Notes under the pieces: generated by a model | What the model saw: the letters and a program-made list of their open reading frames with translations, nothing else | Databases searched by the model: none | Told to the model about the DNA's origin: nothing | Translations under genes and position numbers: made by a program | Shown here: piece by piece, positions 1 through 64,000 of the stretch | Position numbering within the stretch: position 1 is the first letter of the stretch | How the letters are laid out: each line of letters begins with the position of its first letter | Origin: Bacillus sp. F19 | GTDB taxonomy: Bacteria > Bacillota > Bacilli > Bacillales > Bacillaceae | Assembly (NCBI GenBank): GCA_023823795.1 | Contig: CP085710.1 | Span: 1,452,001-1,516,000 of the forward strand | Reading direction: 5' to 3' | DNA: 64,000 nt

Positions 1-1
1 G

Positions 2-418
2 ATTTTGCCGACACTTGCGCTTGCAACAGGACCGATGGCGATCATTGCGCGTCTAACAAGGTCAAGCATGCTTGAAGTACTTACTCAGGATTACATTCGG
101 ACAGCCCGGGCAAAAGGACTTTCCCCTGTCAAAATCGTTTTCAAGCATGCGCTTAGAAACGCACTGCTGCCAGTTGTTACAGTTCTTGGTACGCTTGCAG
201 CCAGTATTTTAACAGGAACATTTGTTATTGAGAAAATTTTCGCGATACCCGGCATGGGAAAGTACTTCATTGAAAGCATTGGAACCCGTGACTATCCGGT
301 CATTATGGGTACGACCGTTTTTTACAGTACAATTTTGATCGTGATGCTGTTCCTTGTTGATGTTGCATATGGGATTTTAGATCCGAGAATTCAATTAAAT
401 AAAAGGGAGGGAAGATAA
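2..418 (+). CDS. dppB: Dipeptide ABC transporter permease DppB, C-terminal part
   Basis: The reading frame is open to the left edge, so only the last 138 or so residues of a roughly 308-residue permease are present. It shows the cytoplasmic EAA loop that docks on the ATPases (around [16 protein letters not shown]), followed by two membrane segments and the typical DPRI C-terminal end. It forms the inner-membrane channel of the peptide importer together with DppC. The stop overlaps the dppC start (TAATG), which indicates translational coupling. Identity rests on the family motif plus the dpp-ykf gene order; the true start lies outside the window. Confidence 0.93.
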
Positions 419-1371
419 TGGAGCTCAAAAAACAGCATGATCCTCATCTTTCCCGGGATATCCCTGATGAGTGGTTTGTTCCGAAAAGCAGGGACAAGCA
501 GGATGCAGAAGCCGTCGTCAGACCTAGTCTTTCCTACTGGCATGATGCCTGGAGAAGACTGCGTAAAAATAAGCTTGCTATGACAGGCTTGCTCTTCTTG
601 ATTTTTATTGCGTTTATGGCCATTTTCGGGCCGATCATTTCACCGCATTCGGTCAGAACACAAATTCTGACCGATCAAAATCTGCCTCCGTCGGCTAAAT
701 ACTGGTTCGGTACTGATGAACTTGGCCGCGACGTCTTTACAAGAACTTGGTACGGGGCGAGAATTTCGCTTTTCGTGGCAGCGATTGCCGCATTAATTGA
801 TTTTGCGATTGGCGTTCTTTACGGCGGAATTGCCGGCTATAAAGGAGGAAAAATCGACCATTACATGATGCGTGTCGTTGAAGTCCTGTACGGCCTTCCT
901 TATTTGCTTGTCGTTATTTTGCTCATGGTCGTGATGGGGCCTGGTTTGTTTACCATTATCGTTGCGCTGACTGTCACAGGCTGGATCGGCATGGCGAGGA
1001 TCGTAAGGGGACAGGTTCTTCAAATCAAAAACTATGAATTTGTTCATGCTTCTAAATCTTTCGGTACGAAAACAAGCAGGATTATCAGGAAAAACCTCCT
1101 GCCAAATACAATGGGGCCAATTATTGTTCAAATTACCCTAACAGTTCCATCAGCTATTTTTGCAGAAGCGTTTCTGAGTTTTCTCGGTCTTGGGATTCAG
1201 GCTCCGTTTGCAAGCTGGGGTGTGATGGCAAGTGATGCTCTTTCAACAATCTTAACAGGACACTGGTGGCGCCTCTTTTTTCCTGCCCTCTGTATCTCTC
1301 TGACGATGTTTGCATTTAACGTGCTTGGAGACGGACTGCAGGATGCGCTTGATCCGAAGCTAAGGAGGTAA
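418..1371 (+). CDS. dppC: Dipeptide ABC transporter permease DppC
   Basis: This 317-residue protein is the second membrane subunit of the peptide importer. It has the N-terminal OppC-type segment (residues about 40-100: one membrane helix and a soluble part containing FGTDELGRDVFTR) and then a five-helix permease domain with an EAA loop near residue 200. Length matches the family (about 300-320). The start overlaps the dppB stop by one base, and an AGGAGG site lies in its own 3' end for dppD. It moves di- and tripeptides inward using the DppD and YkfD ATPases. Confidence 0.94.
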   Translation: MELKKQHDPHLSRDIPDEWFVPKSRDKQDAEAVVRPSLSYWHDAWRRLRKNKLAMTGLLFLIFIAFMAIFGPIISPHSVRTQILTDQNLPPSAKYWFGTDELGRDVFTRTWYGARISLFVAAIAALIDFAIGVLYGGIAGYKGGKIDHYMMRVVEVLYGLPYLLVVILLMVVMGPGLFTIIVALTVTGWIGMARIVRGQVLQIKNYEFVHASKSFGTKTSRIIRKNLLPNTMGPIIVQITLTVPSAIFAEAFLSFLGLGIQAPFASWGVMASDALSTILTGHWWRLFFPALCISLTMFAFNVLGDGLQDALDPKLRR

Positions 1372-1375
1372 CATC

Positions 1376-2371
1376 ATGGAAAAAATACTGGAAGTAAACG
1401 AACTCCATGTTTCTTTTCAAACATACGGGGGACGTGTAAAAGCGGTCCGTGGCGTAAGTTTTGATTTGCGAAAAGGCGAAACACTCGCAATAGTAGGAGA
1501 ATCGGGCTGCGGAAAAAGTGTGACTTCTCAAAGCATTATGCGCCTAATTCCTGAACCGCCGGGAACAATTGATGCAGGCTCCATCTTTTTTAAAGGAAAA
1601 GACGTAACTAAAATGAAGGAAAAAGAGCTGAGAAAGCTTCGCGGCGCTGATATATCCATGATCTTTCAGGATCCGATGACAGCGCTGAATCCGACGCTGA
1701 CCATAGGTGATCAAATCATGGAAGGCATTATCCAGCACGAAAGCATGCCTAAAGAAAAGGCAAAACTAAAAGCCCTTGAGATGATGAATCTTGTTGGCAT
1801 CCCAAGCCCTGAAGCCCGGTTAAAGCAATATCCGCATCAATTCAGCGGAGGCATGCGGCAGCGGATTGTGATTGCGATGGCTCTTGTCTGCGAGCCTGAA
1901 GTGTTAATTGCAGATGAACCGACAACCGCACTTGATGTGACGATTCAGGCTCAAATTCTCGATTTATTCCGCGACATTCAGAAGAAAACAGGCGTTTCCA
2001 TTATTCTGATTACCCATGATTTGGGTGTTGTCGCACAAGTAGCTGATCGAGTAGCGGTTATGTATGCCGGTAAAATCGTGGAAGCAGGATCAAGAAGAGA
2101 AATTTTTTATCAGCCTCAGCATCCGTACACAAAGGGACTGCTTCGCTCCATCCCGCGTCTTGACATTGAAGAAGAAGAGCTGATTCCGATCTCAGGTTCA
2201 CCTCCGGATTTATTTTCGCCTCCAGAAGGGTGTCCGTTTGCTGCAAGGTGTGAGCATGCAATGGAAGTTTGTGATCGTGTGTATCCTTTTACGTCTGCAT
2301 TGAGCAAAGAGCACCAAGTGGACTGCTGGCTGCAGGACAGCCGCGCATTAGCTGCAGCATCAATGAAATAA
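1376..2371 (+). CDS. dppD: Dipeptide ABC transporter ATPase DppD
   Basis: This 331-residue ATPase powers peptide import. Walker A is GESGCGKS at residues 41-48, the ABC signature SGGMRQ is at 157-162 and Walker B VLIADEP is at 176-182. The C-terminal cysteine-bearing OPP tail ([14 protein letters not shown]) is characteristic of oligopeptide-type ATPases. An AAGGAGG site sits directly upstream of the ATG, four bases after dppC ends. The partner ATPase is ykfD further down the operon. Confidence 0.94.
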
Positions 2372-2403
2372 ACATATAGATCAAGAATAAGAGGGGGAGA
2401 ACA

Positions 2404-4020
2404 ATGAAAAAGTGGATGGCTATGTTCCTGACTGCATTGTTAGTATTCGTACTTGCAGCATGTACAGCAAATGAGAGTGCAGGAAAAGACACAGAAAAAG
2501 AAGAAAAAGAGAAAGAGAAAATTTTGCAGCTGAATAATGGAACTGAACCAACATCATTTGACCCTGTCATTGGATTTGACGCTGTTTCATGGAATGCGCT
2601 GAACAACTTAATGGAAGGTCTTACCCGTTTAGGTAAAGACCATGAGCCTGAAGCAGCAACGGCTGAGAAATGGGACGTTTCTGAAGATGGCAAAACGTAC
2701 ACGTTCCACATTCGCGAAAATGCAAAATGGTCAAACGGTGATGATTTAACAGCTGACGATTTCGTGTTTGCATGGAAACGTCTTTTAAATCCTGAAACAG
2801 GATCAGGAGCGGCATTTTTAGGCTACTTCATTGAGGGAGGAGAAGCTTACAACAGCGGAACTGGCTCTGCAGATGACGTGAAGGTGAAAGCTGTTGACAA
2901 AAAAACATTTGAAGTTACGCTAACCAGTCCTCAAGCATACTTCTTAAGTGTCATTGCAAATCCGGCATTTTTCCCGGTAAATGAAAAAGTAGCTGCGGAA
3001 ACACCAGACTGGTTTGCAGAAGCTGATACGTTTGTCGGCAATGGACCTTTCTCACTCGAGTCATGGGAGCATGACAAAGAATTTGTGATGAAGAAAAACG
3101 ATCAGTACTGGGATGCGAAAAACGTGAAGCTTGATGGCGTTCATTGGGCGATCGTAGAAGATACAAATACAGAATACCAGCTTTACCAAACAGGCGAATT
3201 GGATACATCAGACGTGCCTGCTGACTTGGCAGAGTCTCTTTTTGAAGAAGGAAAAGCGAATGTAGAAGAACAGGCTGGAGATTACTTCTACCGCATGAAC
3301 GTAACTCTTGAACCGTTCCAGAATGTGAACATCCGCAAAGCATTTGCAATGGCAGTTGATCAAAAGCAAATCGTTGATTTCGTAACGAAAAACCAGGAAA
3401 CAGCAGCATACGGCTTCGTTTCACCCGGTTTTAAAGATCCTTCAGGCAAAGACTTCCGCGAGGTAAGCGGCGATCTTGTGAAAACAGATGCAGCTGAAGC
3501 AAAAGCATTGCTTGAAAAAGGCATGAAAGAAGAAGGCTATGACAAGCTTCCTGAAGTCACATTAACTTACAGCACAGATGATACGCACAAGAAAATTGCA
3601 GAAGCGCTTCAGCAAATGTTTAAAGAAAACTTAGGCGTTGATGTGAAGCTTGCAAACCTTGAAGCGAACGTATTTGCTACCGATCAGAAGGCGTTGAAAT
3701 TCCAGTTGTCACGCAGCTCTTTCTTAGCTGACTATGCTGATCCTGTGAACTTCCTTGAGAACTTCCAAACAGGACATTCCATGAACCGCACAGGCTGGAC
3801 AAATGCTGAGTATGATCAATTGATCAAAGACTCAAAAAATGAATCTGACGAAGTGAAACGCTTTGAATTGCTTTACAAAGCAGAAAAGATTTTATTTGAA
3901 GAAGCACCGATCATTCCGATCCATTTCTACAACCAGGTTTACCTGCAAAATGAAGATGTATCAGGCATCGTCCGTCACCCTGTCGGATATTTAGAATTAA
4001 AATGGGCAGATAAGAAGTAA
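2404..4020 (+). CDS. dppE: Dipeptide-binding lipoprotein DppE
   Basis: This 538-residue family 5 extracellular solute-binding protein has a lipoprotein signal peptide ending in the lipobox LAAC with Cys20 as lipid attachment site, followed by a Lys/Glu-rich linker. The mature part starts with ILQLNNGTEPTSFDP, the usual start of the OppA/DppE fold. It captures peptides outside the membrane and hands them to DppBC. A GGGGGAG ribosome site precedes the ATG. A hairpin just downstream probably makes dppE more abundant than the following ykf genes. Confidence 0.94.
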   Translation: MKKWMAMFLTALLVFVLAACTANESAGKDTEKEEKEKEKILQLNNGTEPTSFDPVIGFDAVSWNALNNLMEGLTRLGKDHEPEAATAEKWDVSEDGKTYTFHIRENAKWSNGDDLTADDFVFAWKRLLNPETGSGAAFLGYFIEGGEAYNSGTGSADDVKVKAVDKKTFEVTLTSPQAYFLSVIANPAFFPVNEKVAAETPDWFAEADTFVGNGPFSLESWEHDKEFVMKKNDQYWDAKNVKLDGVHWAIVEDTNTEYQLYQTGELDTSDVPADLAESLFEEGKANVEEQAGDYFYRMNVTLEPFQNVNIRKAFAMAVDQKQIVDFVTKNQETAAYGFVSPGFKDPSGKDFREVSGDLVKTDAAEAKALLEKGMKEEGYDKLPEVTLTYSTDDTHKKIAEALQQMFKENLGVDVKLANLEANVFATDQKALKFQLSRSSFLADYADPVNFLENFQTGHSMNRTGWTNAEYDQLIKDSKNESDEVKRFELLYKAEKILFEEAPIIPIHFYNQVYLQNEDVSGIVRHPVGYLELKWADKK

Positions 4021-4027
4021 ACCATGC

Positions 4028-4061
4028 AAAAGGGGTGTTCAGCTGTTTGAACATCCCTTTT
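4028..4061 (+). terminator. Hairpin between dppE and ldcA, likely partial terminator
   Basis: AAAAGGGGTGTTCA pairs with TGAACATCCCTTTT over 14 bp (one G-U pair) around a 6-nt loop. The following tract is short in T, so partial read-through into ykf genes is expected. This would fit high binding-protein and lower enzyme expression. Confidence 0.75.
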
Positions 4062-4083
4062 CTATATAAAGGAGACTACTAGA

Positions 4084-5007
4084 ATGATAAAACCCCAGGC
4101 GTTAAAAAAAGGCGACACAATCGGCATTATTTCCCCGGCAAGTCCTCCAAATCAAGAGAACCTGAAGCGCTCCCTTTCTTTTTTAGAAGAAACAGGTTTG
4201 AAATTCAAGCTCGGCAAACATATTGAACGCGAATACGGTTATCTTGCAGGAACAGATGAAGAAAGAGCAGAAGATATTCATACGATGTTTCAGGATCAAG
4301 AGATTAAAGCCATCATCTGCGCGTGCGGAGGTTTTGGAACAGCACGCATGGCCTCTCTATTAGACTATGACCTTATTCAAAAGAACCCGAAGATTTTCTG
4401 GGGCTACAGCGATATTACTTTTTTACATACAGCCATCAGACAGAAGACCGGTCTCGTTACGTTTCACGGACCTATGCTCAGCTCTGATTTTGGAGAGGAA
4501 TCCGGTGTTCTTCCGTTAACCAAACAATATTTTCATCAGCTTTTTGAGAACAGCCCGCTAACTTATAATGAATCTCTTTCGCCCCTTGAAATCATGATTG
4601 AAGGAAAAGCAAGCGGTGAGCTTGTTGGCGGGAATCTATCATTAATCACAAGCTCGGTCGGTACCGCTTTTGAGATTGATTCGAAAGAGAAGCTGCTTTT
4701 AATTGAAGAAATTGATGAAGAGCCTTATGCAGTCGACCGCATGCTGAATCAGCTTTATATGGCAGGCAAGTTAACAGACGCAGCAGGTATTCTCGTCGCT
4801 GATTTTCATAACTGCGTTCCTCAAAAACGAAAGAATTCGATACCTCTTGATGAAGTGCTGGCTCATTACATAAAACTTTCTGGCAAACCGGCTTTAAGAG
4901 GGTTTAAAATCGGACACTGCAGTCCTAATATCTCTGTTCCGCTTGGAACACATGCAGAAATGAATACAATCGAAAAGACAGTTGTAATCGAAAGCGGGAT
5001 TCTTTAA
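4084..5007 (+). CDS. ykfA: LD-carboxypeptidase (YkfA/LdcA, peptidase S66)
   Basis: This 307-residue protein releases the terminal D-Ala from L,D-linked murein tetrapeptides in the cytoplasm. The S66 nucleophile lies in GYSDIT (Ser109), in the position expected for LdcA. The later acidic and histidine members of the triad fall in LLIEEIDEEPYAVDR and in GFKIGHCSPNISVP. Length and the N-terminal GDTIGIISPASP segment fit the family. It sits in the operon between dppE and ykfB exactly as in B. subtilis, supporting a role in recycling imported murein peptides. Confidence 0.92.
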   Translation: MIKPQALKKGDTIGIISPASPPNQENLKRSLSFLEETGLKFKLGKHIEREYGYLAGTDEERAEDIHTMFQDQEIKAIICACGGFGTARMASLLDYDLIQKNPKIFWGYSDITFLHTAIRQKTGLVTFHGPMLSSDFGEESGVLPLTKQYFHQLFENSPLTYNESLSPLEIMIEGKASGELVGGNLSLITSSVGTAFEIDSKEKLLLIEEIDEEPYAVDRMLNQLYMAGKLTDAAGILVADFHNCVPQKRKNSIPLDEVLAHYIKLSGKPALRGFKIGHCSPNISVPLGTHAEMNTIEKTVVIESGIL

Positions 5008-5022
5008 AAAGGGTGGATGTTT

Positions 5023-6126
5023 ATGAAAATCGAAAAAGTGGAAACATTTCGGGTGGCTGTCCCTCTGACAAAGCCTTTTAAAACGGCACTCCGGACAGTT
5101 GTGACAGCAGAATCCGTCATCTTAAAAGTGACGTGCGAAAGCGGTATTACCGGCTGGGGAGAAGCGCCGCCGACACTTGTCATTACGGGTGATAGTCTCT
5201 CGAGTATAGAAGCCAGTATTCATCAAGTGCTGAAGCCGTTTTTAATCGGCAAAAATCTATTGAACTACGAAGTTATTTTCCAGGGAATACAATCGGTCTT
5301 AGCAGGCAATTCAAGTGCAAAAGCCGCAGTGGACATGGCCCTTTATGATTGCCTTGCCAAGCATAGCAGACTGCCCCTTTATCAATATTTAGGCGGTTAT
5401 AAAGATAAAATGGAAACAGATTTTACCGTCAGTGTAAATGACGTGCGGGAAATGGGAGAAGATGCGGCTTCCTATATTCAAAATGGTTTTAATGTTTTAA
5501 AGGTGAAGGTTGGGCTAGGTGACAGTGCTCTGGATATCGAACGGATCAGGGAAATCAGAAGCCGTGTCGGTTCAGAAATTAAAATCCGCCTTGATGCTAA
5601 CCAAGGATGGAAGCCAAAGGAAGCGGTCACTGTAATAGGCAAAATGGAAGACCTTGGCTTGAACATCGAATTAGTTGAGCAGCCAGTGAAAGCTCATGAC
5701 ATTGAAGGATTAAAGCAAGTAACTGATACCGTGGAAACGCCGATTATGGCGGATGAAAGTGTGTTTACTCCGAAGCAGGCCTTTGAAGTGCTGAAAACGA
5801 GAAGTGCAGATTTGATTAACATTAAATTAATGAAAGCAGGGGGCATCTATCAAGCTGCCATGATCAATCAGCTTGCTGAAATATGCGGGGTTGAATGCAT
5901 GGTTGGAAGCATGATCGAAACGCGAATCGGCATTACCGCAGCCGCTCACTTTGCAGCAGCCAAAAAGAACATTACACGTTTTGACTTCGACGCCCCGCTC
6001 ATGCTTGCAAAAGAAATTGTAGAGGGCGGAGTCCGGTATAACGGAAGAAAAATGACATTTTCAGAAGGAAACGGGCTTGGAATTTCAGATGTTCTTGTAA
6101 ATGACGGGGAGGTTTCTGCAAAATGA
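5023..6126 (+). CDS. ykfB: L-Ala-D/L-Glu epimerase
   Basis: This enolase-superfamily enzyme (367 residues) interconverts L-Ala-D-Glu and L-Ala-L-Glu so that murein dipeptides can be degraded. Catalytic lysines are visible in LKVKVG (Lys162) and in INIKLM (Lys268), with metal ligands Asp191 (LDANQGW), Glu219 and Asp244. I chose the ATG at 5023 rather than the in-frame ATG at 5017, because the AAAGGGTGG site ends at 5016 and needs spacing; it also gives the usual MKI start. The stop overlaps the ykfC start by four bases. Confidence 0.93.
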   Translation: MKIEKVETFRVAVPLTKPFKTALRTVVTAESVILKVTCESGITGWGEAPPTLVITGDSLSSIEASIHQVLKPFLIGKNLLNYEVIFQGIQSVLAGNSSAKAAVDMALYDCLAKHSRLPLYQYLGGYKDKMETDFTVSVNDVREMGEDAASYIQNGFNVLKVKVGLGDSALDIERIREIRSRVGSEIKIRLDANQGWKPKEAVTVIGKMEDLGLNIELVEQPVKAHDIEGLKQVTDTVETPIMADESVFTPKQAFEVLKTRSADLINIKLMKAGGIYQAAMINQLAEICGVECMVGSMIETRIGITAAAHFAAAKKNITRFDFDAPLMLAKEIVEGGVRYNGRKMTFSEGNGLGISDVLVNDGEVSAK

Positions 6127-7043
6127 CAATAAGAAAAGGAAGAGTTGCGGTATCCGTTGCAACCATATGGACGTCAAAGGATTCCCCGCGTGATTTGGAT
6201 GAAAAAGCAGTTGTGAATCCGGCTGACATTGAATCATGGCTGAACGGGCTAACATATGAAACGAGTCTTGCTTTATGTAATGAAAATCGGATTCAGACTC
6301 AGGCTTTGCTTGGAGAAGAAGTATGGATCATGGACGAACAGGATGGCTATGCACATGTCATTATTCCCTCTCAGTCCTCTTCAAAGGATGAAAGAGGGTA
6401 CCCGGGGTGGATGCCGCTTTGCCAAATCGAGCTGAATGCAGAATCACTGCATGGTCCTATCGCAATTGTTCAAAGCAAAAAAACCATGCTTTATTCTGAA
6501 GATGACACACCTCAATTTGATCTAAGCTTTCAAACCATCTTGACAGTTCTAAAAGAAGAAACAGAGTGGATTGAAGTAGAAACTCCATATGGCAAAGGGA
6601 AACTGAAGGCAGCGGATGTTTCCCTTTATGAAGCTTTTGAAAGTGTTCCGAATGGATGCGGTCAGGACATTGTGGCGGAGGGCGAAAGATTCATCGGTCT
6701 TCCTTATCTTTGGGGCGGAATGAGCAGCTTTGGATTTGATTGTTCAGGGTTCAGTTACACCATGTGCAAAGCAAATGGATACATGATTCCAAGAGATGCC
6801 CATGATCAGGCTGCTTCAGGGGGAAAAGTAGAGCTTGACGCGATTGAGCCTGGCGATTTATTGTTTTTTGCGTACGAAGAAGGGATTGGAAACCTTCATC
6901 ACGTAGGCATTTATTACGGAGACGGCAAGCTTCTTCATTCGCCAAACACCGGGAAGTCGATTGAGATTCTTGATATGGCCGGAACCATTTATGAAAAGGA
7001 ATTATGTGCAGCTAGACGCTATTGGCTAAAGACGGAGGGATAA
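6123..7043 (+). CDS. ykfC: Gamma-D-glutamyl-L-diamino acid endopeptidase YkfC (NlpC/P60)
   Basis: This 306-residue protein has two SH3b-like regions (roughly residues 1-170) and a C-terminal NlpC/P60 cysteine peptidase domain. The catalytic Cys is in GFDCSGF (Cys207), with His260 in LHHVGIYYG and a third polar residue His272. It cleaves D-Glu to diamino-acid bonds in short murein peptides. No signal peptide is present, which fits a cytoplasmic recycling enzyme. The ATGA overlap with ykfB and the same-operon ykfD support coupling. Confidence 0.92.
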
Positions 7044-7045
7044 CA

Positions 7046-8050
7046 GTGGAGAATTTGCTGGAAGTACGAAATTTAAAGAAACATTTTCACCTTGGTAAAG
7101 GGGCAACGCTAAAAGCAGTAGACGGCATTTCATTCACAGTGAAAAAAGGGGAAACGTTCGGCATCGTCGGGGAATCAGGCTGCGGAAAATCAACTGCCGG
7201 CAGGACCATTCTCGGCTTATACGATCAGACAGAAGGAGAAGTATTATTTAACGGCAAAAACATCCATGAATTAAAAGGAAAAGACAAATTTGCCTACTAT
7301 CGTCAGATGCAAATGATTTTTCAGGATCCATATGCATCATTAAATCCGCGGTCAACTGTCCTTGAGATCATCTCTGAACCGATGGAAGTTCACGGCATGT
7401 ATAAAAATAAGCAGGGCCGGACGGAAAAAGTGCATCAGCTCCTTGAAGATGTGGGTTTAAACCGTGATCATGCCAACCGCTATCCGCACGAATTCAGCGG
7501 CGGCCAAAGACAGCGGATCGGTATTGCCCGCGCACTTGCCCTTGATCCGGAATTCATTATCGCAGATGAGCCGATTTCAGCTCTCGATGTTTCCGTGCAG
7601 GCCCAAGTTGTGAATCTAATGAAGCGCCTGCAAAAAGAAAAGGGACTGACTTACCTTTTTATTGCGCATGATCTGTCCATGGTGAAGCAAATCAGCGACC
7701 GCATCGGGGTTATGTATTTAGGCCACCTTGTCGAGCAGACCGCAAGCAGCGAGCTTTACAAAAAACCGCTGCACCCTTATACGCAGGCACTTTTGACTGC
7801 AATTCCAATTCCTGATCCGGATGTAGAGGATAAGCGGGAGCGCATTATCCTGCAGGGCGAGCTGCCGAGCCCGATGAATCCGCCGAGCGGCTGTGTATTC
7901 AGAACACGCTGTGCCTATGCGATGGAAGCCTGTGCTTCTAAAAAGCCCGTATGGCAGGAAGTAGAGGAAAATCACTTCGTTGCCTGTCATTTATATGACC
8001 GCAGCATCATGGGCGATCAGGATTTTTCTCAAATCGCAGCGACGAAGTGA
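7046..8050 (+). CDS. ykfD: Peptide ABC transporter ATPase YkfD
   Basis: This is the second oligopeptide-type ATPase of the operon (334 residues). Walker [10 protein letters not shown] is at 42-50, signature SGGQRQR at 151-157, and the cysteine-containing OPP C-terminal tail ends in VACHLY. I chose the GTG at 7046, preceded by GGAGGG at proper spacing and placed just after the ykfC stop, instead of a TTG at 7022 inside ykfC. It pairs with DppD to energise DppBC. Confidence 0.92.
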
Positions 8051-8826
8051 CGGGTTTTGGACAGAGGCTGCAAAAAGTGATGGAACGCTGTCCTGGAAGA
8101 ATAGGTCTCTCACTAGATCTTGATGGGAAAATCTTCGAACGGGACAGCCGCGGAATTTTTTCATCGGCGAGTCTGATTAAACTTCCCATCCTGCTGACAG
8201 CTTTTCATCAAAAAGAGCACGGTATTCTTACTTTAGAAGAAAAGGTGAAAATGTGTGAGATTGAAAAAACAGGCGGAGCCGGTGTCCTGCAGTCTTTTTC
8301 AGATGATGCTGTCTTAACCATTTTAGATTTGCTTTCATTAATGATTGTCGTTTCTGATAATGCGGCGACAAATTACATGATTCATAAAGCCGGAAGAACG
8401 GCAATAAGCGCATATATAAAGGAACTAAACCTTAAAGGCACTGAGCTGAACCGGGATATGATGGATTTGGAAGCAATCAAAAACGGTTTGAATAACTGGA
8501 CAACTGCAGATGACATCCTGAAGTGCCTGAAAGCAATCGGCGTGGAAGGCTTCCTCTCCGCAGCAAGCAGAAAACAGATGGCAGACATCCTTCAAAAGCA
8601 GCAATTCACAGACAAGCTTCCCTATCATATGGATAAGGAAAAGGTATACGCAGGCAACAAAACCGGAGAGCTTCCAGGCATTGAGCATGACTGTGCGATC
8701 ATCCGCTTTGGCGATCGAACGGCCTATATCGCCGTGCTGATTGATCAGCTTCAGAATAAGGAAGAAGGCAGAAGGACAATCAGTGAAATCGGGAAGCTAA
8801 TTTATGAAGAGCTTATAGACATGTAA
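8047..8826 (+). CDS. Class A beta-lactamase-like serine hydrolase
   Basis: This 259-residue protein has the penicillin-recognising triad of motifs: SLIK (Ser42, Lys45), SDN (103-105) and KTG (205-207). The fold therefore fits the beta-lactamase2 family. There is no signal peptide, so it is probably cytoplasmic and acts on a murein-derived or peptide substrate rather than as a resistance enzyme. A clear class A omega-loop glutamate motif was not recognised. The GTG start overlaps the ykfD stop (GTGA), so it is the last gene of the dpp-ykf operon. Confidence 0.8.
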
Positions 8827-8881
8827 CAAAGGTCGCACTGTTTATGGATAAGCAGTTCAAATAACTTAAAAACAACTTGTA

Positions 8882-8917
8882 AAACGAGTATGAAATCGCA
8901 GAGATTTTTGCTCGTTT
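8882..8917 (+). terminator. Terminator of the dpp-ykf operon
   Basis: AAACGAG pairs with CTCGTTT with an inner AAATC/GATTT stem, followed by a run of Ts. It closes the operon about 55 bases after the last stop. Confidence 0.85.
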
Positions 8918-8984
8918 TTTTATTGTCTGCATGATTATCGGATTAAGCGAAGGCGTCTTTTTTCATTTGAGCCAAAAAGTTGAA

Positions 8985-9065
8985 GGAGGTATTTAGTCAA
9001 TGATAAAGAATCTTTTAAAGGAAATCGCTTTCAAAATCTAAGTGAAAAGTACGGAATTAATTAAT
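8985..9065 (+). pseudogene. Remnant of a short HTH-like reading frame
   Basis: The segment reads NDKESFKGNRFQNLSEKYG and then stops. This resembles the start of XRE-type regulators that often precede ImmA/IrrE-like genes, and such a gene follows at 9269. There is no intact ORF, so it is read as a decayed regulator start. The rest of 9066-9268 shows no gene. Weakly supported. Confidence 0.3.
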
Positions 9066-9268
9066 GTGAATAATGAATATTCAACAATTGGGGCAATTAC
9101 TCAAATAGGTATAATATAAAATAATAGAGGAAGTTCAAAAGAGAAACTAAATAGTAAGATGATCTTATCTAAATGCTATATAATTGATAGACAAATGGAG
9201 AGTATGACATTATAAAATAATTGAAAATAAGCTAATTATTACTGAGAATTTTAGCAGGGAGAGATAAG

Positions 9269-9688
9269 ATGCTATATATATGGGATATTGAGAAAATAAT
9301 TAAAACGACACTACATGAGCACAGTTTAGATATTAATTATGAATTTGATAATAATCTGCCTGCACCTATGAGTTTTAACGTCTCGACAAATACGATTAAA
9401 TTTAATTATCTTCAAATAAACGGGTATAGAGGGAAGGTAAGAATTAAAGAGTCGGATGAAAATTTTGTGAAAATCATTCTTTATCATGAGATTGGCTATT
9501 ATTTAAGTTTTAAGAAAAACAAACATGATTTAAGAACCCTGATCTATGGTGACGATGAAGAAAAAGAAAAACTTATGTCTGAAATAGAAACTAACGCTTG
9601 GGAATATGGGAGAACATTGGTACCTGAACACCTATTAGAGTCATATGACAAAGTGCGTGAATTAGATAAAATGCTGTTAAAGAGATAA
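9269..9688 (+). CDS. ImmA/IrrE (M78)-like protein with degenerate zinc motif
   Basis: This 139-residue AT-rich protein has the layout of a small IrrE/ImmA-type zincin. The central motif is HEIGY at 73-77, followed by a TNAWEYG helix where the family has the third ligand. The second histidine of HExxH is replaced by Tyr77, so catalytic activity is doubtful. GGGAGAG precedes the ATG. In intact systems such proteins cleave an XRE repressor; here only a regulator remnant is upstream. Function is unproven. Confidence 0.5.
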   Translation: MLYIWDIEKIIKTTLHEHSLDINYEFDNNLPAPMSFNVSTNTIKFNYLQINGYRGKVRIKESDENFVKIILYHEIGYYLSFKKNKHDLRTLIYGDDEEKEKLMSEIETNAWEYGRTLVPEHLLESYDKVRELDKMLLKR

Positions 9689-9764
9689 TAATTGAATAGA
9701 TTCTGGACTGTAATTAAAGCAGAATGGGGGATACTAACCAAACAAATTAGAAGAGGTGTTATAT

Positions 9765-10217
9765 ATGAAACAATTTGCTTTGGCATTATTCTTAATTTCT
9801 ATTTTTGCAATGAATCCTTCTCAAACAAATGCAATCAGTATGCCTTGCAGTATGGTTTTAGAGCCAGTAGATGAAAATATGAAAAATGCAAAGGGAACAG
9901 CTTTGATCTATAAAGTTCAACTAAATCCGCCTAGTTTTGCTCGAACGAATGTGAGTATACTTGCTGTTCACCTCCCCGAACCGTCTTCCTATGGGAATTA
10001 CGACAGGTATGAAGGATTTGCCTTTATACCTGGTGAAATAAGTTGGCGTTTTAGGCTGTACCCTACCCCTGAAGAAGATAGTCCAACCTGGGCAGGTAGA
10101 TTTGATTTAATAACAGCAAGGATGAAAAACGCAGAAGTTCAGGTTAGACTTTCTAACTCTAAAACCGAAAAATTGGGACCAAGTGTATTAACGAAGCCTA
10201 TTACATACTGTAAATGA
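9765..10217 (+). CDS. Small secreted protein of unknown function
   Basis: This 150-residue protein has a clear signal peptide (MKQFALALFLISIF...) with likely cleavage after QTNA. The exported part contains two cysteines (PCSM near the start and the C-terminal TYCK) that could form a disulfide bridge. I chose the ATG at 9765, seven bases after AAGAGGTG, over a GTG at 9756 inside that site. I do not recognise the family. The gene follows the M78-like gene by 76 bases and may be co-transcribed. Confidence 0.6.
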   Translation: MKQFALALFLISIFAMNPSQTNAISMPCSMVLEPVDENMKNAKGTALIYKVQLNPPSFARTNVSILAVHLPEPSSYGNYDRYEGFAFIPGEISWRFRLYPTPEEDSPTWAGRFDLITARMKNAEVQVRLSNSKTEKLGPSVLTKPITYCK

Positions 10218-10319
10218 TGTTTTAACAAATCGGGGGCTTTTATGAAGTAAGAATTATAAAAAATTATAAGGCTAATGGCATAATATAAATTCCGGAATAG
10301 ATAATGCAGCTTATTCTGA

Positions 10320-10522
10320 ACAATTAGTGCTTTCCAAGGAAGTCTCCCTTTGATTTCTCTGCGTCTCCACAATAAAACCTGCAGCAGGATGATTGCACCT
10401 GCTAGACAGCGGAGAAACACAATTCTCCATACACAAGCTGGCGGAAGCAGCCATTTCATAAAAACAAAAGATAAACCCCAAATTAAACGAAGCCCGATTA
10501 AGGCTCCAAACAGTCGAAGCAT
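10320..10522 (-). pseudogene. EamA-type transporter, N-terminal fragment
   Basis: Reading left from 10522 there is a good GGAGG site and about 68 residues of a drug/metabolite (EamA) transporter: a first helix with LRLIWGLSFVFMKWLL and a second hydrophobic segment ending in WRRREIKGRLPWKALIV. After this the similarity stops and unrelated codons follow. The full protein would be about 300 residues, so this is a truncated gene. Confidence 0.65.
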
Positions 10523-10772
10523 GATCTGCCTCCTTTCTCCAATCTCATTATGGCAAATTTTAATGAAAATTTCATTCTGAAATCTTGCTCTCTTATTTTT
10601 ACTGATGCGACAAAATGAAGGGATTGAGTTGGCTAAGAAAGCAAACAGGTCCTAAAGGAAAATTTAGAGGAATGGGATATAACTGTAATTCTCAGAAAAA
10701 TAACTGAGAGTTTATTTGATTTTTTAAGGTTTAAAACTATTGTTTGAAATTAATCCTATGTAAAAATGATAA

Positions 10773-10794
10773 AAACGCCAGATAAATGGCGTTT
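10773..10794 (-). terminator. Terminator of the 67-aa gene
   Basis: AAACGCCA and TGGCGTTT form an 8-bp stem with a 6-nt loop. On the minus strand a T-rich tract follows, directly after the stop of the gene at 10807-11010. Confidence 0.8.
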
Positions 10795-10806
10795 AACCTT
10801 TATTCT

Positions 10807-11010
10807 TTATTGATATTCTCGATTGTTTTTTGTGTTGCCTGTTATATTGTTTGCAACTTTTTTAGTTGCATCAACAGTATTCATTGCAATATTTTCTGTT
10901 GTTTCTAAAGCATTATGCACTGTTTCAAATGCAGAGCCTGCTGTGTTCTTAATGCTCTCTGCAACACTATTGTCATTTTGTTGATTTTGATTATTTCTTT
11001 GATTAGTCAT
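10807..11010 (-). CDS. Small hydrophilic amphipathic protein
   Basis: This 67-residue protein has an AGGAGGTG ribosome site at ideal spacing and its own terminator. It is rich in Asn, Gln, Ala and Thr, with a repeated small-residue helical pattern (residues about 18-55) like LEA or stress-type amphipathic proteins. It has no membrane segment. I do not recognise a specific family; a role in stress or the spore is only a guess. Confidence 0.6.
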   Translation of the reverse strand: MTNQRNNQNQQNDNSVAESIKNTAGSAFETVHNALETTENIAMNTVDATKKVANNITGNTKNNREYQ

Positions 11011-11316
11011 AAAGTTTCACCTCCTAAACAGGATTAGGATATGTATTATATGACCAATTATTCAGAGAATCTATCCGAATAAATATTTTCTCCTAACGAG
11101 TGCGATACATGAAAAACATACGTTTATTCAATTATCGGGCAGCATTCCTGTAATGGAGAAAAATGAGGTTTGAACAAAAAAATAACCTCTTGGTATGATA
11201 TGAGTGTCCTGAAGCTGGCCAGCGAAAAGGACAAATCATATATACCAGGAGGAGCCATTAGGACTCAGCTCCTTCATCGTCCTCAATCTGGCGCTTTAAT
11301 GGAACAACGAAAAAAA

Positions 11317-11350
11317 CCTAATTTCTCAATTTTAATTTTGAGAAATTAGG
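11317..11350 (+). terminator. Orphan terminator in an otherwise gene-free stretch
   Basis: CCTAATTTCTCAA pairs with TTGAGAAATTAGG (13 bp) followed by CTTTTT. No intact gene lies upstream within 11,011-11,316; a short decayed frame (about 11,205-11,345) precedes it. The rest of 11,011-11,652 shows no gene. Confidence 0.7.
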
Positions 11351-11652
11351 CTTTTTAATATTGGAATTTCCTTATAGTTGTAATTTCGCATTTCCTGACG
11401 ATACCCTGCGTTGGTTTATCTACAACTCAACAGGCATTAATTCTCTACAGAATAAAGCATCACTTATCATAAGGTGTTTAGAAATATTTCACACGTATTT
11501 TAGAAAGTTTTAATATTTGTGTGATATGGTTCTTTTAACTTCTTAGAAAAATGAGCTTCTTTAATCTGGATAGTGTGGTTTGCAAAGGTATCTGCCATGC
11601 AAAGAATAAAGAATGATCCAGTGAAAATTTTATAACAGAGTGAGTGGAAAAG

Positions 11653-12961
11653 ATGTCAGTTAAAATGAGGTTTCTGTTGTCTTATGTTGGGGTGATCCTT
11701 TTTTCTATCACTTTATTATTGGCAGCTGGTTTTTTAATTATTTTTGCCATAACTGGTGATGTAAAATCTATAGAGCATCTTTACAAAAAAACGTATGTTC
11801 AAAACCTTTAACAACAGTAGAAGAAAGTGTGTTTCTCGATTTAAAGCTAAATCCCTTCCCGGTTTTGAAGAAACAAACATCAATACGCGAGATACGATTA
11901 AAATCAATGACTACTTTTTTACGTATGTGAAGTTTGATTTTTATTTTTCGGATAAAAGTGAAGGGAGTATTTTTGTATTAAGAAAGGCAAGTTCCTATGC
12001 AGAGCTCATTCGAGAATTGTTTCCAATATTATCAGGACTTTTGCTATTACTGTTTATTATGATTATTGGTACGTTAAACTATTTAGTTTCACGAAGCATT
12101 ATTAAGCCTATCTCAATTCTTAAAGATGGTACTGAAAGAATAAAATCAGGAGATTTAAATTTTGAAATCAAGGCTATTTCGAATGATGAAATCGGACAAT
12201 TAAATAGGGCCTTTGAGGAAATGAGAATAAAATTAAAAGAATCCGTAAATCTTCAGCTTAAGTATGAGGAAAATCGAAAAGAGCTTTTGTCTAATATTTC
12301 ACATGATTTAAAGACACCAATTACTTCGATTATTGGATATGTAGAGGGGATTAAGGATGGTGTAGCAAATACCCCTCAGAAAATAGAAAAGTATTTATCA
12401 ACTGTGTACTTAAAAGCAAAAGACATGGATTCATTGATTGATGAACTGTTCTTATTTTCCAAGCTGGATTTAAAAAAAGAACCATTCAATTTTGAAACTG
12501 TCGAACTGGTAAAATATATGAGAGACTACGTAGAAGAACTTAATCTGGACTTACTTGAGCAAGAGATTCATATTGAGTTTCATCTTTTGAATAACCCGAT
12601 CTACGTGTTAGCGGATAGAGAGAAATTAAAACGAGTATTGGCCAACTTAATAAGTAATTGTGTGAAATATATGAACAAAGACCAAAAGAACATATCTATT
12701 TCTCTGCATGAGCGATTAGGTAATGTAGTTGTACAAGTAATAGATAATGGGCAAGGTATTGAACGTTCTGCTTTACCATATATTTTTGATCGTTTTTATC
12801 GTGCAGAACAATCGAGAAATTCTCAGACAGGCGGAAGTGGTTTAGGACTTGCGATCGCAAAACAAATTATTGGGGAGCATGAAGGGGAAATCTGGGCTAC
12901 TAGTGAATTAGGTAAAGGTACAAGTGTATTCTTTTCTCTAAAGAAAGGTGAAAAAATGTGA
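11653..12961 (+). pseudogene. Sensor histidine kinase, frameshifted in the sensor domain
   Basis: The kinase begins at 11653 (MSVKMRFLLSYVGVIL...) with a membrane helix, but the frame closes at about 11810. The sequence PLTTVEESVFLDLK continues in another frame and a third frame then carries the rest from about 11840. The remaining parts are intact: second helix, HAMP, HisKA with NISHDLKTPITS, and a HATPase domain with NLISNCVKYMN and GSGLGLAIAKQI. Two small indels therefore separate the sensor from the catalytic core. It could be a pseudogene, a sequencing error, or a truncated but active kinase. The response regulator overlaps its end. Confidence 0.75.
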
Positions 12962-13644
12962 AAGAAATATTACTTATAGAAGACGATATTAGCATTGCGG
13001 AATTGCAAAGAGATTATTTAGAAATAAATGATTTTCGTGTCGATATTCAACATACTGGTGATTCAGGGCTTCAATATGCCCTTAAAGAAAATTATGATTT
13101 AATCATCCTGGACATCATGCTGCCAGGAATAAATGGATTTGAGATTTGCAAACAACTACGTGCTGTTAAAAACATTCCTATTTTGCTTGTATCCGCCAAA
13201 AAGGAAGATATCGATAAAATTCGAGGTCTTGGTTTAGGAGCAGACGATTATATTACAAAGCCTTTTAGTCCAAGCGAACTGGTTGCTAGAGTGAAAGCAC
13301 ATTTAGCGCGCTATGAACGTTTAGCAGGAAATCAAACCAATTCAAATACGATTTTCGTTCATGGAATATCGATCGATAAGTCAGCACGAAAAGTTTATCT
13401 TAACGGAGAGGAGGTTCCGTTTACGACAAAGGAATTTAATTTGATCGTGTTTTTTGTGATGCACCCGAACCAAGTATTAAGCAAAGAGCAGCTTTATGAA
13501 AAGATTTGGGGGCTTGAGTCAGCTGCAGATGTTTCAACGGTGACCGTCCATATTAGAAAATTACGAGAAAAAATCGAAAGAGACCCTGCACGTCCGAAAT
13601 TCTTGGAAACCGTCTGGGGAGCAGGATATCGCTTTAATGTTTAA
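12958..13644 (+). CDS. OmpR/PhoB-family response regulator
   Basis: This 228-residue regulator has a receiver domain with Asp9-Asp10, phosphoacceptor Asp52 (IILDIMLPG), Ser79 and Lys101 (ITKPFSP), then a winged-helix DNA-binding domain with TTKEFNLIVFF and the VTVHIRKLREKIE recognition region. The GTG start overlaps the kinase stop (AATGTGA) and is preceded by AAAGGTG. The kinase-first gene order is the reverse of the usual arrangement. Its regulon is not evident; the adjacent ankyrin lipoprotein and DUF4822 genes are possible targets. Confidence 0.9.
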   Translation: MKEILLIEDDISIAELQRDYLEINDFRVDIQHTGDSGLQYALKENYDLIILDIMLPGINGFEICKQLRAVKNIPILLVSAKKEDIDKIRGLGLGADDYITKPFSPSELVARVKAHLARYERLAGNQTNSNTIFVHGISIDKSARKVYLNGEEVPFTTKEFNLIVFFVMHPNQVLSKEQLYEKIWGLESAADVSTVTVHIRKLREKIERDPARPKFLETVWGAGYRFNV

Positions 13645-13813
13645 CGAACGTTTTACACCGTCAAACTGTGGCGGGATTTTTTTTTATAAACATTAAGAAA
13701 TTTTTTGTATAAGTTTAGCATTTTTTAAGAAATTGTTTAGAAGGAGTTTATAACTAAGTACTAACATAGTTTAAGACGAATCAGAATGTAACTGAAAAAG
13801 GAGGAAACCGGGT

Positions 13814-14497
13814 GTGTATTATATGTGGAAGTGGCTGGCAGTAGTTATAGGCTGCATACTTCTGCTACAAGGGTGTGCCTCAATTGACAAGGGGGGAGAA
13901 GCAGTGAACGGGAAACTATTTCAATCAGCAAAACGTGGAGAGACGGATACCGTAATAAGACTGATTAAGGAAGGGGTCAATATTAATGCACAGGACTCAA
14001 ATGGACAAACTGCCACTATGATCGCAACTTATAATAATGATGTCAAAACTGCAAAAGTACTTATCGAGGCAGGGGCAGATGTCAACATTCGAGATGAAAT
14101 GAAAAACAATCCCTTTCTGTATGCTGGTGCAGAAGGATATATAGATATCCTAAAGCTTACAATTAAAGCAGGTGCCGATCCGACGATTACTAACAGGTAT
14201 GGAGGAACCGCTTTGATCCCTGCTTCTGAACATGGATATGTGAATGTCATCAAAGAACTTCTTACTAATACAGATACTGATGTTAATCATGTCAATAATC
14301 TTGGTTGGACGGCTTTACTGGAAGCTATTATTTTGAATGATGGAGACGAAAAACAGCAGCAAACAGTGCAATTGCTTATAGATTATGGAGCAGATGTGAA
14401 CATACCTGATAAAAATAATGTAACTCCTTTACAACATGCACGTGAGAAAGGGTTTAAAGAGATTGAAAAGATTTTGTTAAAAGCAGGAGCAAAATAG
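13814..14497 (+). CDS. Ankyrin-repeat lipoprotein
   Basis: This 227-residue protein starts with a lipoprotein signal peptide whose lipobox is LQGC (Cys21). About five ankyrin repeats follow, recognisable by repeats of the type GADVNI-D-NNxTPL. AAGGAGG at 13798-13804 favours the GTG at 13814 over an ATG nine bases later. It is likely an extracytoplasmic protein that binds a partner on the outer face of the membrane. No enzyme motif is seen. Confidence 0.8.
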   Translation: MYYMWKWLAVVIGCILLLQGCASIDKGGEAVNGKLFQSAKRGETDTVIRLIKEGVNINAQDSNGQTATMIATYNNDVKTAKVLIEAGADVNIRDEMKNNPFLYAGAEGYIDILKLTIKAGADPTITNRYGGTALIPASEHGYVNVIKELLTNTDTDVNHVNNLGWTALLEAIILNDGDEKQQQTVQLLIDYGADVNIPDKNNVTPLQHAREKGFKEIEKILLKAGAK

Positions 14498-14604
14498 CCA
14501 GATTTTATAAGATTCCAATCAGTACAATCAAAACCGAACAACAACGATAAATAATAGACACTAATGTCGATAACACTAAATTTATTAAATAAGGAGACGA
14601 CAAA

Positions 14605-15300
14605 ATGAACAAAAAAGCAAAAATAATATCATCAATCCTGCTCGGATTCACATTAGTAGTAACAGGGTGGAGCGCAAACGCCCAAGAATATCATAGTAGA
14701 CAAAAGCAAGAACAAGCTGTTAAAGAGAAAAAGCAAAATAATTTAACCAAAGGACAGGAAATGGCCAAAATTCTAAGTAGTACAAATTGGCAAGGTACGA
14801 AAGTTTATGATAAAGACAATAATGACTTAACAGAAGAGAATGCAAACCTTGTTGGTCTTGCGAAATATGACAATGAAACATCGAGATACGAATTTTTTGA
14901 TAAATCGACGAAAGAAAGTCGTGGAGATTTAGGAACATTCTTTATCACTAATGATGGGAAGGTTAGAGTTTTAATTTCTGAATCAATGGGTTACCAAGCT
15001 GTTGTTGAAATAACAGAGCTAAATAAAGATATGTTTACCTATAAAAGAATGGGTAAAGACGCTAATGGTAAAGATGTAGAGGTGTTTGTTGATCATATTC
15101 CTTATAAGGAAACAGAACTTTCCTTTACTGAGCCAGATAAGACGTTGAAAACAAACACAGGTGAAGTAGTTACAGACATCGATGGCGATAAAATTTTATC
15201 TGGAACCCTATGGCAAGGAACAGTGGCTTTAGATGAAAACGGCACAATTAAATACCCCCCAAAACGAAAAAAATACGCTATTCTTTCTGTAGAATCATAG
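14605..15300 (+). CDS. Secreted DUF4822 protein, second domain truncated
   Basis: A signal peptide (cleavage near SANA) is followed by one complete DUF4822-like domain (from [16 protein letters not shown] to FVDHIPY). A second copy begins with [11 protein letters not shown] at about residue 198 but breaks after LDENG. The last codons ([15 protein letters not shown]) come from the leader hairpin of an adjacent IS231-like end. The original gene was therefore longer and has been cut by insertion or recombination. Function of DUF4822 is unknown to me. Confidence 0.75.
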
Positions 15301-15477
15301 AAAAGGATGGCGTTTTTTGATGGATATTTCAGATGAGTTACAGCTTTTTTCTCAAGAGCTACAACGGCACCTAGCACCCCAAGCTCTTCAAGAGCTTGCA
15401 ATAGAAGCCGGGTTTACAAAACGTGAGTAAGTATCAATCTCAGGAATTAGTAGCACTTTGCGTGTGGCTGAGTCAAA
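15270..15477 (+). pseudogene. IS231-type transposase, N-terminal fragment with leader hairpin
   Basis: The segment has the leader hairpin (ACGCTATTCTTTCT ... AGGATGGCGTTTTTT) and then a start at 15320. The product begins [18 protein letters not shown] and, after one frameshift near 15430, continues KYQSQELVALCVWLSQK. This is the N-terminus of an IS4/IS231-group transposase. The rest is missing; C-terminal pieces of the same kind of protein occur at 31 kb and 47 kb. Confidence 0.7.
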
Positions 15478-15540
15478 AAGTTCCAAAGCGGCCAAAAAGG
15501 AACAAAACTTTAGAGACCCTAAATTTATTCTTGGTTTGTA
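15467..15540 (+). pseudogene. C-terminal gene remnant fused to the IS231 fragment
   Basis: A frame reading SKSSKAAKKEQNFRDPKFIL and ending at TAA 15538-15540 follows the IS231 piece. It ends just ahead of the next gene's ribosome site, as the last codons of an upstream operon partner would. Family not recognised. Confidence 0.35.
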
Positions 15541-15555
15541 AGAAAGGAGATAGAT

Positions 15556-16074
15556 ATGAAACGGTATATCATCATTGGCTACACTGTTTGTATCCTTCTA
15601 ATCGGGTATCTATTTTTCCATACAGGTCAATTAAAAGAGGAATTATCTGTTGCCCGATCGGATGTAAAGCAATTACAAGAAAAAAGTAAAACGAACGGTC
15701 AATCACCAGAAGCTCAGCAGGAAGAAGAAGCCCTTACAGTAGCGGAAACGTTTATAAACAACTACTACGTTTTTAAAAATGAACCTGATAAAAAAAAGGT
15801 CGAAGCATTATTAACCGAAAAAGCTAAAGAAGTGATCTTGTTTGAAGGCGATTCCGAGGTGAATTTTGAAGGAAGCAATGTTACCTCCAATATTGAGAAC
15901 TTGAAGCTTTATAAGGGTGATTCCACTGACAACCGAATACAGATTCTTGCTTCCTTCAGCAATGTTATTATGGCGAATGAGATTGCTAGCAAATCCCTCT
16001 CCTATGCAACACTTGATCTGCTTAAAGACGGCGGTACATGGAAAATTGACGATATAAACATTGCTCAATACTAA
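15556..16074 (+). CDS. Membrane-anchored protein with NTF2-like outer domain
   Basis: This 172-residue protein has one N-terminal membrane helix (residues about 4-21), a short coiled coil (LKEELSVARSDVKQLQEK) and an extracytoplasmic domain from residue 60 whose pattern (AETFINNYY ... WKIDDINIAQY) resembles NTF2-like accessory domains of conjugation proteins. AAGGAGATAG precedes the ATG. It is probably part of a mobile-element backbone, but the exact family was not identified. Confidence 0.6.
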   Translation: MKRYIIIGYTVCILLIGYLFFHTGQLKEELSVARSDVKQLQEKSKTNGQSPEAQQEEEALTVAETFINNYYVFKNEPDKKKVEALLTEKAKEVILFEGDSEVNFEGSNVTSNIENLKLYKGDSTDNRIQILASFSNVIMANEIASKSLSYATLDLLKDGGTWKIDDINIAQY

Positions 16075-16204
16075 TTAAGAATGATTGGTTATTTAGGGTG
16101 TTGGAGAAACGCTCTGACTTGCAATTAGATATACATTTAATGAATAATGGTACTTAAATTGCAAGAAATAAAGAACAAAATTGTGAAAATGAAGGGTGAG
16201 TAAT

Positions 16205-16489
16205 ATGAAAAGAACAGGCATAGTCAGAAGAGTTGATGAACTTGGTAGAATTGTGATTCCGATGGAGCTTCGTAGAGTACTAGACATTGATGTAAAAGAT
16301 GCACTAGAAATTTTTGTAGATGAGGATGAAATCATTTTAAAGAAATATACAGCCAATAATGCTTGTGCAATTACTGGAAGGGTATTGCCTGAAAATAAAA
16401 CATTTGGCAACAGTAAGATTGTTTTAAGCCCTGAAGGAACTAAGTTATTGTTTCAGGACTTACAAGATTATGTTGAAGTGAAAATCTAG
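16205..16489 (+). CDS. AbrB-family transition-state regulator
   Basis: This 94-residue protein has the SpoVT-AbrB swapped-hairpin DNA-binding domain (TGIVRRVDELGRIVIPMELRR) and the C-terminal multimerisation region with ACAITGRVL. I chose the ATG at 16205, which is preceded by AAGGGTGAG, over a GTG at 16196 inside that site. Such genes are common on Bacillus plasmids and integrative elements as well as the chromosome. A second paralogue lies at 26.3 kb on the other strand. Confidence 0.88.
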   Translation: MKRTGIVRRVDELGRIVIPMELRRVLDIDVKDALEIFVDEDEIILKKYTANNACAITGRVLPENKTFGNSKIVLSPEGTKLLFQDLQDYVEVKI

Positions 16490-16610
16490 TTGTTCGGATT
16501 TTACCAAAATAACAGCTGGCTGCAGGAACAAATTCGTCCAGGAATTTGTTTGAAAAGACGAACGTTTTTTCTTGTCCAGCTTTCCGGAATTGTTTTAAAG
16601 GCGAACAATC

Positions 16611-16720
16611 AAAAACCATGGACTCTGTCCAAACCTGCTGGGGAACTCTTCCCCAGACCCCCCTTTAATCCAACTCCCCCAACCCCTCAATCCTTGAGGG
16701 GCTCCCTCGCCGGTAGGTAG
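16611..16720. repeat. Hairpin-rich segment, partly repeated at 63.1 kb
   Basis: Two perfect short dyads occur: CTGGGGA...TCCCCAG and CCCCTCAATCCTTGAGGGG. The first, with about 50 flanking bases, recurs at 63,125-63,180. The region resembles the end of a mobilisation gene or an origin-of-transfer flank, but no relaxase is visible. The remaining bases to 16,935 contain no gene I can support. Confidence 0.45.
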
Positions 16721-16935
16721 GAACAAACGGTTGTTTGTTCAATGCCAAGAGGGTTTGGGGTCAAGTGAACCTGTCAACTCCTTAAATTCCTTCCACTCCG
16801 TTTCAGTCAGACATTTACCGTTGACAGGGGCGTTTATTTGGCTCTCTAATGTATTTTAAGTGATTCCCTTAGCTTACTATTCGTTTAGAAAAAAACACGC
16901 CTTAGAATGGAAAATAGAAAGATTTTTTTCTTTAA

Positions 16936-16973
16936 GGGGTACAGTCCCGAAAATGCGGATTTACAACGATAAG
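16936..16973 (+). repeat. Solo Tn3-type 38-bp terminal repeat
   Basis: Starts GGGGTACAGTCC and ends ACGATAAG, exactly 38 bp, the length and end structure of Tn3-family inverted repeats. No transposase gene is adjacent. Confidence 0.65.
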
Positions 16974-17001
16974 AGCTGACCGAAAAAACAACACGAAATA
17001 T

Positions 17002-17039
17002 GGGGTCCAGACAGCAAAACGCGGTAAACGTACGCGAAA
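17002..17039 (+). repeat. Solo Tn3-type terminal repeat, decayed inner end
   Basis: Starts GGGGTCCAGACA and is almost identical over 34 bp to the repeat at 18,641, but the inner end reads TACGCGAAA instead of TACGCTAAG. Same orientation as the repeat 66 bases upstream. Confidence 0.6.
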
Positions 17040-17108
17040 ATGGGGAAGAGCGTCTGAATTTATTTTAAAGAATTCGGCCTAAAGTCAATTTTAAGAAGTT
17101 AGACAAAA

Positions 17109-17139
17109 AGCCAAACCCAGTATTATCAAGGGTTTGGCT
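17109..17139 (-). terminator. Terminator-like hairpin
   Basis: AGCCAAACCC pairs with GGGTTTGGCT (10 bp), with a T-run on the minus-strand side. Just upstream on that strand (17,190-17,260) a decayed frame ends in KDKEIAELKKKIQQLEKR, the C-terminal coiled coil of a lost gene. Nothing else is supported in 17,040-17,371. Confidence 0.6.
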
Positions 17140-17371
17140 CTCAGTCGTTTTTTATCGATTATGCATGATTTTATACATCGTTGATTTATCAACGTTTTTC
17201 CAGTTGTTGAATTTTTTTCTTTAATTCGGCTATTTCCTTATCCTTATCAGTAATTGATTATTACCTATCCCTTTTGAAGCCATTTCTTGATGTAATAACA
17301 CGTGTTTAGCCAAAAGAAAAGCCCCCGACTAGTCTGGGACTTCCTTTCAGTGATTCATATAAATCAAGTTT

Positions 17372-17962
17372 CTATCTTGGTTTTGATTCCACAACATCTC
17401 CATTTTGATACACATCATAGAATCCGACCGTTCCAGTACCTCCGCCATCAATTAAATCTTGACTTTGTGCTTTCAAAGAATAAAATACTTTTCCATCTGA
17501 GTCCTTATGAAGCACACCATCGCTACTAAACACTAGATCATCATTATCTAGGGCTTCCTCTGCATAAGTAATCGCTTTTTCTACTGGAAATATGACTTCT
17601 TGGTGTTCATTGAACATAGCAGTCCATGTCTCCACACCAACAATTCCATCAACAGCTAATCCATGCTCGGACTGGAACTGGCGCACTTGTTCATCTGTTT
17701 GCGCTCCGAACAGTCCATCCACTTCGGTTTCAAAACCAGAATGGTTTAACGTTACTTGAACGAATTCAACCTCTATACCTGCACTTCCTTGCTGCAAGGT
17801 AGGCTGGTGTTCAGGTGCTACATTCAAAATGGGTTCAAGCTCAGGTGGTAACTCTGACATTTGAACCGATTCATTTTCTGAGGATGCGTCTGCGGTTTGA
17901 AAGGGAAGTGGCGAGGCCACAAGTGCAATCGCGGATATTGCTACTAACCATTTTTTTTTCAT
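17372..17962 (-). CDS. Secreted peptidoglycan-binding-domain protein
   Basis: This 196-residue protein has a signal peptide (cleavage near TADA) and, at about residues 58-115, a PG_binding_1 domain (GIEVEFVQVTLNHSG ... GLFGAQTDEQVRQFQ ... GIVGVETW). The C-terminal part is an unrecognised domain with a FYDVYQNGDVVESKP end. AAGGAGGAGA precedes the ATG at 17962. It probably binds cell wall or cortex. Confidence 0.8.
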   Translation of the reverse strand: MKKKWLVAISAIALVASPLPFQTADASSENESVQMSELPPELEPILNVAPEHQPTLQQGSAGIEVEFVQVTLNHSGFETEVDGLFGAQTDEQVRQFQSEHGLAVDGIVGVETWTAMFNEHQEVIFPVEKAITYAEEALDNDDLVFSSDGVLHKDSDGKVFYSLKAQSQDLIDGGGTGTVGFYDVYQNGDVVESKPR

Positions 17963-18052
17963 CAAACTCTCCTCCTTGACAAGGTGAGTATAAAGGAAAT
18001 AATTTCCAATAACAATAGACCTTTCTTACTAATTTTGGTATTTTTCCTTATA

Positions 18053-18076
18053 GGGGTCCAGACATGACACTACCCC
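18053..18076. repeat. Two 12-bp transposon tips fused head to head
   Basis: GGGGTCCAGACA is followed directly by TGACACTACCCC, the reverse complement of a GGGGTAGTGTCA tip. Each half equals the outermost 12 bp of a Tn3-type terminal repeat, with nothing in between. Confidence 0.6.
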
Positions 18077-18135
18077 TTAATTAACAAATGCCTGAGTTAC
18101 TTCATACAATATTCAAAAAAATGGAGTTGATCTTC

Positions 18136-18471
18136 ATGGCGAGACGGATTGACGTATCTACATCAAAACATCAATTAAAACTTTTTGATGGAAACAGGCT
18201 TATAAAAGCTTACCCAATTGCAGTTGGGAAAATATTGTCACCAACACCTTCTGGGACATACACGATTATCAATAAACAACTCCATCCACCCGCACGATTT
18301 GGAGTGCTTTGGATGGGATTGTCAAAACCTCATTACGGTATACACGGAACAAATAACCCAGCTTCAATCGGTAAGAATGTCTCACATGGATGTATTAGAA
18401 TGTTTAATCATGATGTTCTAGAATTATCATCTAGAGTTCCAATTGGTACTAGGGTTTCTATTCATAAATGA
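18136..18471 (+). CDS. Short L,D-transpeptidase (YkuD domain)
   Basis: This 111-residue protein is a bare YkuD domain. The active-site signature is complete: His70 (YGIHGTNNP) and SHGCIR with Ser83, Cys86 and Arg88. There is no signal peptide or LysM domain, as in several Bacillus L,D-transpeptidases thought to act late in sporulation. I chose the ATG at 18136, spaced nine bases from TGGAG, rather than an ATG at 18088 with no ribosome site. It makes 3-3 crosslinks in peptidoglycan. Confidence 0.85.
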
Positions 18472-18529
18472 CTCTGTTAATCTTGTACCCTTTACTACAT
18501 AGTTTGTGTCTAATGTGTAGCTTCATCAG

Positions 18530-18640
18530 CTTTTACCGAAAAAACGAGAGAAAAATCCCTTGTTCTCCTTTTTCGGCTCTTGCTCTTGAGTTGCAGCGAT
18601 CATTTTTTGATTATCCTCCTCTTGGTCAATAAACCAATTA
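18530..18640 (-). pseudogene. C-terminal remnant with GFFSRFFGK tail, cut by a mini Tn3 element
   Basis: On the minus strand, reading from 18640, the frame gives NWFIDQEEDNQKMIAATQEQ and then a Lys/Glu-rich stretch ending in KGFFSRFFGKS and a stop. The mini element at 18,641-18,877 interrupts its 5' side; LQVTQIAKDK at 18,878-18,910 may be the upstream part. The tail resembles that of the sulfotransferase at 22.8 kb and of plasmid MerR/DUF3967-like proteins. Confidence 0.5.
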
Positions 18641-18877
18641 GGGGTCCAGACAGAAAAACGCGGTAAACGTACGCTAAGAGTTGTGTTGCATTAATTTTTT
18701 TGTATTTCAGGTAAATTGTGTTGCGTAAAAGCGATAAATGGCACTTTTTCAGCTATTTAATGCAACATAATTGTATTTATGTTGTATAGAATGAACAGCC
18801 TTAGCGTATAAAAAAGCCTTTGTTTTAGGTATTTTAATCCTTAGCGTACGAAATCTGCGCTTTGCTGGCGGTACCCC
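18641..18877. mobile_element. 237-bp miniature Tn3-derived element
   Basis: A 38-bp repeat starting GGGGTCCAGACA and ending ACGCTAAG (18,641-18,678) faces its partner at 18,840-18,877, whose reverse complement starts GGGGTACCGCCAGC and also ends ACGCTAAG. Both ends have the Tn3/Tn4430 design. The flanks AATTA and ATTTA are a 4/5 match for a 5-bp target duplication. The interior has inverted copies of TGTTGCATTAA and a GCAACATAATTG motif, resembling a recombinase resolution site. No gene is inside. Confidence 0.65.
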
Positions 18878-18968
18878 ATTTATCTTTTGCGATTTGTGTG
18901 ACTTGAAGTTGGAAATTCAGATGTATATCATATACAAACCTACTTAACATAATGAAACTTATCGGCAT

Positions 18969-19003
18969 TAAAAAAGGATCTTTGATTAAAGATCCTTTTT
19001 TAA
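18969..19003 (-). terminator. Terminator of the 333-aa membrane protein gene
   Basis: Near-perfect hairpin AAAAAAGGATCTTT / AAAGATCCTTTTTT, T-rich on both strands. It lies just beyond the gene's stop. Confidence 0.85.
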
Positions 19004-19021
19004 TGTGCCTATAAAGATTAT

Positions 19022-20023
19022 TTAAACTTTTCCACACTTTGAACATTTACCCCTGGTTTGCTTTTGATAATTCAAAGTAGCTCCAGTAATCGCTATACCC
19101 AGCAACAACCATCCTCCATATACCATAGATACTAGCAAACCTGTGTCATCGAAATTCATTGGCCCATCGGCAAGACCTAATACCTCCATAAGAGATCCCA
19201 ATATTGCCAAAAATCCCATTGAAACTGTCATGGATGCAGTAACCCAACCTCCGGTGATTAGAATGAATCGAGGAACTTTTTTCCCAGAAATAAATGGTAC
19301 CCAGCTAGGAAAAATACGCCCCCATTTTTGTACAAGAGCAAGACAAAGTAGTGCACAAACGCCAAATACTATTATTTCTCCATAAGCAGAATGTTGATTG
19401 AAATTTTGGCCACCTCCTAGGGTTCCACCGAAGGACCAATAAAGTTTTAATAAAGGATATGGAAAAGTTAGTATAAATGCAGCATAGCCGAACCATTTAT
19501 GGTCAGGTTGGATTTTCACCGAAGGACCTTGACCACATACAATACATGCCCCTCGGGATATACGTTGAAAAGAGATGGTCGCTGTAGCAAGCAGTATGGC
19601 AGCTATGAGACTAATCGTTCTGGTTGCGAACCCTGGCCAATCTACGACAGGTGGCAAGCCTGGTATTCCAAGTACAGCAGCTGTTCGCAAAGTGTCAAAC
19701 ACAATACCACCTGAAGACCAGACTAATAAAAAACAAGTTCCCCATGTGCTAATTAGCAAAAGAAAACGTGGAATTAAACTTTCACGCTGCCAGTTAATAG
19801 ATAGTGCCATTGTAATCATTCCCAAGATTGAAGCAAATACCGTAATTTCTACTGGAGCAAATCCTATTGTGTAATCCGGTGCTTCAGGAAAAAAGGATTT
19901 CAATATAATTAAGAATAGTGTGATAGAACATGCTCCAATTGCAGTCCAAGCTTTAATATTCGATTGAACAATCTTGGTTTTACCGTTCACTTTGGTAATT
20001 TCTCCTCGATCGAGATTAATCAT
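19022..20023 (-). CDS. Polytopic membrane protein with CxxC motifs
   Basis: This 333-residue protein has about eight to nine hydrophobic segments. Two cysteine pairs stand out: CIVCGQ in a loop in mid-protein (about residue 175) and CSKCGK at the very C-terminus. Both look like half zinc ribbons that could bind one metal together. An AGGTG site precedes the ATG. I do not recognise the family and can only say it is an integral membrane protein, perhaps a transporter or sensor. Confidence 0.65.
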   Translation of the reverse strand: MINLDRGEITKVNGKTKIVQSNIKAWTAIGACSITLFLIILKSFFPEAPDYTIGFAPVEITVFASILGMITMALSINWQRESLIPRFLLLISTWGTCFLLVWSSGGIVFDTLRTAAVLGIPGLPPVVDWPGFATRTISLIAAILLATATISFQRISRGACIVCGQGPSVKIQPDHKWFGYAAFILTFPYPLLKLYWSFGGTLGGGQNFNQHSAYGEIIVFGVCALLCLALVQKWGRIFPSWVPFISGKKVPRFILITGGWVTASMTVSMGFLAILGSLMEVLGLADGPMNFDDTGLLVSMVYGGWLLLGIAITGATLNYQKQTRGKCSKCGKV

Positions 20024-20348
20024 TAATGAAACACCTCATTTTATCTTTCAAGACTGTTACCAATCTTTTGCTTTTACCAAATTCCTTTACTTCTCAGTTA
20101 AAGTTTATATAAACATTTCATTTGTTAACACAGTCTCAGGAAGTAATTTCCAATACATCTGTGGTCTTAATTGGCTTTAATAACTATTAGTAATGAGAAG
20201 AAAACATTGGATGACTACCGTTCTCTTTTTATTCTATGCATACTTTATACAAATCTAGTTTACATAAAGTACGTTATAGGTAATAAAAAAGGATCTTCGG
20301 TTTGGTCTTACCCCCGTCAAGTAGACATTTAATTAAAAGGTGCACTTA

Positions 20349-21245
20349 TTAGGCAGCCTTAGCCCTATATTCAGTAGGGCTAAGGTTATTTAATTTTTTT
20401 TGAAAACGTTTATTGTTATAAAACTTAATATAATTTTTTACTGCTGTCTTAACCTCTTTCGAGGTCTCAAATTGGTATCGGTAAAAACATTCAGTTTTAA
20501 AGTGACTAAAAAAACTCTCCATACATGCGTTATCTAAACAATTTCCTTTTCTAGACATACTTTGCTTAATATTGTATCTTTTTAATAGTTGGTTATATCT
20601 TATTGAGGTGTACTGGAATCCTTGATCGCTATGTAATAGGAGTCCTTTTACGTCTCTTTTTTTTATGGCCTCTTTTACAGTATCAGCTACTAGCCTTAGG
20701 TCATTTCTTTCACTTATTTTATATGAGACAATCTCATTGTTATAAAGGTCTAATATCGAAGATAAATAGATTTTTTTCCCATTAAAAAGTAAGTAGGTTA
20801 TATCTGTTACCCATTTTTCATTCGGGCGTTTAGCTGAAAATTCTCTATTTAAGTAATTATCGGAAAGGACATATTTTTCTTTACGCCCAAAGTGCTTCCA
20901 CTTTTTTTTTCGTATCTTTGCTTGAATACCATTCGTTTTCATTAAACGATAAATTTTCTTATGGTTGACTTTCAGTCCATACTCTTTTTTTAGCCAAGTT
21001 CGAACTCTTGGATAACCGTAGCTCCAATTAATATCAGGGTCTTGTTGGCATTCAATAATTCTAGATACAATCGATTGATCATCTAAATCCCTTTTAGTAG
21101 GGTTACTCTGACGTTTTAGCCATTTGTAATAGCCACTCTTTGATACGCCTGCAATTATACATAAAATACTGATAGTAAATTGATTTTTAAGCTCATGAAT
21201 GATTTTGTATTCTATTGATTTTTCTTTTCCTGCATCCTCCTCCTT
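20349..21245 (-). CDS. IS3-family transposase orfB (integrase core)
   Basis: The frame is open from the end of orfA without an interior stop. It contains the HTH_21 segment (YYKWLKRQSNPTKRDLDD) and the rve DDE core, with DITYLL, LHSDQGFQYTS and NACMESFFSHFK bearing Asp, Asp and Glu. It ends LSPTEYRAKAA. The product is made as an OrfAB fusion by -1 frameshifting at an A6G motif near 21,258, so no separate start is needed. Confidence 0.87.
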   Translation of the reverse strand, partial: KEEDAGKEKSIEYKIIHELKNQFTISILCIIAGVSKSGYYKWLKRQSNPTKRDLDDQSIVSRIIECQQDPDINWSYGYPRVRTWLKKEYGLKVNHKKIYRLMKTNGIQAKIRKKKWKHFGRKEKYVLSDNYLNREFSAKRPNEKWVTDITYLLFNGKKIYLSSILDLYNNEIVSYKISERNDLRLVADTVKEAIKKRDVKGLLLHSDQGFQYTSIRYNQLLKRYNIKQSMSRKGNCLDNACMESFFSHFKTECFYRYQFETSKEVKTAVKNYIKFYNNKRFQKKLNNLSPTEYRAKAA

Positions 21246-21541
21246 TTCGCATCTAAGAGCTTTTTTAAATAGGCATTCTCTGCTTCTAATCGACTTATTT
21301 TTTCTGTATCGCTTTCATAGTCTTTTTTAGGTCTACCTTTAAGTGGGCTACAAGATGTTCCTCTCTTTTCCTCTAACCCCTGAATTCCTTCTCTTTTATA
21401 GTGAGCTATCCATCTTTGTATAGTTGTATATCCAATCCCTAACTCTTTGGAAATTGATCTAATACCCATATCTTTCTTTTGGTATAAATTAATCGCTTTT
21501 AGCTTAATTTCTTTTGTATAGGTTGTTCTAATTTTCCCCAT
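21212..21541 (-). CDS. IS3-family orfA (helix-turn-helix)
   Basis: This 109-residue protein has an HTH (IRSISKELGIGYTTIQRWIAHYK) and a C-terminal leucine-zipper-like coil (ISRLEAENAYLKKLL). The zipper codons contain the A6G slippery heptamer used to enter orfB. The ATG at 21541 is preceded by a GGGGG site and follows the IS end. Confidence 0.85.
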   Translation of the reverse strand: MGKIRTTYTKEIKLKAINLYQKKDMGIRSISKELGIGYTTIQRWIAHYKREGIQGLEEKRGTSCSPLKGRPKKDYESDTEKISRLEAENAYLKKLLDAKRRRMQEKKNQ

Positions 21542-21636
21542 GAAAAAATCCCCCCATAGAAGACAGTACAATCCTTTCTTTTTACTGTCTACTATAAGGG
21601 GATAATATCAGTTGGAAGATCCTTTTAGCTGTTTGT

Positions 21637-21800
21637 TCAATTAAAGCGCCCGATTGTTGAAGATCGTTCTGGAACATCCACGTTGCAAGGTTATTCAAGA
21701 AAAGCCCCCGATTGTTGAATAAAGGACACGATCCACTATTTGTGTATTGCGCCCGATTGTTGAAGATCGTTATTGAAGTAAAGCACCCGTTAGTAAAAGA
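21637..21800. repeat. Cluster of AATCGGGC-type short repeats
   Basis: Three close copies of a motif reading GCSCCCGATTGTTGAA occur at about 21,654, 21,705 and 21,751, with related CACCCGTTAG nearby. The same motif is scattered through the window. It does not have the regular spacing of a CRISPR array. Confidence 0.55.
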
Positions 21801-21808
21801 AGAACTAT

Positions 21809-22222
21809 TTATTTACCAATTAGGTACTGCTCGGAATAAGACTTGGAATCAAAAATGTCTATACCTATAAAATCTTCACAGTTACTATCCGAAAAATGAA
21901 ACACTATTGATTCAACATCAGGATGAGAAATAGACTTTCTTGTTATTTCACCATTCAGTCTAAAAGAATAATAAGTCTTTCCATCAGTAGTAACTTCCTT
22001 TTTAAAAATGTGGACTTTATCAGCAATCAGTTCAATTTTCCTTGCAGTTTCTCCTTCTATCTCTATTCCAACAATCGGGACTTCTTCTCCAAAATCTAAC
22101 ATTATATCATCGTTTTCTGGAAGTTCTTCCGTATGAGTAATAGTATATTTAGATGGTTCACTAAAGTAAATATAGCCTATCTCTACTTCCTTATCATAAG
22201 TAACCTGACCTTTGTAGCCCAT
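21809..22222 (-). CDS. DUF2283-like protein
   Basis: This 137-residue protein starts with YDKEVEIGYIYFSEP and continues with ELPENDDIMLDFGEEVPIVGIEIE. This is the pattern of the DUF2283 fold, in which a short beta-sheet protein carries an I-V-G-I-E-I strand. Usual members are 60-80 residues, so the C-terminal half is an extension. AGGAGGATTG precedes the ATG. Such proteins are often found beside toxin-antitoxin or stress genes; no partner is seen here. Confidence 0.65.
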   Translation of the reverse strand: MGYKGQVTYDKEVEIGYIYFSEPSKYTITHTEELPENDDIMLDFGEEVPIVGIEIEGETARKIELIADKVHIFKKEVTTDGKTYYSFRLNGEITRKSISHPDVESIVFHFSDSNCEDFIGIDIFDSKSYSEQYLIGK

Positions 22223-22518
22223 AAGATCAATCCTCCTAAGCTTATTCTTTTTCTCGTTTTATGCCAAAATTATATCATTTTCTTGTTCAGCTAACCTGCC
22301 TCTTTAGTTTAAGTACATTTCTTCACAACCTCACACCGATATTAATATAAATATCCTGTTTTGTTTGGAAGTCTTATTCCATTAAACTGCCCTTTAATTC
22401 AATAAGAAAAGGCGACACTTTGTTCAGCAATCGCCCCCGATTGTTGAATATGATTTTAGCTGATTGATCCAATGTCTTGGAGAACTTAAATAATTACCTT
22501 GAGGGAGAAAGAATTGAC

Positions 22519-22639
22519 AAAAAAACTGACCGATTGCTAGTTGGTCAGTTAAAATTTATTATCCACTTTATGCTCTCCATGCAAACTAGCAGATAATGAA
22601 GATTTTTATTTTATAATAAATTGTTACCTTCAAGCAAGG
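22519..22639 (-). ncRNA. Candidate small RNA, copy A
   Basis: On the minus strand, a sequence of about 120 nt ends in an intrinsic terminator: AACTGACC / GGTCAGTT followed by seven Ts. It matches copy B at 57,650-57,769 along its whole length. Identity is highest in the block CTGCTAGTTTGCATGGAG and in the terminator stem. No conserved reading frame exists: ATGGAGAGC leads to stops at different places in the two copies. In copy A the terminator loop AACTAGCA can pair with TGCTAGTT upstream. Confidence 0.5.
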
Positions 22640-22791
22640 TTGGATTTCGCATGGGATCTCCAGTTTATACTGTAAGGATCCTTTTCTTATTCCATTAAAG
22701 CATCCGTTAGTTGATTAGATGTGGCAAATTTTAAAGCTATTAATATAATAATAGAGGAATAAAATTCAAAATAAAAGTTGGTGAATGAGTA

Positions 22792-23703
22792 TTGAAATAT
22801 TTGTATATCACCGGATTAATGAGAAGCGGTACTACAATTCTAGCGAATTTTCTAAATACTCAAGTAAAAATAACGATCTATAGAGACTATGTTAATACGT
22901 TGAGGCAAGCCCTTACATCTAATCCAAACCTAGAGTACTTCGATAATATTCAGGAAAAAAATATAGTCATTGAAAAAATGAGAACTGAAGCACTTGATCA
23001 ATTAAAATTAAATCTTTCAATAAACCCCGAGCAGATAAAAAATATTTACGATCTTTATAAATCAGCAATAGATCCAATCGCGTCTCCTGAAGATGTAATC
23101 ATTGGTAATAAATCGACTCAATCATTATTTGTATTAGAAAAACTATTAAAAAATAAAGATGTTTTGGGTCTATATATTATTAGAGATGTTAGAGATGTTC
23201 TTTTATCTTCTAGAAAAAGATCTGAGAGATTGAATGATGCAGATGTTATAAACAATTGGAATACAGATATCAATAAAGTTGAACAATTAAAAAAGAAATA
23301 TCCTGACCGTTTTCTTGTTATAAGATATGAGGATTTCGTTCAAATGAAAGCCAATAGAATTCTAGAAGGTTTTTTAGGTGTCTTTTTAAATTGGGAAATC
23401 CAAGTGTTTAAAGATCGATCTGGTCAACTATTTAGAAATAATTCATCTTATGCAAACATTAAGAAACAACAGACAATTGGATTTCATTTGCAAAGTATCG
23501 GCAATTGGAGAAAATTAAAAGATGAGGAACGAATATCTATAAGGAAAGTAGGGGATATTTGTAAAAATGGTTTAGAAAAATATAGATATTTAAATGATGA
23601 ACAGCTGCAGGAAGAAAAGAAAGCAAGATTAGAAGCAGCTGCAAGCCAGGAAGAAGATCCGCCCGAAAAAAGAGGATTTTGGAGTCGTCTTTTCGGAAAG
23701 TAG
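22792..23703 (+). CDS. Sulfotransferase-family protein
   Basis: This 303-residue protein has the PAPS-binding P-loop at its N-terminus (ITGLMRSGTT, residues 6-15) and the second phosphate-binding signature in IIRDVRDVLLSSRKR. This is the layout of bacterial sulfotransferases that modify sugars, lipids or peptides. The TTG start is supported because the P-loop begins right after it. The C-terminal tail is charged and ends KRGFWSRLFGK, an amphipathic end that may bind membrane. It stands alone with no sulfate-activation genes nearby. Confidence 0.75.
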   Translation: MKYLYITGLMRSGTTILANFLNTQVKITIYRDYVNTLRQALTSNPNLEYFDNIQEKNIVIEKMRTEALDQLKLNLSINPEQIKNIYDLYKSAIDPIASPEDVIIGNKSTQSLFVLEKLLKNKDVLGLYIIRDVRDVLLSSRKRSERLNDADVINNWNTDINKVEQLKKKYPDRFLVIRYEDFVQMKANRILEGFLGVFLNWEIQVFKDRSGQLFRNNSSYANIKKQQTIGFHLQSIGNWRKLKDEERISIRKVGDICKNGLEKYRYLNDEQLQEEKKARLEAAASQEEDPPEKRGFWSRLFGK

Positions 23704-23724
23704 CGATCCAGATTGCATTTAAAC

Positions 23725-23801
23725 GGTGTTTAAAGATCGATCTGGTCAACTATTTAGAAATAATTCATCTTATGCAAACATTAAGAAACAACAGACAATT
23801 G
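23725..23801 (+). repeat. 77-bp exact duplication of part of the sulfotransferase gene
   Basis: The 77 bases are identical to 23,404-23,480 inside the sulfotransferase gene. They lie 22 bases after that gene's stop and run into IS21 remnant DNA, so they mark the other border of a rearrangement. Confidence 0.9.
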
Positions 23802-23875
23802 GTCATAGTATCGTTCTACCATTTTTCAAAGTGAAACTGTTCAAAATTAATCAGCAAAAGTGTTCAATTCTACTT

Positions 23876-24267
23876 GTTGTCCCATGGTGGATCGGGTATT
23901 GCTTCATACTGCCGAGTGATTTTCCTTTTCTCTAAACAGTATTCATCCCGAAGGGAAGCCACATATCCCCGCACAGTGCTGTCTCCAACTCTTAGTTGCT
24001 CGTATTTTTCTCTCAGCAGTCTTGTACCTGAGCGGAAGACATGTCCGGATGTTCCTGCAGCCACGTCAGAATGTCCTGCTTGTAAGGATCTAATTTTTTC
24101 GTTCTGCTTTTAGAGGCTGCCATCCATACAGCCATCTCTTCAGGGGGTTTAGCCAAGTAACTATAGACGGTATTGCGAGAAAGGCCGACTATTTTAGCGA
24201 TGGTTGAAATCTTAACCCCTTTTTTATGTAATCTCTTAATCTCTGCGTACACTTCCCATTTATCCAC
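23876..24267 (-). pseudogene. IS21-type IstA transposase, N-terminal fragment
   Basis: From 24267 the frame encodes an HTH (MDKWEVYAEIKRLHKKGVKI ... VGLSRNTVYSYL) and reaches DMSSAQVQD. After a frameshift near 24,020 it continues REKYEQLRVGDSTVRGYVAS and stops matching at about 23,876. IstA is normally about 400-500 residues, so this is a decayed piece. TGTTCAAT motifs lie outside both ends (about 23,859 and 24,335). Confidence 0.7.
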
Positions 24268-24345
24268 CTTTCAATTCCTCCACCATGTAAGTTATCTTCT
24301 CGATCTTACATGATAGATTCATAATTGGAAAAGAAGTGTTCAATC

Positions 24346-24543
24346 TTATTTGGCGTAAACTGTTAAATTTAGTTTAGCAGTCACAGAAACAAAGTAGTTT
24401 ATGTAGTGAGGTAATCTGAAAAGCCCCTTTTTTGTATCTTTTTTATCTGCTATATAAAGCCAATCTCCTTTATTAGCAAAACAATTGAGACCAATATCTT
24501 CGATGGCAACTAACATTTTTTCGAACTTTTTCATCATATTCAT
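24346..24543 (-). CDS. Hypothetical small protein
   Basis: This 65-residue frame has an AAAGGATG site and no membrane segment. It reads GLNCFANKGDWLYIADKKDT in mid-protein. It lies between an IS21 remnant and scattered repeats, so it may itself be a remnant. Family not recognised. Confidence 0.35.
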   Translation of the reverse strand: MNMMKKFEKMLVAIEDIGLNCFANKGDWLYIADKKDTKKGLFRLPHYINYFVSVTAKLNLTVYAK

Positions 24544-24829
24544 CCTTTAAATCATTTTCTTAAAAGCAATTATTAACCGAGGTCTTATTCAACAATCCTG
24601 CCCTTTAATTGGAATAACATACATTTCGAGATGAACCACCTAATTGCCTTTTTTTACTCCAGAATATGGCCCTTTAGTTGAACAAGGTTTCTAAGGAAAA
24701 CATGAATACTGTATACAAAACTAGTTAACATAATCAATCCTAGAGGAAGTTTCCAAAACGAAAACCCCTTGGTAATGAACTGCACCCCAATTGTTAGACA
24801 CAACTAACAACTGGAGGTGTAGTTTTTTC

Positions 24830-25339
24830 ATGGGAAAGTTTTCATTTGAAGATAAAATGAAGGCAGTTCAAGACTATATTGAAGGGACTGAATCCTATAG
24901 AGACATAGGAAAGCGAATTGGTATTGATCATAAATCCATTGTAAAATGGGTAGCCCTTTATAATGAACATGGTCTAGATGGTTTAAAATTACGGTATACA
25001 AATTACTCTGCCCAATTTAAAATAGACGTACTTAATTATATGAACGAAACAGGGACGTCTCTTTTAGAAACAGCTGCAATCTTTAATATTTCAGCTCCAA
25101 CAACCATTTTACGGTGGAAAAAAGTTTTAGAAGAACAAGGTATAGACGTCCTTTATTCAAAGAAACGAGGGCGTCCATCCATGAAAAAAAACATTAAGAA
25201 AAAACAACCAGTAGAAGGCTCACAAGAAGCGCTATTAGCTGAAATTGAACGTCTAAAAATGGAGAATGCCTATTTAAAAAAGTTGAATGCCTTAGTTCAA
25301 GAGGAGAGAAAATTGAAGAACGTCAAAAAGCGCAAGTAA
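24830..25339 (+). CDS. IS3-family orfA, long form with two HTH domains
   Basis: This 169-residue protein contains two helix-turn-helix units (SYRDIGKRIGIDHKSIVKWV and LLETAAIFNISAPTTILRWK) and a leucine zipper (EIERLKMENAYLKKLN). A6G at about 25,276 is the frameshift signal to orfB. GGAGG precedes the ATG at 24830. Confidence 0.87.
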   Translation: MGKFSFEDKMKAVQDYIEGTESYRDIGKRIGIDHKSIVKWVALYNEHGLDGLKLRYTNYSAQFKIDVLNYMNETGTSLLETAAIFNISAPTTILRWKKVLEEQGIDVLYSKKRGRPSMKKNIKKKQPVEGSQEALLAEIERLKMENAYLKKLNALVQEERKLKNVKKRK

Positions 25340-26178
25340 TTTTTGAACTAAGGCATGAATTTAAAGTGATTCACTTAATTAAAGTAGCTAATATCGCAAG
25401 AAGCACGTATTATTACTGGGTAAAACAGCTCAATCGCCCAGACAAATATAGTGAAGTAAAGGAAGTCATTAAACAAATTTTTGATGAGCATCAAGGCAGA
25501 TATGGTTATCGTCGTATCACACTAGAATTACATAATCGAGGCTTTTTAATCAATCATAAAACAGTCTGCCGTCTAATGAATCAGTTAGGCTTAAAATGTC
25601 TAGTACGCATAAAAAAATATCGTTCTTATCGCGGAAAAGTTGGGAAAGTCGCACCTAATATTCTTGAACGTGATTTCAAGGCCAATAAACCGAATGAAAA
25701 GTGGGTTACGGACGTTACGGAATTCGATTTATTTGGTGAGAATCTGTATTTATCCCCTATTCTTGACCTCTTTAATGGAGAAATTATCGCTTATAATATC
25801 GAGAAACGACCTGTATTTTCACTTGTGACAAAGATGCTAGATAAAGCCTTCCTTTGTTTAAATGAAGGAGAGACACCTATTCTCCATTCCGATCAAGGAT
25901 GGCACTATCAAATGACAAAGTATCAACACTTACTGAAAGAACATCACATTACGCAAAGTATGTCGCGTAAAGGGAATTGTTTGGATAACGCAGTCATGGA
26001 GAATTTCTTTGGCTTATTAAAGTCTGAATTATTGTATCTCCAAGAATTTGAGAGTATGGAGCATTTTAAGAGAGAACTAGAAAAATATATTTACTATTAC
26101 AATCACAAACGAATAAAAGCAAAACTAAAAGGATTGAGCCCTGTGCAATACAGAGTTCAATCCCCGGTAGCTGCTTAA
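25303..26178 (+). CDS. IS3-family orfB transposase (DDE core)
   Basis: The orfB frame is open from within the orfA end and contains HTH_21 (RSTYYYWVKQLNR) and the rve core with WVTDVTEFD, ILHSDQGWHY and NAVMENFFGLLKSE. It ends LSPVQYRVQSPVAA. It is translated as an OrfAB fusion by -1 slippage; the first internal ATG/GTG is probably not used. The enzyme looks intact. Confidence 0.87.
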   Translation, partial: GEKIEERQKAQVIFELRHEFKVIHLIKVANIARSTYYYWVKQLNRPDKYSEVKEVIKQIFDEHQGRYGYRRITLELHNRGFLINHKTVCRLMNQLGLKCLVRIKKYRSYRGKVGKVAPNILERDFKANKPNEKWVTDVTEFDLFGENLYLSPILDLFNGEIIAYNIEKRPVFSLVTKMLDKAFLCLNEGETPILHSDQGWHYQMTKYQHLLKEHHITQSMSRKGNCLDNAVMENFFGLLKSELLYLQEFESMEHFKRELEKYIYYYNHKRIKAKLKGLSPVQYRVQSPVAA

Positions 26179-26246
26179 TAATATTTGTCTAACTTTTTGG
26201 GTTCACTTCATAATCAAGGGGTTTTTCACTGTCCGGATTTATCATT

Positions 26247-26336
26247 TATGCACGTTTTTATGCATGCCTGTTAGATCAGCCTTTTCAGCCGTTTGAGAAG
26301 CCGTAAGACTGCATAAAAACGACGCTTTTTATGCAT
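26247..26336. repeat. Cluster of TTTATGCA motifs with a hairpin
   Basis: TTTATGCA or TGCATAAA occurs four times in 90 bases. The pair TGCATAAAAA/TTTTTATGCA forms a perfect 10-bp stem at 26,310-26,335 that overlaps the abrB stop and can act as its terminator. A broken tyrosine recombinase gene lies 350 bases away, so a recombination site is possible. Confidence 0.4.
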
Positions 26337-26616
26337 ACTGCTTGTTCAAAAAAGCCTCTAAAGCCGCAGTGAGCTCATCAGCGCCTTTTTGACTCAAGAC
26401 AATCGTTCCATTTGCTAAGGTCATATTCTTTTTGGAGACGTCTCCCGTCACAATGCAGGCATCGTGACGTTCATATTTCTGAAGAATAATTTTTTCTCCT
26501 TCGAGAAAGATTTCCATCGGGGTTTTGACCGAAATGTTATAAATTTTACGCAGCTCCATCGGAATGACAACTCGTCCCAACGGATCTACTTCTCTTACAA
26601 TGCCAGTAGGTTTCAT
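26329..26616 (-). CDS. AbrB-family regulator (second copy)
   Basis: This 95-residue protein has the AbrB DNA-binding hairpin (TGIVREVDPLGRVVIPMELRK) and the C-terminal region with ACIVTGDVS. Of two ATGs I chose 26616, six bases after AAAGGAGG; the one at 26622 touches the site. It is diverged from the 16.2-kb paralogue and is probably a mobile-element regulator. Confidence 0.87.
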   Translation of the reverse strand: MKPTGIVREVDPLGRVVIPMELRKIYNISVKTPMEIFLEGEKIILQKYERHDACIVTGDVSKKNMTLANGTIVLSQKGADELTAALEAFLNKQYA

Positions 26617-26689
26617 ACCCATCCTCCTTTTTCTATTTTTATTATAAATTGTTAATCAAAAAATACCTATTACCGTTTTCCTAAATAGA

Positions 26690-26990
26690 TCTTTGTGACT
26701 GAGTCTCGTCCATGCCCGAGGAGCATGGCTACGTTTTCGGGCTTGCAGCGCCGTTCTTTCGGATTTGAGCAGCTCATAATAGCGTGTCCTGGCGTAATGA
26801 TGACGGATCCCGTGGAAGGTCAGCTTTTTCTGTCACGCGGAATGCCTCCTTTTGTCGTCGTTAACGCCAGATATCCGTTTCGAAACGCTGAGCGCAGCTG
26901 TGAACGCGTCAGAGCTGTCACTTCTTCCAGCCGTAATCCCATACTTTCCGCAATGCGGATCGCCCATTCAATGTCTTTTCTCCCCATTAC
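26690..26990 (-). pseudogene. Tyrosine recombinase (phage-integrase family) remnant
   Basis: On the minus strand the pieces AIRIAESMGLRLEEVTALTR, HGIRHHYARTRYYELL and AMLLGHGRDSV follow one another in different frames. They are the catalytic-domain signatures (Arg-I region, HxxR, LGH) of a tyrosine recombinase. At least two frameshifts and both ends are missing. The sequence is GC-richer than its surroundings. Confidence 0.7.
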
Positions 26991-27002
26991 GGAGGCTTAC
27001 TC

Positions 27003-27145
27003 GGTATAAGCTTGAGGAAGCGAAGGCGGCCAATAAACGGTTCGCGTTAGAAAAACAGGTAATTATCGGGGTCGATCGGGCCTGGTCAAACGAAGAAATC
27101 AATCTGGCGGCCCTAATGGGCCTAGTCACAGGGTTGCTGCTGTAG
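27003..27145 (+). pseudogene. C-terminal gene remnant
   Basis: A frame open from the left reads KLEEAKAANKRFALEKQVII and ends GLVTGLLL at a stop. No start or ribosome site is present. It may be the end of a lost mobile-element gene. The bases 27,146-27,550 show no gene. Confidence 0.3.
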
Positions 27146-27622
27146 TCCGTCAGATGTTTTACATAAAATGTATATCTATCTCTAGATCTTTGTTATCTGC
27201 TTCCTAAATGTAGTACCAAAAACGATGTTCGATAGTAAAAATGTTACCTTGTTTTAGGGAATGAGTTTTGGTACTGTAAATTAGCATTAATAGACTATTT
27301 GTTGATTAAGTAATGGTAATGCCCATAAACGGTCATTTGTATTACATATTTCAATAGATAATCAGTCGTTTGAAAAGCAATAAAGTTACTTAATAATGCC
27401 AGTCACGTTATTCAAGAAACGGGCCATATTCTAGAGTAACTTATTGTGATAATTATGGGATTTTGAAATAATTGTTACTAAGCAGAGGTATGATTGTTAA
27501 AGATGGACTGAGCATTTACGGGGAGGCTAAGCAAATGCGAGTAGGAATAATTGGAAAAAGTCCTTTATAATGGATCAAGTCAGGTGGTAACCCGTCCAAA
27601 TCCACTAAAAAGGACCAATCTC

Positions 27623-28738
27623 ATGGACAAGATTACACCAAAAAATTCATTTGGACAATGGTTTTCACTCATCAATCTTCAATTATTTGAAGAAAACGTG
27701 AAAACAATGAAATTAGATTACTATACAAAAAAATTAACGACGGAATCGTTCCTTAAATTACTGCTTTTTGCGCAGCTACAAGAAATCGAAAGTCTGCATG
27801 CACTTACGGATTGTCTTTTCGACGAACAGCTTCAAAAAGGGATCGACCTTGATTCCATCAGTATTTCTCAGCTATCGCGCCGGTTAAATGGCATGAATCC
27901 GGATCTCTTTCAACGGCTTTTTCTTGATTTAGTGGCACAAATTCATGCCAAAACACACGACACAAAACTCGTAATGCCGTTAAAAATCCTTGATTCAAGT
28001 ACATTACCACTCAATTTGACCAATCATCGATGGGCGAAATTCCGGAAAACAAAGGCAGGCGTCAAGTTACATCTGCGCCTTGTCTTTATGGAAAAAGGGA
28101 CATTGTATCCTGAAAAAGCTGTGCTGACAACAGCGAAAGAACATGACCGTGGTCAACTTGAAGTTATGATCGATGACAAAGAATGCATGTACGTGTTTGA
28201 CCGTGGGTACCTCGATTACGAACGATTCGACCGCATGACAGATGATGGTTACTTTTTTCTTTCAAGACTACGGAAAAATGCATTCATACGGGAGGTTTAC
28301 GACTTCAAACTGCCAGACGATACGACCGTTTTATCGGATCAAATGGTGTTGATTGGCACGGCGCAAAATCGAGCAGAAAACTATTTCCGTCTACTAAAAG
28401 TCATGGATTCAAAAGGAAATGAACTCCATTTGATCACGAATCGCTTTGATTTGAGTGCCGAAGAAATGTCTGAGATGTACAAATCGCGCTGGGCGATCGA
28501 GCTGTTTTTCAAATGGATCAAACAGCATCTCCGTATCAAAAAGTTTTACGGCCAAAGCGAATGGGCAATTCACAACCAAGTGTTGATCGCGCTAATCGTC
28601 TTTTGTCTGCATGTACTCGTGCAGCTCGAAACAAAAAGTAAGCGAAAACTCCTGCAAATTAGCCGTTATTTAAGGGCTAATTTATGGAAGCCAGCGCACA
28701 TTTGGCTTAGAAAAATTAAAGGAGAAGCCGTTCCTTAA
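27623..28738 (+). CDS. IS4-family transposase (IS4Bsu1-like)
   Basis: This 371-residue transposase has the IS4 DDE layout: SSTLPLNL (first Asp region), VFDRGYLDYERFD (second Asp) and YKSRWAIELFFKWIKQ (YREK-like motif with the Glu). The ATG at 27623 after AAAAAGGA gives the usual length; an upstream in-frame start at 27551 would add 24 residues. Coding is intact. I could not define the terminal inverted repeats with confidence, and 28,739-28,960 shows nothing else. Confidence 0.85.
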   Translation: MDKITPKNSFGQWFSLINLQLFEENVKTMKLDYYTKKLTTESFLKLLLFAQLQEIESLHALTDCLFDEQLQKGIDLDSISISQLSRRLNGMNPDLFQRLFLDLVAQIHAKTHDTKLVMPLKILDSSTLPLNLTNHRWAKFRKTKAGVKLHLRLVFMEKGTLYPEKAVLTTAKEHDRGQLEVMIDDKECMYVFDRGYLDYERFDRMTDDGYFFLSRLRKNAFIREVYDFKLPDDTTVLSDQMVLIGTAQNRAENYFRLLKVMDSKGNELHLITNRFDLSAEEMSEMYKSRWAIELFFKWIKQHLRIKKFYGQSEWAIHNQVLIALIVFCLHVLVQLETKSKRKLLQISRYLRANLWKPAHIWLRKIKGEAVP

Positions 28739-29000
28739 CGGGCAAACAATCATCGTCCCTCTAGTCTAATTGTAAATAAAAACCAAATGGATGGAGCCAC
28801 CTTTGTTTGGGTATTCACTTTTTTGGCTCTTCATCGGGAAAACGATAAAACTGAAAATTCAAATAAAATTCACGCAACACTAGTGATTAATGAGGATTAA
28901 ATTATTTGTTCAAATATCACAATAAAACATTTACCTACAAACAAATTTCCAACATTATCTATGAAAGTTGAATTTCACCTTTCTTTTTCTTTATTCTATC

Positions 29001-29028
29001 TTAATATCTACGTAAATGAGAATTTACA
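29001..29028 (+). promoter_or_regulatory. PhoP-box-like repeats upstream of the GDPD gene
   Basis: TTAATA at 29,001 and TTTACA at 29,023 lie exactly two 11-bp turns apart, with a weaker GTAAAT in the middle position. A TATAAA follows before the gene at 29079. The pattern fits PhoP direct repeats but is incomplete. Confidence 0.4.
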
Positions 29029-29078
29029 CTTTCAATCTATTCTTATAAATGTACTAGATTTTATTAGGAGTGGAGTAG

Positions 29079-30167
29079 ATGAAAAAGAAAAAGATTTTAG
29101 CCGCAGTGATTGCTGCACTTATGATGTGTTCAGCACAGCCTGCTTTGGCTGATAATGAGTCAGACCGTTCTGACAATAGGAGCTTCGGTCCGAAGACGTT
29201 TGACCTTCAGGCACACCGCGGTGGAATGGGACTTACTGTCGAGTCGACCATTGCATCGTTCTCCCATGCACTTGAAATGGGTGTGAGCACACTTGAGCTT
29301 GACGTGCAAATCACGGAGGACCACCAGGCAGTTGTCACGCATGATCGTAAAATCTCAGGAAGAAATTGTAAGGATACGAGCCCAGCATTCGCTGGTGACC
29401 CAGAGTACCCTTACGTGGGCAAGTACATAAAGGACCTCACTCTTGCTCAGATCCGCACGATGGACTGTGGCACAAATACCAAGCCTGAGTACCCAGAGCA
29501 GCAACCGAGCCCAGGGGCTAAAATGCCGTTGCTGAGCGAGGTTATCGATCTGGTGAAGCAATACAACGCCAAGAATGTGTGGATGAATATTGAGACGAAG
29601 GTAGAGGCTGGTGCACCGTGGGAGACAGCTCCACGTGAAGAGTTCGTGCAAATCGTCGCTCGCCAAGTTCGCGAAGCAGGAATGCTTGACCGCGTATCAA
29701 TTCAAAGCTTTGACTGGGGCGCGCTTATGCGCATGAAAGAGGTAGAGCCACGCTTACCTGTCGTTGCACTGACCAATGGTCCACAATTCTTACAGCCAGG
29801 TCAACCGGGGGCTTCACCGTGGTTGGGTGGAATCGACATCGATGATTTCGATGGAGACCTTGTGGCGGCAGCCAAATCGTTTGGCGCGGACGCAATCTCC
29901 CCTGTTCACGGCTTCCCACAAAACGGTAATATCACTGACGATAACTACGTACCTTATGTAACAAAGGAAATGGTGGAGGATGCGCACAAGTCCGGCATGA
30001 AGGTCATCCCTTGGTCAATCAACGATATGCCAACGATGAATAAGCTTATTGACGACGGAGTCGACGGAATCATCACTGACTATCCAGACCGTCTACGTGA
30101 GGTCATGGAGGAGCGTGGATTCAAGCTGCCTAAGGGCTATAAGGCACCGACAAGTGAGAAGCTTTAA
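29079..30167 (+). CDS. Secreted glycerophosphodiester phosphodiesterase
   Basis: This 362-residue protein has a signal peptide (cleavage after PALA) and a GDPD TIM-barrel. Active-site residues are visible: His46-Arg47 (AHRGG), Glu73 and Asp75 (LELDVQ) and His88 (VTHDRK). It hydrolyses glycerophosphodiesters, possibly including poly-glycerol-phosphate teichoic acid, to sn-glycerol-3-phosphate outside the cell. It is unlike B. subtilis GlpQ in the loop regions as I remember them, and the coding sequence is GC-richer than the flanks, suggesting transfer. AGGAGTGG precedes the ATG. Confidence 0.85.
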   Translation: MKKKKILAAVIAALMMCSAQPALADNESDRSDNRSFGPKTFDLQAHRGGMGLTVESTIASFSHALEMGVSTLELDVQITEDHQAVVTHDRKISGRNCKDTSPAFAGDPEYPYVGKYIKDLTLAQIRTMDCGTNTKPEYPEQQPSPGAKMPLLSEVIDLVKQYNAKNVWMNIETKVEAGAPWETAPREEFVQIVARQVREAGMLDRVSIQSFDWGALMRMKEVEPRLPVVALTNGPQFLQPGQPGASPWLGGIDIDDFDGDLVAAAKSFGADAISPVHGFPQNGNITDDNYVPYVTKEMVEDAHKSGMKVIPWSINDMPTMNKLIDDGVDGIITDYPDRLREVMEERGFKLPKGYKAPTSEKL

Positions 30168-30285
30168 TAGTTACAGAATAAATGATTCTATTCAAAGCTA
30201 TTTTTAGTAAAAGACTATCTATTCATTAAAAAAGTGAGTAACCTTAAATCTTCCATTGTATGAAACAAGACTTGCTCTAATGAAT

Positions 30286-30326
30286 AAAAGGGACTTTATC
30301 AGAACGAATGGTATAGTCCCTTTTTT
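30286..30326 (+). terminator. Terminator downstream of the GDPD gene
   Basis: AAAAGGGACT pairs with AGTCCCTTTT (with further A-T pairs inside) and is followed by Ts. Confidence 0.8.
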
Positions 30327-30708
30327 CTTTTCCCCGCAATTAATGATTTCGCTGAGGTACATTGCCTTTTATTGATAACACTCCACCTTTTATCCACTGT
30401 TTTTCAATATTTCCACATCATTCAAGTATGTCTGTTTATACATGCTACTGTTTCGGTATTCCTATGGATTTAAGATAAAGTTTGATAATTTATAATAAAG
30501 ATTGATAAAAAAGTCTGTTTTAATAATACAGGATGTTTCTTGTTCAGCAAACGGGCGCTTTTCTTCGATAAGACAAGATAAATGATATTCAACAATCGGG
30601 GGCAATAATGGCATTAATAAAACTGTAGAACTTTACTTTAGAATGAAACATAAATGCTAAACAATCGTATATAAGTTATACATAATAAATGAATGAGAAG
30701 GTGATTAT

Positions 30709-30760
30709 TTTGAATATTGGTGACTTAATTTTTCAATTTTTAAGTTATGTGTCAAGTCCG
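30709..30760 (+). pseudogene. DUF4083-like membrane protein, N-terminal stub
   Basis: AGAAGGTG is followed by a TTG start and the frame MNIGDLIFQFLSYV, the typical first residues of small DUF4083 proteins. It then runs into the 3' side of an IS21 remnant. Most of the gene is lost. Confidence 0.45.
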
Positions 30761-31080
30761 GTTATAACTTCATACTCACATACTGTTCGATAAGATCCTG
30801 AAAACTCATGTTCCTTCTGAAGCTGTTCAAATATTACTTTGTTCGTTCTTCTTTCTTTTTTCTTTAACTTGAAATCTTCCTCTAGCCAATCATCCACTAT
30901 CTCACCATAACCATCTTCTACCATCATCCCACTTTTACGAATTCCGATTTTAACTGTGGGAACATCCCCATCGGCATACTTCTTTATTGTTCTCCAATCT
31001 TTACCTGTCTTTCTTGCAATCTCAGAGAGAGATAAGTCTTCGTTCTCCCTTAAATGTTTGATATAATTTATTTCAGGCAT
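30750..31080 (-). pseudogene. IS21-type IstA, N-terminal fragment
   Basis: From 31080 (AAAGGATG site upstream) the frame encodes about 105 residues of IstA with an HTH (LSLSEIARKTGKDWRTIKKY) and reaches SGSYRTVCEYE, then leaves the homologous sequence. It differs from the IS21 piece at 24 kb, so two different IS21 elements have left remnants. Confidence 0.7.
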
Positions 31081-31229
31081 TGCTAGCATCCTTTCATTTC
31101 CCCCAACCTGTTAAGATCTCGTCAATCAAAACAGTAGAGGTTAGTGAGAGAGCTTGCAAGCCTTTTTTTGTTCCCTAGACTTCTACATAAATCCCCTGCA
31201 GAACTCTGTACTTTTATTTTGCATTAAAC

Positions 31230-32010
31230 AAACCAGGACAAACATGCGAAATATCCGACGCTTATGTAGGAATGACTGATAAAGTACCAACTCGTGTGAT
31301 TGTTCATCGGCTAACAAAAGAACAACAACAAAAACGATTACAAGATCAAACTGTAAGAGAAAAAAAGAAAGGAATGAAGTATTCTCCTCGTAGTAAACGA
31401 CTCAGTGGTATCAATGTATATATGACAAACACTCCTACAGATATTGTCCCGATGGGACAAGTACATAATTGGTACTCTTTACGTTGGCAAATCGAAATTT
31501 TATTTAAAACGTGGAAATCATTCTTTCAAATTCATCAGTGTAAAAAGATAAAACCAGAAAGATGGGAGTGCCATTTGTATGGACAATTGATTGCCATTCT
31601 ACTCTGTTCTTCTATCATGTTTCAAATGCGGCAATTACTTCTTATGAAAAAGAAACGAGAACTGAGTGAGTATAAGGCCATATATATGATTAAAGATTAT
31701 TTTCTTCTTCTTTTCCAAGCTATACAGAAAGACACACCCAAGAGCTATCAAAGGTTCTACTTCGCCTGTTCAACCTCCTACAGCAAAACGGGCGAAAATC
31801 TCATCGATATGAGAAGAAAACAGTCTTTGATATATTAGGTGTCGTTTACAATTGTACCATGTCTGATAATCAAGCGGCTTAATTCAAAAAAGGAAACCCG
31901 TTAGGGTTTATTTCGTATGCAAATCTTTAAAGCATCTACATATAGACTTTCAAAAAAAGAAACAATCTTGCTTATCATTGACGTTACATGAGGTTAGCTT
32001 GATAGCGATG
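31230..32010 (+). pseudogene. IS231-type transposase C-terminal fragment and right end, copy 1
   Basis: The frame [20 protein letters not shown] through [20 protein letters not shown] (YREK region) is the C-terminal third of an IS231 transposase. A 2-bp insertion near 31,733 shifts the frame relative to copy 2. The non-coding right end follows and finishes with TTGATAGCGATG at 32,010. The N-terminal two-thirds are missing. Confidence 0.8.
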
Positions 32011-32022
32011 TGGTACTACCCC
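32011..32022 (-). repeat. 12-bp transposon tip at the IS231 end
   Basis: TGGTACTACCCC immediately follows the IS231 right end. It is identical to the outer 12 bp of the right terminal repeat of the element at 48,146-50,050, so the IS had inserted at the tip of such an element. Confidence 0.6.
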
Positions 32023-32291
32023 AATTTATGAAAAAGAGCATGTAAACAAATTAGGTACCCCTAATTGAGAAGGCAAGTAAATTAAATCGGCAGCCATTTT
32101 CTATACCTTATTAGTGGCTTATTTTTGTTGATAGTCATCAAAATAGTTGTTAATTTTTTTACGGCTATGTTAGGTATGTAGAGTTTGTATATATTTTCAG
32201 TGAATTTGATCATACCCTCTCCCACTCTATGTTACTTTTTAAATGTGTCAGAATATTTAACAACAATTACATATTCCAGGAGTGGTAAAAA

Positions 32292-33899
32292 TTGGATTAC
32301 GAAAAATGGTTGAAAGAACTTAGTTCTAAAAAATTGAGTCGACGAACCTTTTTGGGAACATCTGGTAAAACAGCTTTAGCTACAACACTTGGCCTTACTA
32401 TCCCTTATTCATTGGCAAGTAAGGGTGTGGAAGCTTCATTCACATTTAATGACTATCCATTTACCCTAGGAGTCGCATCCGGTGATCCGTTACCAGATGG
32501 AGTTGTATTGTGGACAAGATTAGCTCCTAATCCTACTGCCGCAGATGGATTAGGTGGTATGATGGATAAAAATATTCTCGTTGAGTGGGAAATGGCGGAA
32601 GATGAAAAGTTTAATAAGATAGTAAGACACGGAACAGAAGTAGCGGTGCCTGAGCTTGCACATTCTGTCCATGCAGAAGTATATGGACTGAAACCCGGAC
32701 GCGAGTATTATTATCGATTTAAAGCTGGAAACGAGATAAGTCCCGTTGGAAGAACGAAAACGGCTCCTGCATGGGGGACGCACTTAAGCAGTCTTTCATT
32801 TGCCTTTGCCTCTTGTCAGGCATGGGTGGGGGGACGTTATGCTGCCTATCGTGATATGGCGCAGCAAGATCTCGATTTGGTTCTTCATCTTGGGGATTAT
32901 ATCTATGAGAAAAGGGACACTGCAACTCTTGCTGATTTCCGTAATCAACACGCCCTTTACAAAACTTCTCCAGACTTACAAGCTGCCCACGCGGCGTTCC
33001 CATTTATCGTGACCTTCGATGATCACGAGATAGAGAATAACTGGGCGAATGATATTTCACAACCGGATGGGGAAGAATCCAACCAAAACTTTCTTGCACT
33101 TCGTGCTGCAGCGTTCCAGGCATATTACGAGCATTTGCCACTAAGGCTTCGATCAAAACCGCATGGTTCTGATATGAATCTCTACCGTCAATTCATTTAT
33201 GGTAATTTAGCCGAGTTTAACGTCTTAGATACACGCCAATTTCGTGATGACCAATTAATCGACGGAGTTACGTATGCTCCTCTTCACCCTGACGCATCGA
33301 ATCCTTCAAGAACTATGATGGGCTCTAAACAGGAACAGTGGCTATTAAAGAATCTTGAACACTCGAAGGCACGTTGGAACGTGATTGCCCAGCAAACCAT
33401 TATGGCTCAGTTTGACTATGACCCTGGATCAGGTATAAGTGTCAATCATGACCAGTGGGATGGTTACGCTGCTGAACGGGACCGTGTTTTGAAGTTTATT
33501 CAACAACATCGTCCTTCCAATCCGGTTATCCTTGCTGGGGACTGGCATTCAAGCTGGGTAAACGACTTAAAGGCTGATTTTAGCAATCCTCATTCAGAGA
33601 CCCTGGCAACAGAGTTCGTCGGAACTTCGATCAGTTCAGGATGCGGATGGAAAGGAAATGTTGAAGCAGCACTTTCTGTGAATCCACATGTTAAGTTCTT
33701 TAATGGCGACTTGCGTGGGTACGTACGCTGTGACGTGACACACGATTCATGGAAAAGTGACTACCGTGTGGTTTCTTTTCCTGATGATGCTAATGCACAA
33801 GCTTTTACATTGACATCTTGGGTTGTTGAGAACGGAAAACCAGGTGCAACTGAAATCGGAATGACCAACTATAATAAAGTTGGAGTAACAGCGTATTAA
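32292..33899 (+). CDS. phoD: Tat-exported PhoD-like phosphodiesterase/alkaline phosphatase (copy 1)
   Basis: This 535-residue protein begins with a twin-arginine signal (SRRTFLG, residues about 16-22) and a hydrophobic stretch. Its catalytic domain shows the PhoD metal motifs: ASCQ, LHLGDYIYE, DDHEIENNW, TRQFRDD and LAGDWHSSW. PhoD proteins use Fe/Ca to cleave phosphodiesters, in Bacillus including wall teichoic acid. GGAGTGG precedes the TTG start. A TTAACA motif near 32,257 is only a weak PhoP-box candidate. It is paralogous to the gene at 42.9 kb. Confidence 0.9.
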   Translation: MDYEKWLKELSSKKLSRRTFLGTSGKTALATTLGLTIPYSLASKGVEASFTFNDYPFTLGVASGDPLPDGVVLWTRLAPNPTAADGLGGMMDKNILVEWEMAEDEKFNKIVRHGTEVAVPELAHSVHAEVYGLKPGREYYYRFKAGNEISPVGRTKTAPAWGTHLSSLSFAFASCQAWVGGRYAAYRDMAQQDLDLVLHLGDYIYEKRDTATLADFRNQHALYKTSPDLQAAHAAFPFIVTFDDHEIENNWANDISQPDGEESNQNFLALRAAAFQAYYEHLPLRLRSKPHGSDMNLYRQFIYGNLAEFNVLDTRQFRDDQLIDGVTYAPLHPDASNPSRTMMGSKQEQWLLKNLEHSKARWNVIAQQTIMAQFDYDPGSGISVNHDQWDGYAAERDRVLKFIQQHRPSNPVILAGDWHSSWVNDLKADFSNPHSETLATEFVGTSISSGCGWKGNVEAALSVNPHVKFFNGDLRGYVRCDVTHDSWKSDYRVVSFPDDANAQAFTLTSWVVENGKPGATEIGMTNYNKVGVTAY

Positions 33900-34017
33900 T
33901 CCATTCGTTTGTTAAAGGTAGGTTAAGTTAATATTAAATACCTTGTTCAATTATTTTTCTTTGTTATACTATTTTGGGTAGACCCCCCTATTAGTGTATT
34001 GACTTATCATCTAAAGC

Positions 34018-34047
34018 AAGCTGCTTACATCGGTAGGCAGCTTTTTT
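34018..34047 (+). terminator. Terminator after phoD copy 1
   Basis: AAGCTGCTTAC and GTAGGCAGCTT form an 11-bp stem with one G-T mismatch and a run of six Ts. Confidence 0.8.
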
Positions 34048-34061
34048 AATTAACTTATAAA

Positions 34062-34090
34062 GGGGTACCGCCACATCGCTATCAAGCTAG
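34062..34090 (+). repeat. Tn4430-type tip joined to an IS231 left end
   Basis: GGGGTACCGCCA (34,062-34,073) is followed by CATCGCTATCAAGCTAG, the inverted counterpart of the IS231 right ends at 32,010, 48,068 and 59,778. No transposase follows; the phosphorus genes do. A long perfect stem (AAGCGGCCTTGTTA with its partner) at 34,137-34,177 lies just downstream. Confidence 0.65.
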
Positions 34091-34280
34091 GGTTTTGAAG
34101 TATCCCCTAAACGAAAAAAGCGCTACAAAAAAGTTTAAGCGGCCTTGTTATTCTGATTAGAATTAACAAGGTCGCTTATTGTTGTTATAAACTTTGTTTA
34201 AGCTGTTAACTTCATGGAAATTACAAAAAGGATAAATAAAAACCAAAAAAAACTATAATTAATCAAAAAACAACATATGA

Positions 34281-34308
34281 TTAATATCCACTTTACAATG
34301 TCAAATTA
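34281..34308 (+). promoter_or_regulatory. PhoP-box-like repeats upstream of ugpC
   Basis: TTAATA-TCCAC-TTTACA gives two consensus-like hexamers exactly 11 bp apart, with a weaker third AAATTA in phase. They lie about 40 bases before the ugpC start. Confidence 0.5.
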
Positions 34309-34346
34309 CAATAACGAGTGTAAATACATGGATAAGGAGGTTAGTA

Positions 34347-35363
34347 ATGTCAAATATAAGGTTTGAAAATGTTGAGAAGAGATATTCCGAAACGAAAAAG
34401 ATTATTGAAGACTTGAATTTAGTGATTCAAGACGGTACTTTTACTGTTCTGGTAGGTCCATCAGGATGCGGCAAAACAACATTGCTAAGGATGATTGCAG
34501 GTTTGGAAGAAATATCAGCCGGTAACTTGTATATAGGAAGCCGGGAAGTATCGAAGGTTGATCCTGGAGATAGAGAAATTGCGATGGTCTTTCAAAACTA
34601 TGCTTTATATCCGCATATGTCCGTTAGAAAAAATATTGAATTCGGATTGAAAAATGCAGGAATACCGAAAGATGATATCAAGAGAAGAGTGCAAGAAGTC
34701 GTCAAAGTGGTAGGGCTAGAAGATTATATTGATAGTAAGCCATCGTCCCTTTCAGGAGGACAGCGACAAAGGGTTGCACTTGCGAGAGCCATTTCAAAAC
34801 AGCCGAAGGTCTTCCTAATGGACGAACCTCTGTCTAATTTAGATGCAAAATTACGTAATGCGATGAGGAGCGAACTAATCCAATTGCATCGAAAATTGAA
34901 TTCAACCTTTGTATACGTTACACACGACCAAATCGAGGCCATGACGATGGGTGATAATATTGTCGTGATGAAGGACGGACAAGTAATGCAGCAAGGAAAA
35001 CCACAGGAGATATTTCAAAATCCTACAAATACTTTTGTTGCAACCTTTATCGGTGACCCTGGAATGAATATCATTAGTATTCAAAACTATTATGTTGGGT
35101 TTAGACCAAAAAAAGTACTTTTTCAGCAGGATGATCAATTTAAAGGCTTCAAAACAAATGGGAAAATTAAAACCAGGGAAATATTAGGTGACGATACGCT
35201 TTACTCATGCGAAACAATATATGGATCAATCTGTGTTAAGAGTAATGAGGAACGAGAATACGGGGATAGTCTTCCTCTTTATGTAAAATACGAGGACCTA
35301 TACTTTTTCAATCAAAATGGAGATAGGATATACGACATGCAAGATTTGCAATTAATTATCTAA
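34347..35363 (+). CDS. ugpC: UgpC/MalK-type ABC transporter ATPase
   Basis: This 338-residue ATPase has Walker [10 protein letters not shown] at 37-45, signature [10 protein letters not shown], Walker B VFLMDEP and the CUT1-type C-terminal regulatory domain (TOBE), slightly shorter than the usual 355-370. It energises the permeases encoded next. AAGGAGG precedes the ATG. The context with glycerophosphodiesterase, PhoD and PHP genes favours glycerol-3-phosphate or glycerophosphodiesters as substrate over sugars, but the family alone does not prove it. Confidence 0.8.
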
Positions 35364-35380
35364 TATTTGGGGGGAACAAT

Positions 35381-36346
35381 GTGGATGCTGACAATCGAGT
35401 TGAAACGAAATTTGAAGATAAAATAAAAATTCCAGGAAATTCATTTTTATCATCCTTGTTCACTTATCTAAAATATACAGTGAATTCGTTGGCTAAGAAT
35501 CCCTATATACTCATAGCTCCAGCATTATTGCTTGCTTTGGTATTTACTTTCTATCCCGTTTTCTTTGCCATCTATAACAGCTTTTTCAAATGGGATATTA
35601 TAACGGGTGAAAAGGGATTTATTGGATTACAAAACTATTATTCTCTTTTTACTGATATCACGTTCATGATCGTTATTAAAAATACTTTCATCTATACATT
35701 ATTTACCGTTGTTTTTGGGTTGATTTTTTCATTACTTATCGGGATTTTCCTTAATAAGAAATCCCCAGTTGTGGATGCTGTTCAGACCGTTGTATTTACG
35801 CCCCATATTATATCGTTTGTATCTGTATCTGTTTTATGGATGCTGTTATTGGATCCACAAACTGGATTGGTCAACTTTCTTTTGGAGAAAGTAGGTTTAG
35901 AGCCTCAACTTTGGATGATGAGCGAAAAAACATCCTTGCTATCCATTATTATTGTATCCATTTGGAAAGGGTTAGGCTATACAGTTCTTATGGTTATTGC
36001 AGGGCTGCAAAGCATTCCACGTGAGATTTACGAAGCAGCAAGGTTAGACAAGGCCAACTCATTTAAAACGTTGATTCATATTACAATACCACTTATCTCA
36101 CCGACTTTGTTCTTTCTCTTTATCACATCTATGATTGGCTCATTTAGTTCGTTTGATATTGTTAATTTAATGACAGAAGGGGGACCTAATCATTCTTCCA
36201 ATCTATTGGTTCACTGGATTTATGAGACGGGATTCCTTAACTTTAGAATTGGACCAGCAATGGCAGCCTCTGTCCTATTTCTAATTATTATCGGATTTAT
36301 TTCATTCGTAAATTTCAAATTATTCGGAAAGAAAGTACATTATTAA
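35381..36346 (+). CDS. ugpA: UgpA-like ABC permease
   Basis: This 321-residue CUT1-family permease has six membrane helices and the EAA loop EIYEAARLDKANSFKTLIHITIP around residues 216-238. It starts with GTG after GGGGGG, 18 bases downstream of ugpC. It pairs with the following permease to form the import channel. Confidence 0.8.
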   Translation: MDADNRVETKFEDKIKIPGNSFLSSLFTYLKYTVNSLAKNPYILIAPALLLALVFTFYPVFFAIYNSFFKWDIITGEKGFIGLQNYYSLFTDITFMIVIKNTFIYTLFTVVFGLIFSLLIGIFLNKKSPVVDAVQTVVFTPHIISFVSVSVLWMLLLDPQTGLVNFLLEKVGLEPQLWMMSEKTSLLSIIIVSIWKGLGYTVLMVIAGLQSIPREIYEAARLDKANSFKTLIHITIPLISPTLFFLFITSMIGSFSSFDIVNLMTEGGPNHSSNLLVHWIYETGFLNFRIGPAMAASVLFLIIIGFISFVNFKLFGKKVHY

Positions 36347-36364
36347 TTTGAGAAGGTGGCAATA

Positions 36365-37195
36365 TTGAGCGTATATTATTGGGGAAAAAAGGTATTAAAT
36401 ATATTGTTGTTACTCTTATTATTAGTGATATATTTATTTCCCTTTTACTGGATGATTACAACATCACTAAAATCAGAACTTGAAGCGATGGGGTTCCCGC
36501 CCAGTTTTTTTCCTACAGAAATTCACCTTGAAAACTATATGACTGCTTGGACACATACAAATCTATTTCACTATTTAAAGAATTCGATTATCGTGACTGT
36601 GTTAACGGTAATTGGGCAACTACTCATTTGTGTACCAGCTGCTTATGCGTTTGCGAAAAAGAAGTTTAAGCTATCCAAAGTATTTTTTGGATTGATCCTT
36701 TTTGACTTAATGGTACCAATTCAAGTAACTTTCCTTCCTAATTATATTCTCTTAACGAATATAGGATGGATTGATACTTACAAAGCTTTAATCGTTCCAT
36801 CTTTATATTCATCTTTTGCCATATTTTTTATGACCCAAACCTTTAAGCAAATCCCGGATGAAATATTAGATGCAGCTAAATTAGATAAGACTTCGGAAAT
36901 GAAAATGATAACCCAAATTATGTTGCCTATGGCTAAGCCCATCATAATAACAGTAGCATTATTTACCTTCATATCAAAGTGGAACGATTATTTCTGGACA
37001 CTGATTGTAACAAATTCCGATGCAGTTCGAACTCTGCCGATTGCGATGAAAAGTTTACTCGGAGCGGGAGATGGTCTCATTCAATGGAATATTGTTATGG
37101 CTGGTAATGTGATACTCGTTGCTCCGCTGATTATTCTTTATGTTATAGCCAATAAGCAAATAAAACAGGCCTTCGTATATGGAGGAATTAAATAA
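36365..37195 (+). CDS. ugpE: UgpE-like ABC permease
   Basis: This 276-residue permease has six helices and the EAA loop EILDAAKLDKTSEMKMITQI. Start choice is uncertain: TTG 36365 has AGAAGGTGG at good spacing, whereas GTG 36356 lies within that site. It completes the heterodimeric channel with ugpA. Confidence 0.78.
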   Translation: MSVYYWGKKVLNILLLLLLLVIYLFPFYWMITTSLKSELEAMGFPPSFFPTEIHLENYMTAWTHTNLFHYLKNSIIVTVLTVIGQLLICVPAAYAFAKKKFKLSKVFFGLILFDLMVPIQVTFLPNYILLTNIGWIDTYKALIVPSLYSSFAIFFMTQTFKQIPDEILDAAKLDKTSEMKMITQIMLPMAKPIIITVALFTFISKWNDYFWTLIVTNSDAVRTLPIAMKSLLGAGDGLIQWNIVMAGNVILVAPLIILYVIANKQIKQAFVYGGIK

Positions 37196-37240
37196 AGTTC
37201 AAATCAAAATAAATATATAAACTATTAAAGGAGAATAAAC

Positions 37241-38545
37241 ATGAAAATGTTAAATATGGGAAAGGGTATTTCTGCGGCATTAGCTTTATTGTTAATTCTT
37301 ACAGGGTGTAACTCTGAAACTAGTAGTGAACCTGAAGAGACTAGAGAACAAGAAGAAGTTGAAATCACTGTCTGGTCCATTTGGGACAATGAAGGATCAG
37401 GAGCACTGCTTTATGAGGCTGCAGAACAGTTCTCAGAGGAAAATCCTAACATCAATGTAACTGTACAGGGGCAAGGGGGATACGATGGTGTCGCAGAAAA
37501 GCTAAACAATGCATTAGTAACCAAAACTACTCCGACAATTGTCCAAATAGAAGAATCCTTAATCGCTAGATACGGTCCTGTTGCAGAAGATCTAACAAAG
37601 TATATGGATAAAGAAGTCACAGATAACTATATTGATGGGCTTTTACGTTCTAGTTATGAAGATGATACTTTAAAAGCAGTTCCGATGAATAGAAGTACAC
37701 CTATACTGTATGTAAATGTAGATTTGCTGAAAGAAGCTGGGTTGCCAGAGGAGGGTCCACAAACTTGGGAAGAACTAAAAACTTTTGCTGAAAAACTAAC
37801 AAACAAGGAAAAAGGAATCATTGGATTTGGCGGTCATTGGGATACGGATGCATGGTTTTGGGAATCTGCTCTGTATTCTTATGGCGGAGAAGTAGTGAAT
37901 GAAGATGGAAGCGAAGTGGCATTCAATAATGAAAAGGGCTATAAAATTGTAGAGTTGTTCCAAGATATGACTAAAAATGGTCAAATGCTTAGTGTATATG
38001 GAGCTCAGGGCAGTCAAAGCAGTATGATTGCTTCTCAGTTTTTAGAGGGAAAAGTCGGGATGATGCTCGATTCAATCGCTGCAATGGGCGGCCTATATAA
38101 AAACAATGAAAACAATATCGATATTCAAGCGGTTTATCAGCCTGTAGGTACGGAGCATTCAGTTGTGACAGGCGGAGCAAATATGATCATGATGAAAGAT
38201 AAAACTGAAGAAGAAAAACAGGCAGCAGGTGAATTTCTTGAATATTTAGCAAGTGATGAGTTTTCAGCTAAATTTGCTATTGAATCAGGTTATTTTCCGA
38301 CTACAAAATCTTCTTTAGAAACACCAGAAATGAAAAAAATCTATGAAGAAAATCCATCTTATAAAGTCGCTATTGATCAGCTCCAATATGCACACAAACG
38401 TCCTTGGCAAAAAAACTGGCGTGAAATGTACCAAGTAATTGTAGAAGAACTTGAAGTGGCGCTTGTAGATCTTGAAAGAGATCCGAAAGAGGTAATTGAT
38501 ACAGCAGCTAAAAAATCGCAAAAAATTATCGACGAAAATAAGTAA
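37241..38545 (+). CDS. ugpB: UgpB-like solute-binding lipoprotein
   Basis: This 434-residue family 1 extracellular binding protein has the lipobox LTGC (Cys23) and an acidic Glu-rich linker. Mature motifs include EITVWSIWDNEG and the hinge region PMNRSTPILYVN. AAAGGAG precedes the ATG. It is the receptor of the importer. Placement last in the transporter operon is unusual for CUT1 systems, where it often comes first. Specificity for G3P or its diesters is inferred from neighbours. Confidence 0.8.
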   Translation: MKMLNMGKGISAALALLLILTGCNSETSSEPEETREQEEVEITVWSIWDNEGSGALLYEAAEQFSEENPNINVTVQGQGGYDGVAEKLNNALVTKTTPTIVQIEESLIARYGPVAEDLTKYMDKEVTDNYIDGLLRSSYEDDTLKAVPMNRSTPILYVNVDLLKEAGLPEEGPQTWEELKTFAEKLTNKEKGIIGFGGHWDTDAWFWESALYSYGGEVVNEDGSEVAFNNEKGYKIVELFQDMTKNGQMLSVYGAQGSQSSMIASQFLEGKVGMMLDSIAAMGGLYKNNENNIDIQAVYQPVGTEHSVVTGGANMIMMKDKTEEEKQAAGEFLEYLASDEFSAKFAIESGYFPTTKSSLETPEMKKIYEENPSYKVAIDQLQYAHKRPWQKNWREMYQVIVEELEVALVDLERDPKEVIDTAAKKSQKIIDENK

Positions 38546-38555
38546 AGTGAATCTT

Positions 38556-38645
38556 CCATCAGTGGGGTTTTTCGACGTACAGGACGTACTAGTGCAGACG
38601 TTGCGACAGGACGTCGCCCTTCTAGTCTGCCTCATTCTCACTGAT
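38556..38645. repeat. Highly structured intergenic element after ugpB
   Basis: ATCAGTG and CACTGAT close a 90-base segment that contains nested stems such as GCGACAGGACGTCGC and repeated GACGT motifs. This type of element occurs between genes in related bacilli as I remember them. It could stabilise the upstream transcript or terminate it. Confidence 0.5.
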
Positions 38646-38762
38646 AATTAGATGAACCAATCGGGCATTTACTGGCAGCTGATCCCCCACCTATCTTCCT
38701 TGTTTACTCAGAATCTTGAGCTGGGGGTCTTACTTGCCCATTATGCGGGATAAAGCGGAATG

Positions 38763-38807
38763 AAGCTGTCCCGATGTATTCAGGAAGTGTTTTGGGACAG
38801 CTTTCTA
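38763..38807 (+). terminator. Hairpin ahead of the PHP gene
   Basis: AAGCTGTCCC pairs with GGGACAGCTT across a 21-nt loop, followed by TCTATT. It separates ugpB from the PHP genes, so these may have their own or read-through transcription. Confidence 0.6.
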
Positions 38808-38845
38808 TTAAAAATCATTTTAATTGGAGAGGGCAGGGAAGGAAA

Positions 38846-39802
38846 ATGAAAACAACTTTTATCAGCACAGGTAATTGGTATAAAGGAAATTTGCATGGTC
38901 ACTCTACTGTTTCAGATGGACGTTTAACTCCGGAGCAAGTAAGAGAGGAATACAAGAAAAAAGGATACAATTTTATTGTCCATTCCGAGCATGATATTTA
39001 TACAGACTTTCAGTTTGCTAATGAACCAGAGTTTATCACCATTCCGGGATTTGAGGCCAGTATCCCAACACCTGAGGACGATTACCGGATTTATCATTTA
39101 AACGTTTTTTTAGGGACAGACGAAATGATTGGACAGGCAACGATGCCATTGTTTAACCATTTAGAGAACACTCCTATCAAAGAGTGGGAAGGATTGCAAA
39201 CTGTTCAAGAATTTATTAATGAAATGAATAGCAGAGGATACATGGTGATGTTTAATCATCCCCACTGGTCAACTATTGAACTTGAAGACGTGATTGAGCT
39301 TGAGAATCTTTTTGGCATGGAAGTTTATAACCATTGTTCACAATGGCTGGAGAATATGGGCGAATCCGATATCTTGTGGGAGACGTTATTAAGAAGGGGT
39401 AAAAAGCTTTGGGGAACAGCAACTGATGATAATCACAATGGTTTTCCAGTTGATTCCGCCAAATGTGATTCTTTTGGTGGATGGATTGTGGTCAAGGCTG
39501 AAGAATTAACAAGAAATGCAATCATGGATGCTATTTCAAAAGGGAGTTTCTACGCCTCAACTGGACCAAGCATTTATGATTTCAAAGTTGAAAACAATGA
39601 GGTCATTTTTAAATGTTCACCAGTGCAAAGAATTTATCTAAATGGTGATTTGCGCCAATACCAAATTGAAATAAGTGAAACAGGTGAGGATACTCTTACC
39701 GAGCTTAGAAAAACGTTAAGAGGCGATGAGAGGTTTTTACGTATAGAGTGTATCGACCAATATGGAAAGAAAGCATACACAAATCCTATATATTTGGACT
39801 AA
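38846..39802 (+). CDS. PHP-domain metal-dependent hydrolase (CehA/McbA-like)
   Basis: This 318-residue protein opens with GNLHGHSTVSDGRLTPEQV and FIVHSEHDIYTDF, the first two metal-binding motifs of PHP phosphoesterases, and later has MFNHPHW and TDDNH motifs. PHP enzymes of this type hydrolyse phosphoesters or phosphodiesters in the cytoplasm. The ATG at 38846 has GGAAGG at proper spacing. It sits between the importer and a second PHP gene, which suggests it acts on the imported organophosphate. Confidence 0.75.
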   Translation: MKTTFISTGNWYKGNLHGHSTVSDGRLTPEQVREEYKKKGYNFIVHSEHDIYTDFQFANEPEFITIPGFEASIPTPEDDYRIYHLNVFLGTDEMIGQATMPLFNHLENTPIKEWEGLQTVQEFINEMNSRGYMVMFNHPHWSTIELEDVIELENLFGMEVYNHCSQWLENMGESDILWETLLRRGKKLWGTATDDNHNGFPVDSAKCDSFGGWIVVKAEELTRNAIMDAISKGSFYASTGPSIYDFKVENNEVIFKCSPVQRIYLNGDLRQYQIEISETGEDTLTELRKTLRGDERFLRIECIDQYGKKAYTNPIYLD

Positions 39803-39837
39803 TTATCTTGATTTAATAGATTGGAAGGCTGTATAAA

Positions 39838-40680
39838 ATGATTTTATCAAACTACCACTGCCATTGTAACTTATGTGATGGAAAAGGAACAATGGAAGAG
39901 TATGTGAAACGGGCAATTGAGCTAAATTTTGCAAGCTTCGGTTTTTCATGTCATGCACCTATGCCATTTGCATTTGATTGGTCCATGAAAAAGGAGGATC
40001 TATCTTTTTATATAAAGGAAGTAGATCGTTTAAAGAAGGAATATGGCTATTTAATGGAAATCTATCTTGGTCTGGAAATAGACTTCTTTAATGATAAAAC
40101 AGAAAATCGTATTGAATTATACAATAAACTTGGACTGGATTATTATATTGGTTCTATTCATTGTATTTATCATCCACGGGAAAAACAGTTTTTGTCCTTA
40201 GATTATAGCAAGGAGCTGTTTTCTTATATATTGACCGATATATTTAAGGGAGATATAAAAGCTTTTGTAAGGGAGTATTATCAGCAAATTCAAAATATGG
40301 TTACTCTACATGCACCTCCTATTATTGGTCATCTAGATTTAATAAAAAAGTTTAATAAAGGTAATGACTTTTTTGATGAATCGGAAGACTGGTATATGGA
40401 AGAAATCAAACAGGTTCTAAAAGTTATTAAAAGTAAACATGGTATAATTGAAATTAATACTGGAGGGATTTCAAGAGGCTATACTACTGATTACTATCCC
40501 TCTTTTCCTATTCTTAAGGAATGTAACCGTTTAGAGATTCCTATTACAATTAATTCAGACGCACATTCAGTTGAAAACCTAGACTTTCATTTGAGAGAAG
40601 CTGAGTTAGTGGCTAAGGAAGCAGGGTACGAAAAGAAATATGTGCTTCTAAATAAAGAATGGAAGAGTGTCGAGATATAA
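39838..40680 (+). CDS. PHP-domain phosphatase, histidinol-phosphatase (HisK/HisJ)-like
   Basis: This 280-residue protein has the PHP motifs NYHCHCNLCDGKGTMEEYV, SCHAPMP, GSIHCIY, GHLDLIKKF and NSDAH in the order of HisJ/HisK-type histidinol-phosphate phosphatases. No his genes are nearby, and the gene is in an organophosphate cluster, so phosphomonoester hydrolysis (for example glycerol phosphate) is a reasonable alternative role. Confidence 0.75.
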   Translation: MILSNYHCHCNLCDGKGTMEEYVKRAIELNFASFGFSCHAPMPFAFDWSMKKEDLSFYIKEVDRLKKEYGYLMEIYLGLEIDFFNDKTENRIELYNKLGLDYYIGSIHCIYHPREKQFLSLDYSKELFSYILTDIFKGDIKAFVREYYQQIQNMVTLHAPPIIGHLDLIKKFNKGNDFFDESEDWYMEEIKQVLKVIKSKHGIIEINTGGISRGYTTDYYPSFPILKECNRLEIPITINSDAHSVENLDFHLREAELVAKEAGYEKKYVLLNKEWKSVEI

Positions 40681-40725
40681 TCTCGTAAAAGCCTACAATA
40701 ATCATGATTGAAGAGGAATAAAACA

Positions 40726-41505
40726 ATGCTATCTGTAGAAAGACATCAAATTATTTTGAATCACCTTAATCTTCATGGGAAAATCACTATTCATGAATTG
40801 CTTGACCAATTGAAGGTGTCAAAACAAACAATTCGCCGAGATTTGGAGCATTTGGAGCAGCAAGGGAAGTTAACAAAGGTCCATGGAGGAGCTGTAAAAA
40901 AAGTAATATCAGAAAAGTATGAGCCTTCTTTTAATGAAAGAATCAACGTCAACATTGAAGAAAAGAAAAAAATTGGTGCTCGGGCAGCTGAAATGATTCA
41001 AGATGGAGATGTGGTTGCGTTTGGAATAGGAACAACTACATTACAAGTAGCAAATAACATCCGTAACAAAAAGAATCTAACTATATTATTGAGCTGTGTA
41101 AGAACGTTAAACTCTTTAATAGAATTAAAACGGGCCGGCATTTTCACAGGTAAAATAATTTTCCTTGCTGGAGAGATCAACACCGATTTAATGGCTGGCT
41201 TAGGATCATTAACACTACAAAATATGCATCAATTTCAGATTGATAAAGCCTTTATTGGAGGAAATGGAATAACATTGGAGCATGGGCTCAGTACGTATGA
41301 TATCGAGGATGGAAATTTTTTAAAAAAGTTAATTTCCATTTCTAAAGAAGTGACGCTTGTTATCGATCACTCAAAAAGAGGAATCAGTTCATTATATCAT
41401 TTTGCAAAAATTGAGCAGATCCAAAATGTCATTAGTACCGCAGATGTACCTGAAGATTGGAAGGAAGTACTTCAAGATAAAAACATTCAATGGATTAAAG
41501 TGTAA
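40726..41505 (+). CDS. DeoR/GlpR-family transcriptional regulator
   Basis: This 259-residue regulator has the DeoR N-terminal winged helix (MLSVERHQIILNHLNLHGKI, then TIRRDLEHLEQQGKL and HGGA) and the DeoRC effector domain (residues about 75-235) that senses a phosphorylated metabolite. GlpR-like members respond to glycerol-3-phosphate, which fits the cluster. ATG 40726 follows GAAGAGGA. It probably controls the upstream transporter and PHP genes. Confidence 0.85.
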   Translation: MLSVERHQIILNHLNLHGKITIHELLDQLKVSKQTIRRDLEHLEQQGKLTKVHGGAVKKVISEKYEPSFNERINVNIEEKKKIGARAAEMIQDGDVVAFGIGTTTLQVANNIRNKKNLTILLSCVRTLNSLIELKRAGIFTGKIIFLAGEINTDLMAGLGSLTLQNMHQFQIDKAFIGGNGITLEHGLSTYDIEDGNFLKKLISISKEVTLVIDHSKRGISSLYHFAKIEQIQNVISTADVPEDWKEVLQDKNIQWIKV

Positions 41506-41922
41506 CTTACAAGTATGGTTATTTATAAAATTAGATAAAAAAATAGAAGTTTTATTAGTTGAACAAACAGAACCGAATACAAGACTGTTCCTAATTCTTG
41601 GAAAAAGGATTGGACTTTTTTTGATATGTATTGTCACAAAATATGAATTCTCTCAAATGATTAGCTATAAACGCTATACAGAGCATAAATCACAACAACA
41701 ATCAGAGAAAAAAAGATTATTAGAGTTCATCCAGGATCCATACGGCATGGACCGATATCACCAGCGAGACCATTAATAAAGCGTTTAATTTTCACAGCTA
41801 ATTCTATTGATTATGCAAGAACCAACTTGAAAGAGTATAAACCAAGAATTATTTTCCCTACCCCAACTACCCCAACTTGGTCTAGGTGATAACAAAGTTA
41901 AAGAATAAGTAATATGTGGCAC

Positions 41923-42423
41923 TTAGATTAACATATTCATTAATTTAAAGATCATGGCTGTCAATAGACAGTCTTTTTCTTTTGGTCCATACTTCTCTGG
42001 GCGTCCACCTAGACGCCCACGCGCTTTTGCAGCTGCTCGTCCTGCAACCGAGCGTTCCTCGATCAGGTTACGTTCAAATTCTGCAAACGCTGCGAATAAG
42101 TGAAACATCAATTGCCCCGTTGCATTGCTTTTGTCCATTGTTAGGTTTTCTTGCAAACTATGAAAGCCAACACCTCGTTCATTTAAGCTGTTCACAATTT
42201 GAATCAAATCTTGCATGTTACGTCCTAGTCGGTCCAATCGCCAAACGACAATTGTATCGCCTTCACGTGCATACTGAAGTGCTTCCTCTAAACCGGGACG
42301 TTGTTTTTTTGTCCCACTCATCTTATCGTGATAAATTTTCGTACAACCATGTTGCGTTAGCGCATCTGTTTGCAAATCTAAATTTTGCAATCCTGTCGAC
42401 ACACGTGCATATCCAATTAACAC
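41923..42423 (-). CDS. Serine resolvase/invertase with altered C-terminus
   Basis: This 166-residue protein has the complete catalytic domain of Tn3-type serine recombinases: nucleophile Ser in YARVSTGLQ, then WRLDRLGR and the E-helix FAEFERNLIEER. After GRPEKYGPKEKD the usual helix-turn-helix is replaced by an unrelated 15-residue tail and stop. DNA binding is therefore doubtful and it may be a pseudogene. An HTH piece of another resolvase lies at 59.8 kb. Between 41,506 and 41,922 no gene is supported. Confidence 0.75.
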   Translation of the reverse strand: MLIGYARVSTGLQNLDLQTDALTQHGCTKIYHDKMSGTKKQRPGLEEALQYAREGDTIVVWRLDRLGRNMQDLIQIVNSLNERGVGFHSLQENLTMDKSNATGQLMFHLFAAFAEFERNLIEERSVAGRAAAKARGRLGGRPEKYGPKEKDCLLTAMIFKLMNMLI

Positions 42424-42728
42424 TCTTTCTAATTTTTACTCTAATTTGATTGTAACATAAGATAAAAATAAAAAGGTTATTGAACATAGAATAGTGAACA
42501 GGGTTTTATTACACTTAAGACAATAAAAAAGCCCCTTTCAAATCAAAAAGAAGCGTGTTCAGAAAAGGACGAGTTTTGGAACAAATAAAAACTTATTTAT
42601 GAGTGTGTGCTTTTTTAATTTTGTTCAGCAATCGGGCCATTATATTGAATAAGAAGGGATGGGTAAAATCACTGGTTTATAAGGAAAAATTCCTAAGACC
42701 ATTTTAAGTTGATTAATTTTTTGAAAAA

Positions 42729-42767
42729 TTAACACAGTATTAATCTATCTTTTACATATAAAGTTTA
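42729..42767 (+). promoter_or_regulatory. PhoP-box repeats upstream of phoD copy 2
   Basis: TTAACA, TTAATC and TTTACA occur with exactly five bases between each (42,729, 42,740 and 42,751), followed in phase by AGTTTA. This is the 11-bp direct-repeat array expected for PhoP binding, about 105 bases before the chosen start. Confidence 0.6.
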
Positions 42768-42872
42768 TTATTGGTCCAGAACGAAATTAATACAGGATAG
42801 GGGGAATTTCGACACTGGTGATTTGTAACAGAAATGTTTGAATATATGATTGTTAAGGGAGAGAACAACAGG

Positions 42873-44522
42873 ATGGATAAGGAAAAAGAAATAAAAGAAT
42901 TAATCAGCTCGTTGCATATCGAGAAATCAAAGCTTGAAAAGATGGACCGGCGTTATTTTCTTCAGGCTAGTAGTAAGGTTGCAGCACTCACAGTTGGCTT
43001 GACTATTGCTAATTCGTTATTTGGTAATAGCACTCAAGCGGCAGAACCGGAGTTTAACTCGTATCCGTTTACCCTTGGAGTTGCATCCGGGGATCCATTG
43101 CCAGATGGAGTGGTACTTTGGACTAGAATTGCACCCGATCCGCTGAATGGGGGTGGAATGAAAGCATATGATGTCCCCGTAAGATGGGAGGTTTCTGCTG
43201 ACGAAGGATTCCGCCAAATCGTAAAGCATGGAGTAGAGTTTGCAAGACACCAGTTGGGACATTCGGTGCATGTTGAAGTCGAAGGTCTAGATCCAAATTC
43301 GATTTATTACTATCGCTTTAAAGTCGGATCGGATATGAGCCCTGTAGGTCGTACAAAAACATTACCTGCCTTTAATACCGATGTTTCCAGGATGACGTTT
43401 GCCTTTGCATCTTGTCAGAACTGGCAAATTGGATATTATACCGCCTTTAAACATATGGCACAGGAAGATCTCGATTTGGTCATCCATCTTGGCGACTACA
43501 TTTATGAGGGTGGGATCAGTAATGATGGTGTTCGTCCGCATAACAGTGACGAGATTAGAACACTAGAAGATTATCGGAACCGATACGCCCTTTACAAAAG
43601 TGATACGAATTTGCAGGCAGCCCATGCAGCATTTCCTTGGGTAGTCACAATGGATGACCATGAAGTGGATAATAACTTTGCCGGTCTGATTCCAAGTACT
43701 TATGAACCAGTGGAGCAGTTTATAAAGCGGCGTGCAGATGCCTACCAAGCCTATTATGAACATATGCCCCTGAGGCGTTCATCCTTGCCAGATGGAGAGG
43801 GGATGCAATTATATAGAAGGCTTGCTGTTGGTCATTTAGTCGATTTTCATGTTCTTGATACTCGCCAATATCGAGATGATCAAGCAAATGGAGACGGTAG
43901 AGATGAACCAAATGCTGAATCAATGGATCCGAACCGTTCCCTTACTGGGGACGAACAGGAGAGATGGATCCTTGATGGTCTTAGTCAGTCAAAAACTCGC
44001 TGGCATGTTCTTGCTCAACAGGTATTTTTTGCAGAGAGGGACTTCAAGGATGGGGAAGGCGAGGAAGTTAGTATGGATGCATGGGATGGATATTCCGCAA
44101 ATCGCGAACGTATACTAAACTTCATTAAAGACAATGGGATTTCCAATTTTGTTGTGCTGACTGGTGATGTGCACAACAGCTGGGCGAATGAAATCAAAAG
44201 TGATTTCAAGGATCAGAACTCAGCAAATCTAGGAGTTGAGTTTGTCGGAACGTCGATTTCTTCAGGAGGAGACGGCTCAGATATTAACAATACAACTCCG
44301 GTGATCCTTGCTGAGAATCCGCATATTAAATTTTTTAACAATTACCGCGGTTATGTACGTTGCACGGTAACTCCTGAAACTTGGACTACTGATTACCGAG
44401 TTGTACCCTATGTTAGACGTCCTGATGCACCGATTGCAACACGGGCAACGTTTATCGTGGAAAATGGAAAGAACGAATTGAAGAAGATTTATGATGTACC
44501 TCTCACTGTTACATCTCAATAA
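42873..44522 (+). CDS. phoD: Tat-exported PhoD-like phosphodiesterase/alkaline phosphatase (copy 2)
   Basis: This 549-residue paralogue of the 32.3-kb gene has a twin-arginine region (DRRYFLQ, residues about 25-31) and the same metal motifs: ASCQN, IHLGDYIYEGG, DDHEVDNNF, TRQYRDD and TGDVHNSWANE. The ATG at 42873, preceded by AAGGGAGAG, gives an N-terminus aligned with copy 1. An upstream ATG at 42834 would add 13 residues. PhoP-box repeats lie upstream. Its 3' 250 bp are duplicated at 63.2 kb. Confidence 0.9.
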   Translation: MDKEKEIKELISSLHIEKSKLEKMDRRYFLQASSKVAALTVGLTIANSLFGNSTQAAEPEFNSYPFTLGVASGDPLPDGVVLWTRIAPDPLNGGGMKAYDVPVRWEVSADEGFRQIVKHGVEFARHQLGHSVHVEVEGLDPNSIYYYRFKVGSDMSPVGRTKTLPAFNTDVSRMTFAFASCQNWQIGYYTAFKHMAQEDLDLVIHLGDYIYEGGISNDGVRPHNSDEIRTLEDYRNRYALYKSDTNLQAAHAAFPWVVTMDDHEVDNNFAGLIPSTYEPVEQFIKRRADAYQAYYEHMPLRRSSLPDGEGMQLYRRLAVGHLVDFHVLDTRQYRDDQANGDGRDEPNAESMDPNRSLTGDEQERWILDGLSQSKTRWHVLAQQVFFAERDFKDGEGEEVSMDAWDGYSANRERILNFIKDNGISNFVVLTGDVHNSWANEIKSDFKDQNSANLGVEFVGTSISSGGDGSDINNTTPVILAENPHIKFFNNYRGYVRCTVTPETWTTDYRVVPYVRRPDAPIATRATFIVENGKNELKKIYDVPLTVTSQ

Positions 44523-44553
44523 GGGGTACCACCAGGGTGTACCCTATTGATAA
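44523..44553. repeat. Fused transposon tips after phoD
   Basis: Directly after the stop, GGGGTACCACCA is followed by GGGTGTACCCT; with flanking CAATA/TATTG the whole is a dyad. It may serve as terminator and looks like two transposon tips joined. The same block is repeated at 63.4 kb. Confidence 0.5.
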
Positions 44554-44673
44554 AAAGTACAGTATTGATTTTTAAGGATTTAAAACTTATCAAATACACC
44601 TATCAAAATTATATAATGGGATATTTTTGAAGTGTGGCCCTTGAAACCCTAAATCGTTTCCGTACCCCTTTAA

Positions 44674-44809
44674 CAAGAGAAAAGAGCAAATCGAGGATCT
44701 CTTCTCACCATACCCAGAGACCATTTTTCACGACGATCCGGCTAAATGGGCAGAATTACTTGCAGCCAATTGGGGACTTGTTAAAGAACGCGAACTCGAA
44801 TTCGCATAA
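44674..44809 (+). pseudogene. C-terminal gene remnant in the repeat
   Basis: A frame without start reads EQIEDLFSPYPETIFHDDPA and continues KWAELLAANWGLVKERELEFA to a stop, followed by a good terminator stem at 44,810-44,845 (AAAACCA / TGGTTTT). The sequence is protein-like, but I do not recognise it. The identical remnant occurs in the second copy (63,589-63,724). A further hairpin AAAAGCGTATGT/ACATACGCTTTT lies at 44,977-45,005. Confidence 0.45.
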
Positions 44810-45125
44810 AAACCATTGGAAAATAACCAGTGGTTTTTATTATATATTTTAAAGATCTCCAAACATCCGTTTCCAAATGCTTTTCTTTTCGATTTTATCT
44901 GGCTGTCTTTCTAAGCTTTGTATGTAATCTACATTTTTCGTTACTATTATCTCCCAACAAAACGATCGAAATAGATAAAAGCGTATGTATCAAACATACG
45001 CTTTTACCTTTGAGGTGACAATATGGGTGGGAGGCACCAGAGATACTTGCGTTCTCTTACTATAAAATATTCCTTAAAACTAAAAAGGTTTGGACAGCTA
45101 TTGAGAAAAAAGTGGATATGGGGTC

Positions 45126-45391
45126 TGTGTAGCAACCGAACCAAATCTTACGTTAAGTATTAGCGGACATTGATTTCCGGCATTATTGCGTATGTTAGTG
45201 GACATAAACTACTAATTTTTATATATTTGATGTCCGCTAATATCATTTTAGAGGACATTCTGAAATCAAAAACGAGGAAAGTACAATCTAAAATCACCTT
45301 TGTAACCGAAAAATCTATATAATTTTAGTCATTTTCACCGTTTCTAATGTCCGCTAATGCTTATTGCGTGATTTGGTTCCATTGCTACACA
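45126..45391. mobile_element. 266-bp miniature element with long inverted repeats and internal repeats
   Basis: Both ends begin TGTGTAGCAA and share GAACCAAATC and TTAGCGGACATT over about 46 bp of imperfect inverted repeat. Five copies of TTAGYGGACAT or its complement are spread inside. There is no gene. This resembles a MITE derived from an element with multiple transposase-binding sites per end. Confidence 0.6.
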
Positions 45392-45406
45392 AGGGCCTTA
45401 TACAAG

Positions 45407-45432
45407 AAAAAGGACCAGGTGTGGTCCTTTTT
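45407..45432 (+). terminator. Strong orphan terminator
   Basis: AAAAAGGACCA / TGGTCCTTTTT with a 4-nt loop, followed by more Ts. Confidence 0.75.
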
Positions 45433-45495
45433 TTACGTAACAAACAAAATCCCTTAACTATTAAACCTTGCCGCTCCCTAGTTCTAGTTATAGTA

Positions 45496-45634
45496 GGGGT
45501 ACCGCCACATGCCCATCAAGCTAATATTTTGGAGTAACCCAAAACGAAAATTTTATCTCTCCACAGTTGTCTATGAGGATTCAGCTCATTTTTTCGTTTT
45601 GGGGAACAATGAATTTCTTAACTTGATGGCAATG
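45496..45634. mobile_element. 127-bp IS231-derived mini element at a Tn4430-type tip
   Basis: GGGGTACCGCCA is followed by CATGCCCATCAAGCTAA; the other end at 45,634 has reverse complement CATTGCCATCAAGTTAA. These are IS231-type ends. Inside, CCAAAACGAAAA and TTTTCGTTTTGG form another inverted pair. No gene fits. The right flank keeps CACCAGCATTAGCG, like the inner part of a Tn4430-type repeat. 45,635-45,782 shows nothing else. Confidence 0.6.
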
Positions 45635-45782
45635 CCTTGTCACCAGCATTAGCGAATAAAATATTGTTTGTCATTTTGTTTTCCACCAATTAATTAATAT
45701 TAATGTTAATGTTTATATTCATATTATAATCAGAGGTTCACTAAAAGGGAGCGTGGCTTTAGAACTGTCTTTTAATAATAAA

Positions 45783-45806
45783 AAACCACCTATAATAGAT
45801 GGTTTT
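45783..45806 (-). terminator. Terminator of the 93-aa Cys-rich gene
   Basis: AAACCACCTA / TAGATGGTTT stem with a T-run on the minus strand. Confidence 0.75.
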
Positions 45807-45823
45807 AAGCTTGAAATACTTTT

Positions 45824-46105
45824 TTATCTAAATCTTCTATAACCATAACCTTGGTATGAAGTTGGACATGAATCTTTGCATGTAATTTCACATTTTTTAG
45901 TGTCACATGTTCCACCACTAGGACCGCATTTCTTAGAAATGGTTTGACCATTATCACATATGCAAGAAACACCTGTACAACTTGTATATGGATCTTTATA
46001 AACCGACCATCCGGGCTGCTGTTGTTGAGGAAAATAACCATGATGCTGATAACCATGATGCTGACAACCACATTGCTGATGAGGGTTAAAACCGTATTGA
46101 TACAT
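45824..46105 (-). CDS. Small Cys/His/Gln-rich protein, possible spore-coat protein
   Basis: This 93-residue protein has ten cysteines, a duplicated QHHGY motif (residues about 15-24), a QQQQP run and a C-terminal YQGYGYRRFR tail. The composition resembles Bacillus coat or crust proteins. AAGGAGAATG precedes the ATG. It has no signal peptide. A second Cys/Tyr/Pro-rich gene follows upstream, so they may form a spore-surface pair; this is inference from composition. Confidence 0.55.
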   Translation of the reverse strand: MYQYGFNPHQQCGCQHHGYQHHGYFPQQQQPGWSVYKDPYTSCTGVSCICDNGQTISKKCGPSGGTCDTKKCEITCKDSCPTSYQGYGYRRFR

Positions 46106-46243
46106 TTATCATTCTCCTTTTTACTTGTTACTTTGATATATGTACAACCCAGACAATCTGTGGCTTGTCATGATAAAAATGGACAAAAAAAATAAGGGTT
46201 AGATCCCCTTATTCAAAAGTGTATTCAACTGTCTGTTCTTCAG

Positions 46244-46281
46244 GGGGTCCAGACAGCAAAACGCGGATTTACAACGTTAAG
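46244..46281 (+). repeat. Solo Tn3-type 38-bp terminal repeat
   Basis: Starts GGGGTCCAGACAGCAAAACG and ends ACAACGTTAAG, exactly 38 bp. It combines the outer half of the 17.0-kb repeat with the inner half of the 48.1-kb repeat. Confidence 0.65.
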
Positions 46282-46520
46282 GATATTCCAGCATTAAAAA
46301 TCCCAATCTATCAGTTATATAAATGAGAAATTGGGATTTAATTATTCAACAATTGCGCCCGTTAATTGAATAACACATGAGCTTCTATTAGCTGGTATAG
46401 CCATCCATGGCACATAAATGCGGTACCATCAAATAAATGAAAATTTTAATTTTCAGGATAGATAAACATGAAATTAAACGACACTATTATTTTTGAAATA
46501 ACTTTATTGTTACTCAACAT

Positions 46521-46997
46521 TTAACATACATCGCAACTTGGCACATTATCTTCTGATATCCAGTCATAGTCTCTTTTTGGTGGGCAAGGTGTTCCAAAGG
46601 AAACACACTCAGTAGCTGGAGTACCATACACTCTATGTTTGTATACACAACACTTCCAAGCAGGGGCATAGGGATAAGGGTAGTAAAATTGATAATAAGG
46701 AATATGGTCACCACCATGATTACCTCCTTTATAGCCTGGATAGAATGGAAGCATTTCATTTCCTACCTCCTGCCCACCCATATAATATGATTGTAGTACC
46801 GGTGGTGGTTCAGGCCCTGAATAATTTGGACAATGGTTGCAATAAGAAACAGGATATTTTCTCCAAAGTCTGTAACCTTGCCATATCGGTGGACAATCAC
46901 CGTCAAAGCATCTTCTATAAAAATAAACCTGTGGGGTCTCCGGGGATTTTCGCAGATAAATACCACAACACATCGCGCTGCCGTAAGAATAATACAT
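46521..46997 (-). CDS. Cys/Tyr/Pro-rich protein, possible spore-surface protein
   Basis: This 158-residue protein contains 13 cysteines and many Tyr, Pro and Gly (for example YYQFYYPYPYAPAWKCC). It has no signal peptide or known catalytic motif. I chose the ATG at 46997; an upstream in-frame start at 47033 lacks a good ribosome site. Together with the 93-residue gene it suggests disulfide-crosslinked coat material. Function is inferred only from composition and the sporulating host. Confidence 0.5.
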   Translation of the reverse strand: MYYSYGSAMCCGIYLRKSPETPQVYFYRRCFDGDCPPIWQGYRLWRKYPVSYCNHCPNYSGPEPPPVLQSYYMGGQEVGNEMLPFYPGYKGGNHGGDHIPYYQFYYPYPYAPAWKCCVYKHRVYGTPATECVSFGTPCPPKRDYDWISEDNVPSCDVC

Positions 46998-47076
46998 ACT
47001 CAACACTTCTTTCCTAAAATGTAAACAACACAATAACTATATATTCCTGAACTCAGTATTAGGAGCTTTGTCCTAA

Positions 47077-47365
47077 AATTAACGTAAATTCCCATTGTGA
47101 TTATGTGTGTTATTCCATTGATATGAACGAAACTGTCAACCCACCACACATCATGTGGGGGACTGTGAGCACCTTCAAATGTTGTTATCTGCACGGTAAC
47201 ATTAAATAAGTAACTGCCTTGTGGCAGCTTCTTAATTTGGGTTATATTACCGCAATAATTTTGTTTAATTTCACCATATTGCTTCTTCAATTCCTGTTGA
47301 ATTGAGGGATAAAGCAAAATGAAAATCAAGTCATCACGCAACTGTATATCATTTTTAGTTGCGGT
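47077..47365 (-). pseudogene. DUF3888-like secreted protein, 5'-truncated
   Basis: The minus-strand frame [19 protein letters not shown] with KLPQGSYLFNVTVQITTFEG and AHSPP is typical of DUF3888 proteins. The start and signal peptide are missing because an IS231 fragment abuts at 47,366. The C-terminal end also seems altered and the frame runs to 47,000. Confidence 0.55.
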
Positions 47366-48068
47366 TGTTCATCGGCTAACAAAAGAACAACAACAAAAAC
47401 GATTACAAGATCAAACTGTAAGAGAAAAAAAGAAAGGAATGAAGTATTCTCCTCGTAGTAAACGACTCAGTGGTATCAATGTATATATGACAAACACTCC
47501 TACAGATATTGTCCCGATGGGACAAGTACATGATTGGTACTCTTTACGTTGGCAAATCGAAATTTTATTTAAAACGTGGAAATCATTCTTTCAAATTCAT
47601 CAGTGTAAAAAGATAAAACCAGAAAGATGGGAGTGCCATTTGTATGGACAATTGATTGCCATTCTACTCTGTTCTTCTATCATGTTTCAAATGCGGCAAT
47701 TTATGAAAAAGAAACGAGAACTGAGTGAGTATAAGGCCATATATATGGTTAAAGATTATTTTCTTCTTCTTTTCCAAGCTATACAGAAAGACACCCAAGA
47801 GCTATCAAAGGTTCTACTTCGCCTGTTCAACCTCCTACAGCAAAACGGGCGAAAATCTCATCGATATGAGAAGAAAACAGTCTTTGATATATTAGGTGTC
47901 GTTTACAATTGTACCATGTCTGATAATCAAGCGGCTTAATTCAAAAAAGGAAACACGTTAGGGTTTATTTCGTATGCAAATCTTTAAAGCATCTACATAT
48001 AGACTTTCGAAAAAAAGAAACAATCTTGCTTATCATTGACGTTACATGAGCTTAGCTTGATAGCGATG
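47366..48068 (+). pseudogene. IS231-type transposase C-terminal fragment and right end, copy 2
   Basis: About 98% identical to 31,305-32,010. This copy keeps the correct C-terminus ([20 protein letters not shown] ... MSDNQAA), but has lost 6 bp near 47,700 and everything 5' of the VVHRL codons. It ends TTGATAGCGATG. Confidence 0.82.
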
Positions 48069-48105
48069 GGGTTTCACCAGCAAAACGCAGATTTACAACG
48101 TTAAG
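48068..48105 (+). repeat. Tn3-type 38-bp terminal repeat next to the IS231 end
   Basis: Starts GGGGTTTCACCAGC (first G shared with the IS end) and ends ACAACGTTAAG. With the inward-facing repeat at 50,151-50,186 it may bracket an older mini element into which the 1.9-kb element was inserted. Confidence 0.6.
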
Positions 48106-48348
48106 GAGATTCAGTCAATCAAATTGCCTTTTTTCACAACGTTAAGGGGTAATACCAGCGTCCGTGACACCAGGGCAAACGTCTGTAATAAATCGGAAAT
48201 ACATATCAAGAAGTTCTAATATGTTGGCCAGGATCTGCTTCTTGGAGAGATCGGCTTTAGGCTCCTCTGCCGCGCATGCATAAGCGCCGTTAGAATAAGG
48301 CAAACTATCCCCAACCAGCGCCAATTATCGTGCAAAGGGGCAATAGTT

Positions 48349-49404
48349 ATGACGGTTAAGATGATCGCAAAGTGGGATGGGAACAGCTTTCTAAAGGTCC
48401 TCGATGCAGCCGGAAAAGAGACAAAGCTGCCGCAATATCTGAAAGTCGATCACACAGGTACAACTAACGGAAGAGATTATTTCACTGTGCTTGAAGGACG
48501 GGCAAAGGATCAAAAATACAGCGTCGATTCTCAGGCTAAAGCGCTCGGCCCTGTGACTAGCTATAAACCCTCAGAAGTTTTGAAATTCCACCCAGCGAAA
48601 AATTTGCTCCGCATCCCGCACCAGGTCGAGTATGAAGCGGAAACCGATCCATATAATCCTATTCCTGAGGGGAATCATTGTATACAGGTCGTGGATACTG
48701 ATCATAAAAACAATTATCCTGAAGCCGGTCCGTATCAATTTTCCTGGTTTCCAATCGGTTTGGAAGGAGCACGCTATCTTCATCCTGGAACAGTTTCTGC
48801 GGGTTGCCTTACCGTAACTGACCTCACAAAATGGAATGACATCTACGATTTTTTGATCAACCGACGCAAGAACAATGATTGCGTGAGTATGCTGCAGGTT
48901 TGTCCTCCCGACGCAGAGGATTGGTGCAGGTTATTTAACGGCAAATACCAAATTACTGTTGATGGTGTAGCGTATGCTTGGGGCATACTGAACTTAAACT
49001 TTTCGAAAGGCGCAGACAACTGGCTCAATGTTGTGGGCACAACAGACAATCATCGCTACACCTTCCGTGGTGCTTTTGCACTCACCAAAGATGCACCGGT
49101 AGCCCATTCCTTCGGCCCTCAAGATGGAGGCATCATGGAAGGCAGGCTGACAGATAACCAGCCAAGCTCGCACTGGCCGCGTGAATGTGATCTGCGCGTG
49201 GGATGCTGGGAACTCAATTTCCAACCGGGTCTCATGATTCCGGTGCAAATTCAATGGAAAGGAACTATCGCACAAGGATACTGGAATCACGGTGCTCCTC
49301 ACAGACTTGAATTGAAGGCGCTAGAACTGAGAAAGCGCCCCTGGTACAACTATCCATGGAACTATCCGGTCTGGAGCCCATATCCGCCACCACTGCCAGT
49401 TTAG
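48349..49404 (+). CDS. L,D-transpeptidase-like protein carried by the mini transposon
   Basis: This 351-residue protein has an LDT-like active-site motif, YLHPGTVSAGCLTV, with His145, Ser150 and Cys153, preceded by IPEGNHCIQVVD. No signal peptide is evident. The C-terminal half (about 200-320) is a separate beta-rich region, and the tail is Pro/Trp/Tyr-rich (YPWNYPVWSPYPPPLP). Base composition near 50% GC is clearly higher than in flanking DNA. Assignment to the YkuD superfamily is by motif only; the usual HGC is GxVSAGC here. Confidence 0.5.
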   Translation: MTVKMIAKWDGNSFLKVLDAAGKETKLPQYLKVDHTGTTNGRDYFTVLEGRAKDQKYSVDSQAKALGPVTSYKPSEVLKFHPAKNLLRIPHQVEYEAETDPYNPIPEGNHCIQVVDTDHKNNYPEAGPYQFSWFPIGLEGARYLHPGTVSAGCLTVTDLTKWNDIYDFLINRRKNNDCVSMLQVCPPDAEDWCRLFNGKYQITVDGVAYAWGILNLNFSKGADNWLNVVGTTDNHRYTFRGAFALTKDAPVAHSFGPQDGGIMEGRLTDNQPSSHWPRECDLRVGCWELNFQPGLMIPVQIQWKGTIAQGYWNHGAPHRLELKALELRKRPWYNYPWNYPVWSPYPPPLPV

Positions 49405-49458
49405 ATTCACGTTCCAATAAATGACAAGGACAATACCCTTGCACAAGGAGATGGGAAA

Positions 49459-49707
49459 ATGACAGAGAAAAAGGAAGAAATCAACAAAGAGCTCAGCGAG
49501 AGAGACAGAGATACTCGGCCAGCCGAGCAAGGTGGAAGCGGAAACGAAGCAAAAAACGAGGCTGGCACTAAGGACCGCGAGAACTTTTCCTCACTTTACG
49601 GAGAGAAGAGCACTGGACCCAGCGAGAAAACGACTGATACTCAGAACGGAGAGAAGAGCACTGGACCCAGCGGAAAAACGAGTGATACTCAGAGCAACGA
49701 AAAATGA
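49459..49707 (+). CDS. Small low-complexity protein with a tandem 16-residue repeat
   Basis: This 82-residue hydrophilic protein has AAGGAGATGG before the ATG. Its C-terminus is two copies of GEKSTGPSxKTxDTQ encoded by tandem 48-bp DNA repeats (49,601-49,648 and 49,649-49,696). It is predicted to be disordered. It lies 55 bases after the L,D-transpeptidase-like gene, probably in the same transcript. Function unknown. Confidence 0.5.
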   Translation: MTEKKEEINKELSERDRDTRPAEQGGSGNEAKNEAGTKDRENFSSLYGEKSTGPSEKTTDTQNGEKSTGPSGKTSDTQSNEK

Positions 49708-49873
49708 TACGTTTTGAGTGACGCTTGACCAAGCTCCGCAGCTAGATTGCTCAAACCAAAAACAAGCCTTCGAAGGGCGAGCCCCAGCAAGTCTCTCAAA
49801 TATCTCGCGCCCAATGGGATTCAGACTCCATTGACCAAGCATATACGGCGCGGCAACTTCCGCCAACAAATGT

Positions 49874-49910
49874 CTTAGCGTGGGTAACGTCATTTGGTTG
49901 GCGGTACCCT
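49874..49910 (-). repeat. Tn4430-like terminal repeat inside the mini transposon
   Basis: The reverse complement starts AGGGTACCGCCAACC and ends CCCACGCTAAG (37 bp). It has no matching partner in the element. Confidence 0.55.
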
Positions 49911-50150
49911 AAATTCAAACAATCAGGTGGAAAAGAGCATTGTGCGGCTTCATTTTATTCCGATACTCACCGTTTTCGGAACTATCAGCAAGATTGCTCC
50001 ATTATTTTACAAACGTTTGCGGGTGGTGACAGCTACGCTGGTACTACCCCGTTAAGGATGTCCAATGTCAAAAAGCAAGCTTTATGACATAGTGGGATGG
50101 CTCTAATTCGCATGTCAAAAGGCTAATTTTCAAAAATGATTTTCCTTATC

Positions 50151-50186
50151 CTTAGCGTTTTTTCGCGTTTTGGTTGGCGCTACCCC
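50151..50186 (-). repeat. Tn3-type terminal repeat (36 bp)
   Basis: The reverse complement starts GGGGTAGCGCCAACC and ends ACGCTAAG. It faces the repeat at 48,068 and would close a roughly 210-bp mini element if the 1.9-kb insertion is ignored. ATGTCAAAAAGC with an inverted partner lies between, possibly a resolution site. No gene is seen in 50,187-50,419. Confidence 0.55.
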
Positions 50187-50419
50187 TGTTAGAATTCAGA
50201 AGAGATTGTGAAGGTTTGTACTTAAAGTAACGGGTGCTTATCTTGAATAAGGTTTAGGCAATGATCTTCAACAATAGGGCCCGATTGTGGAACAACATAG
50301 GTAGAAAATGATCAAACTTTTTTATGGAAAACAAACTGAAATCTGCTGGAGAAGAATCTATTTTGATCAATCTTTGAACAGCTCCCTGTCAAGTAGACAG
50401 TGGAAATAATAAAAATACT

Positions 50420-50582
50420 TTAAGCGGCTTGAACCCTGTATTCCAATGGGCTCAAGCCGTTTAATCTTTCTTGGTAACGTTCGTTATTGTAAAACTGGAT
50501 ATAATCATCTATTGCTTGTTGTAACGCTTCAAATGTTTCATACTTATGTAGGTAATATTTTTCACACTTCAACGTCATGTTG
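50420..50582 (-). pseudogene. IS3-family orfB, C-terminal fragment
   Basis: The minus-strand frame ends QAIDDYIQFYNNERYQERL then NGLSPLEYRVQAA and a stop. This is the C-terminus of an IS150-type orfB. CTGTCAAGTAGACAG nearby (50,386) matches the end of the complete IS3 element at 20.3 kb. The rest of the gene is missing. Confidence 0.7.
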
Positions 50583-50585
50583 GAG

Positions 50586-50827
50586 GGTTGAATGCAAGTC
50601 TTGTGATGCCGAGAGAGGTGTTCAAGTCAGCCATCCTGAACAACACTGCTTCCATCATTGTCAGTCACCAGCACCCCTCGCAGGACATTCATCCCTCAAG
50701 AGAAGATATGGATGTCACAAGACGGTTGGTGGAATGCGGGAAGATCCTCGGGATAGAGGTACTGGATCATATCATCGTAAATGCGAGTGCCGATTATTAC
50801 AGCATGAAAGAAAAAGGATACGTCTAA
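50586..50827 (+). pseudogene. RadC/JAB-domain protein, C-terminal fragment
   Basis: The frame NASLVMPREVFKSAILNNTA continues to SIIVSHQHPSQD and LGIEVLDHIIVN. This is the JAMM-type C-terminal half of a RadC-like protein common in plasmids and integrative elements. The usual HPSGD is HPSQD. No proper start exists and the 5' half is replaced by IS DNA. Confidence 0.65.
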
Positions 50828-50880
50828 GACATGAAGAGGAGGATTCCGCCCTCTTCTTTCTTTTTTTATTTTTGTGAAAG

Positions 50881-50940
50881 TCGAGTTGTAGGGGCATTGG
50901 GCCCCTACAACTCGAGCTGCATGCAACGTTACACGTTGCT
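50881..50940. repeat. Two consecutive perfect inverted repeats
   Basis: TCGAGTTGTAGGGGC pairs perfectly with GCCCCTACAACTCGA (15 bp, 5-nt loop), and GCAACGT-TAC-ACGTTGC follows at 50,924. There is no T-run, so a replication, transfer or recombination site is as likely as a terminator. Confidence 0.55.
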
Positions 50941-50980
50941 ACAGCATAAAAAAAGAACATAAAACAGAAAGGTTGTCTAT

Positions 50981-51028
50981 GTTGACTAAGTCAACAATGG
51001 AACACATAATGATGTTGACTAGGTCAAC
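50981..51028. promoter_or_regulatory. Two palindromic operators
   Basis: GTTGACTAAGTCAAC (50,981-50,995) and GTTGACTAGGTCAAC (51,014-51,028) are near-perfect 15-bp palindromes with centres 33 bp apart, that is, about three helical turns. They lie just before the ribosome site of the next gene, so a dimeric regulator probably binds here. Confidence 0.6.
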
Positions 51029-51041
51029 TGGAGGGAGTTAC

Positions 51042-51545
51042 ATGAAACAATCAACTGGGCGTATTCTTGAGACTTTCCCTGCATTTAAAGGGAAATTAAA
51101 GGCGTATGAGAACGTTTTATCAGCAGAAGAAGCAATGGACGGATTAAATCCTGTAGAAGCAACATTTTTAACATTAGCTTGGTTTTTTGAAGACCCTGGA
51201 CGCCAATAGTTTAACATTGGTTTGTTGTATAACCATTTAGACGATGACTGGCTGGAACAAGCATTAGAATTAATGGCTCTATTTTTCAGAGAAGATACCT
51301 TTTTGATAAAAAAGCCAGCTCTTTCGTTTGTTCGGAAAGGCAGCGATGGCTTCTTTTCGCAAAAACAATTTGCCGATTATTTAAAAGAGAATGGATTGAA
51401 TTATGATAAACGGAAACTGAATGTGTATTATTATCGAGGCAAGATACCAGAACCGGATTTGGAACTGGGAGGAACGGTCTATTGGAGCAGGGCATCGGTT
51501 GAGACATTTTGTGAACAAGAAAAAAGCCGTTTGAAAACGGATTAA
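51042..51545 (+). pseudogene. DUF6075-like gene interrupted by one TAG
   Basis: GGAGGGAG precedes an ATG at 51042. The frame runs 55 codons to TAG 51207-51209 and continues in the same frame for another 112 codons (FNIGLLYNHLDDDWLEQALE ... VETFCEQEKSRLKTD). The two halves read as one protein, with FFEDPGRQ before and FNIG after the stop. Replacement of a CAG or similar codon by TAG is the simplest reading. The C-terminal part could also be restarted from TTG 51222. Confidence 0.6.
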
Positions 51546-52019
51546 TCGGTAAGGGGAAGGGTCTTGTCTTAAGGGAATGGCTATATCTGAATCCTAGAAA
51601 GATCGTGGCAAAGGGTATGTATTATCATGTTCTTGTTGATGTGCGTTTTTAACCAGGAGTCTAGGGTACCTGTTCTTTTTACTGCACAAATAAAAAGGTA
51701 AAGAACGTAAGCAAAGGATATAAAACTAAGTTCATTAAAACCTTGGTACTTTTGGGGAGCCCAAAAGGGTCTGCTCATCGATTGTAAGGCTGCAAAAAAC
51801 GCATCCTAACATTCCCTGGCATCTCGCTTCACTCTAAAATTCAAGCGAACAACAGTCTGTAAGAATGATAGCCATCATTCAACATTCTGTTTGTTCCAAT
51901 GCATTTCTTAACGAGTGAACGACTCTGAAGATCAAAATCAAAAACGAAAAGAATTAAGCCAAACATGACAGCAGCCAATCGGCTGCTTTTTATTTTGTGT
52001 TTTTCCACCCTTTTGCGCT

Positions 52020-52195
52020 GCGAATCGTACAAGTACGCAATCCGAGCTAACCTTTCAGCAGCCTGAGCCTCCTAGGCTTGCGCCCTCCACCTGCTGAAAG
52101 CTAAGTCGGATAGTCAGCCAGTCAAGGGGCAATAAAGTATTTTGATTACCAACACTTCGTACCATCAAAAAACTTTTTGTGCTTATCCCTTGACC
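52020..52195. repeat. Dyad-rich non-coding segment, possible transfer or replication origin
   Basis: CGTACAAGTACG, CTTTCAGCAG...CTGCTGAAAG and GTCAAGGG...CCCTTGAC form three successive inverted repeats in 180 bases. They lie upstream of an ArdC-type gene, a position where oriT or a lagging-strand origin is often found. The remaining part of 51,546-52,298 has no gene I can support. Confidence 0.45.
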
Positions 52196-52298
52196 GTCTG
52201 CCTATGCTGCTTGTTCGTTCTCCACGTTAAAAGGGCGAAAATCATCCCCTTTAGGGAAGCGACTCGCTCACAGCGCAAAAACAAGGGAGGAAAAATCA

Positions 52299-53138
52299 AT
52301 GGCAAAAACAAAAAGTAAAGCACTAGAAGAAATCAAAGATCAATTAGATCAAGGCATTCAGGAACTGATGACGAGTGAGAAGTTTCAAAAGTGGCTGCAA
52401 TTCCTATCTAGTTTTCATAGCTACAGTTTTAACAATACCATTCTTATCTACATGCAACGACCTAATGCAACGCTTGTCAAAGGCTTTAACGAATGGAAAA
52501 AACATGGCCGGTTCGTTGAAAAAGGGGCTAAAGCCATTAAGGTGCTTGCTCCGTTAATTGGGAAGAAAAAAGAGAAAGAAGAAAGTAACAACGAGGAAAA
52601 AGAAAAGAATGTTCTTTACGGTTTTCGATTTGTGAATGTGTTTGATGTTTCAAGTACAGATGGAGAAGAGCTTCCAACACCTACAGTCAAAATGTTAGAA
52701 GGAGACGGAGAACAGGAAAAAGCCTTGCTGCAGGAATGGATCCAAAAAATAGATGTACCCGTCATTTTTGAAAACACAGGAGAGGCAAACGGCTATTATC
52801 ACCTCATCCATCATTACATTGCCATTCATGAAGGGAGAAGCACCATCCAGCAGTTAAAAACATTGATCCACGAATACGGCCATCATTTACTGCATGCTAA
52901 GGGTGCAAAATTTGAGGAGGAAGGCAGTTGTATCAGAGAAGCACAAGCAGAAGCCGTGGCGTATGTAGTCATGAATCATTTTGGCTATGAGACTGGACAA
53001 TATAGTTTTGGATACATTGCTGGATGGAGCCAGGATATCAACATCATGAAACAGATTGGGAGCGATATTGTCACCTGTAGCCGTCAAATCATTGAAGTAC
53101 TTAATCAACAACAGCCTAAAGAAACGGCGACTGCTTAA
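52299..53138 (+). CDS. ArdC-like antirestriction protein with zincin domain
   Basis: This 279-residue protein combines an N-terminal ssDNA-binding ArdC domain (residues about 8-120, with SFNNTILIYMQRP and GFNEWKKHGRFVEKGAKAI) and a C-terminal metallopeptidase domain with HEYGHH (191-196) and a following EAQAEAVAY helix. Such proteins protect incoming plasmid DNA from restriction during conjugation. GGGAGG precedes the ATG. It marks plasmid or integrative-element backbone. Confidence 0.85.
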   Translation: MAKTKSKALEEIKDQLDQGIQELMTSEKFQKWLQFLSSFHSYSFNNTILIYMQRPNATLVKGFNEWKKHGRFVEKGAKAIKVLAPLIGKKKEKEESNNEEKEKNVLYGFRFVNVFDVSSTDGEELPTPTVKMLEGDGEQEKALLQEWIQKIDVPVIFENTGEANGYYHLIHHYIAIHEGRSTIQQLKTLIHEYGHHLLHAKGAKFEEEGSCIREAQAEAVAYVVMNHFGYETGQYSFGYIAGWSQDINIMKQIGSDIVTCSRQIIEVLNQQQPKETATA

Positions 53139-53147
53139 ATGCGGTTG

Positions 53148-53161
53148 CCCCCTTTCGGGGG
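53148..53161 (+). terminator. Short GC hairpin after ardC
   Basis: CCCCC-TTTC-GGGGG followed by TTTAAAATA, ten bases after the stop. Confidence 0.6.
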
Positions 53162-53239
53162 TTTAAAATAATGGAAATAATTGACGCAATTATCTTGATG
53201 TCACTGCTAAACTGGATAGAAGAGGAAGGATGATAGTGG

Positions 53240-53734
53240 ATGAAAACCTGTGCATATTGTGGAAGCCCGGTTCAATCTATTGATCGATATGAATACTATT
53301 GCACTTTTTGTATGATGAAGCTGAAAGATGAGGATGTTCAGGAGAACGGAAAGAGGAAAAACTACCTACCTGCATCGCAGCCTTCTCATTCTGACTTGAA
53401 CAAAAGTACACCGGAGCTTATGCGTTTTTCCACGGTTGAACTGCTGTTCCTTTTGAAGTTCGCCAGAAAGGAACGAGCGGACATTTACACGCAGCGGTAT
53501 ATCTTTATTCGAGCGATGAAGGAAGGAGCAGACGAATTTACTGATGCAGAGGTATACACTTTTAATGAATATGAAAAAGCCACCCGAAAATGTTTTGTTC
53601 TTGAGAACCTAATCCGGGTACGGCTTGGATACTACCCTGCTAAACTGACAGATTCTTATATTCAGACTCTTGCAGCAAGAGTGGAGGAGTCCGTTAAAAA
53701 AGATATGGTGATCCAACAGCCAAAACTAATTTAG
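53240..53734 (+). CDS. Zinc-ribbon protein of mobile-element type
   Basis: This 164-residue protein begins with CAYCGSPV and CTFCMMK, a four-cysteine zinc ribbon (residues 4-28), followed by a helical domain (TPELMRFSTVELLFLLKFAR ...). AGGAAGG precedes the ATG. It follows ardC by about 100 bases and has its own terminator. I associate this gene type with Bacillus plasmids, but its function is unknown. Confidence 0.65.
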   Translation: MKTCAYCGSPVQSIDRYEYYCTFCMMKLKDEDVQENGKRKNYLPASQPSHSDLNKSTPELMRFSTVELLFLLKFARKERADIYTQRYIFIRAMKEGADEFTDAEVYTFNEYEKATRKCFVLENLIRVRLGYYPAKLTDSYIQTLAARVEESVKKDMVIQQPKLI

Positions 53735-53784
53735 GGAAAATTATCATTAAAAGTACTAATCATTACATGATAGCGAAGACGATT

Positions 53785-53815
53785 AATAACCACCTTTAAA
53801 TTCCAGGTGGTTATT
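53785..53815 (+). terminator. Terminator of the zinc-ribbon gene
   Basis: AATAACCACCT / AGGTGGTTATT, perfect 11-bp stem. Confidence 0.8.
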
Positions 53816-53846
53816 TTGATGATCAATATGTAAGGAGGGTTATCGA

Positions 53847-53942
53847 ATGCTCTTTTGTTGGCTTCCGATATCATGCTACCTTGATACAAGTCAATTCGGT
53901 CTAATTTTTATGCTTTCACTTTCACTTTTGAGACAGTTTTAG
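53847..53942 (+). CDS. Possible 31-aa leader peptide or remnant
   Basis: AAGGAGGG is ideally spaced before an ATG that encodes 31 residues (MLFCWLPISCYLDTSQFGLI ...) ending in TAG. It lies upstream of an ABC transporter that lacks its binding-protein gene. It could be a leader peptide, or the stub of a lost gene. Weakly supported. Confidence 0.3.
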   Translation: MLFCWLPISCYLDTSQFGLIFMLSLSLLRQF

Positions 53943-54139
53943 ATTTCTTTCCTAAGGAAAATGGTCTCCCAACTATCTAACAATAAATAAAAGCTTATTT
54001 TAATCGTATTACTGGTTTTAACATCCAATCTGTTTTTACCAAACTACCATATGATAAAATATATTCTTTTTCCTAAAAACAAATATTATTGATGAAAGAG
54101 TTTACATTTTATTATTATCCTAATTTTGGAGGGATCGCC

Positions 54140-54919
54140 GTGGTCTTTTTACAGTTAAATTCCATTAGTCAAACCTACTTTTCAAAACGATCGGCCACAA
54201 CGGCCTTAGAAGATATATCATTATCTGTTCGAGAAGGAGAATTCATCTCCTTTCTTGGTCCGAGTGGTTGTGGGAAAACGACAGTTTTATCGATTATTGC
54301 GGGATTGTTTCCTCCCACAGAGGGTTCTGTTACTCTAAGCGATCAACTCATTAAAGGACCACATCCAAAAATCGGATATATGCTTCAACAAGACTACCTG
54401 TTCCCGTGGAAAACAGTCAAAGAAAACGTGCTTCTCGGATTAAAATTAAGAGATCAGCTTAACGAACAACATGTATCTAACACCTTTTCGTTACTTAAAG
54501 AAGTTGGTTTAGAGGGTACCTTAGATATGTATCCATCACAACTTTCAGGTGGAATGCGGCAACGGGTGGCTTTTGTACGGACACTTGCTACCAACCCTAA
54601 GATATTGTTGCTTGATGAACCCTTTTCCGCACTCGACTACCAGACGAAACTAAAGCTTGAAGATCTAGTTTCAGTTACATTAACTGAGCATAACAAAACC
54701 GCAATCCTTGTTACACATGACATCAGTGAGGCCATTGCTATGAGTGAAAGGATCATTTTATTTTCAAAGAATCCAGGACGTATCTTTCGTACCTTTAAAA
54801 TTCCAGAAACCCTAAGGAAGCTTACCCCATTTGAGGCTCGACAGCATCCTGATTTCTCTTTGATGTTCCAGCAAATTTGGGAGGAGTTGGAGCACACTGA
54901 ACAAAACGACAGTGAATAA
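54140..54919 (+). CDS. ABC transporter ATPase (nitrate/sulfonate/pyrimidine-precursor type)
   Basis: This 259-residue SsuB/ThiZ/TauB-type ATPase has Walker [10 protein letters not shown] (40-48), signature [10 protein letters not shown] and Walker [13 protein letters not shown]. The GTG at 54140 has GGAGGG six bases upstream; the ORF extends further up without a ribosome site. It overlaps the permease gene by eight bases. The substrate cannot be read from the ATPase; sulfonates, taurine or thiamine precursors are options. Confidence 0.82.
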
Positions 54920-55700
54920 ATCACATGCTGATTATCTTCAACGTATAAAAAAAGAAAAAAGAAATGTATTGTTTGTCCAGATTTTTATTTTTATTGCGTT
55001 TATGGGTTTATGGGAAGTTTCCTCAAATAATGGGTGGATTGATCCGTTATTATTTAGTTCGCCTAGACGGATAGGGTTACTGTTTATGAATAAGGTTAGT
55101 GACGCAAGTTTATTTCCTCATTTAGGAGTTACACTATCCGAAACATTCTTCGGTTTCTTGTTTGGAACCTTGTTAGGTACCCTTTTTGCCTCCCTTTTAT
55201 GGTGGGTACCGTTCCTCTCAAAAGTGCTTGATCCCTATCTTGTCATTTTAAATGCTCTACCAAAAGTTGCGCTTGGTCCGTTATTAATTGTAGCACTTGG
55301 ACCGAATTTCACATCTATTCTTGCTATGGGTATATTGATTACCGTTATTATTACAATAATTGTGGTATACTCTGCTTTCATAACAGTCGAGCCAAACTAT
55401 CTTAAAGTAATCCAAACGTTTGGTGGTTCGAAGTTACAATGTTATAAAGAAGTCGTTCTGCCCGCATGTTTCCCAGCGATTATTTCAGTCCTAAAAGTAA
55501 ATATTGGTCTTGCTTGGGTTGGTGTAATTATCGGGGAGTTCCTTGTTTCAAAACAAGGTCTCGGCTACTTGATCATATACGGATTCCAAGTATTTGATTT
55601 CACCCTTGTCATGCTCAGCCTCCTCATTATTGCAGTCCTTGCGACATTTATGTACCAACTTATCGAGATACTTGAACGAAAACTAATTAAAAATAGATAA
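54912..55700 (+). CDS. ABC transporter permease (SsuC/ThiX type)
   Basis: This 262-residue permease has six helices and the EAA-like loop [20 protein letters not shown] followed by [13 protein letters not shown], as in SsuC/TauC/ThiX. It starts with GTG inside the end of the ATPase gene. No substrate-binding protein is present on either side, so the system is incomplete or uses a protein encoded elsewhere. Confidence 0.82.
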
Positions 55701-55743
55701 GAGGCCGGTTGTCAGTCTTATCAACATTTTTATGAAATTTGGA

Positions 55744-56001
55744 TCAATAGAGAATAATTTCAAAGAAAGAGACCCAAAAATGGGTCTCTTTCTTTGAAAC
55801 AAACGTTACTGCCCTTGTTGTTTGACTAAGTTGCTGTTCTGCCATTGCGATAAGTTGCTTAGTCATTTGGCCTCCAACAGCACCGTTTGCGCGAGCGGTA
55901 GTATCTGCTTCAGGTTTAACTCCAATCTCATTGGCGGCTTCTTGCTTCATCTGATCTAGTGCATTCTCTGCAGTAGGTACCAAAAGTTTGTTCCTTGCCA
56001 A
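55744..56001 (-). pseudogene. Alpha/beta-type small acid-soluble spore protein with frameshifted end
   Basis: The sequence ARNKLLVPTAENALDQMKQE, the protease-site region ANEIGVKPEADTTARANG and GGQMTKQLIAMAEQQL identify an alpha/beta SASP, a DNA-protecting spore protein. The start is TTG instead of the normal ATG, though GGAG lies upstream. At the C-terminus one extra A shifts the frame: without it the protein would end SQQQGQ and stop. As is, the frame runs through the terminator hairpin. It may be damaged or carry a sequencing error. Confidence 0.8.
55761..55796 (-). terminator. Terminator of the SASP gene
   Basis: Perfect 16-bp stem CAAAGAAAGAGACCCA with its complement and a 4-nt loop. Confidence 0.85.
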
Positions 56002-56217
56002 GACTCCACACGTTTATTTGAGCAATCGAATTACTGGTCATTAAGTTAACCGATTCTTTAATGGAGTAACATGACAGTAGTTTGCCAACATCAACAAGTG
56101 CAAAAAGAAAAATCCTGTTTAAATTAATACAGGATTTTGATCAATCTTTATTATAAACGAACAGACTTTTTTATAAATTATCAAACTTTATTCGAAATCT
56201 ACAGTTTAAACCGGGTT

Positions 56218-56427
56218 TCATAGTTGACTTGTTAATTCAACTTTTCGGGCATGAAGATATTTATCCTCTTTTTCTAATTTTCTGATCTGCTCTCGGACAT
56301 TTTCATCTGTTAAATCTTTATCAAGCTCATCTAATAATTCCATTTTTCTTTCCTTGTTATCAATTTGTTTTTGGATGATTTCCTCAATTTCTAATCTGAT
56401 TTCATTTCTTTCTTCATTAAACCTCAT
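56218..56427 (-). CDS. Small charged coiled-coil protein
   Basis: This 69-residue protein is mostly Glu, Lys, Arg and Leu in a heptad pattern (residues about 8-60), so a coiled coil. AAAGGGGG favours the ATG at 56427 (seven-base spacing) over one at 56433. Family not recognised. The gap 56,002-56,217 shows only a degenerate repeat. Confidence 0.55.
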   Translation of the reverse strand: MRFNEERNEIRLEIEEIIQKQIDNKERKMELLDELDKDLTDENVREQIRKLEKEDKYLHARKVELTSQL

Positions 56428-56666
56428 ATTCATTCCCCCTTTCGCCTATAAGTATTCTGCGAGAGAAGTGGTTATACTTGTCAGGTTTTTAAAAAAAGTT
56501 GTTTAAGGTATGTTTAGAACTCTAAAATTATTGGGATAATGTAATGAGGATGAAAGAATTGGGACATAATCTTGCTCACATTTATAAAATTAATACTTGC
56601 AATCTCTTATTTAAAGGGTTTTGATGCTCGTATGAGGTGGACGATAAATTTAACTAAACCTTAATT

Positions 56667-56775
56667 GGGGTACAGACACACCGCCGTCAAGCTAACAAGA
56701 ATGAGATGGGCATGGGGTAGCGTCAGGAAAATGCGGATTTACAACGTTAAATATATATTTTCCTGACGCTACCCC
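56667..56775. repeat. Fused transposon scars: tip, 36-bp IS231 remnant and palindromic Tn3 end
   Basis: GGGGTACAGACA (56,667) is followed by CACCGCCGTCAAGCTAA and, 19 bases later, GATGGGCATG, so only the two ends of an IS231-like element remain (36 bp). Next comes a 38-bp Tn3-type repeat (56,714-56,751) whose first 18 bp are repeated inverted at 56,758-56,775 (TTTTCCTGACGCTACCCC). Confidence 0.65.
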
Positions 56776-56938
56776 TTGGAAGTGGAAAAAGATTTCTGGC
56801 GCAGGTTTAATCATTATCAACTTGGTTGGTCTATTCATGAACGGATTATTCTTCATATTGGCATTTATATTCTTATTGATCGCGGGAATCTTGGCGTTCA
56901 GAATCAAACCAAAACACAAACCTGAAATAGCTGCATAA
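56776..56938 (+). pseudogene. Membrane-protein C-terminal fragment cut by the Tn3 palindrome
   Basis: The frame begins at the transposon end with WKWKKISGAGLIIINLVGLF, has a second hydrophobic segment ILAFIFLLIAGILAF and ends KPKHKPEIAA. It looks like the end of a small two-to-four-helix protein (DUF4064-like), followed by a near-perfect 20-bp terminator stem at 56,937-56,986. The 5' part is missing. Confidence 0.55.
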
Positions 56939-57125
56939 TTAAAAGGAAAAGCTGGAAAGTAATTTCTCCAGCTTTTCCTTTTAATTATGCCGTCCGATTT
57001 CAACTAAAACACACATTCAGTGTCTAAGGCATAAGATATAGAAAATGGCTGCCGATTCTTTATCAGCATCCTAATAAATGAGGTATCTGGTGGTATACCC
57101 CATTTGAGAGGAAGATAAACAGCTT

Positions 57126-57224
57126 TTAGCAGTGATCTTTCTTGAAAGAAGCGCCTACAATAATCAATAAGATAAACAATACAACGATTAACACAAAATC
57201 GTCTTTTCTGCGAAAATCACTCAT
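57126..57224 (-). CDS. YjcZ-family mini membrane protein
   Basis: A 32-residue frame on the minus strand has GGAGGGAGG before the ATG and reads DDFVLIVVLFILLIIVGASF, the hallmark single membrane helix of YjcZ-type sporulation proteins. The C-terminus KKDHC differs from the usual aromatic end. These genes are usually annotated only in spore formers. An open frame on the opposite strand here is a shadow. Confidence 0.75.
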   Translation of the reverse strand: MSDFRRKDDFVLIVVLFILLIIVGASFKKDHC

Positions 57225-57532
57225 TTATGATTCCTCCCTCCATTATCAGCTACTAATACATTATGTGGAGGAGTTATCAGTTGTTTGGACAAATGTATAC
57301 AATTTCAAAGTTATTAACGGAAATTTTTATAATTTACTTGCCTTCTCAATTAAGAGTAGGCTTTTTTTATGCCGTCCGGAGGTTATTTCTCCCTTTAGAA
57401 CACTGTCAGCACCTTCATGTGTAAGCTAAAGGATGCCATACTTCAAGAAGGAAGTATGCCTAGCGATAAACTTTTGATATTATCTGTTTTATGATAATAA
57501 AGTTAAAAACTTCAGTCATTCTATTCCACAAT

Positions 57533-57600
57533 CGGGCCATATTCTGGAGTAAAAAAAGGCAATTAGGTGGTTCATCTCGAAATGTATGTTATTCCTTTCT
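57533..57600 (+). repeat. Interspersed repeat (copy 2 of 3)
   Basis: The block from CAATCGGGCCATATTCTGGA through GGCAATTAGGTGG and TCATCTCGAAATG is repeated inverted at 24,621-24,668 and direct at 59,590-59,653. The copies are nearly identical, so they spread recently. Confidence 0.8.
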
Positions 57601-57649
57601 TTATAGAGGGAGTTTAATGGAATAAGGATTGTAGTGTGAGTTATTATAA

Positions 57650-57769
57650 CCTTGCTTGTGATAACAATTTATTATAAACTAAAAATCTTCTATATCTGCT
57701 AGTTTGCATGGAGAGCATAAAGTAGATACTGTATCTTAACTGACCTACCTGCCATGGGTCAGTTTTTTT
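57650..57769 (+). ncRNA. Candidate small RNA, copy B
   Basis: This is the second copy of the sequence at 22.5 kb, here on the plus strand, ending with the terminator stem AACTGACC (57,738-57,745) / GGTCAGTT (57,757-57,764) and seven Ts. The stem is conserved while the loop differs between copies. No gene is immediately downstream. The region to 57,956 has no ORF I can support. Confidence 0.5.
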
Positions 57770-57956
57770 ATTCTGTCTCCCTCAATGTAATTTATAAAGT
57801 TATAACAACAGTTGTGACTTGAGGCACTTAATTATGGATTGGATAGGGTGGCTATCAAAGAAAAAAGCAACCGTCAATAGGTTGCCTTTTCTGACTGAAA
57901 AATAGAAGGTTGGAGGTATGATACTTGGCTTAATCTAATGTATTCAATACTGTTTT

Positions 57957-58232
57957 TTAGTGTGTTAGTCTTTTCTCATCAAATATTCTTATATAACGTA
58001 CTTTTGAGGTGGTAATAATATTATTATCACTTTTTATGATAATAAAATCACATCGTTCTATCCTTTTTATAATTTCCTGAAAAACATCATCTTTCTTTAT
58101 ACTTGATTTTTTTCTTATATTTCCCCACTTAACATCACCATCAAGTGTATAACATACCCTGAATTCTTTTAACAATTTAATCTTCCCCTTAATTACTCTA
58201 TACAGTATTAATTTTCTAGTTTTTAAAAACAT
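57957..58232 (-). CDS. Hypothetical small protein
   Basis: This 91-residue basic frame overlaps the upstream 60-residue gene by 17 bases, suggesting coupled translation. It contains TLDGDVKWGNIRKKSSIKKD. No recognised family. Its ribosome site is weak. Confidence 0.35.
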   Translation of the reverse strand: MFLKTRKLILYRVIKGKIKLLKEFRVCYTLDGDVKWGNIRKKSSIKKDDVFQEIIKRIERCDFIIIKSDNNIITTSKVRYIRIFDEKRLTH

Positions 58233-58398
58233 TTAATACACAAGAAATAAAGAGTAATATAGATAATAATAAAGCCAATACTGCAATTACTTTAATTAGG
58301 TATCCACCTGTTGTATTAATAAATAAGTTATTAATTCCAAACCAAAACCCTATAATAAGTAATAATAAATCATGTATAGTTATTTTAATTTCTCTCAC
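58216..58398 (-). CDS. Hypothetical small membrane protein
   Basis: This 60-residue protein has two predicted membrane helices (residues about 10-27 and 34-56). It uses a GTG start with AATGGAG upstream. It forms a two-gene unit with the overlapping 91-residue frame. Function unknown. Confidence 0.45.
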   Translation of the reverse strand: MREIKITIHDLLLLIIGFWFGINNLFINTTGGYLIKVIAVLALLLSILLFISCVLNVFKN

Positions 58399-58747
58399 TC
58401 CATTGTACTAATTCCTTATTACTACAATTCGAAAAAATAATCTTATTTAATAGGGTTAGGATAATTATTATCTTCATTTTTAAAAAAGACAGTTACTTTT
58501 AAGACATTAAACATTTAAAAAACTACATTTATAATGAAATAACTATTATAAGCGACATCTACATGTATTTTCAAATATATGTTGGGGTAGCATCGGATTA
58601 GGGCGTCCTGAAGCTTTCTAAGAAAAAGAGGTTCGATTTCAGAATCAGCATGGGGATTTATTATAGCTTAATTGAATTGGTCTTTTGCTTTATATGGGAC
58701 TGACTGTACAAGGTCATCAAGTCAAGAAAGTAAGGTAGCTTGATGAT

Positions 58748-58798
58748 AAAAAAACGCTATTCTTTCTTTAGAAACCAAAGAAAGGATGGCGTTTTTTA
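58748..58798 (+). repeat. Orphan IS231-type leader hairpin
   Basis: AAAAAACGCTATTCTTTCTT pairs with its imperfect complement AAGAAAGGATGGCGTTTTTT. It matches the leader of the IS231 fragment at 15.3 kb, but no transposase follows. TAGCTTGATG just upstream resembles an IS231 end. 58,399-58,747 is otherwise empty. Confidence 0.55.
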
Positions 58799-58923
58799 AT
58801 GAGCCTTATAGCTTCAACATGAGATTCATCTATATGCTAGAGAGTTGCAGAATTATAATATGGGCGAGTATTCTGCTCCCTCGTTTTAAATGGGAAAAAC
58901 GAGACAAGGGGTTCCTTGTGATA

Positions 58924-59241
58924 TTATTTCTTCTCGACTTTTACTAATCCTTTACCAAAATTATTTTTTTCAAAATAGCATATAACCTCATCATTAACTT
59001 GTATCTTATCACCCGAAAGTATGTTTTTAGCAGAAAAATAGATCCCTGTACCGTCATCAGCTTTTCCGTAGTATTGATTACCATTAATATCGCTAATCTT
59101 GTATTCCATCGTAATGTACCCAGAGGAACCATTGCTTTTAGGACTTGTATTGTTAACAGGAGCAGCTGTATGAGCTCTATCTAATACTAATACTATTAAA
59201 ATTGATGAGAGCACCACAAGGATGATCACTTTTTTGAACAT
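58924..59241 (-). CDS. Small exported protein of unknown function
   Basis: This 105-residue protein has a signal peptide or anchor (MFKKVIILVVLSSILIVLVL), a Ser/Asn-rich linker and a beta-rich domain (YITMEYKISDINGNQYYGKA ... DEVICYFEK) resembling small OB-like folds. AGGAGGTAG precedes the ATG. No family name is recalled. Confidence 0.6.
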   Translation of the reverse strand: MFKKVIILVVLSSILIVLVLDRAHTAAPVNNTSPKSNGSSGYITMEYKISDINGNQYYGKADDGTGIYFSAKNILSGDKIQVNDEVICYFEKNNFGKGLVKVEKK

Positions 59242-59589
59242 GTTGCTCTACCTCCTTCTATGTATTTTAAGAGATGAAAGAGGAAAGTAAATCCTTCTAT
59301 TTTCCTTTAGTCTTTATACCTATGTCAGGACCAAACCACATTTATTGTAATGATTATCTCCCTCTCCCCCTAATTAAAGCTCTAAGTAATTATTAGAATA
59401 AGAGCTTCCCATGCCCAATCGTTAACTGTAAACTTTTCGATGGGAAGTGAATTTTTAATGAACTTATACAGAATGGTGATTTTTAAACTTACGAGGTAAC
59501 TGAGGAGCCATTTTGCATCACTTTCACATTTTTCAATATTCCGTAATCGGGCGATTTCCTGTAGTAAGGATTGAGCTCTTTTTACATAT

Positions 59590-59653
59590 AAGGGCCATAT
59601 TCTGGAGTAAAAAAAGGCAATTAGGTGGTTCATCTCGAAATGGTATGTTATTC
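59590..59653 (+). repeat. Interspersed repeat (copy 3 of 3)
   Basis: Same block as at 57,533 but joined at its right end to TTATTCCATTGATATGAACG, which also occurs at 47,111, and then to an IS231 right end. The junctions show repeated recombination. The minus-strand frame at 59,382-59,633 runs into this repeat and is not called. Confidence 0.75.
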
Positions 59654-59664
59654 CATTGATATGA

Positions 59665-59790
59665 ACGTTAGGGTTTATTTCGTATGCAAATCTTTAAAGC
59701 ATCTACATATAGACTTTCGAAAAAAAGAAAAAATCTTGCTTATCATTGACGTTACATGAGCTTAGCTTGATAGCGATGTGGCGGTACCCC
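59665..59790 (+). repeat. IS231 right end inserted at a Tn4430-type tip
   Basis: From GTTAGGGTTTATTTCGTATG to TTGATAGCGATG (59,778) the sequence matches the right ends at 32.0 and 48.0 kb without any transposase codons. TGGCGGTACCCC follows, the tip of a Tn4430-type right end. Confidence 0.75.
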
Positions 59791-59886
59791 TATAAGGAAG
59801 GAAATATGACTGTAAATCAAATTTGTGAAATTACAAATGTGTATAGAGCTTCATTATATAGAAAGCTATCAGAAGGGAACAAATAG
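59791..59886 (+). pseudogene. Resolvase C-terminal HTH fragment
   Basis: The frame YKEGNMTVNQICEITNVYRA then SLYRKLSEGNK and stop is the DNA-binding end of a serine resolvase. It begins exactly at the transposon tip. The catalytic part is missing. No gene is seen in 59,887-60,016. Confidence 0.7.
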
Positions 59887-60016
59887 TCTTTCTTTATTCC
59901 ATTTAAACCAATTGTTCATTCCAAAAAAAATAATTACAAAGTTGGTATGATTTGTTAAGATGAATGCGAAAGATGCTGTCGTCACTGAATGAAGAACATT
60001 TGGGAGGGGATTAACA

Positions 60017-60559
60017 ATGAATGAGACCAAACCGTTAAAAGAGTTTCTTCAGGAAAGGAAAGAAAGTAGCATTGCCACGATCGCTCAGTACATTGAGGAC
60101 CATATCGCGGAAAACTGGCAAAGCCTCTTCGAGAATAACCGGGATAAGTTGATGCAAGCATATAATGAGGCAGGCGATAGGGCGTACGGGACGTATTTAC
60201 ATCTGCTGTTTTTATCTGTTCATAAAGAGCTTAATAAGGCAGGATTGCGTGCGGAACCTAGATTGCCAGGCGATTTCGGCATTTCAAGAGAGTGGGGCAA
60301 CATGGAAGACAGACAACGTTGGATGTGGAGCACCATTTTTTCTATGAATGAAGAGCCTTTAGGTACCTTAGTCACTATTGTGTTTCATGATCACACGCAG
60401 TTTCGGGTTCCCCGTCAGCCTGAAATCATCGCTTTACTCGAAACGCACAAGGAGGATGTCGTTGAGGCCCTCTCTTTCCGTTCCATTGACTTCAAGCAGG
60501 CGCGTGAATTCAAGATTGAATACGAAGAATACGTGCAGAATCAGCATAACAAAGGCTGA
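60017..60559 (+). CDS. Hypothetical cytoplasmic protein
   Basis: This 180-residue protein has GGGAGGGG before the ATG and an ordinary soluble composition with Glu/Arg-rich helices. Motifs that stand out are WQSLFENNRDKLMQAYNEAG and GISREWGNMEDRQRWMWS. I do not recognise the family. Codon use is less AT-rich than in most accessory genes here, hinting at a different origin. Confidence 0.5.
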   Translation: MNETKPLKEFLQERKESSIATIAQYIEDHIAENWQSLFENNRDKLMQAYNEAGDRAYGTYLHLLFLSVHKELNKAGLRAEPRLPGDFGISREWGNMEDRQRWMWSTIFSMNEEPLGTLVTIVFHDHTQFRVPRQPEIIALLETHKEDVVEALSFRSIDFKQAREFKIEYEEYVQNQHNKG

Positions 60560-60831
60560 AGAACCAAAGGGTTACGGCTTATAGAGTTCTCAGTCTATAA
60601 AAATAGAAGCAGCAATTAACCCTATGAGCCTTCTATTGTATGAAATTAAAATACGAACGAAAAAAGCAGCCGTCAGCTGTCGATCGGACTTCAAAACCGA
60701 ACAATAAGGGTGATTTCCTCTGGCTTTTCGGATTTTTGGGCGGACTACCTATCTGCTTTTGTTACGACTATAAATAAATTCGACAATATCGAGAAATGTT
60801 ATGAGATAAAAAAATGGAAGGAGAGGAATTT

Positions 60832-61329
60832 ATGGTCAAACAACTGATCGTCGGCGATGCAACGCATGAACTGGCCACTACGCGCCGCATTCTGGGACGC
60901 TTGCCCGAGGAGCATATGTCGTGGAAGCCGCACGAGAAATCGATGACGCTCGGCGGGCTGGCCACGCACCTGATCAACCTGCTGAACTGGCAAATCGCGA
61001 TTTTTCAGTACCCGGAGTTCGATCTTTCGACCGTGCCGTTGCGGCGGGAGCCTTTGGAAAAACGCGCTGACGTTCTGGAGGAGTTCGACGTGAACGTCGA
61101 CAAGTTTGAAAAGCTGCTCGCCGAATGCGACGAGAAAACGCTCGGCGAGGAATGGACGCTGCGCCACGGCAACCATATCATCCTCCGCGAGCCGCGGGCG
61201 ATCGCGCTCCGCACCTTCGGATTAAGCCACATGGTCCACCACCGGGCGCAGCTCGGGGTATACTTGCGGCTTCTCGATATTCCGGTGCCGGGCATCTACG
61301 GTCCCTCGGCCGACGAGGAAGCCCAATGA
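60832..61329 (+). CDS. DinB/DfsB-type four-helix metalloprotein
   Basis: This 165-residue protein fits the DinB fold: a His in helix 2 (GGLATHLINLLNW, His46) and the C-terminal SHMVHHRAQLGVYLR segment with two more potential ligands. AAGGAGAGG precedes the ATG at 60832. GC content is about 60%, far above the flanks, so it was probably acquired from a GC-richer Firmicute such as a paenibacillus. Members are thiol transferases or detoxification enzymes. 61,330-61,632 holds a GC-rich stretch without a supported gene. Confidence 0.8.
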   Translation: MVKQLIVGDATHELATTRRILGRLPEEHMSWKPHEKSMTLGGLATHLINLLNWQIAIFQYPEFDLSTVPLRREPLEKRADVLEEFDVNVDKFEKLLAECDEKTLGEEWTLRHGNHIILREPRAIALRTFGLSHMVHHRAQLGVYLRLLDIPVPGIYGPSADEEAQ

Positions 61330-61632
61330 ACTAAGTTTCTCGATCCGATACGCGCCAAAAAGGTCGTAGGGCACCGGCATGAACGCCTGTACTCTGCGAC
61401 TGTTTTTATTGTCGTCGAATACTGCTTTTGTAATCCATCCTTTGTCAAAATAACACCTAAAGTGACACATCCGGATTTAAAAGTTCTTTTTTTTGTTCAT
61501 TTTGAGTATACTTTTACGAACTTTTTTGATTGTTACTTTCTTTAAAATAGACTCTGTTAAACAATGCTTTTGATTTTTCTTCTTACTAATGAAAAAACGC
61601 TAGTTCACATAATCAGATATTATCGGTATTAA

Positions 61633-61660
61633 AAAAGGATCTTCAAACGAAGATCCTTTT
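61633..61660 (+). terminator. Intrinsic terminator
   Basis: AAAAGGATCTTC-AAAC-GAAGATCCTTTT, perfect 12-bp stem. It has the same stem as the terminator split by the IS3 element at 20.3 kb. Confidence 0.85.
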
Positions 61661-61768
61661 CTACTGCTTATTGACTAAAGATTAGCTTTAGGTAGCTTTT
61701 GTCATAATATACGATTATTTACAAAGAATATATCTATCAGAAAAAATATTCTTTGGAGGTAACTAATT

Positions 61769-62791
61769 ATGACCGAAAACCGTACAAAACTAACCTCAGC
61801 CGAAATAGGCGCAATTTGGACTGCTTACATGAATGATAGTATGTCCAAGTGCATGTTAGGTTATTTTCTTAAAGATGTAGAGGATCAAGAAATTCGTTCT
61901 ATTATCCAACAAGCCTATGACCTTTCATCTACCCACATCGAAAAACTTACTTATTTGTTTCAAGAAGAACAACTCCCATTACCTACAGCATTTTCAAGTG
62001 AAGATGTGAATATGAATGCTCCTCGCTTATATACTGATACGTTTATGCTTGAATATATTGGCCACATATCGAGAGCTGGTTTACTTGCATATGGTGGCTA
62101 CGTTGCAATGAGTGCTAGAAAAGACATAAGAGCCTATTTTATGGAGGGGCTTACAGAAGTATCTAACTTATACGACACTGGTGCGGATGTATCTCTTTCA
62201 AAAGGATTATTTGTTAGAGCACCTTATATCGCTTATCCAACTAAAACAGACTTTATAGACAGCAAAAATTATTTTAGTGGGTTAAATCCATTTACCAACA
62301 AAAGACCACTAAATACAATAGAGATATCTTACTTACATATGAATACCCAAACCAACGTTATAGGAGGAAGCTTGGCACTTAGTTTTGCTCAAACATCCTC
62401 GAGTGAAAATATTCAAAAATGGATGTTAAGAGGAAGAGATATTACAAAAAAACATGTTCAAGTCTTTACAAAGATGCTTATTGATAACGATATACAACCA
62501 CCTCTTTCGTCAGAAGTTGCTATTACTGATTCAACAACACCGCCTTTTTCAGATAAATTAACAATGTTTTTTATGTCATTGTTAAGTGCCATTGGAACAG
62601 GTAATTATGCAACGGCAGCAGCCGCAAGTCAGCGAAATGATTTAGCCATAAATTACGAACGTCTATCACTTGAAATCGCTCAATATGCGAAGGATGGTCT
62701 CGATATCATGATTAGTAATGAATGGATCGAACAACCACCTGGAACGATGGATAAAGAGAAACTTGCAAGAAATAAGAACCAAAATAGTTAA
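61769..62791 (+). CDS. DUF3231 protein (two ferritin-like bundles)
   Basis: This 340-residue protein has the DUF3231 signatures LTSAEIGAIWTAYMNDSMSK, DVNMNAPRLYTDTFMLEYI and a second, related half with STTPPFSDKLTMFF. Each half looks like a ferritin-like four-helix bundle. These proteins are typical of spore-forming Bacillaceae and may be membrane or spore associated; their function is unknown. TTTGGAGG precedes the ATG. Confidence 0.85.
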   Translation: MTENRTKLTSAEIGAIWTAYMNDSMSKCMLGYFLKDVEDQEIRSIIQQAYDLSSTHIEKLTYLFQEEQLPLPTAFSSEDVNMNAPRLYTDTFMLEYIGHISRAGLLAYGGYVAMSARKDIRAYFMEGLTEVSNLYDTGADVSLSKGLFVRAPYIAYPTKTDFIDSKNYFSGLNPFTNKRPLNTIEISYLHMNTQTNVIGGSLALSFAQTSSSENIQKWMLRGRDITKKHVQVFTKMLIDNDIQPPLSSEVAITDSTTPPFSDKLTMFFMSLLSAIGTGNYATAAAASQRNDLAINYERLSLEIAQYAKDGLDIMISNEWIEQPPGTMDKEKLARNKNQNS

Positions 62792-62828
62792 AATTTATTA
62801 GATTGGTTAACCAGTAGGAAGTGGATAA

Positions 62829-63055
62829 ATGTCAAAGGAAGGACGAATGGAGAAAGTCCTTTGGAGTATTGCATTACCTGGCTTTGGACAAATTTTAAAT
62901 GGTAAGTTTCTCAAAGGACTACTTTTGATACTATTAGAATTTTTAGTTAACGTTCAATCAAATTTCAATAAAGTGATTATGTATAGCTTTCAAGGTGAAA
63001 TTCAAGCAGCTATTGACCATGTTAACTATCAATGGCTTATGTTTTATCCCTGTCT
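62829..63055 (+). pseudogene. YvlA-like small membrane protein truncated at a transposon tip
   Basis: The frame KEGRMEKVLWSIALPGFGQI ... GKFLKGLLLILLEFLVNVQS ... YQWLMFYPCL is the N-terminal two-thirds of a small membrane protein. It stops matching exactly where GGGGTACCGCCA begins (63,056); the annotated stop is in transposon sequence. Confidence 0.65.
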
Positions 63056-63080
63056 GGGGTACCGCCAATGTCTGAACCCC
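63056..63080. repeat. Head-to-head fused transposon tips
   Basis: GGGGTACCGCCA is followed, after one base, by TGTCTGAACCCC (reverse complement GGGGTTCAGACA). It has the same architecture as at 18,053. Confidence 0.6.
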
Positions 63081-63124
63081 TAATTGGCGCTTTTTTTATC
63101 ATTAAGGCCTATATTGGAAGTTTG

Positions 63125-63181
63125 AAAAAACCATGGACTCTGTCCAAACCTGCTGGGGAACTCTTCCCCAGCCCCCCTTTA
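63125..63181 (+). repeat. Copy of the hairpin segment from 16.6 kb
   Basis: About 50 bases including CATGGACTCTGTCCAAACCT and the CTGGGGA/TCCCCAG dyad match 16,614-16,672. They join directly to the phoD duplication. Confidence 0.75.
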
Positions 63182-64000
63182 AGGAGACGGCTCAGATATT
63201 AACAATACAACTCCGGTGATCCTTGCTGAGAATCCGCATATTAAATTTTTTAACAATTACCGCGGTTATGTACGTTGCACGGTAACTCCTGAAACTTGGA
63301 CTACTGATTACCGAGTTGTACCCTATGTTAGACGTCCTGATGCACCGATTGCAACACGGGCAACGTTTATCGTGGAAAATGGAAAGAACGAATTGAAGAA
63401 GATTTATGATGTACCTCTCACTGTTACATCTCAATAAGGGGTACCACCAGGGTGTACCCTATTGATAAAAAGTACAGTATTGATTCTTAAGGATTTAAAA
63501 CTTATCAAATACACCTATCAAAATTATATAATGGGATATTTTTGAAGTGTGGTCCTTGAAACCCTAAATCGTTTCCGTACCCCTTTAACAAGAGAAAAGA
63601 GCAAATCGAGGATCTCTTCTCACCATACCCAGAGACCATTTTTCACGACGATCCGGCTAAATGGGCAGAATTACTTGCAGCCAATTGGGGACTTGTTAAA
63701 GAACGCGAACTCGAATTCGCATAAAAACCACTGGAAAATAACCAGTGGTTTTTATTATATATTTTAAAGATCTCCAAACATCCGTTTCCAAATGCTTTTC
63801 TTTTCGATTTTATCTGGCTGTCTTTCTAAGCTTTGTATGTAATCTACATTTTTCGTTATATTATCTCCCAACAAAACGATCGAAATAGATAAAAGCGTAT
63901 GTATCAAACATACGCTTTTACCTTTGAGGTGACAATATGGGTGGGAGGCACCAGAGATACTTGCGTTCTCTTACTATAAAATATGCCTTAAAACTAAAAA
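63182..64000 (+). repeat. Large direct repeat, copy 2 (phoD 3' fragment and downstream)
   Basis: Matches 44,267-45,085 at about 99%. It contains the last 84 or so codons of phoD as a headless pseudogene (to 63,437), the fused-tip hairpin, the FSPYPET remnant and both terminators. It continues beyond the window edge, so its full extent is unknown. Confidence 0.92.

Follow-up and report, generated by a model that had tools for sequence, protein, structure and literature searches.

Tn3-family ends in the window

The 64-kb stretch of Bacillus sp. F19 DNA analysed here (the window) contains ten significant 38-bp Tn3-family ends, with E-values from 2.9e-11 to 0.0023 in a profile search run with filters off; the 38-position profile was trained on 20 ends from this genome, 5 of which lie within the window. 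Matches on the plus strand are at 46244, 56714, 48068, 16936, 18641 and 17002, and those on the minus strand at 18840-18877, 50151-50186, 11372-11406 and 49874-49910; the ends are presumed to resemble those of Tn4430. All nine repeats listed in an initial annotation were recovered in place, and the end at 11372-11406 (minus strand, E 0.00039) is new to the list; the feature had been extended to 63080, where no significant end was found (best local profile match E 2). The expectation that the repeats match Tn3-family ends and are enriched over shuffled sequence was borne out by a strict pattern, which gives 7 matches in the window versus 0 in 100 dinucleotide shuffles, and 28 matches genome-wide versus 1 with the pattern reversed. 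The profile matches 30 sites across the genome at E<0.001 and 42 at E<=1; 31 of these 42 were counted, including for adjacency to IS termini, and 11 partial or weak matches were excluded. The window holds 10 of the 31 counted ends against an expectation of 0.35 per 64 kb (31 ends in 5.59 Mb), and is therefore a cluster of ends. Chance similarity as their origin is ruled out by the profile E-values, the shuffles, the reversed pattern and the expected density.

Transposase genes and the resident transposon

The absence of tnpA from the window, previously noted, is upheld by the lack of any PF01526 domain there. The genome carries two PF01526 matches, both outside the window, and no intact tnpA was found in it, the open frames being only 470 and 79 aa. 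A resident transposon at C1:3115095-3120696, outside the window, has ends like 56714, an end type that is likened here to the Tn1546 end sequence. It has a serine recombinase of 191 aa and cargo of DJ-1/PfpI-like and WYL-like genes (the latter assigned by eye); its tnpA is broken, with the middle piece inverted, so that it does not present the intact tnpA and tnpR between Tn1546-type ends of a Tn1546-like transposon. A search for a resident autonomous partner turned up only a broken one.

Paired elements

18641-18877, plus strand: complete 237-bp TIME (Tn3-derived MITE); ends 18641-18678 (+) and 18840-18877 (-), core with four TnpI-type motifs
18680-18786, unstranded: predicted TnpI recombination site (irs); DR, DR, then the IR1-IR2 core, spacing 35/47/14
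48068-50186, plus strand: interrupted TIME; ends 48068-48105 (+) and 50151-50186 (-), about 209 bp once the 1905-bp insert is subtracted
48146-50050, plus strand: complete 1905-bp non-autonomous Tn3-type element with a second end type (GGGGTARTACCAGCGT...), GTTAA flanking both sides
48349-49404, plus strand: cargo ORF of 351 aa, containing HPGTVSAGC
49874-49910, minus strand: weak, degenerate 38-bp-type end inside the 1905-bp element, profile E 0.0023

The initial annotation treated all ends as solitary; this fails for 18641 and 18877, which together delimit a single 237-bp element (with profile E-values of 1.7e-8 and 6.5e-11), and for 48068 and 50186, which bracket another. The 237-bp element is a TIME, being short and without transposase between two inverted ~38-bp Tn3-type ends, and it has multiple dispersed copies: three full-length relatives of 237, 237 and 238 bp (72-73% identity) occur in the sister genome G006, two of them identical and on one 49-kb contig with different flanks. 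Only partial further copies are present in its own genome. Its flanks, AATTA/ATTTA, match at 4 of 5 bases; inspection by eye found no exact 5-bp duplication for this TIME, its G006 copies or the other elements inspected alongside, and transposition is therefore not proven individually for any of these. No empty site was found in 61 genomes; the alignment to Rossellomorea sp. BNER covers 18933-20269 only and hence supplies none.

The core of the 237-bp TIME is predicted to have the layout of a TnpI recombination site, with two direct and two inverted TnpI-type motifs at conserved spacing. A Tn4430-like transposon in G006 has the same motif order upstream of tnpI, spaced 36/48/14, in an irs that is itself only predicted; this transposon carries tnpI, and tnpA in two frames, and its ends match a TIME copy at up to 97% over 38 bp. 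One G006 form of the TIME (the two identical copies) has three of the four irs motifs above threshold and the fourth below. The irs geometry, which was derived from the 237-bp element itself, occurred in 0 of 20000 shuffles. The single TnpI homologue in the F19 genome (C1:2737806-2738672, 48% identical) was considered as the partner of the TIME and set aside, its upstream repeats being different.

As read from the sequence, the 1905-bp element sits nested in the ~209-bp TIME (48068/50186), with an exact 5-bp target duplication, GTTAA. Neither an uninterrupted form nor a full-length relative of the 209-bp TIME was found in 61 genomes. An end like that of the 1905-bp element lies 12 bp from a Tn3 transposase gene on Priestia megaterium pPmC-129-6; such a gene stands beside this end type in 1 of 4 plasmid records read (three from 20 matches, and one other). 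A tentative assignment of 48146-50050 to Tn5401-type ends was dropped, as the matching Priestia tnpA adjoins a 'recombinase family protein' gene. The 351-aa cargo ORF has no match in Pfam, NCBIfam or PDB and one distant plasmid match; its HPGTVSAGC is taken to resemble the YkuD active-site motif. The degenerate end at 49874-49910 is not accounted for by the explanation favoured below.

Single ends and the end module

16936-16973, plus strand: solitary left end; a 239-bp TIME-like element in genome G011 has the same end type
17002-17038, plus strand: truncated left end (34-37 bp) of the 237-bp TIME type, 95% over 37 bp
11372-11406, minus strand: degenerate Tn3 end with conserved subterminal DNA
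46244-46370, plus strand: end module; 38-bp end and hairpin (terminator-like by eye), conserved for ~127 bp, then variable DNA
46521-47033, minus strand: Cys-rich ORF of 170 aa, in the variable DNA after the 46244 module
56714-56775, plus strand: end of the resident-transposon type with an inverted 19-bp tip (E 0.022), a 62-bp micro-palindrome
18053-18076, unstranded: two tips of 12 bp in head-to-head orientation (GGGGTCCAGACA TGACACTACCCC), without an intervening element

The repeat at 46244 is a true Tn3-family end, as had been proposed, but it is not a bare 38-bp relic: it belongs to a repeated module of ~127 bp that lies at five places in this genome, each beside different genes. Ten copies of the module were aligned, this genome contributing five; among the others, those in G002 and on contig C3 of G006 diverge earlier. 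The inverted-tip site at 18053-18076 may be an IS footprint.

IS231-subgroup insertions in Tn3 tips

56680-56713, unstranded: IS231-like remnant of 34 bp, tips on both sides (GGGGTACAGACAC / GGGGTAGCGTCAG)
47319-48067, plus strand: 3' part of an IS231-subgroup IS (IS4-family transposase fragment; left limit provisional); terminus 48052-48067, 3 mismatches, abutting end 48068
31272-32022, plus strand: 3' part of an IS231-subgroup IS; terminus 31994-32009, tip-only relic 32010-32022
45496-45633, unstranded: tip relic and 125-bp mini-element with IS231-like ends
34062-34090, unstranded: tip relic and IS231-like terminus with 4 mismatches
59762-59790, plus strand: IS231-like terminus with 3 mismatches, and tip relic

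Tn4430 tips are a preferred target of IS231, and a 1987 paper (listed among the references of PMC6542083) reportedly described a structural association of the two. The IS231 subgroup is characterized by CAT-------AA--TAA ends and direct repeats of 10-12 bp, according to the part of PMC2266710 available. The present IS has the fitting end CATGCCCATCAAGCTAA and an 11-bp repeat, and its transposase matches NF033592 and displays, in the copy at C1:3120.8-3122.2k, the YREK motif Y-2-R-3-E-6-K (Y..R...E......K) at residue 342. Judged from the junctions, it sits in the outer tip of Tn3 ends with an 11-bp duplication (GGGTNNNNNCCA), the insertion point being G|GGGTNNNNNCCA|; one IS copy is flanked on both sides by the identical 11 bp. 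The end at C2:14164 carries GGGTACCGCCA twice as an exact tandem 11-bp scar, and that at C1:2341092 also carries it twice, with one extra A between.

An IS231-like terminus abuts 8 of the 31 counted ends, seven with <=4 mismatches and 56714 via its last 8 bases; the remaining 23 of 31 abut no IS terminus, so IS231 does not account for all ends. The match at C1:1406456-1406486, among the 11 excluded, also stands against an IS terminus. The IS termini found number 36, of which 30 were inspected. Under a permissive criterion, which lets degenerate inverted tips through, a Tn3 tip follows at 24 of these 30: 9 run directly into GGGGT and 15 into an inverted tip. Among the 6 that enter neither, four lack tip-like sequence, one of these resembling IS coding sequence. 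At C1:4233844-4234426 the genome repeats (99.8%) the left flank of the 237-bp TIME together with its tip, here followed by an IS231-like terminus. The IS231-subgroup IS explains the sequence flanking 48068 and 56714 on their outer side, as well as relics elsewhere that consist of a tip only.

Origin of the single and mosaic ends

The region is probably a nest of non-autonomous Tn4430/Tn1546-type Tn3-family elements in a genome where no working transposase is now found. The elements would have moved by replicative transposition, using a Tn4430/Tn1546-like TnpA provided in trans, perhaps plasmid-borne; the 237-bp TIME would also have drawn on a TnpI in trans. Partner ends would then have been lost via deletion and IS231 traffic, leaving single ends. 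Miniature elements mobilized in trans, as suggested in the initial annotation, remain the best source of the relics, but that account missed the IS231 layer, the paired elements and the element at 48146-50050. It is highly improbable that a graveyard of solitary ends was left by miniature elements without the involvement of another mobile element: 16936, 17002, 11372 and 46244 do lack a partner or adjacent IS, and the missing intact tnpA agrees with this, but the window contains complete elements, 48068, 56714 and six more of the 31 ends abut IS231-like termini, and the reading is contradicted for 18641, 18840-18877, 48068, 50151-50186 and 56714. Nor is it probable that full Tn1546- or Tn4430-like transposons once stood here and left the ends behind on deletion; full transposons of both types are present in relatives and the resident transposon shares the end type of 56714, whereas the 237-bp form recurs in G006 with the same length and core, and the DNA adjoining the end module varies between copies and is not tnpA in the copies read. 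No tnpA remnant (PF01526) was seen beside single ends within the window.

Within the nest of non-autonomous elements, tips may have been exchanged between ends through IS231 insertion, recombination and excision, or through crossing-over between inverted ends; such exchange would explain the mosaic halves. The combination reported for 46244 is exact, its first 23 bp being those of 17002 and its last 15 bp those of 48068. A tentative and, at present, unlikely proposal is that Tn3 ends are re-tipped by IS231 traffic: because the IS inserts at the point given above, two IS copies could recombine and then excise, leaving an end with the tip of another transposon. Candidate intermediates are mismatched tips around one IS (some IS copies have unlike tips to left and right, a point that otherwise counts against the explanation favoured here), the tandem 11-bp tip, the mosaic ends and tips swapped relative to the sister genome. 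Convergence, whereby different TnpA proteins accept only a small set of tips and inner sequences and combinations recur without exchange, is rather unlikely as the source of the mosaics. In its favour, the ends are short, and every copy used for training shows constraint at several inner positions. Against it, one genome contains each of the four possible pairings of two tips with two inner halves, and the 237-bp TIME has its left and right tips interchanged relative to G006 while the cores keep the same orientation.

Relation to known elements and significance

The TIMEs of Pseudomonas and Enterobacteriaceae are described, in the portions of PMC4133298 and PMC13367494 available, as short and gene-free, with 38-bp Tn3-type ends and in some cases a resolution site, and as mobilized in trans. 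The 237-bp element is alike in form, but its host is a Bacillaceae chromosome, and it has a TnpI irs layout where IS101 and TIME244 have sites related to serine-resolvase res (PMC4133298; PMC13367494, same portions). With Tn4430, whose irs comprises four subsites (IR1, IR2, DR1, DR2) upstream of tnpI (PMC7157771, as excerpted), it shares the four-subsite layout but has no tnpA or tnpI. The resident transposon has the transposase and resolvase layout of Tn1546 and the Bacillus spoVA2mob Tn1546 elements (PMC5133452, in the text available), differing in its DJ-1/PfpI-like and WYL-like genes and broken tnpA. The IS has its ends, duplication length and YREK motif in common with IS231/MIC231 of the IS4 family; IS231 was almost confined to the B. 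cereus group as of 2008 (both from the available part of PMC2266710), whereas the present IS lies outside that group, with 24 of the 30 termini read at Tn3 tips.

The pile-up and decay of mobile elements at this locus largely add a further case to a familiar process; within the searches made, the TnpI-type TIME and the mosaic tips are new. A Bacillaceae TIME with a TnpI-type site would broaden a class that the cited literature, in the portions available, describes from Pseudomonas and Enterobacteriaceae with serine-type sites, and the 237-bp TIME would offer a small natural TnpI substrate. If re-tipping is true, then together with the TnpI-site TIME it would make tips and resolution system exchangeable modules among non-autonomous cargo elements. 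The layers of TIME, cargo element, IS in tip and scar illustrate how single transposon ends can originate, which is relevant wherever orphan ends in genomes are read as evidence of past transposons.

Tn3-type ends in the window and in related genomes

The initial annotation described 16936-63080 of the window as a graveyard of solitary Tn3/Tn4430-type ends; all of the ends that it listed are found in the sequence, and they are enriched, as a strict pattern matches seven times in the window and zero times in each of 100 shuffles. The window is C1:1452001-1516000 of the 5.59 Mb F19 genome (two contigs, C1 and C2), across which the same pattern gives 28 matches, compared to one for the reversed pattern as control. 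R1, a 38-position profile trained on 20 ends of this genome (five from the window), finds ten ends in the window at E <0.003; the end at 11372-11406 is found by R1 and was absent from the initial list. Genome-wide, R1 finds 30 ends at E <0.001; a cutoff of E ≤1 raises the number to 42. Among 61 genomes, F19 included, 27 carry ends at E ≤0.01; G006 (43), F19 (30), and G002 (14) have the most. Tn3 transposase domains are found in 12 of the 61; when the two lists are compared, 17 of the 27 end-bearing genomes have no Tn3 transposase domain found, and two genomes have the domain and no end. The protein encoded at 19022-20023 is 98% identical to one from Rossellomorea sp. BNER, so F19 probably belongs to Rossellomorea (Bacillaceae). 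The window also holds two PhoD-like phosphatase genes (32292-33899 and 42834-44522); a related stretch is located near C1:4242448.

A Tn3-family transposon is resident elsewhere in F19:

C1:3115095-3120696, resident transposon with two ends of the 56714 type at its borders

Besides two passenger genes and the gene for a 191-aa serine recombinase, it contains a fragmented tnpA. In alignment with an intact homologue from genome G007, residues 412-543 are on the strand opposite to that of residues 2-409 and 524-980; on sequence evidence an internal inversion has therefore broken this tnpA. Only one further Tn3 domain was found in F19, inside a 79-aa frame.

The end at 46244 begins a module of ~127 bp common to C1:1211266, C1:3165749, C1:4221293, C2:14165, and three G006 copies, beyond which the sequences part ways; two further aligned copies part earlier. 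Its neighbours vary by eye (alcohol-dehydrogenase-like, oxidoreductase-like, and PepSY-like ORFs), with a spore-germination-permease-like ORF, likewise by eye, alongside two G006 copies. These two copies, at separate places in G006 (L068 and L069), keep both Tn3 ends, which are 1785 and 1818 bp apart. A REP-like motif, GCGCCCGATTGTTGAAGATC, occurs in the window at 21646, 21749, 22433, 30584, and 50263, and 59 times genome-wide (≤3 mismatches; 0 for the reversed pattern); some copies have an inverted TTCAACAAT-like arm, and a 46244-type module has one at its inner border (C1:1211377).

The 237-bp TIME and a predicted TnpI site

Tn3-derived MITEs (TIMEs) are a known class, as described in PMC4133298 and PMC13367494; one is present in the window:

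18641-18877, gene-free 237-bp TIME with inverted ends

G006 holds relatives at 72-73% identity with different flanks, namely two identical 237-bp copies on one contig and one 238-bp copy on another; shorter traces in F19 lie at 17002 (37 bp, 95%) and at C1:2321965-2322022 (58 bp, 97%). The TIME core contains the motif RCAACACAAT (≤2 mismatches) at element coordinates 40-, 75-, 122+, and 136-, with two additional weak matches. A G006 transposon whose ends are closely similar to those of the TIME carries the gene for a 310-aa tyrosine recombinase together with a tnpA that spans two frames; upstream of the recombinase gene the motif lies at 156+, 170-, 218+, and 254+, and its order and spacing (14; 47 or 48; 35 or 36) are alike in both elements. 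According to PMC7157771, the recombination site (irs) of Tn4430 lies upstream of tnpI and consists of IR1-IR2, DR1, and DR2. The motif layout appeared in 0 of 20000 shuffles; as the layout tested had been derived from the TIME itself, independent support comes from its agreement with the G006 transposon. Just three motifs pass the threshold in the two identical G006 copies. No description of a TnpI-type TIME was found in the titles and abstract openings of the open-access papers searched. F19 itself encodes a TnpI-like protein:

C1:2737806-2738672, TnpI-like tyrosine recombinase, 305-aa open frame

Direct repeats 36 bp apart lie upstream of this gene and differ from the TIME repeats, and a genome-wide domain search found no Tn3 transposase domain at this locus.

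Nested elements at 48068-50186

The inverted ends of the element at 48146-50050 belong to a second type, and GTTAA flanks the element on either side. The second-type end has partial matches in 20 plasmid records (13 from Paenibacillus or Priestia), four of which span 80% or more of the 97-base query; in one of four records inspected, a Tn3-family transposase gene lies 12 bp away from the match. The 351-aa ORF of the element has no match in Pfam, NCBIfam, or PDB, and one distant match among plasmids. Minus this insert, 48068-50186 reads as a 209-bp element with R1-type ends. Within the insert, 49874-49910 is a weak and degenerate end of that type.

IS231-like insertions and mosaic ends

IS231 is known to prefer the tips (outer parts) of Tn4430 ends as targets, and the title of a published paper already associates the two elements. 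Several ends in F19 have TTAGCTTGATGGGCAT as their outer flank, which is the terminus of an IS4-family IS; its transposase has the YREK spacing. The IS ends conform to the IS231 row in section 6 of PMC2266710, and the 11-bp repeat falls within the 10-12 bp given there. In the window, the ≤4-mismatch terminus rule matches 13 of 127,968 positions, real termini among them:

31994, 34075, 45509, 45618, 48052, 56680, and 59762, IS termini (0-4 mismatches)

The six remaining matches look unrelated. Genome-wide, 36 termini are found by pattern, compared to one with the reversed pattern; of 30 read, nine are followed by GGGGT, 15 are followed by an inverted tip, and six by neither. Of 31 ends, 8 adjoin an IS terminus, seven with ≤4 mismatches. 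Identical 11-bp sequences border the IS at C1:1209628-1211265; at C2:14164 GGGTACCGCCA is present twice in exact tandem, the form that IS excision would leave, and at C1:2341092 twice with one extra A in between. The tip of the 237-bp TIME closes the segment 18070-18652, of which a 99.8% identical copy is present at C1:4233844-4234426; in that copy an IS terminus adjoins the tip, and judged from this alignment, it is one tip seen with and without the IS. The duplicated segment includes a YkuD L,D-transpeptidase gene (18088-18471) and its flank, and its second copy follows an MFS-transporter-like ORF by eye. Mini-elements with IS231-like ends at 45509-45633 (125 bp) and C1:3123980-3124096 (117 bp) are possibly IS231-derived MITEs.

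A 60-bp palindrome in G006 (C2:237138-237197; L067 339-398) combines two outer Tn3-end parts and may be compared with 56714-56775. The ends themselves are mosaic: in F19 the tips ACCGCC and CCAGAC are each paired with the inner halves ATTTACAACG and (A/T)AAACGTACG, and between the 237-bp TIME and its G006 relatives the left and right tips are swapped while the core direction is unchanged. The variable end positions 6-11 fall within the IS231 duplication; tips may have been exchanged by way of IS traffic, or crossing-over between inverted ends may have swapped them.
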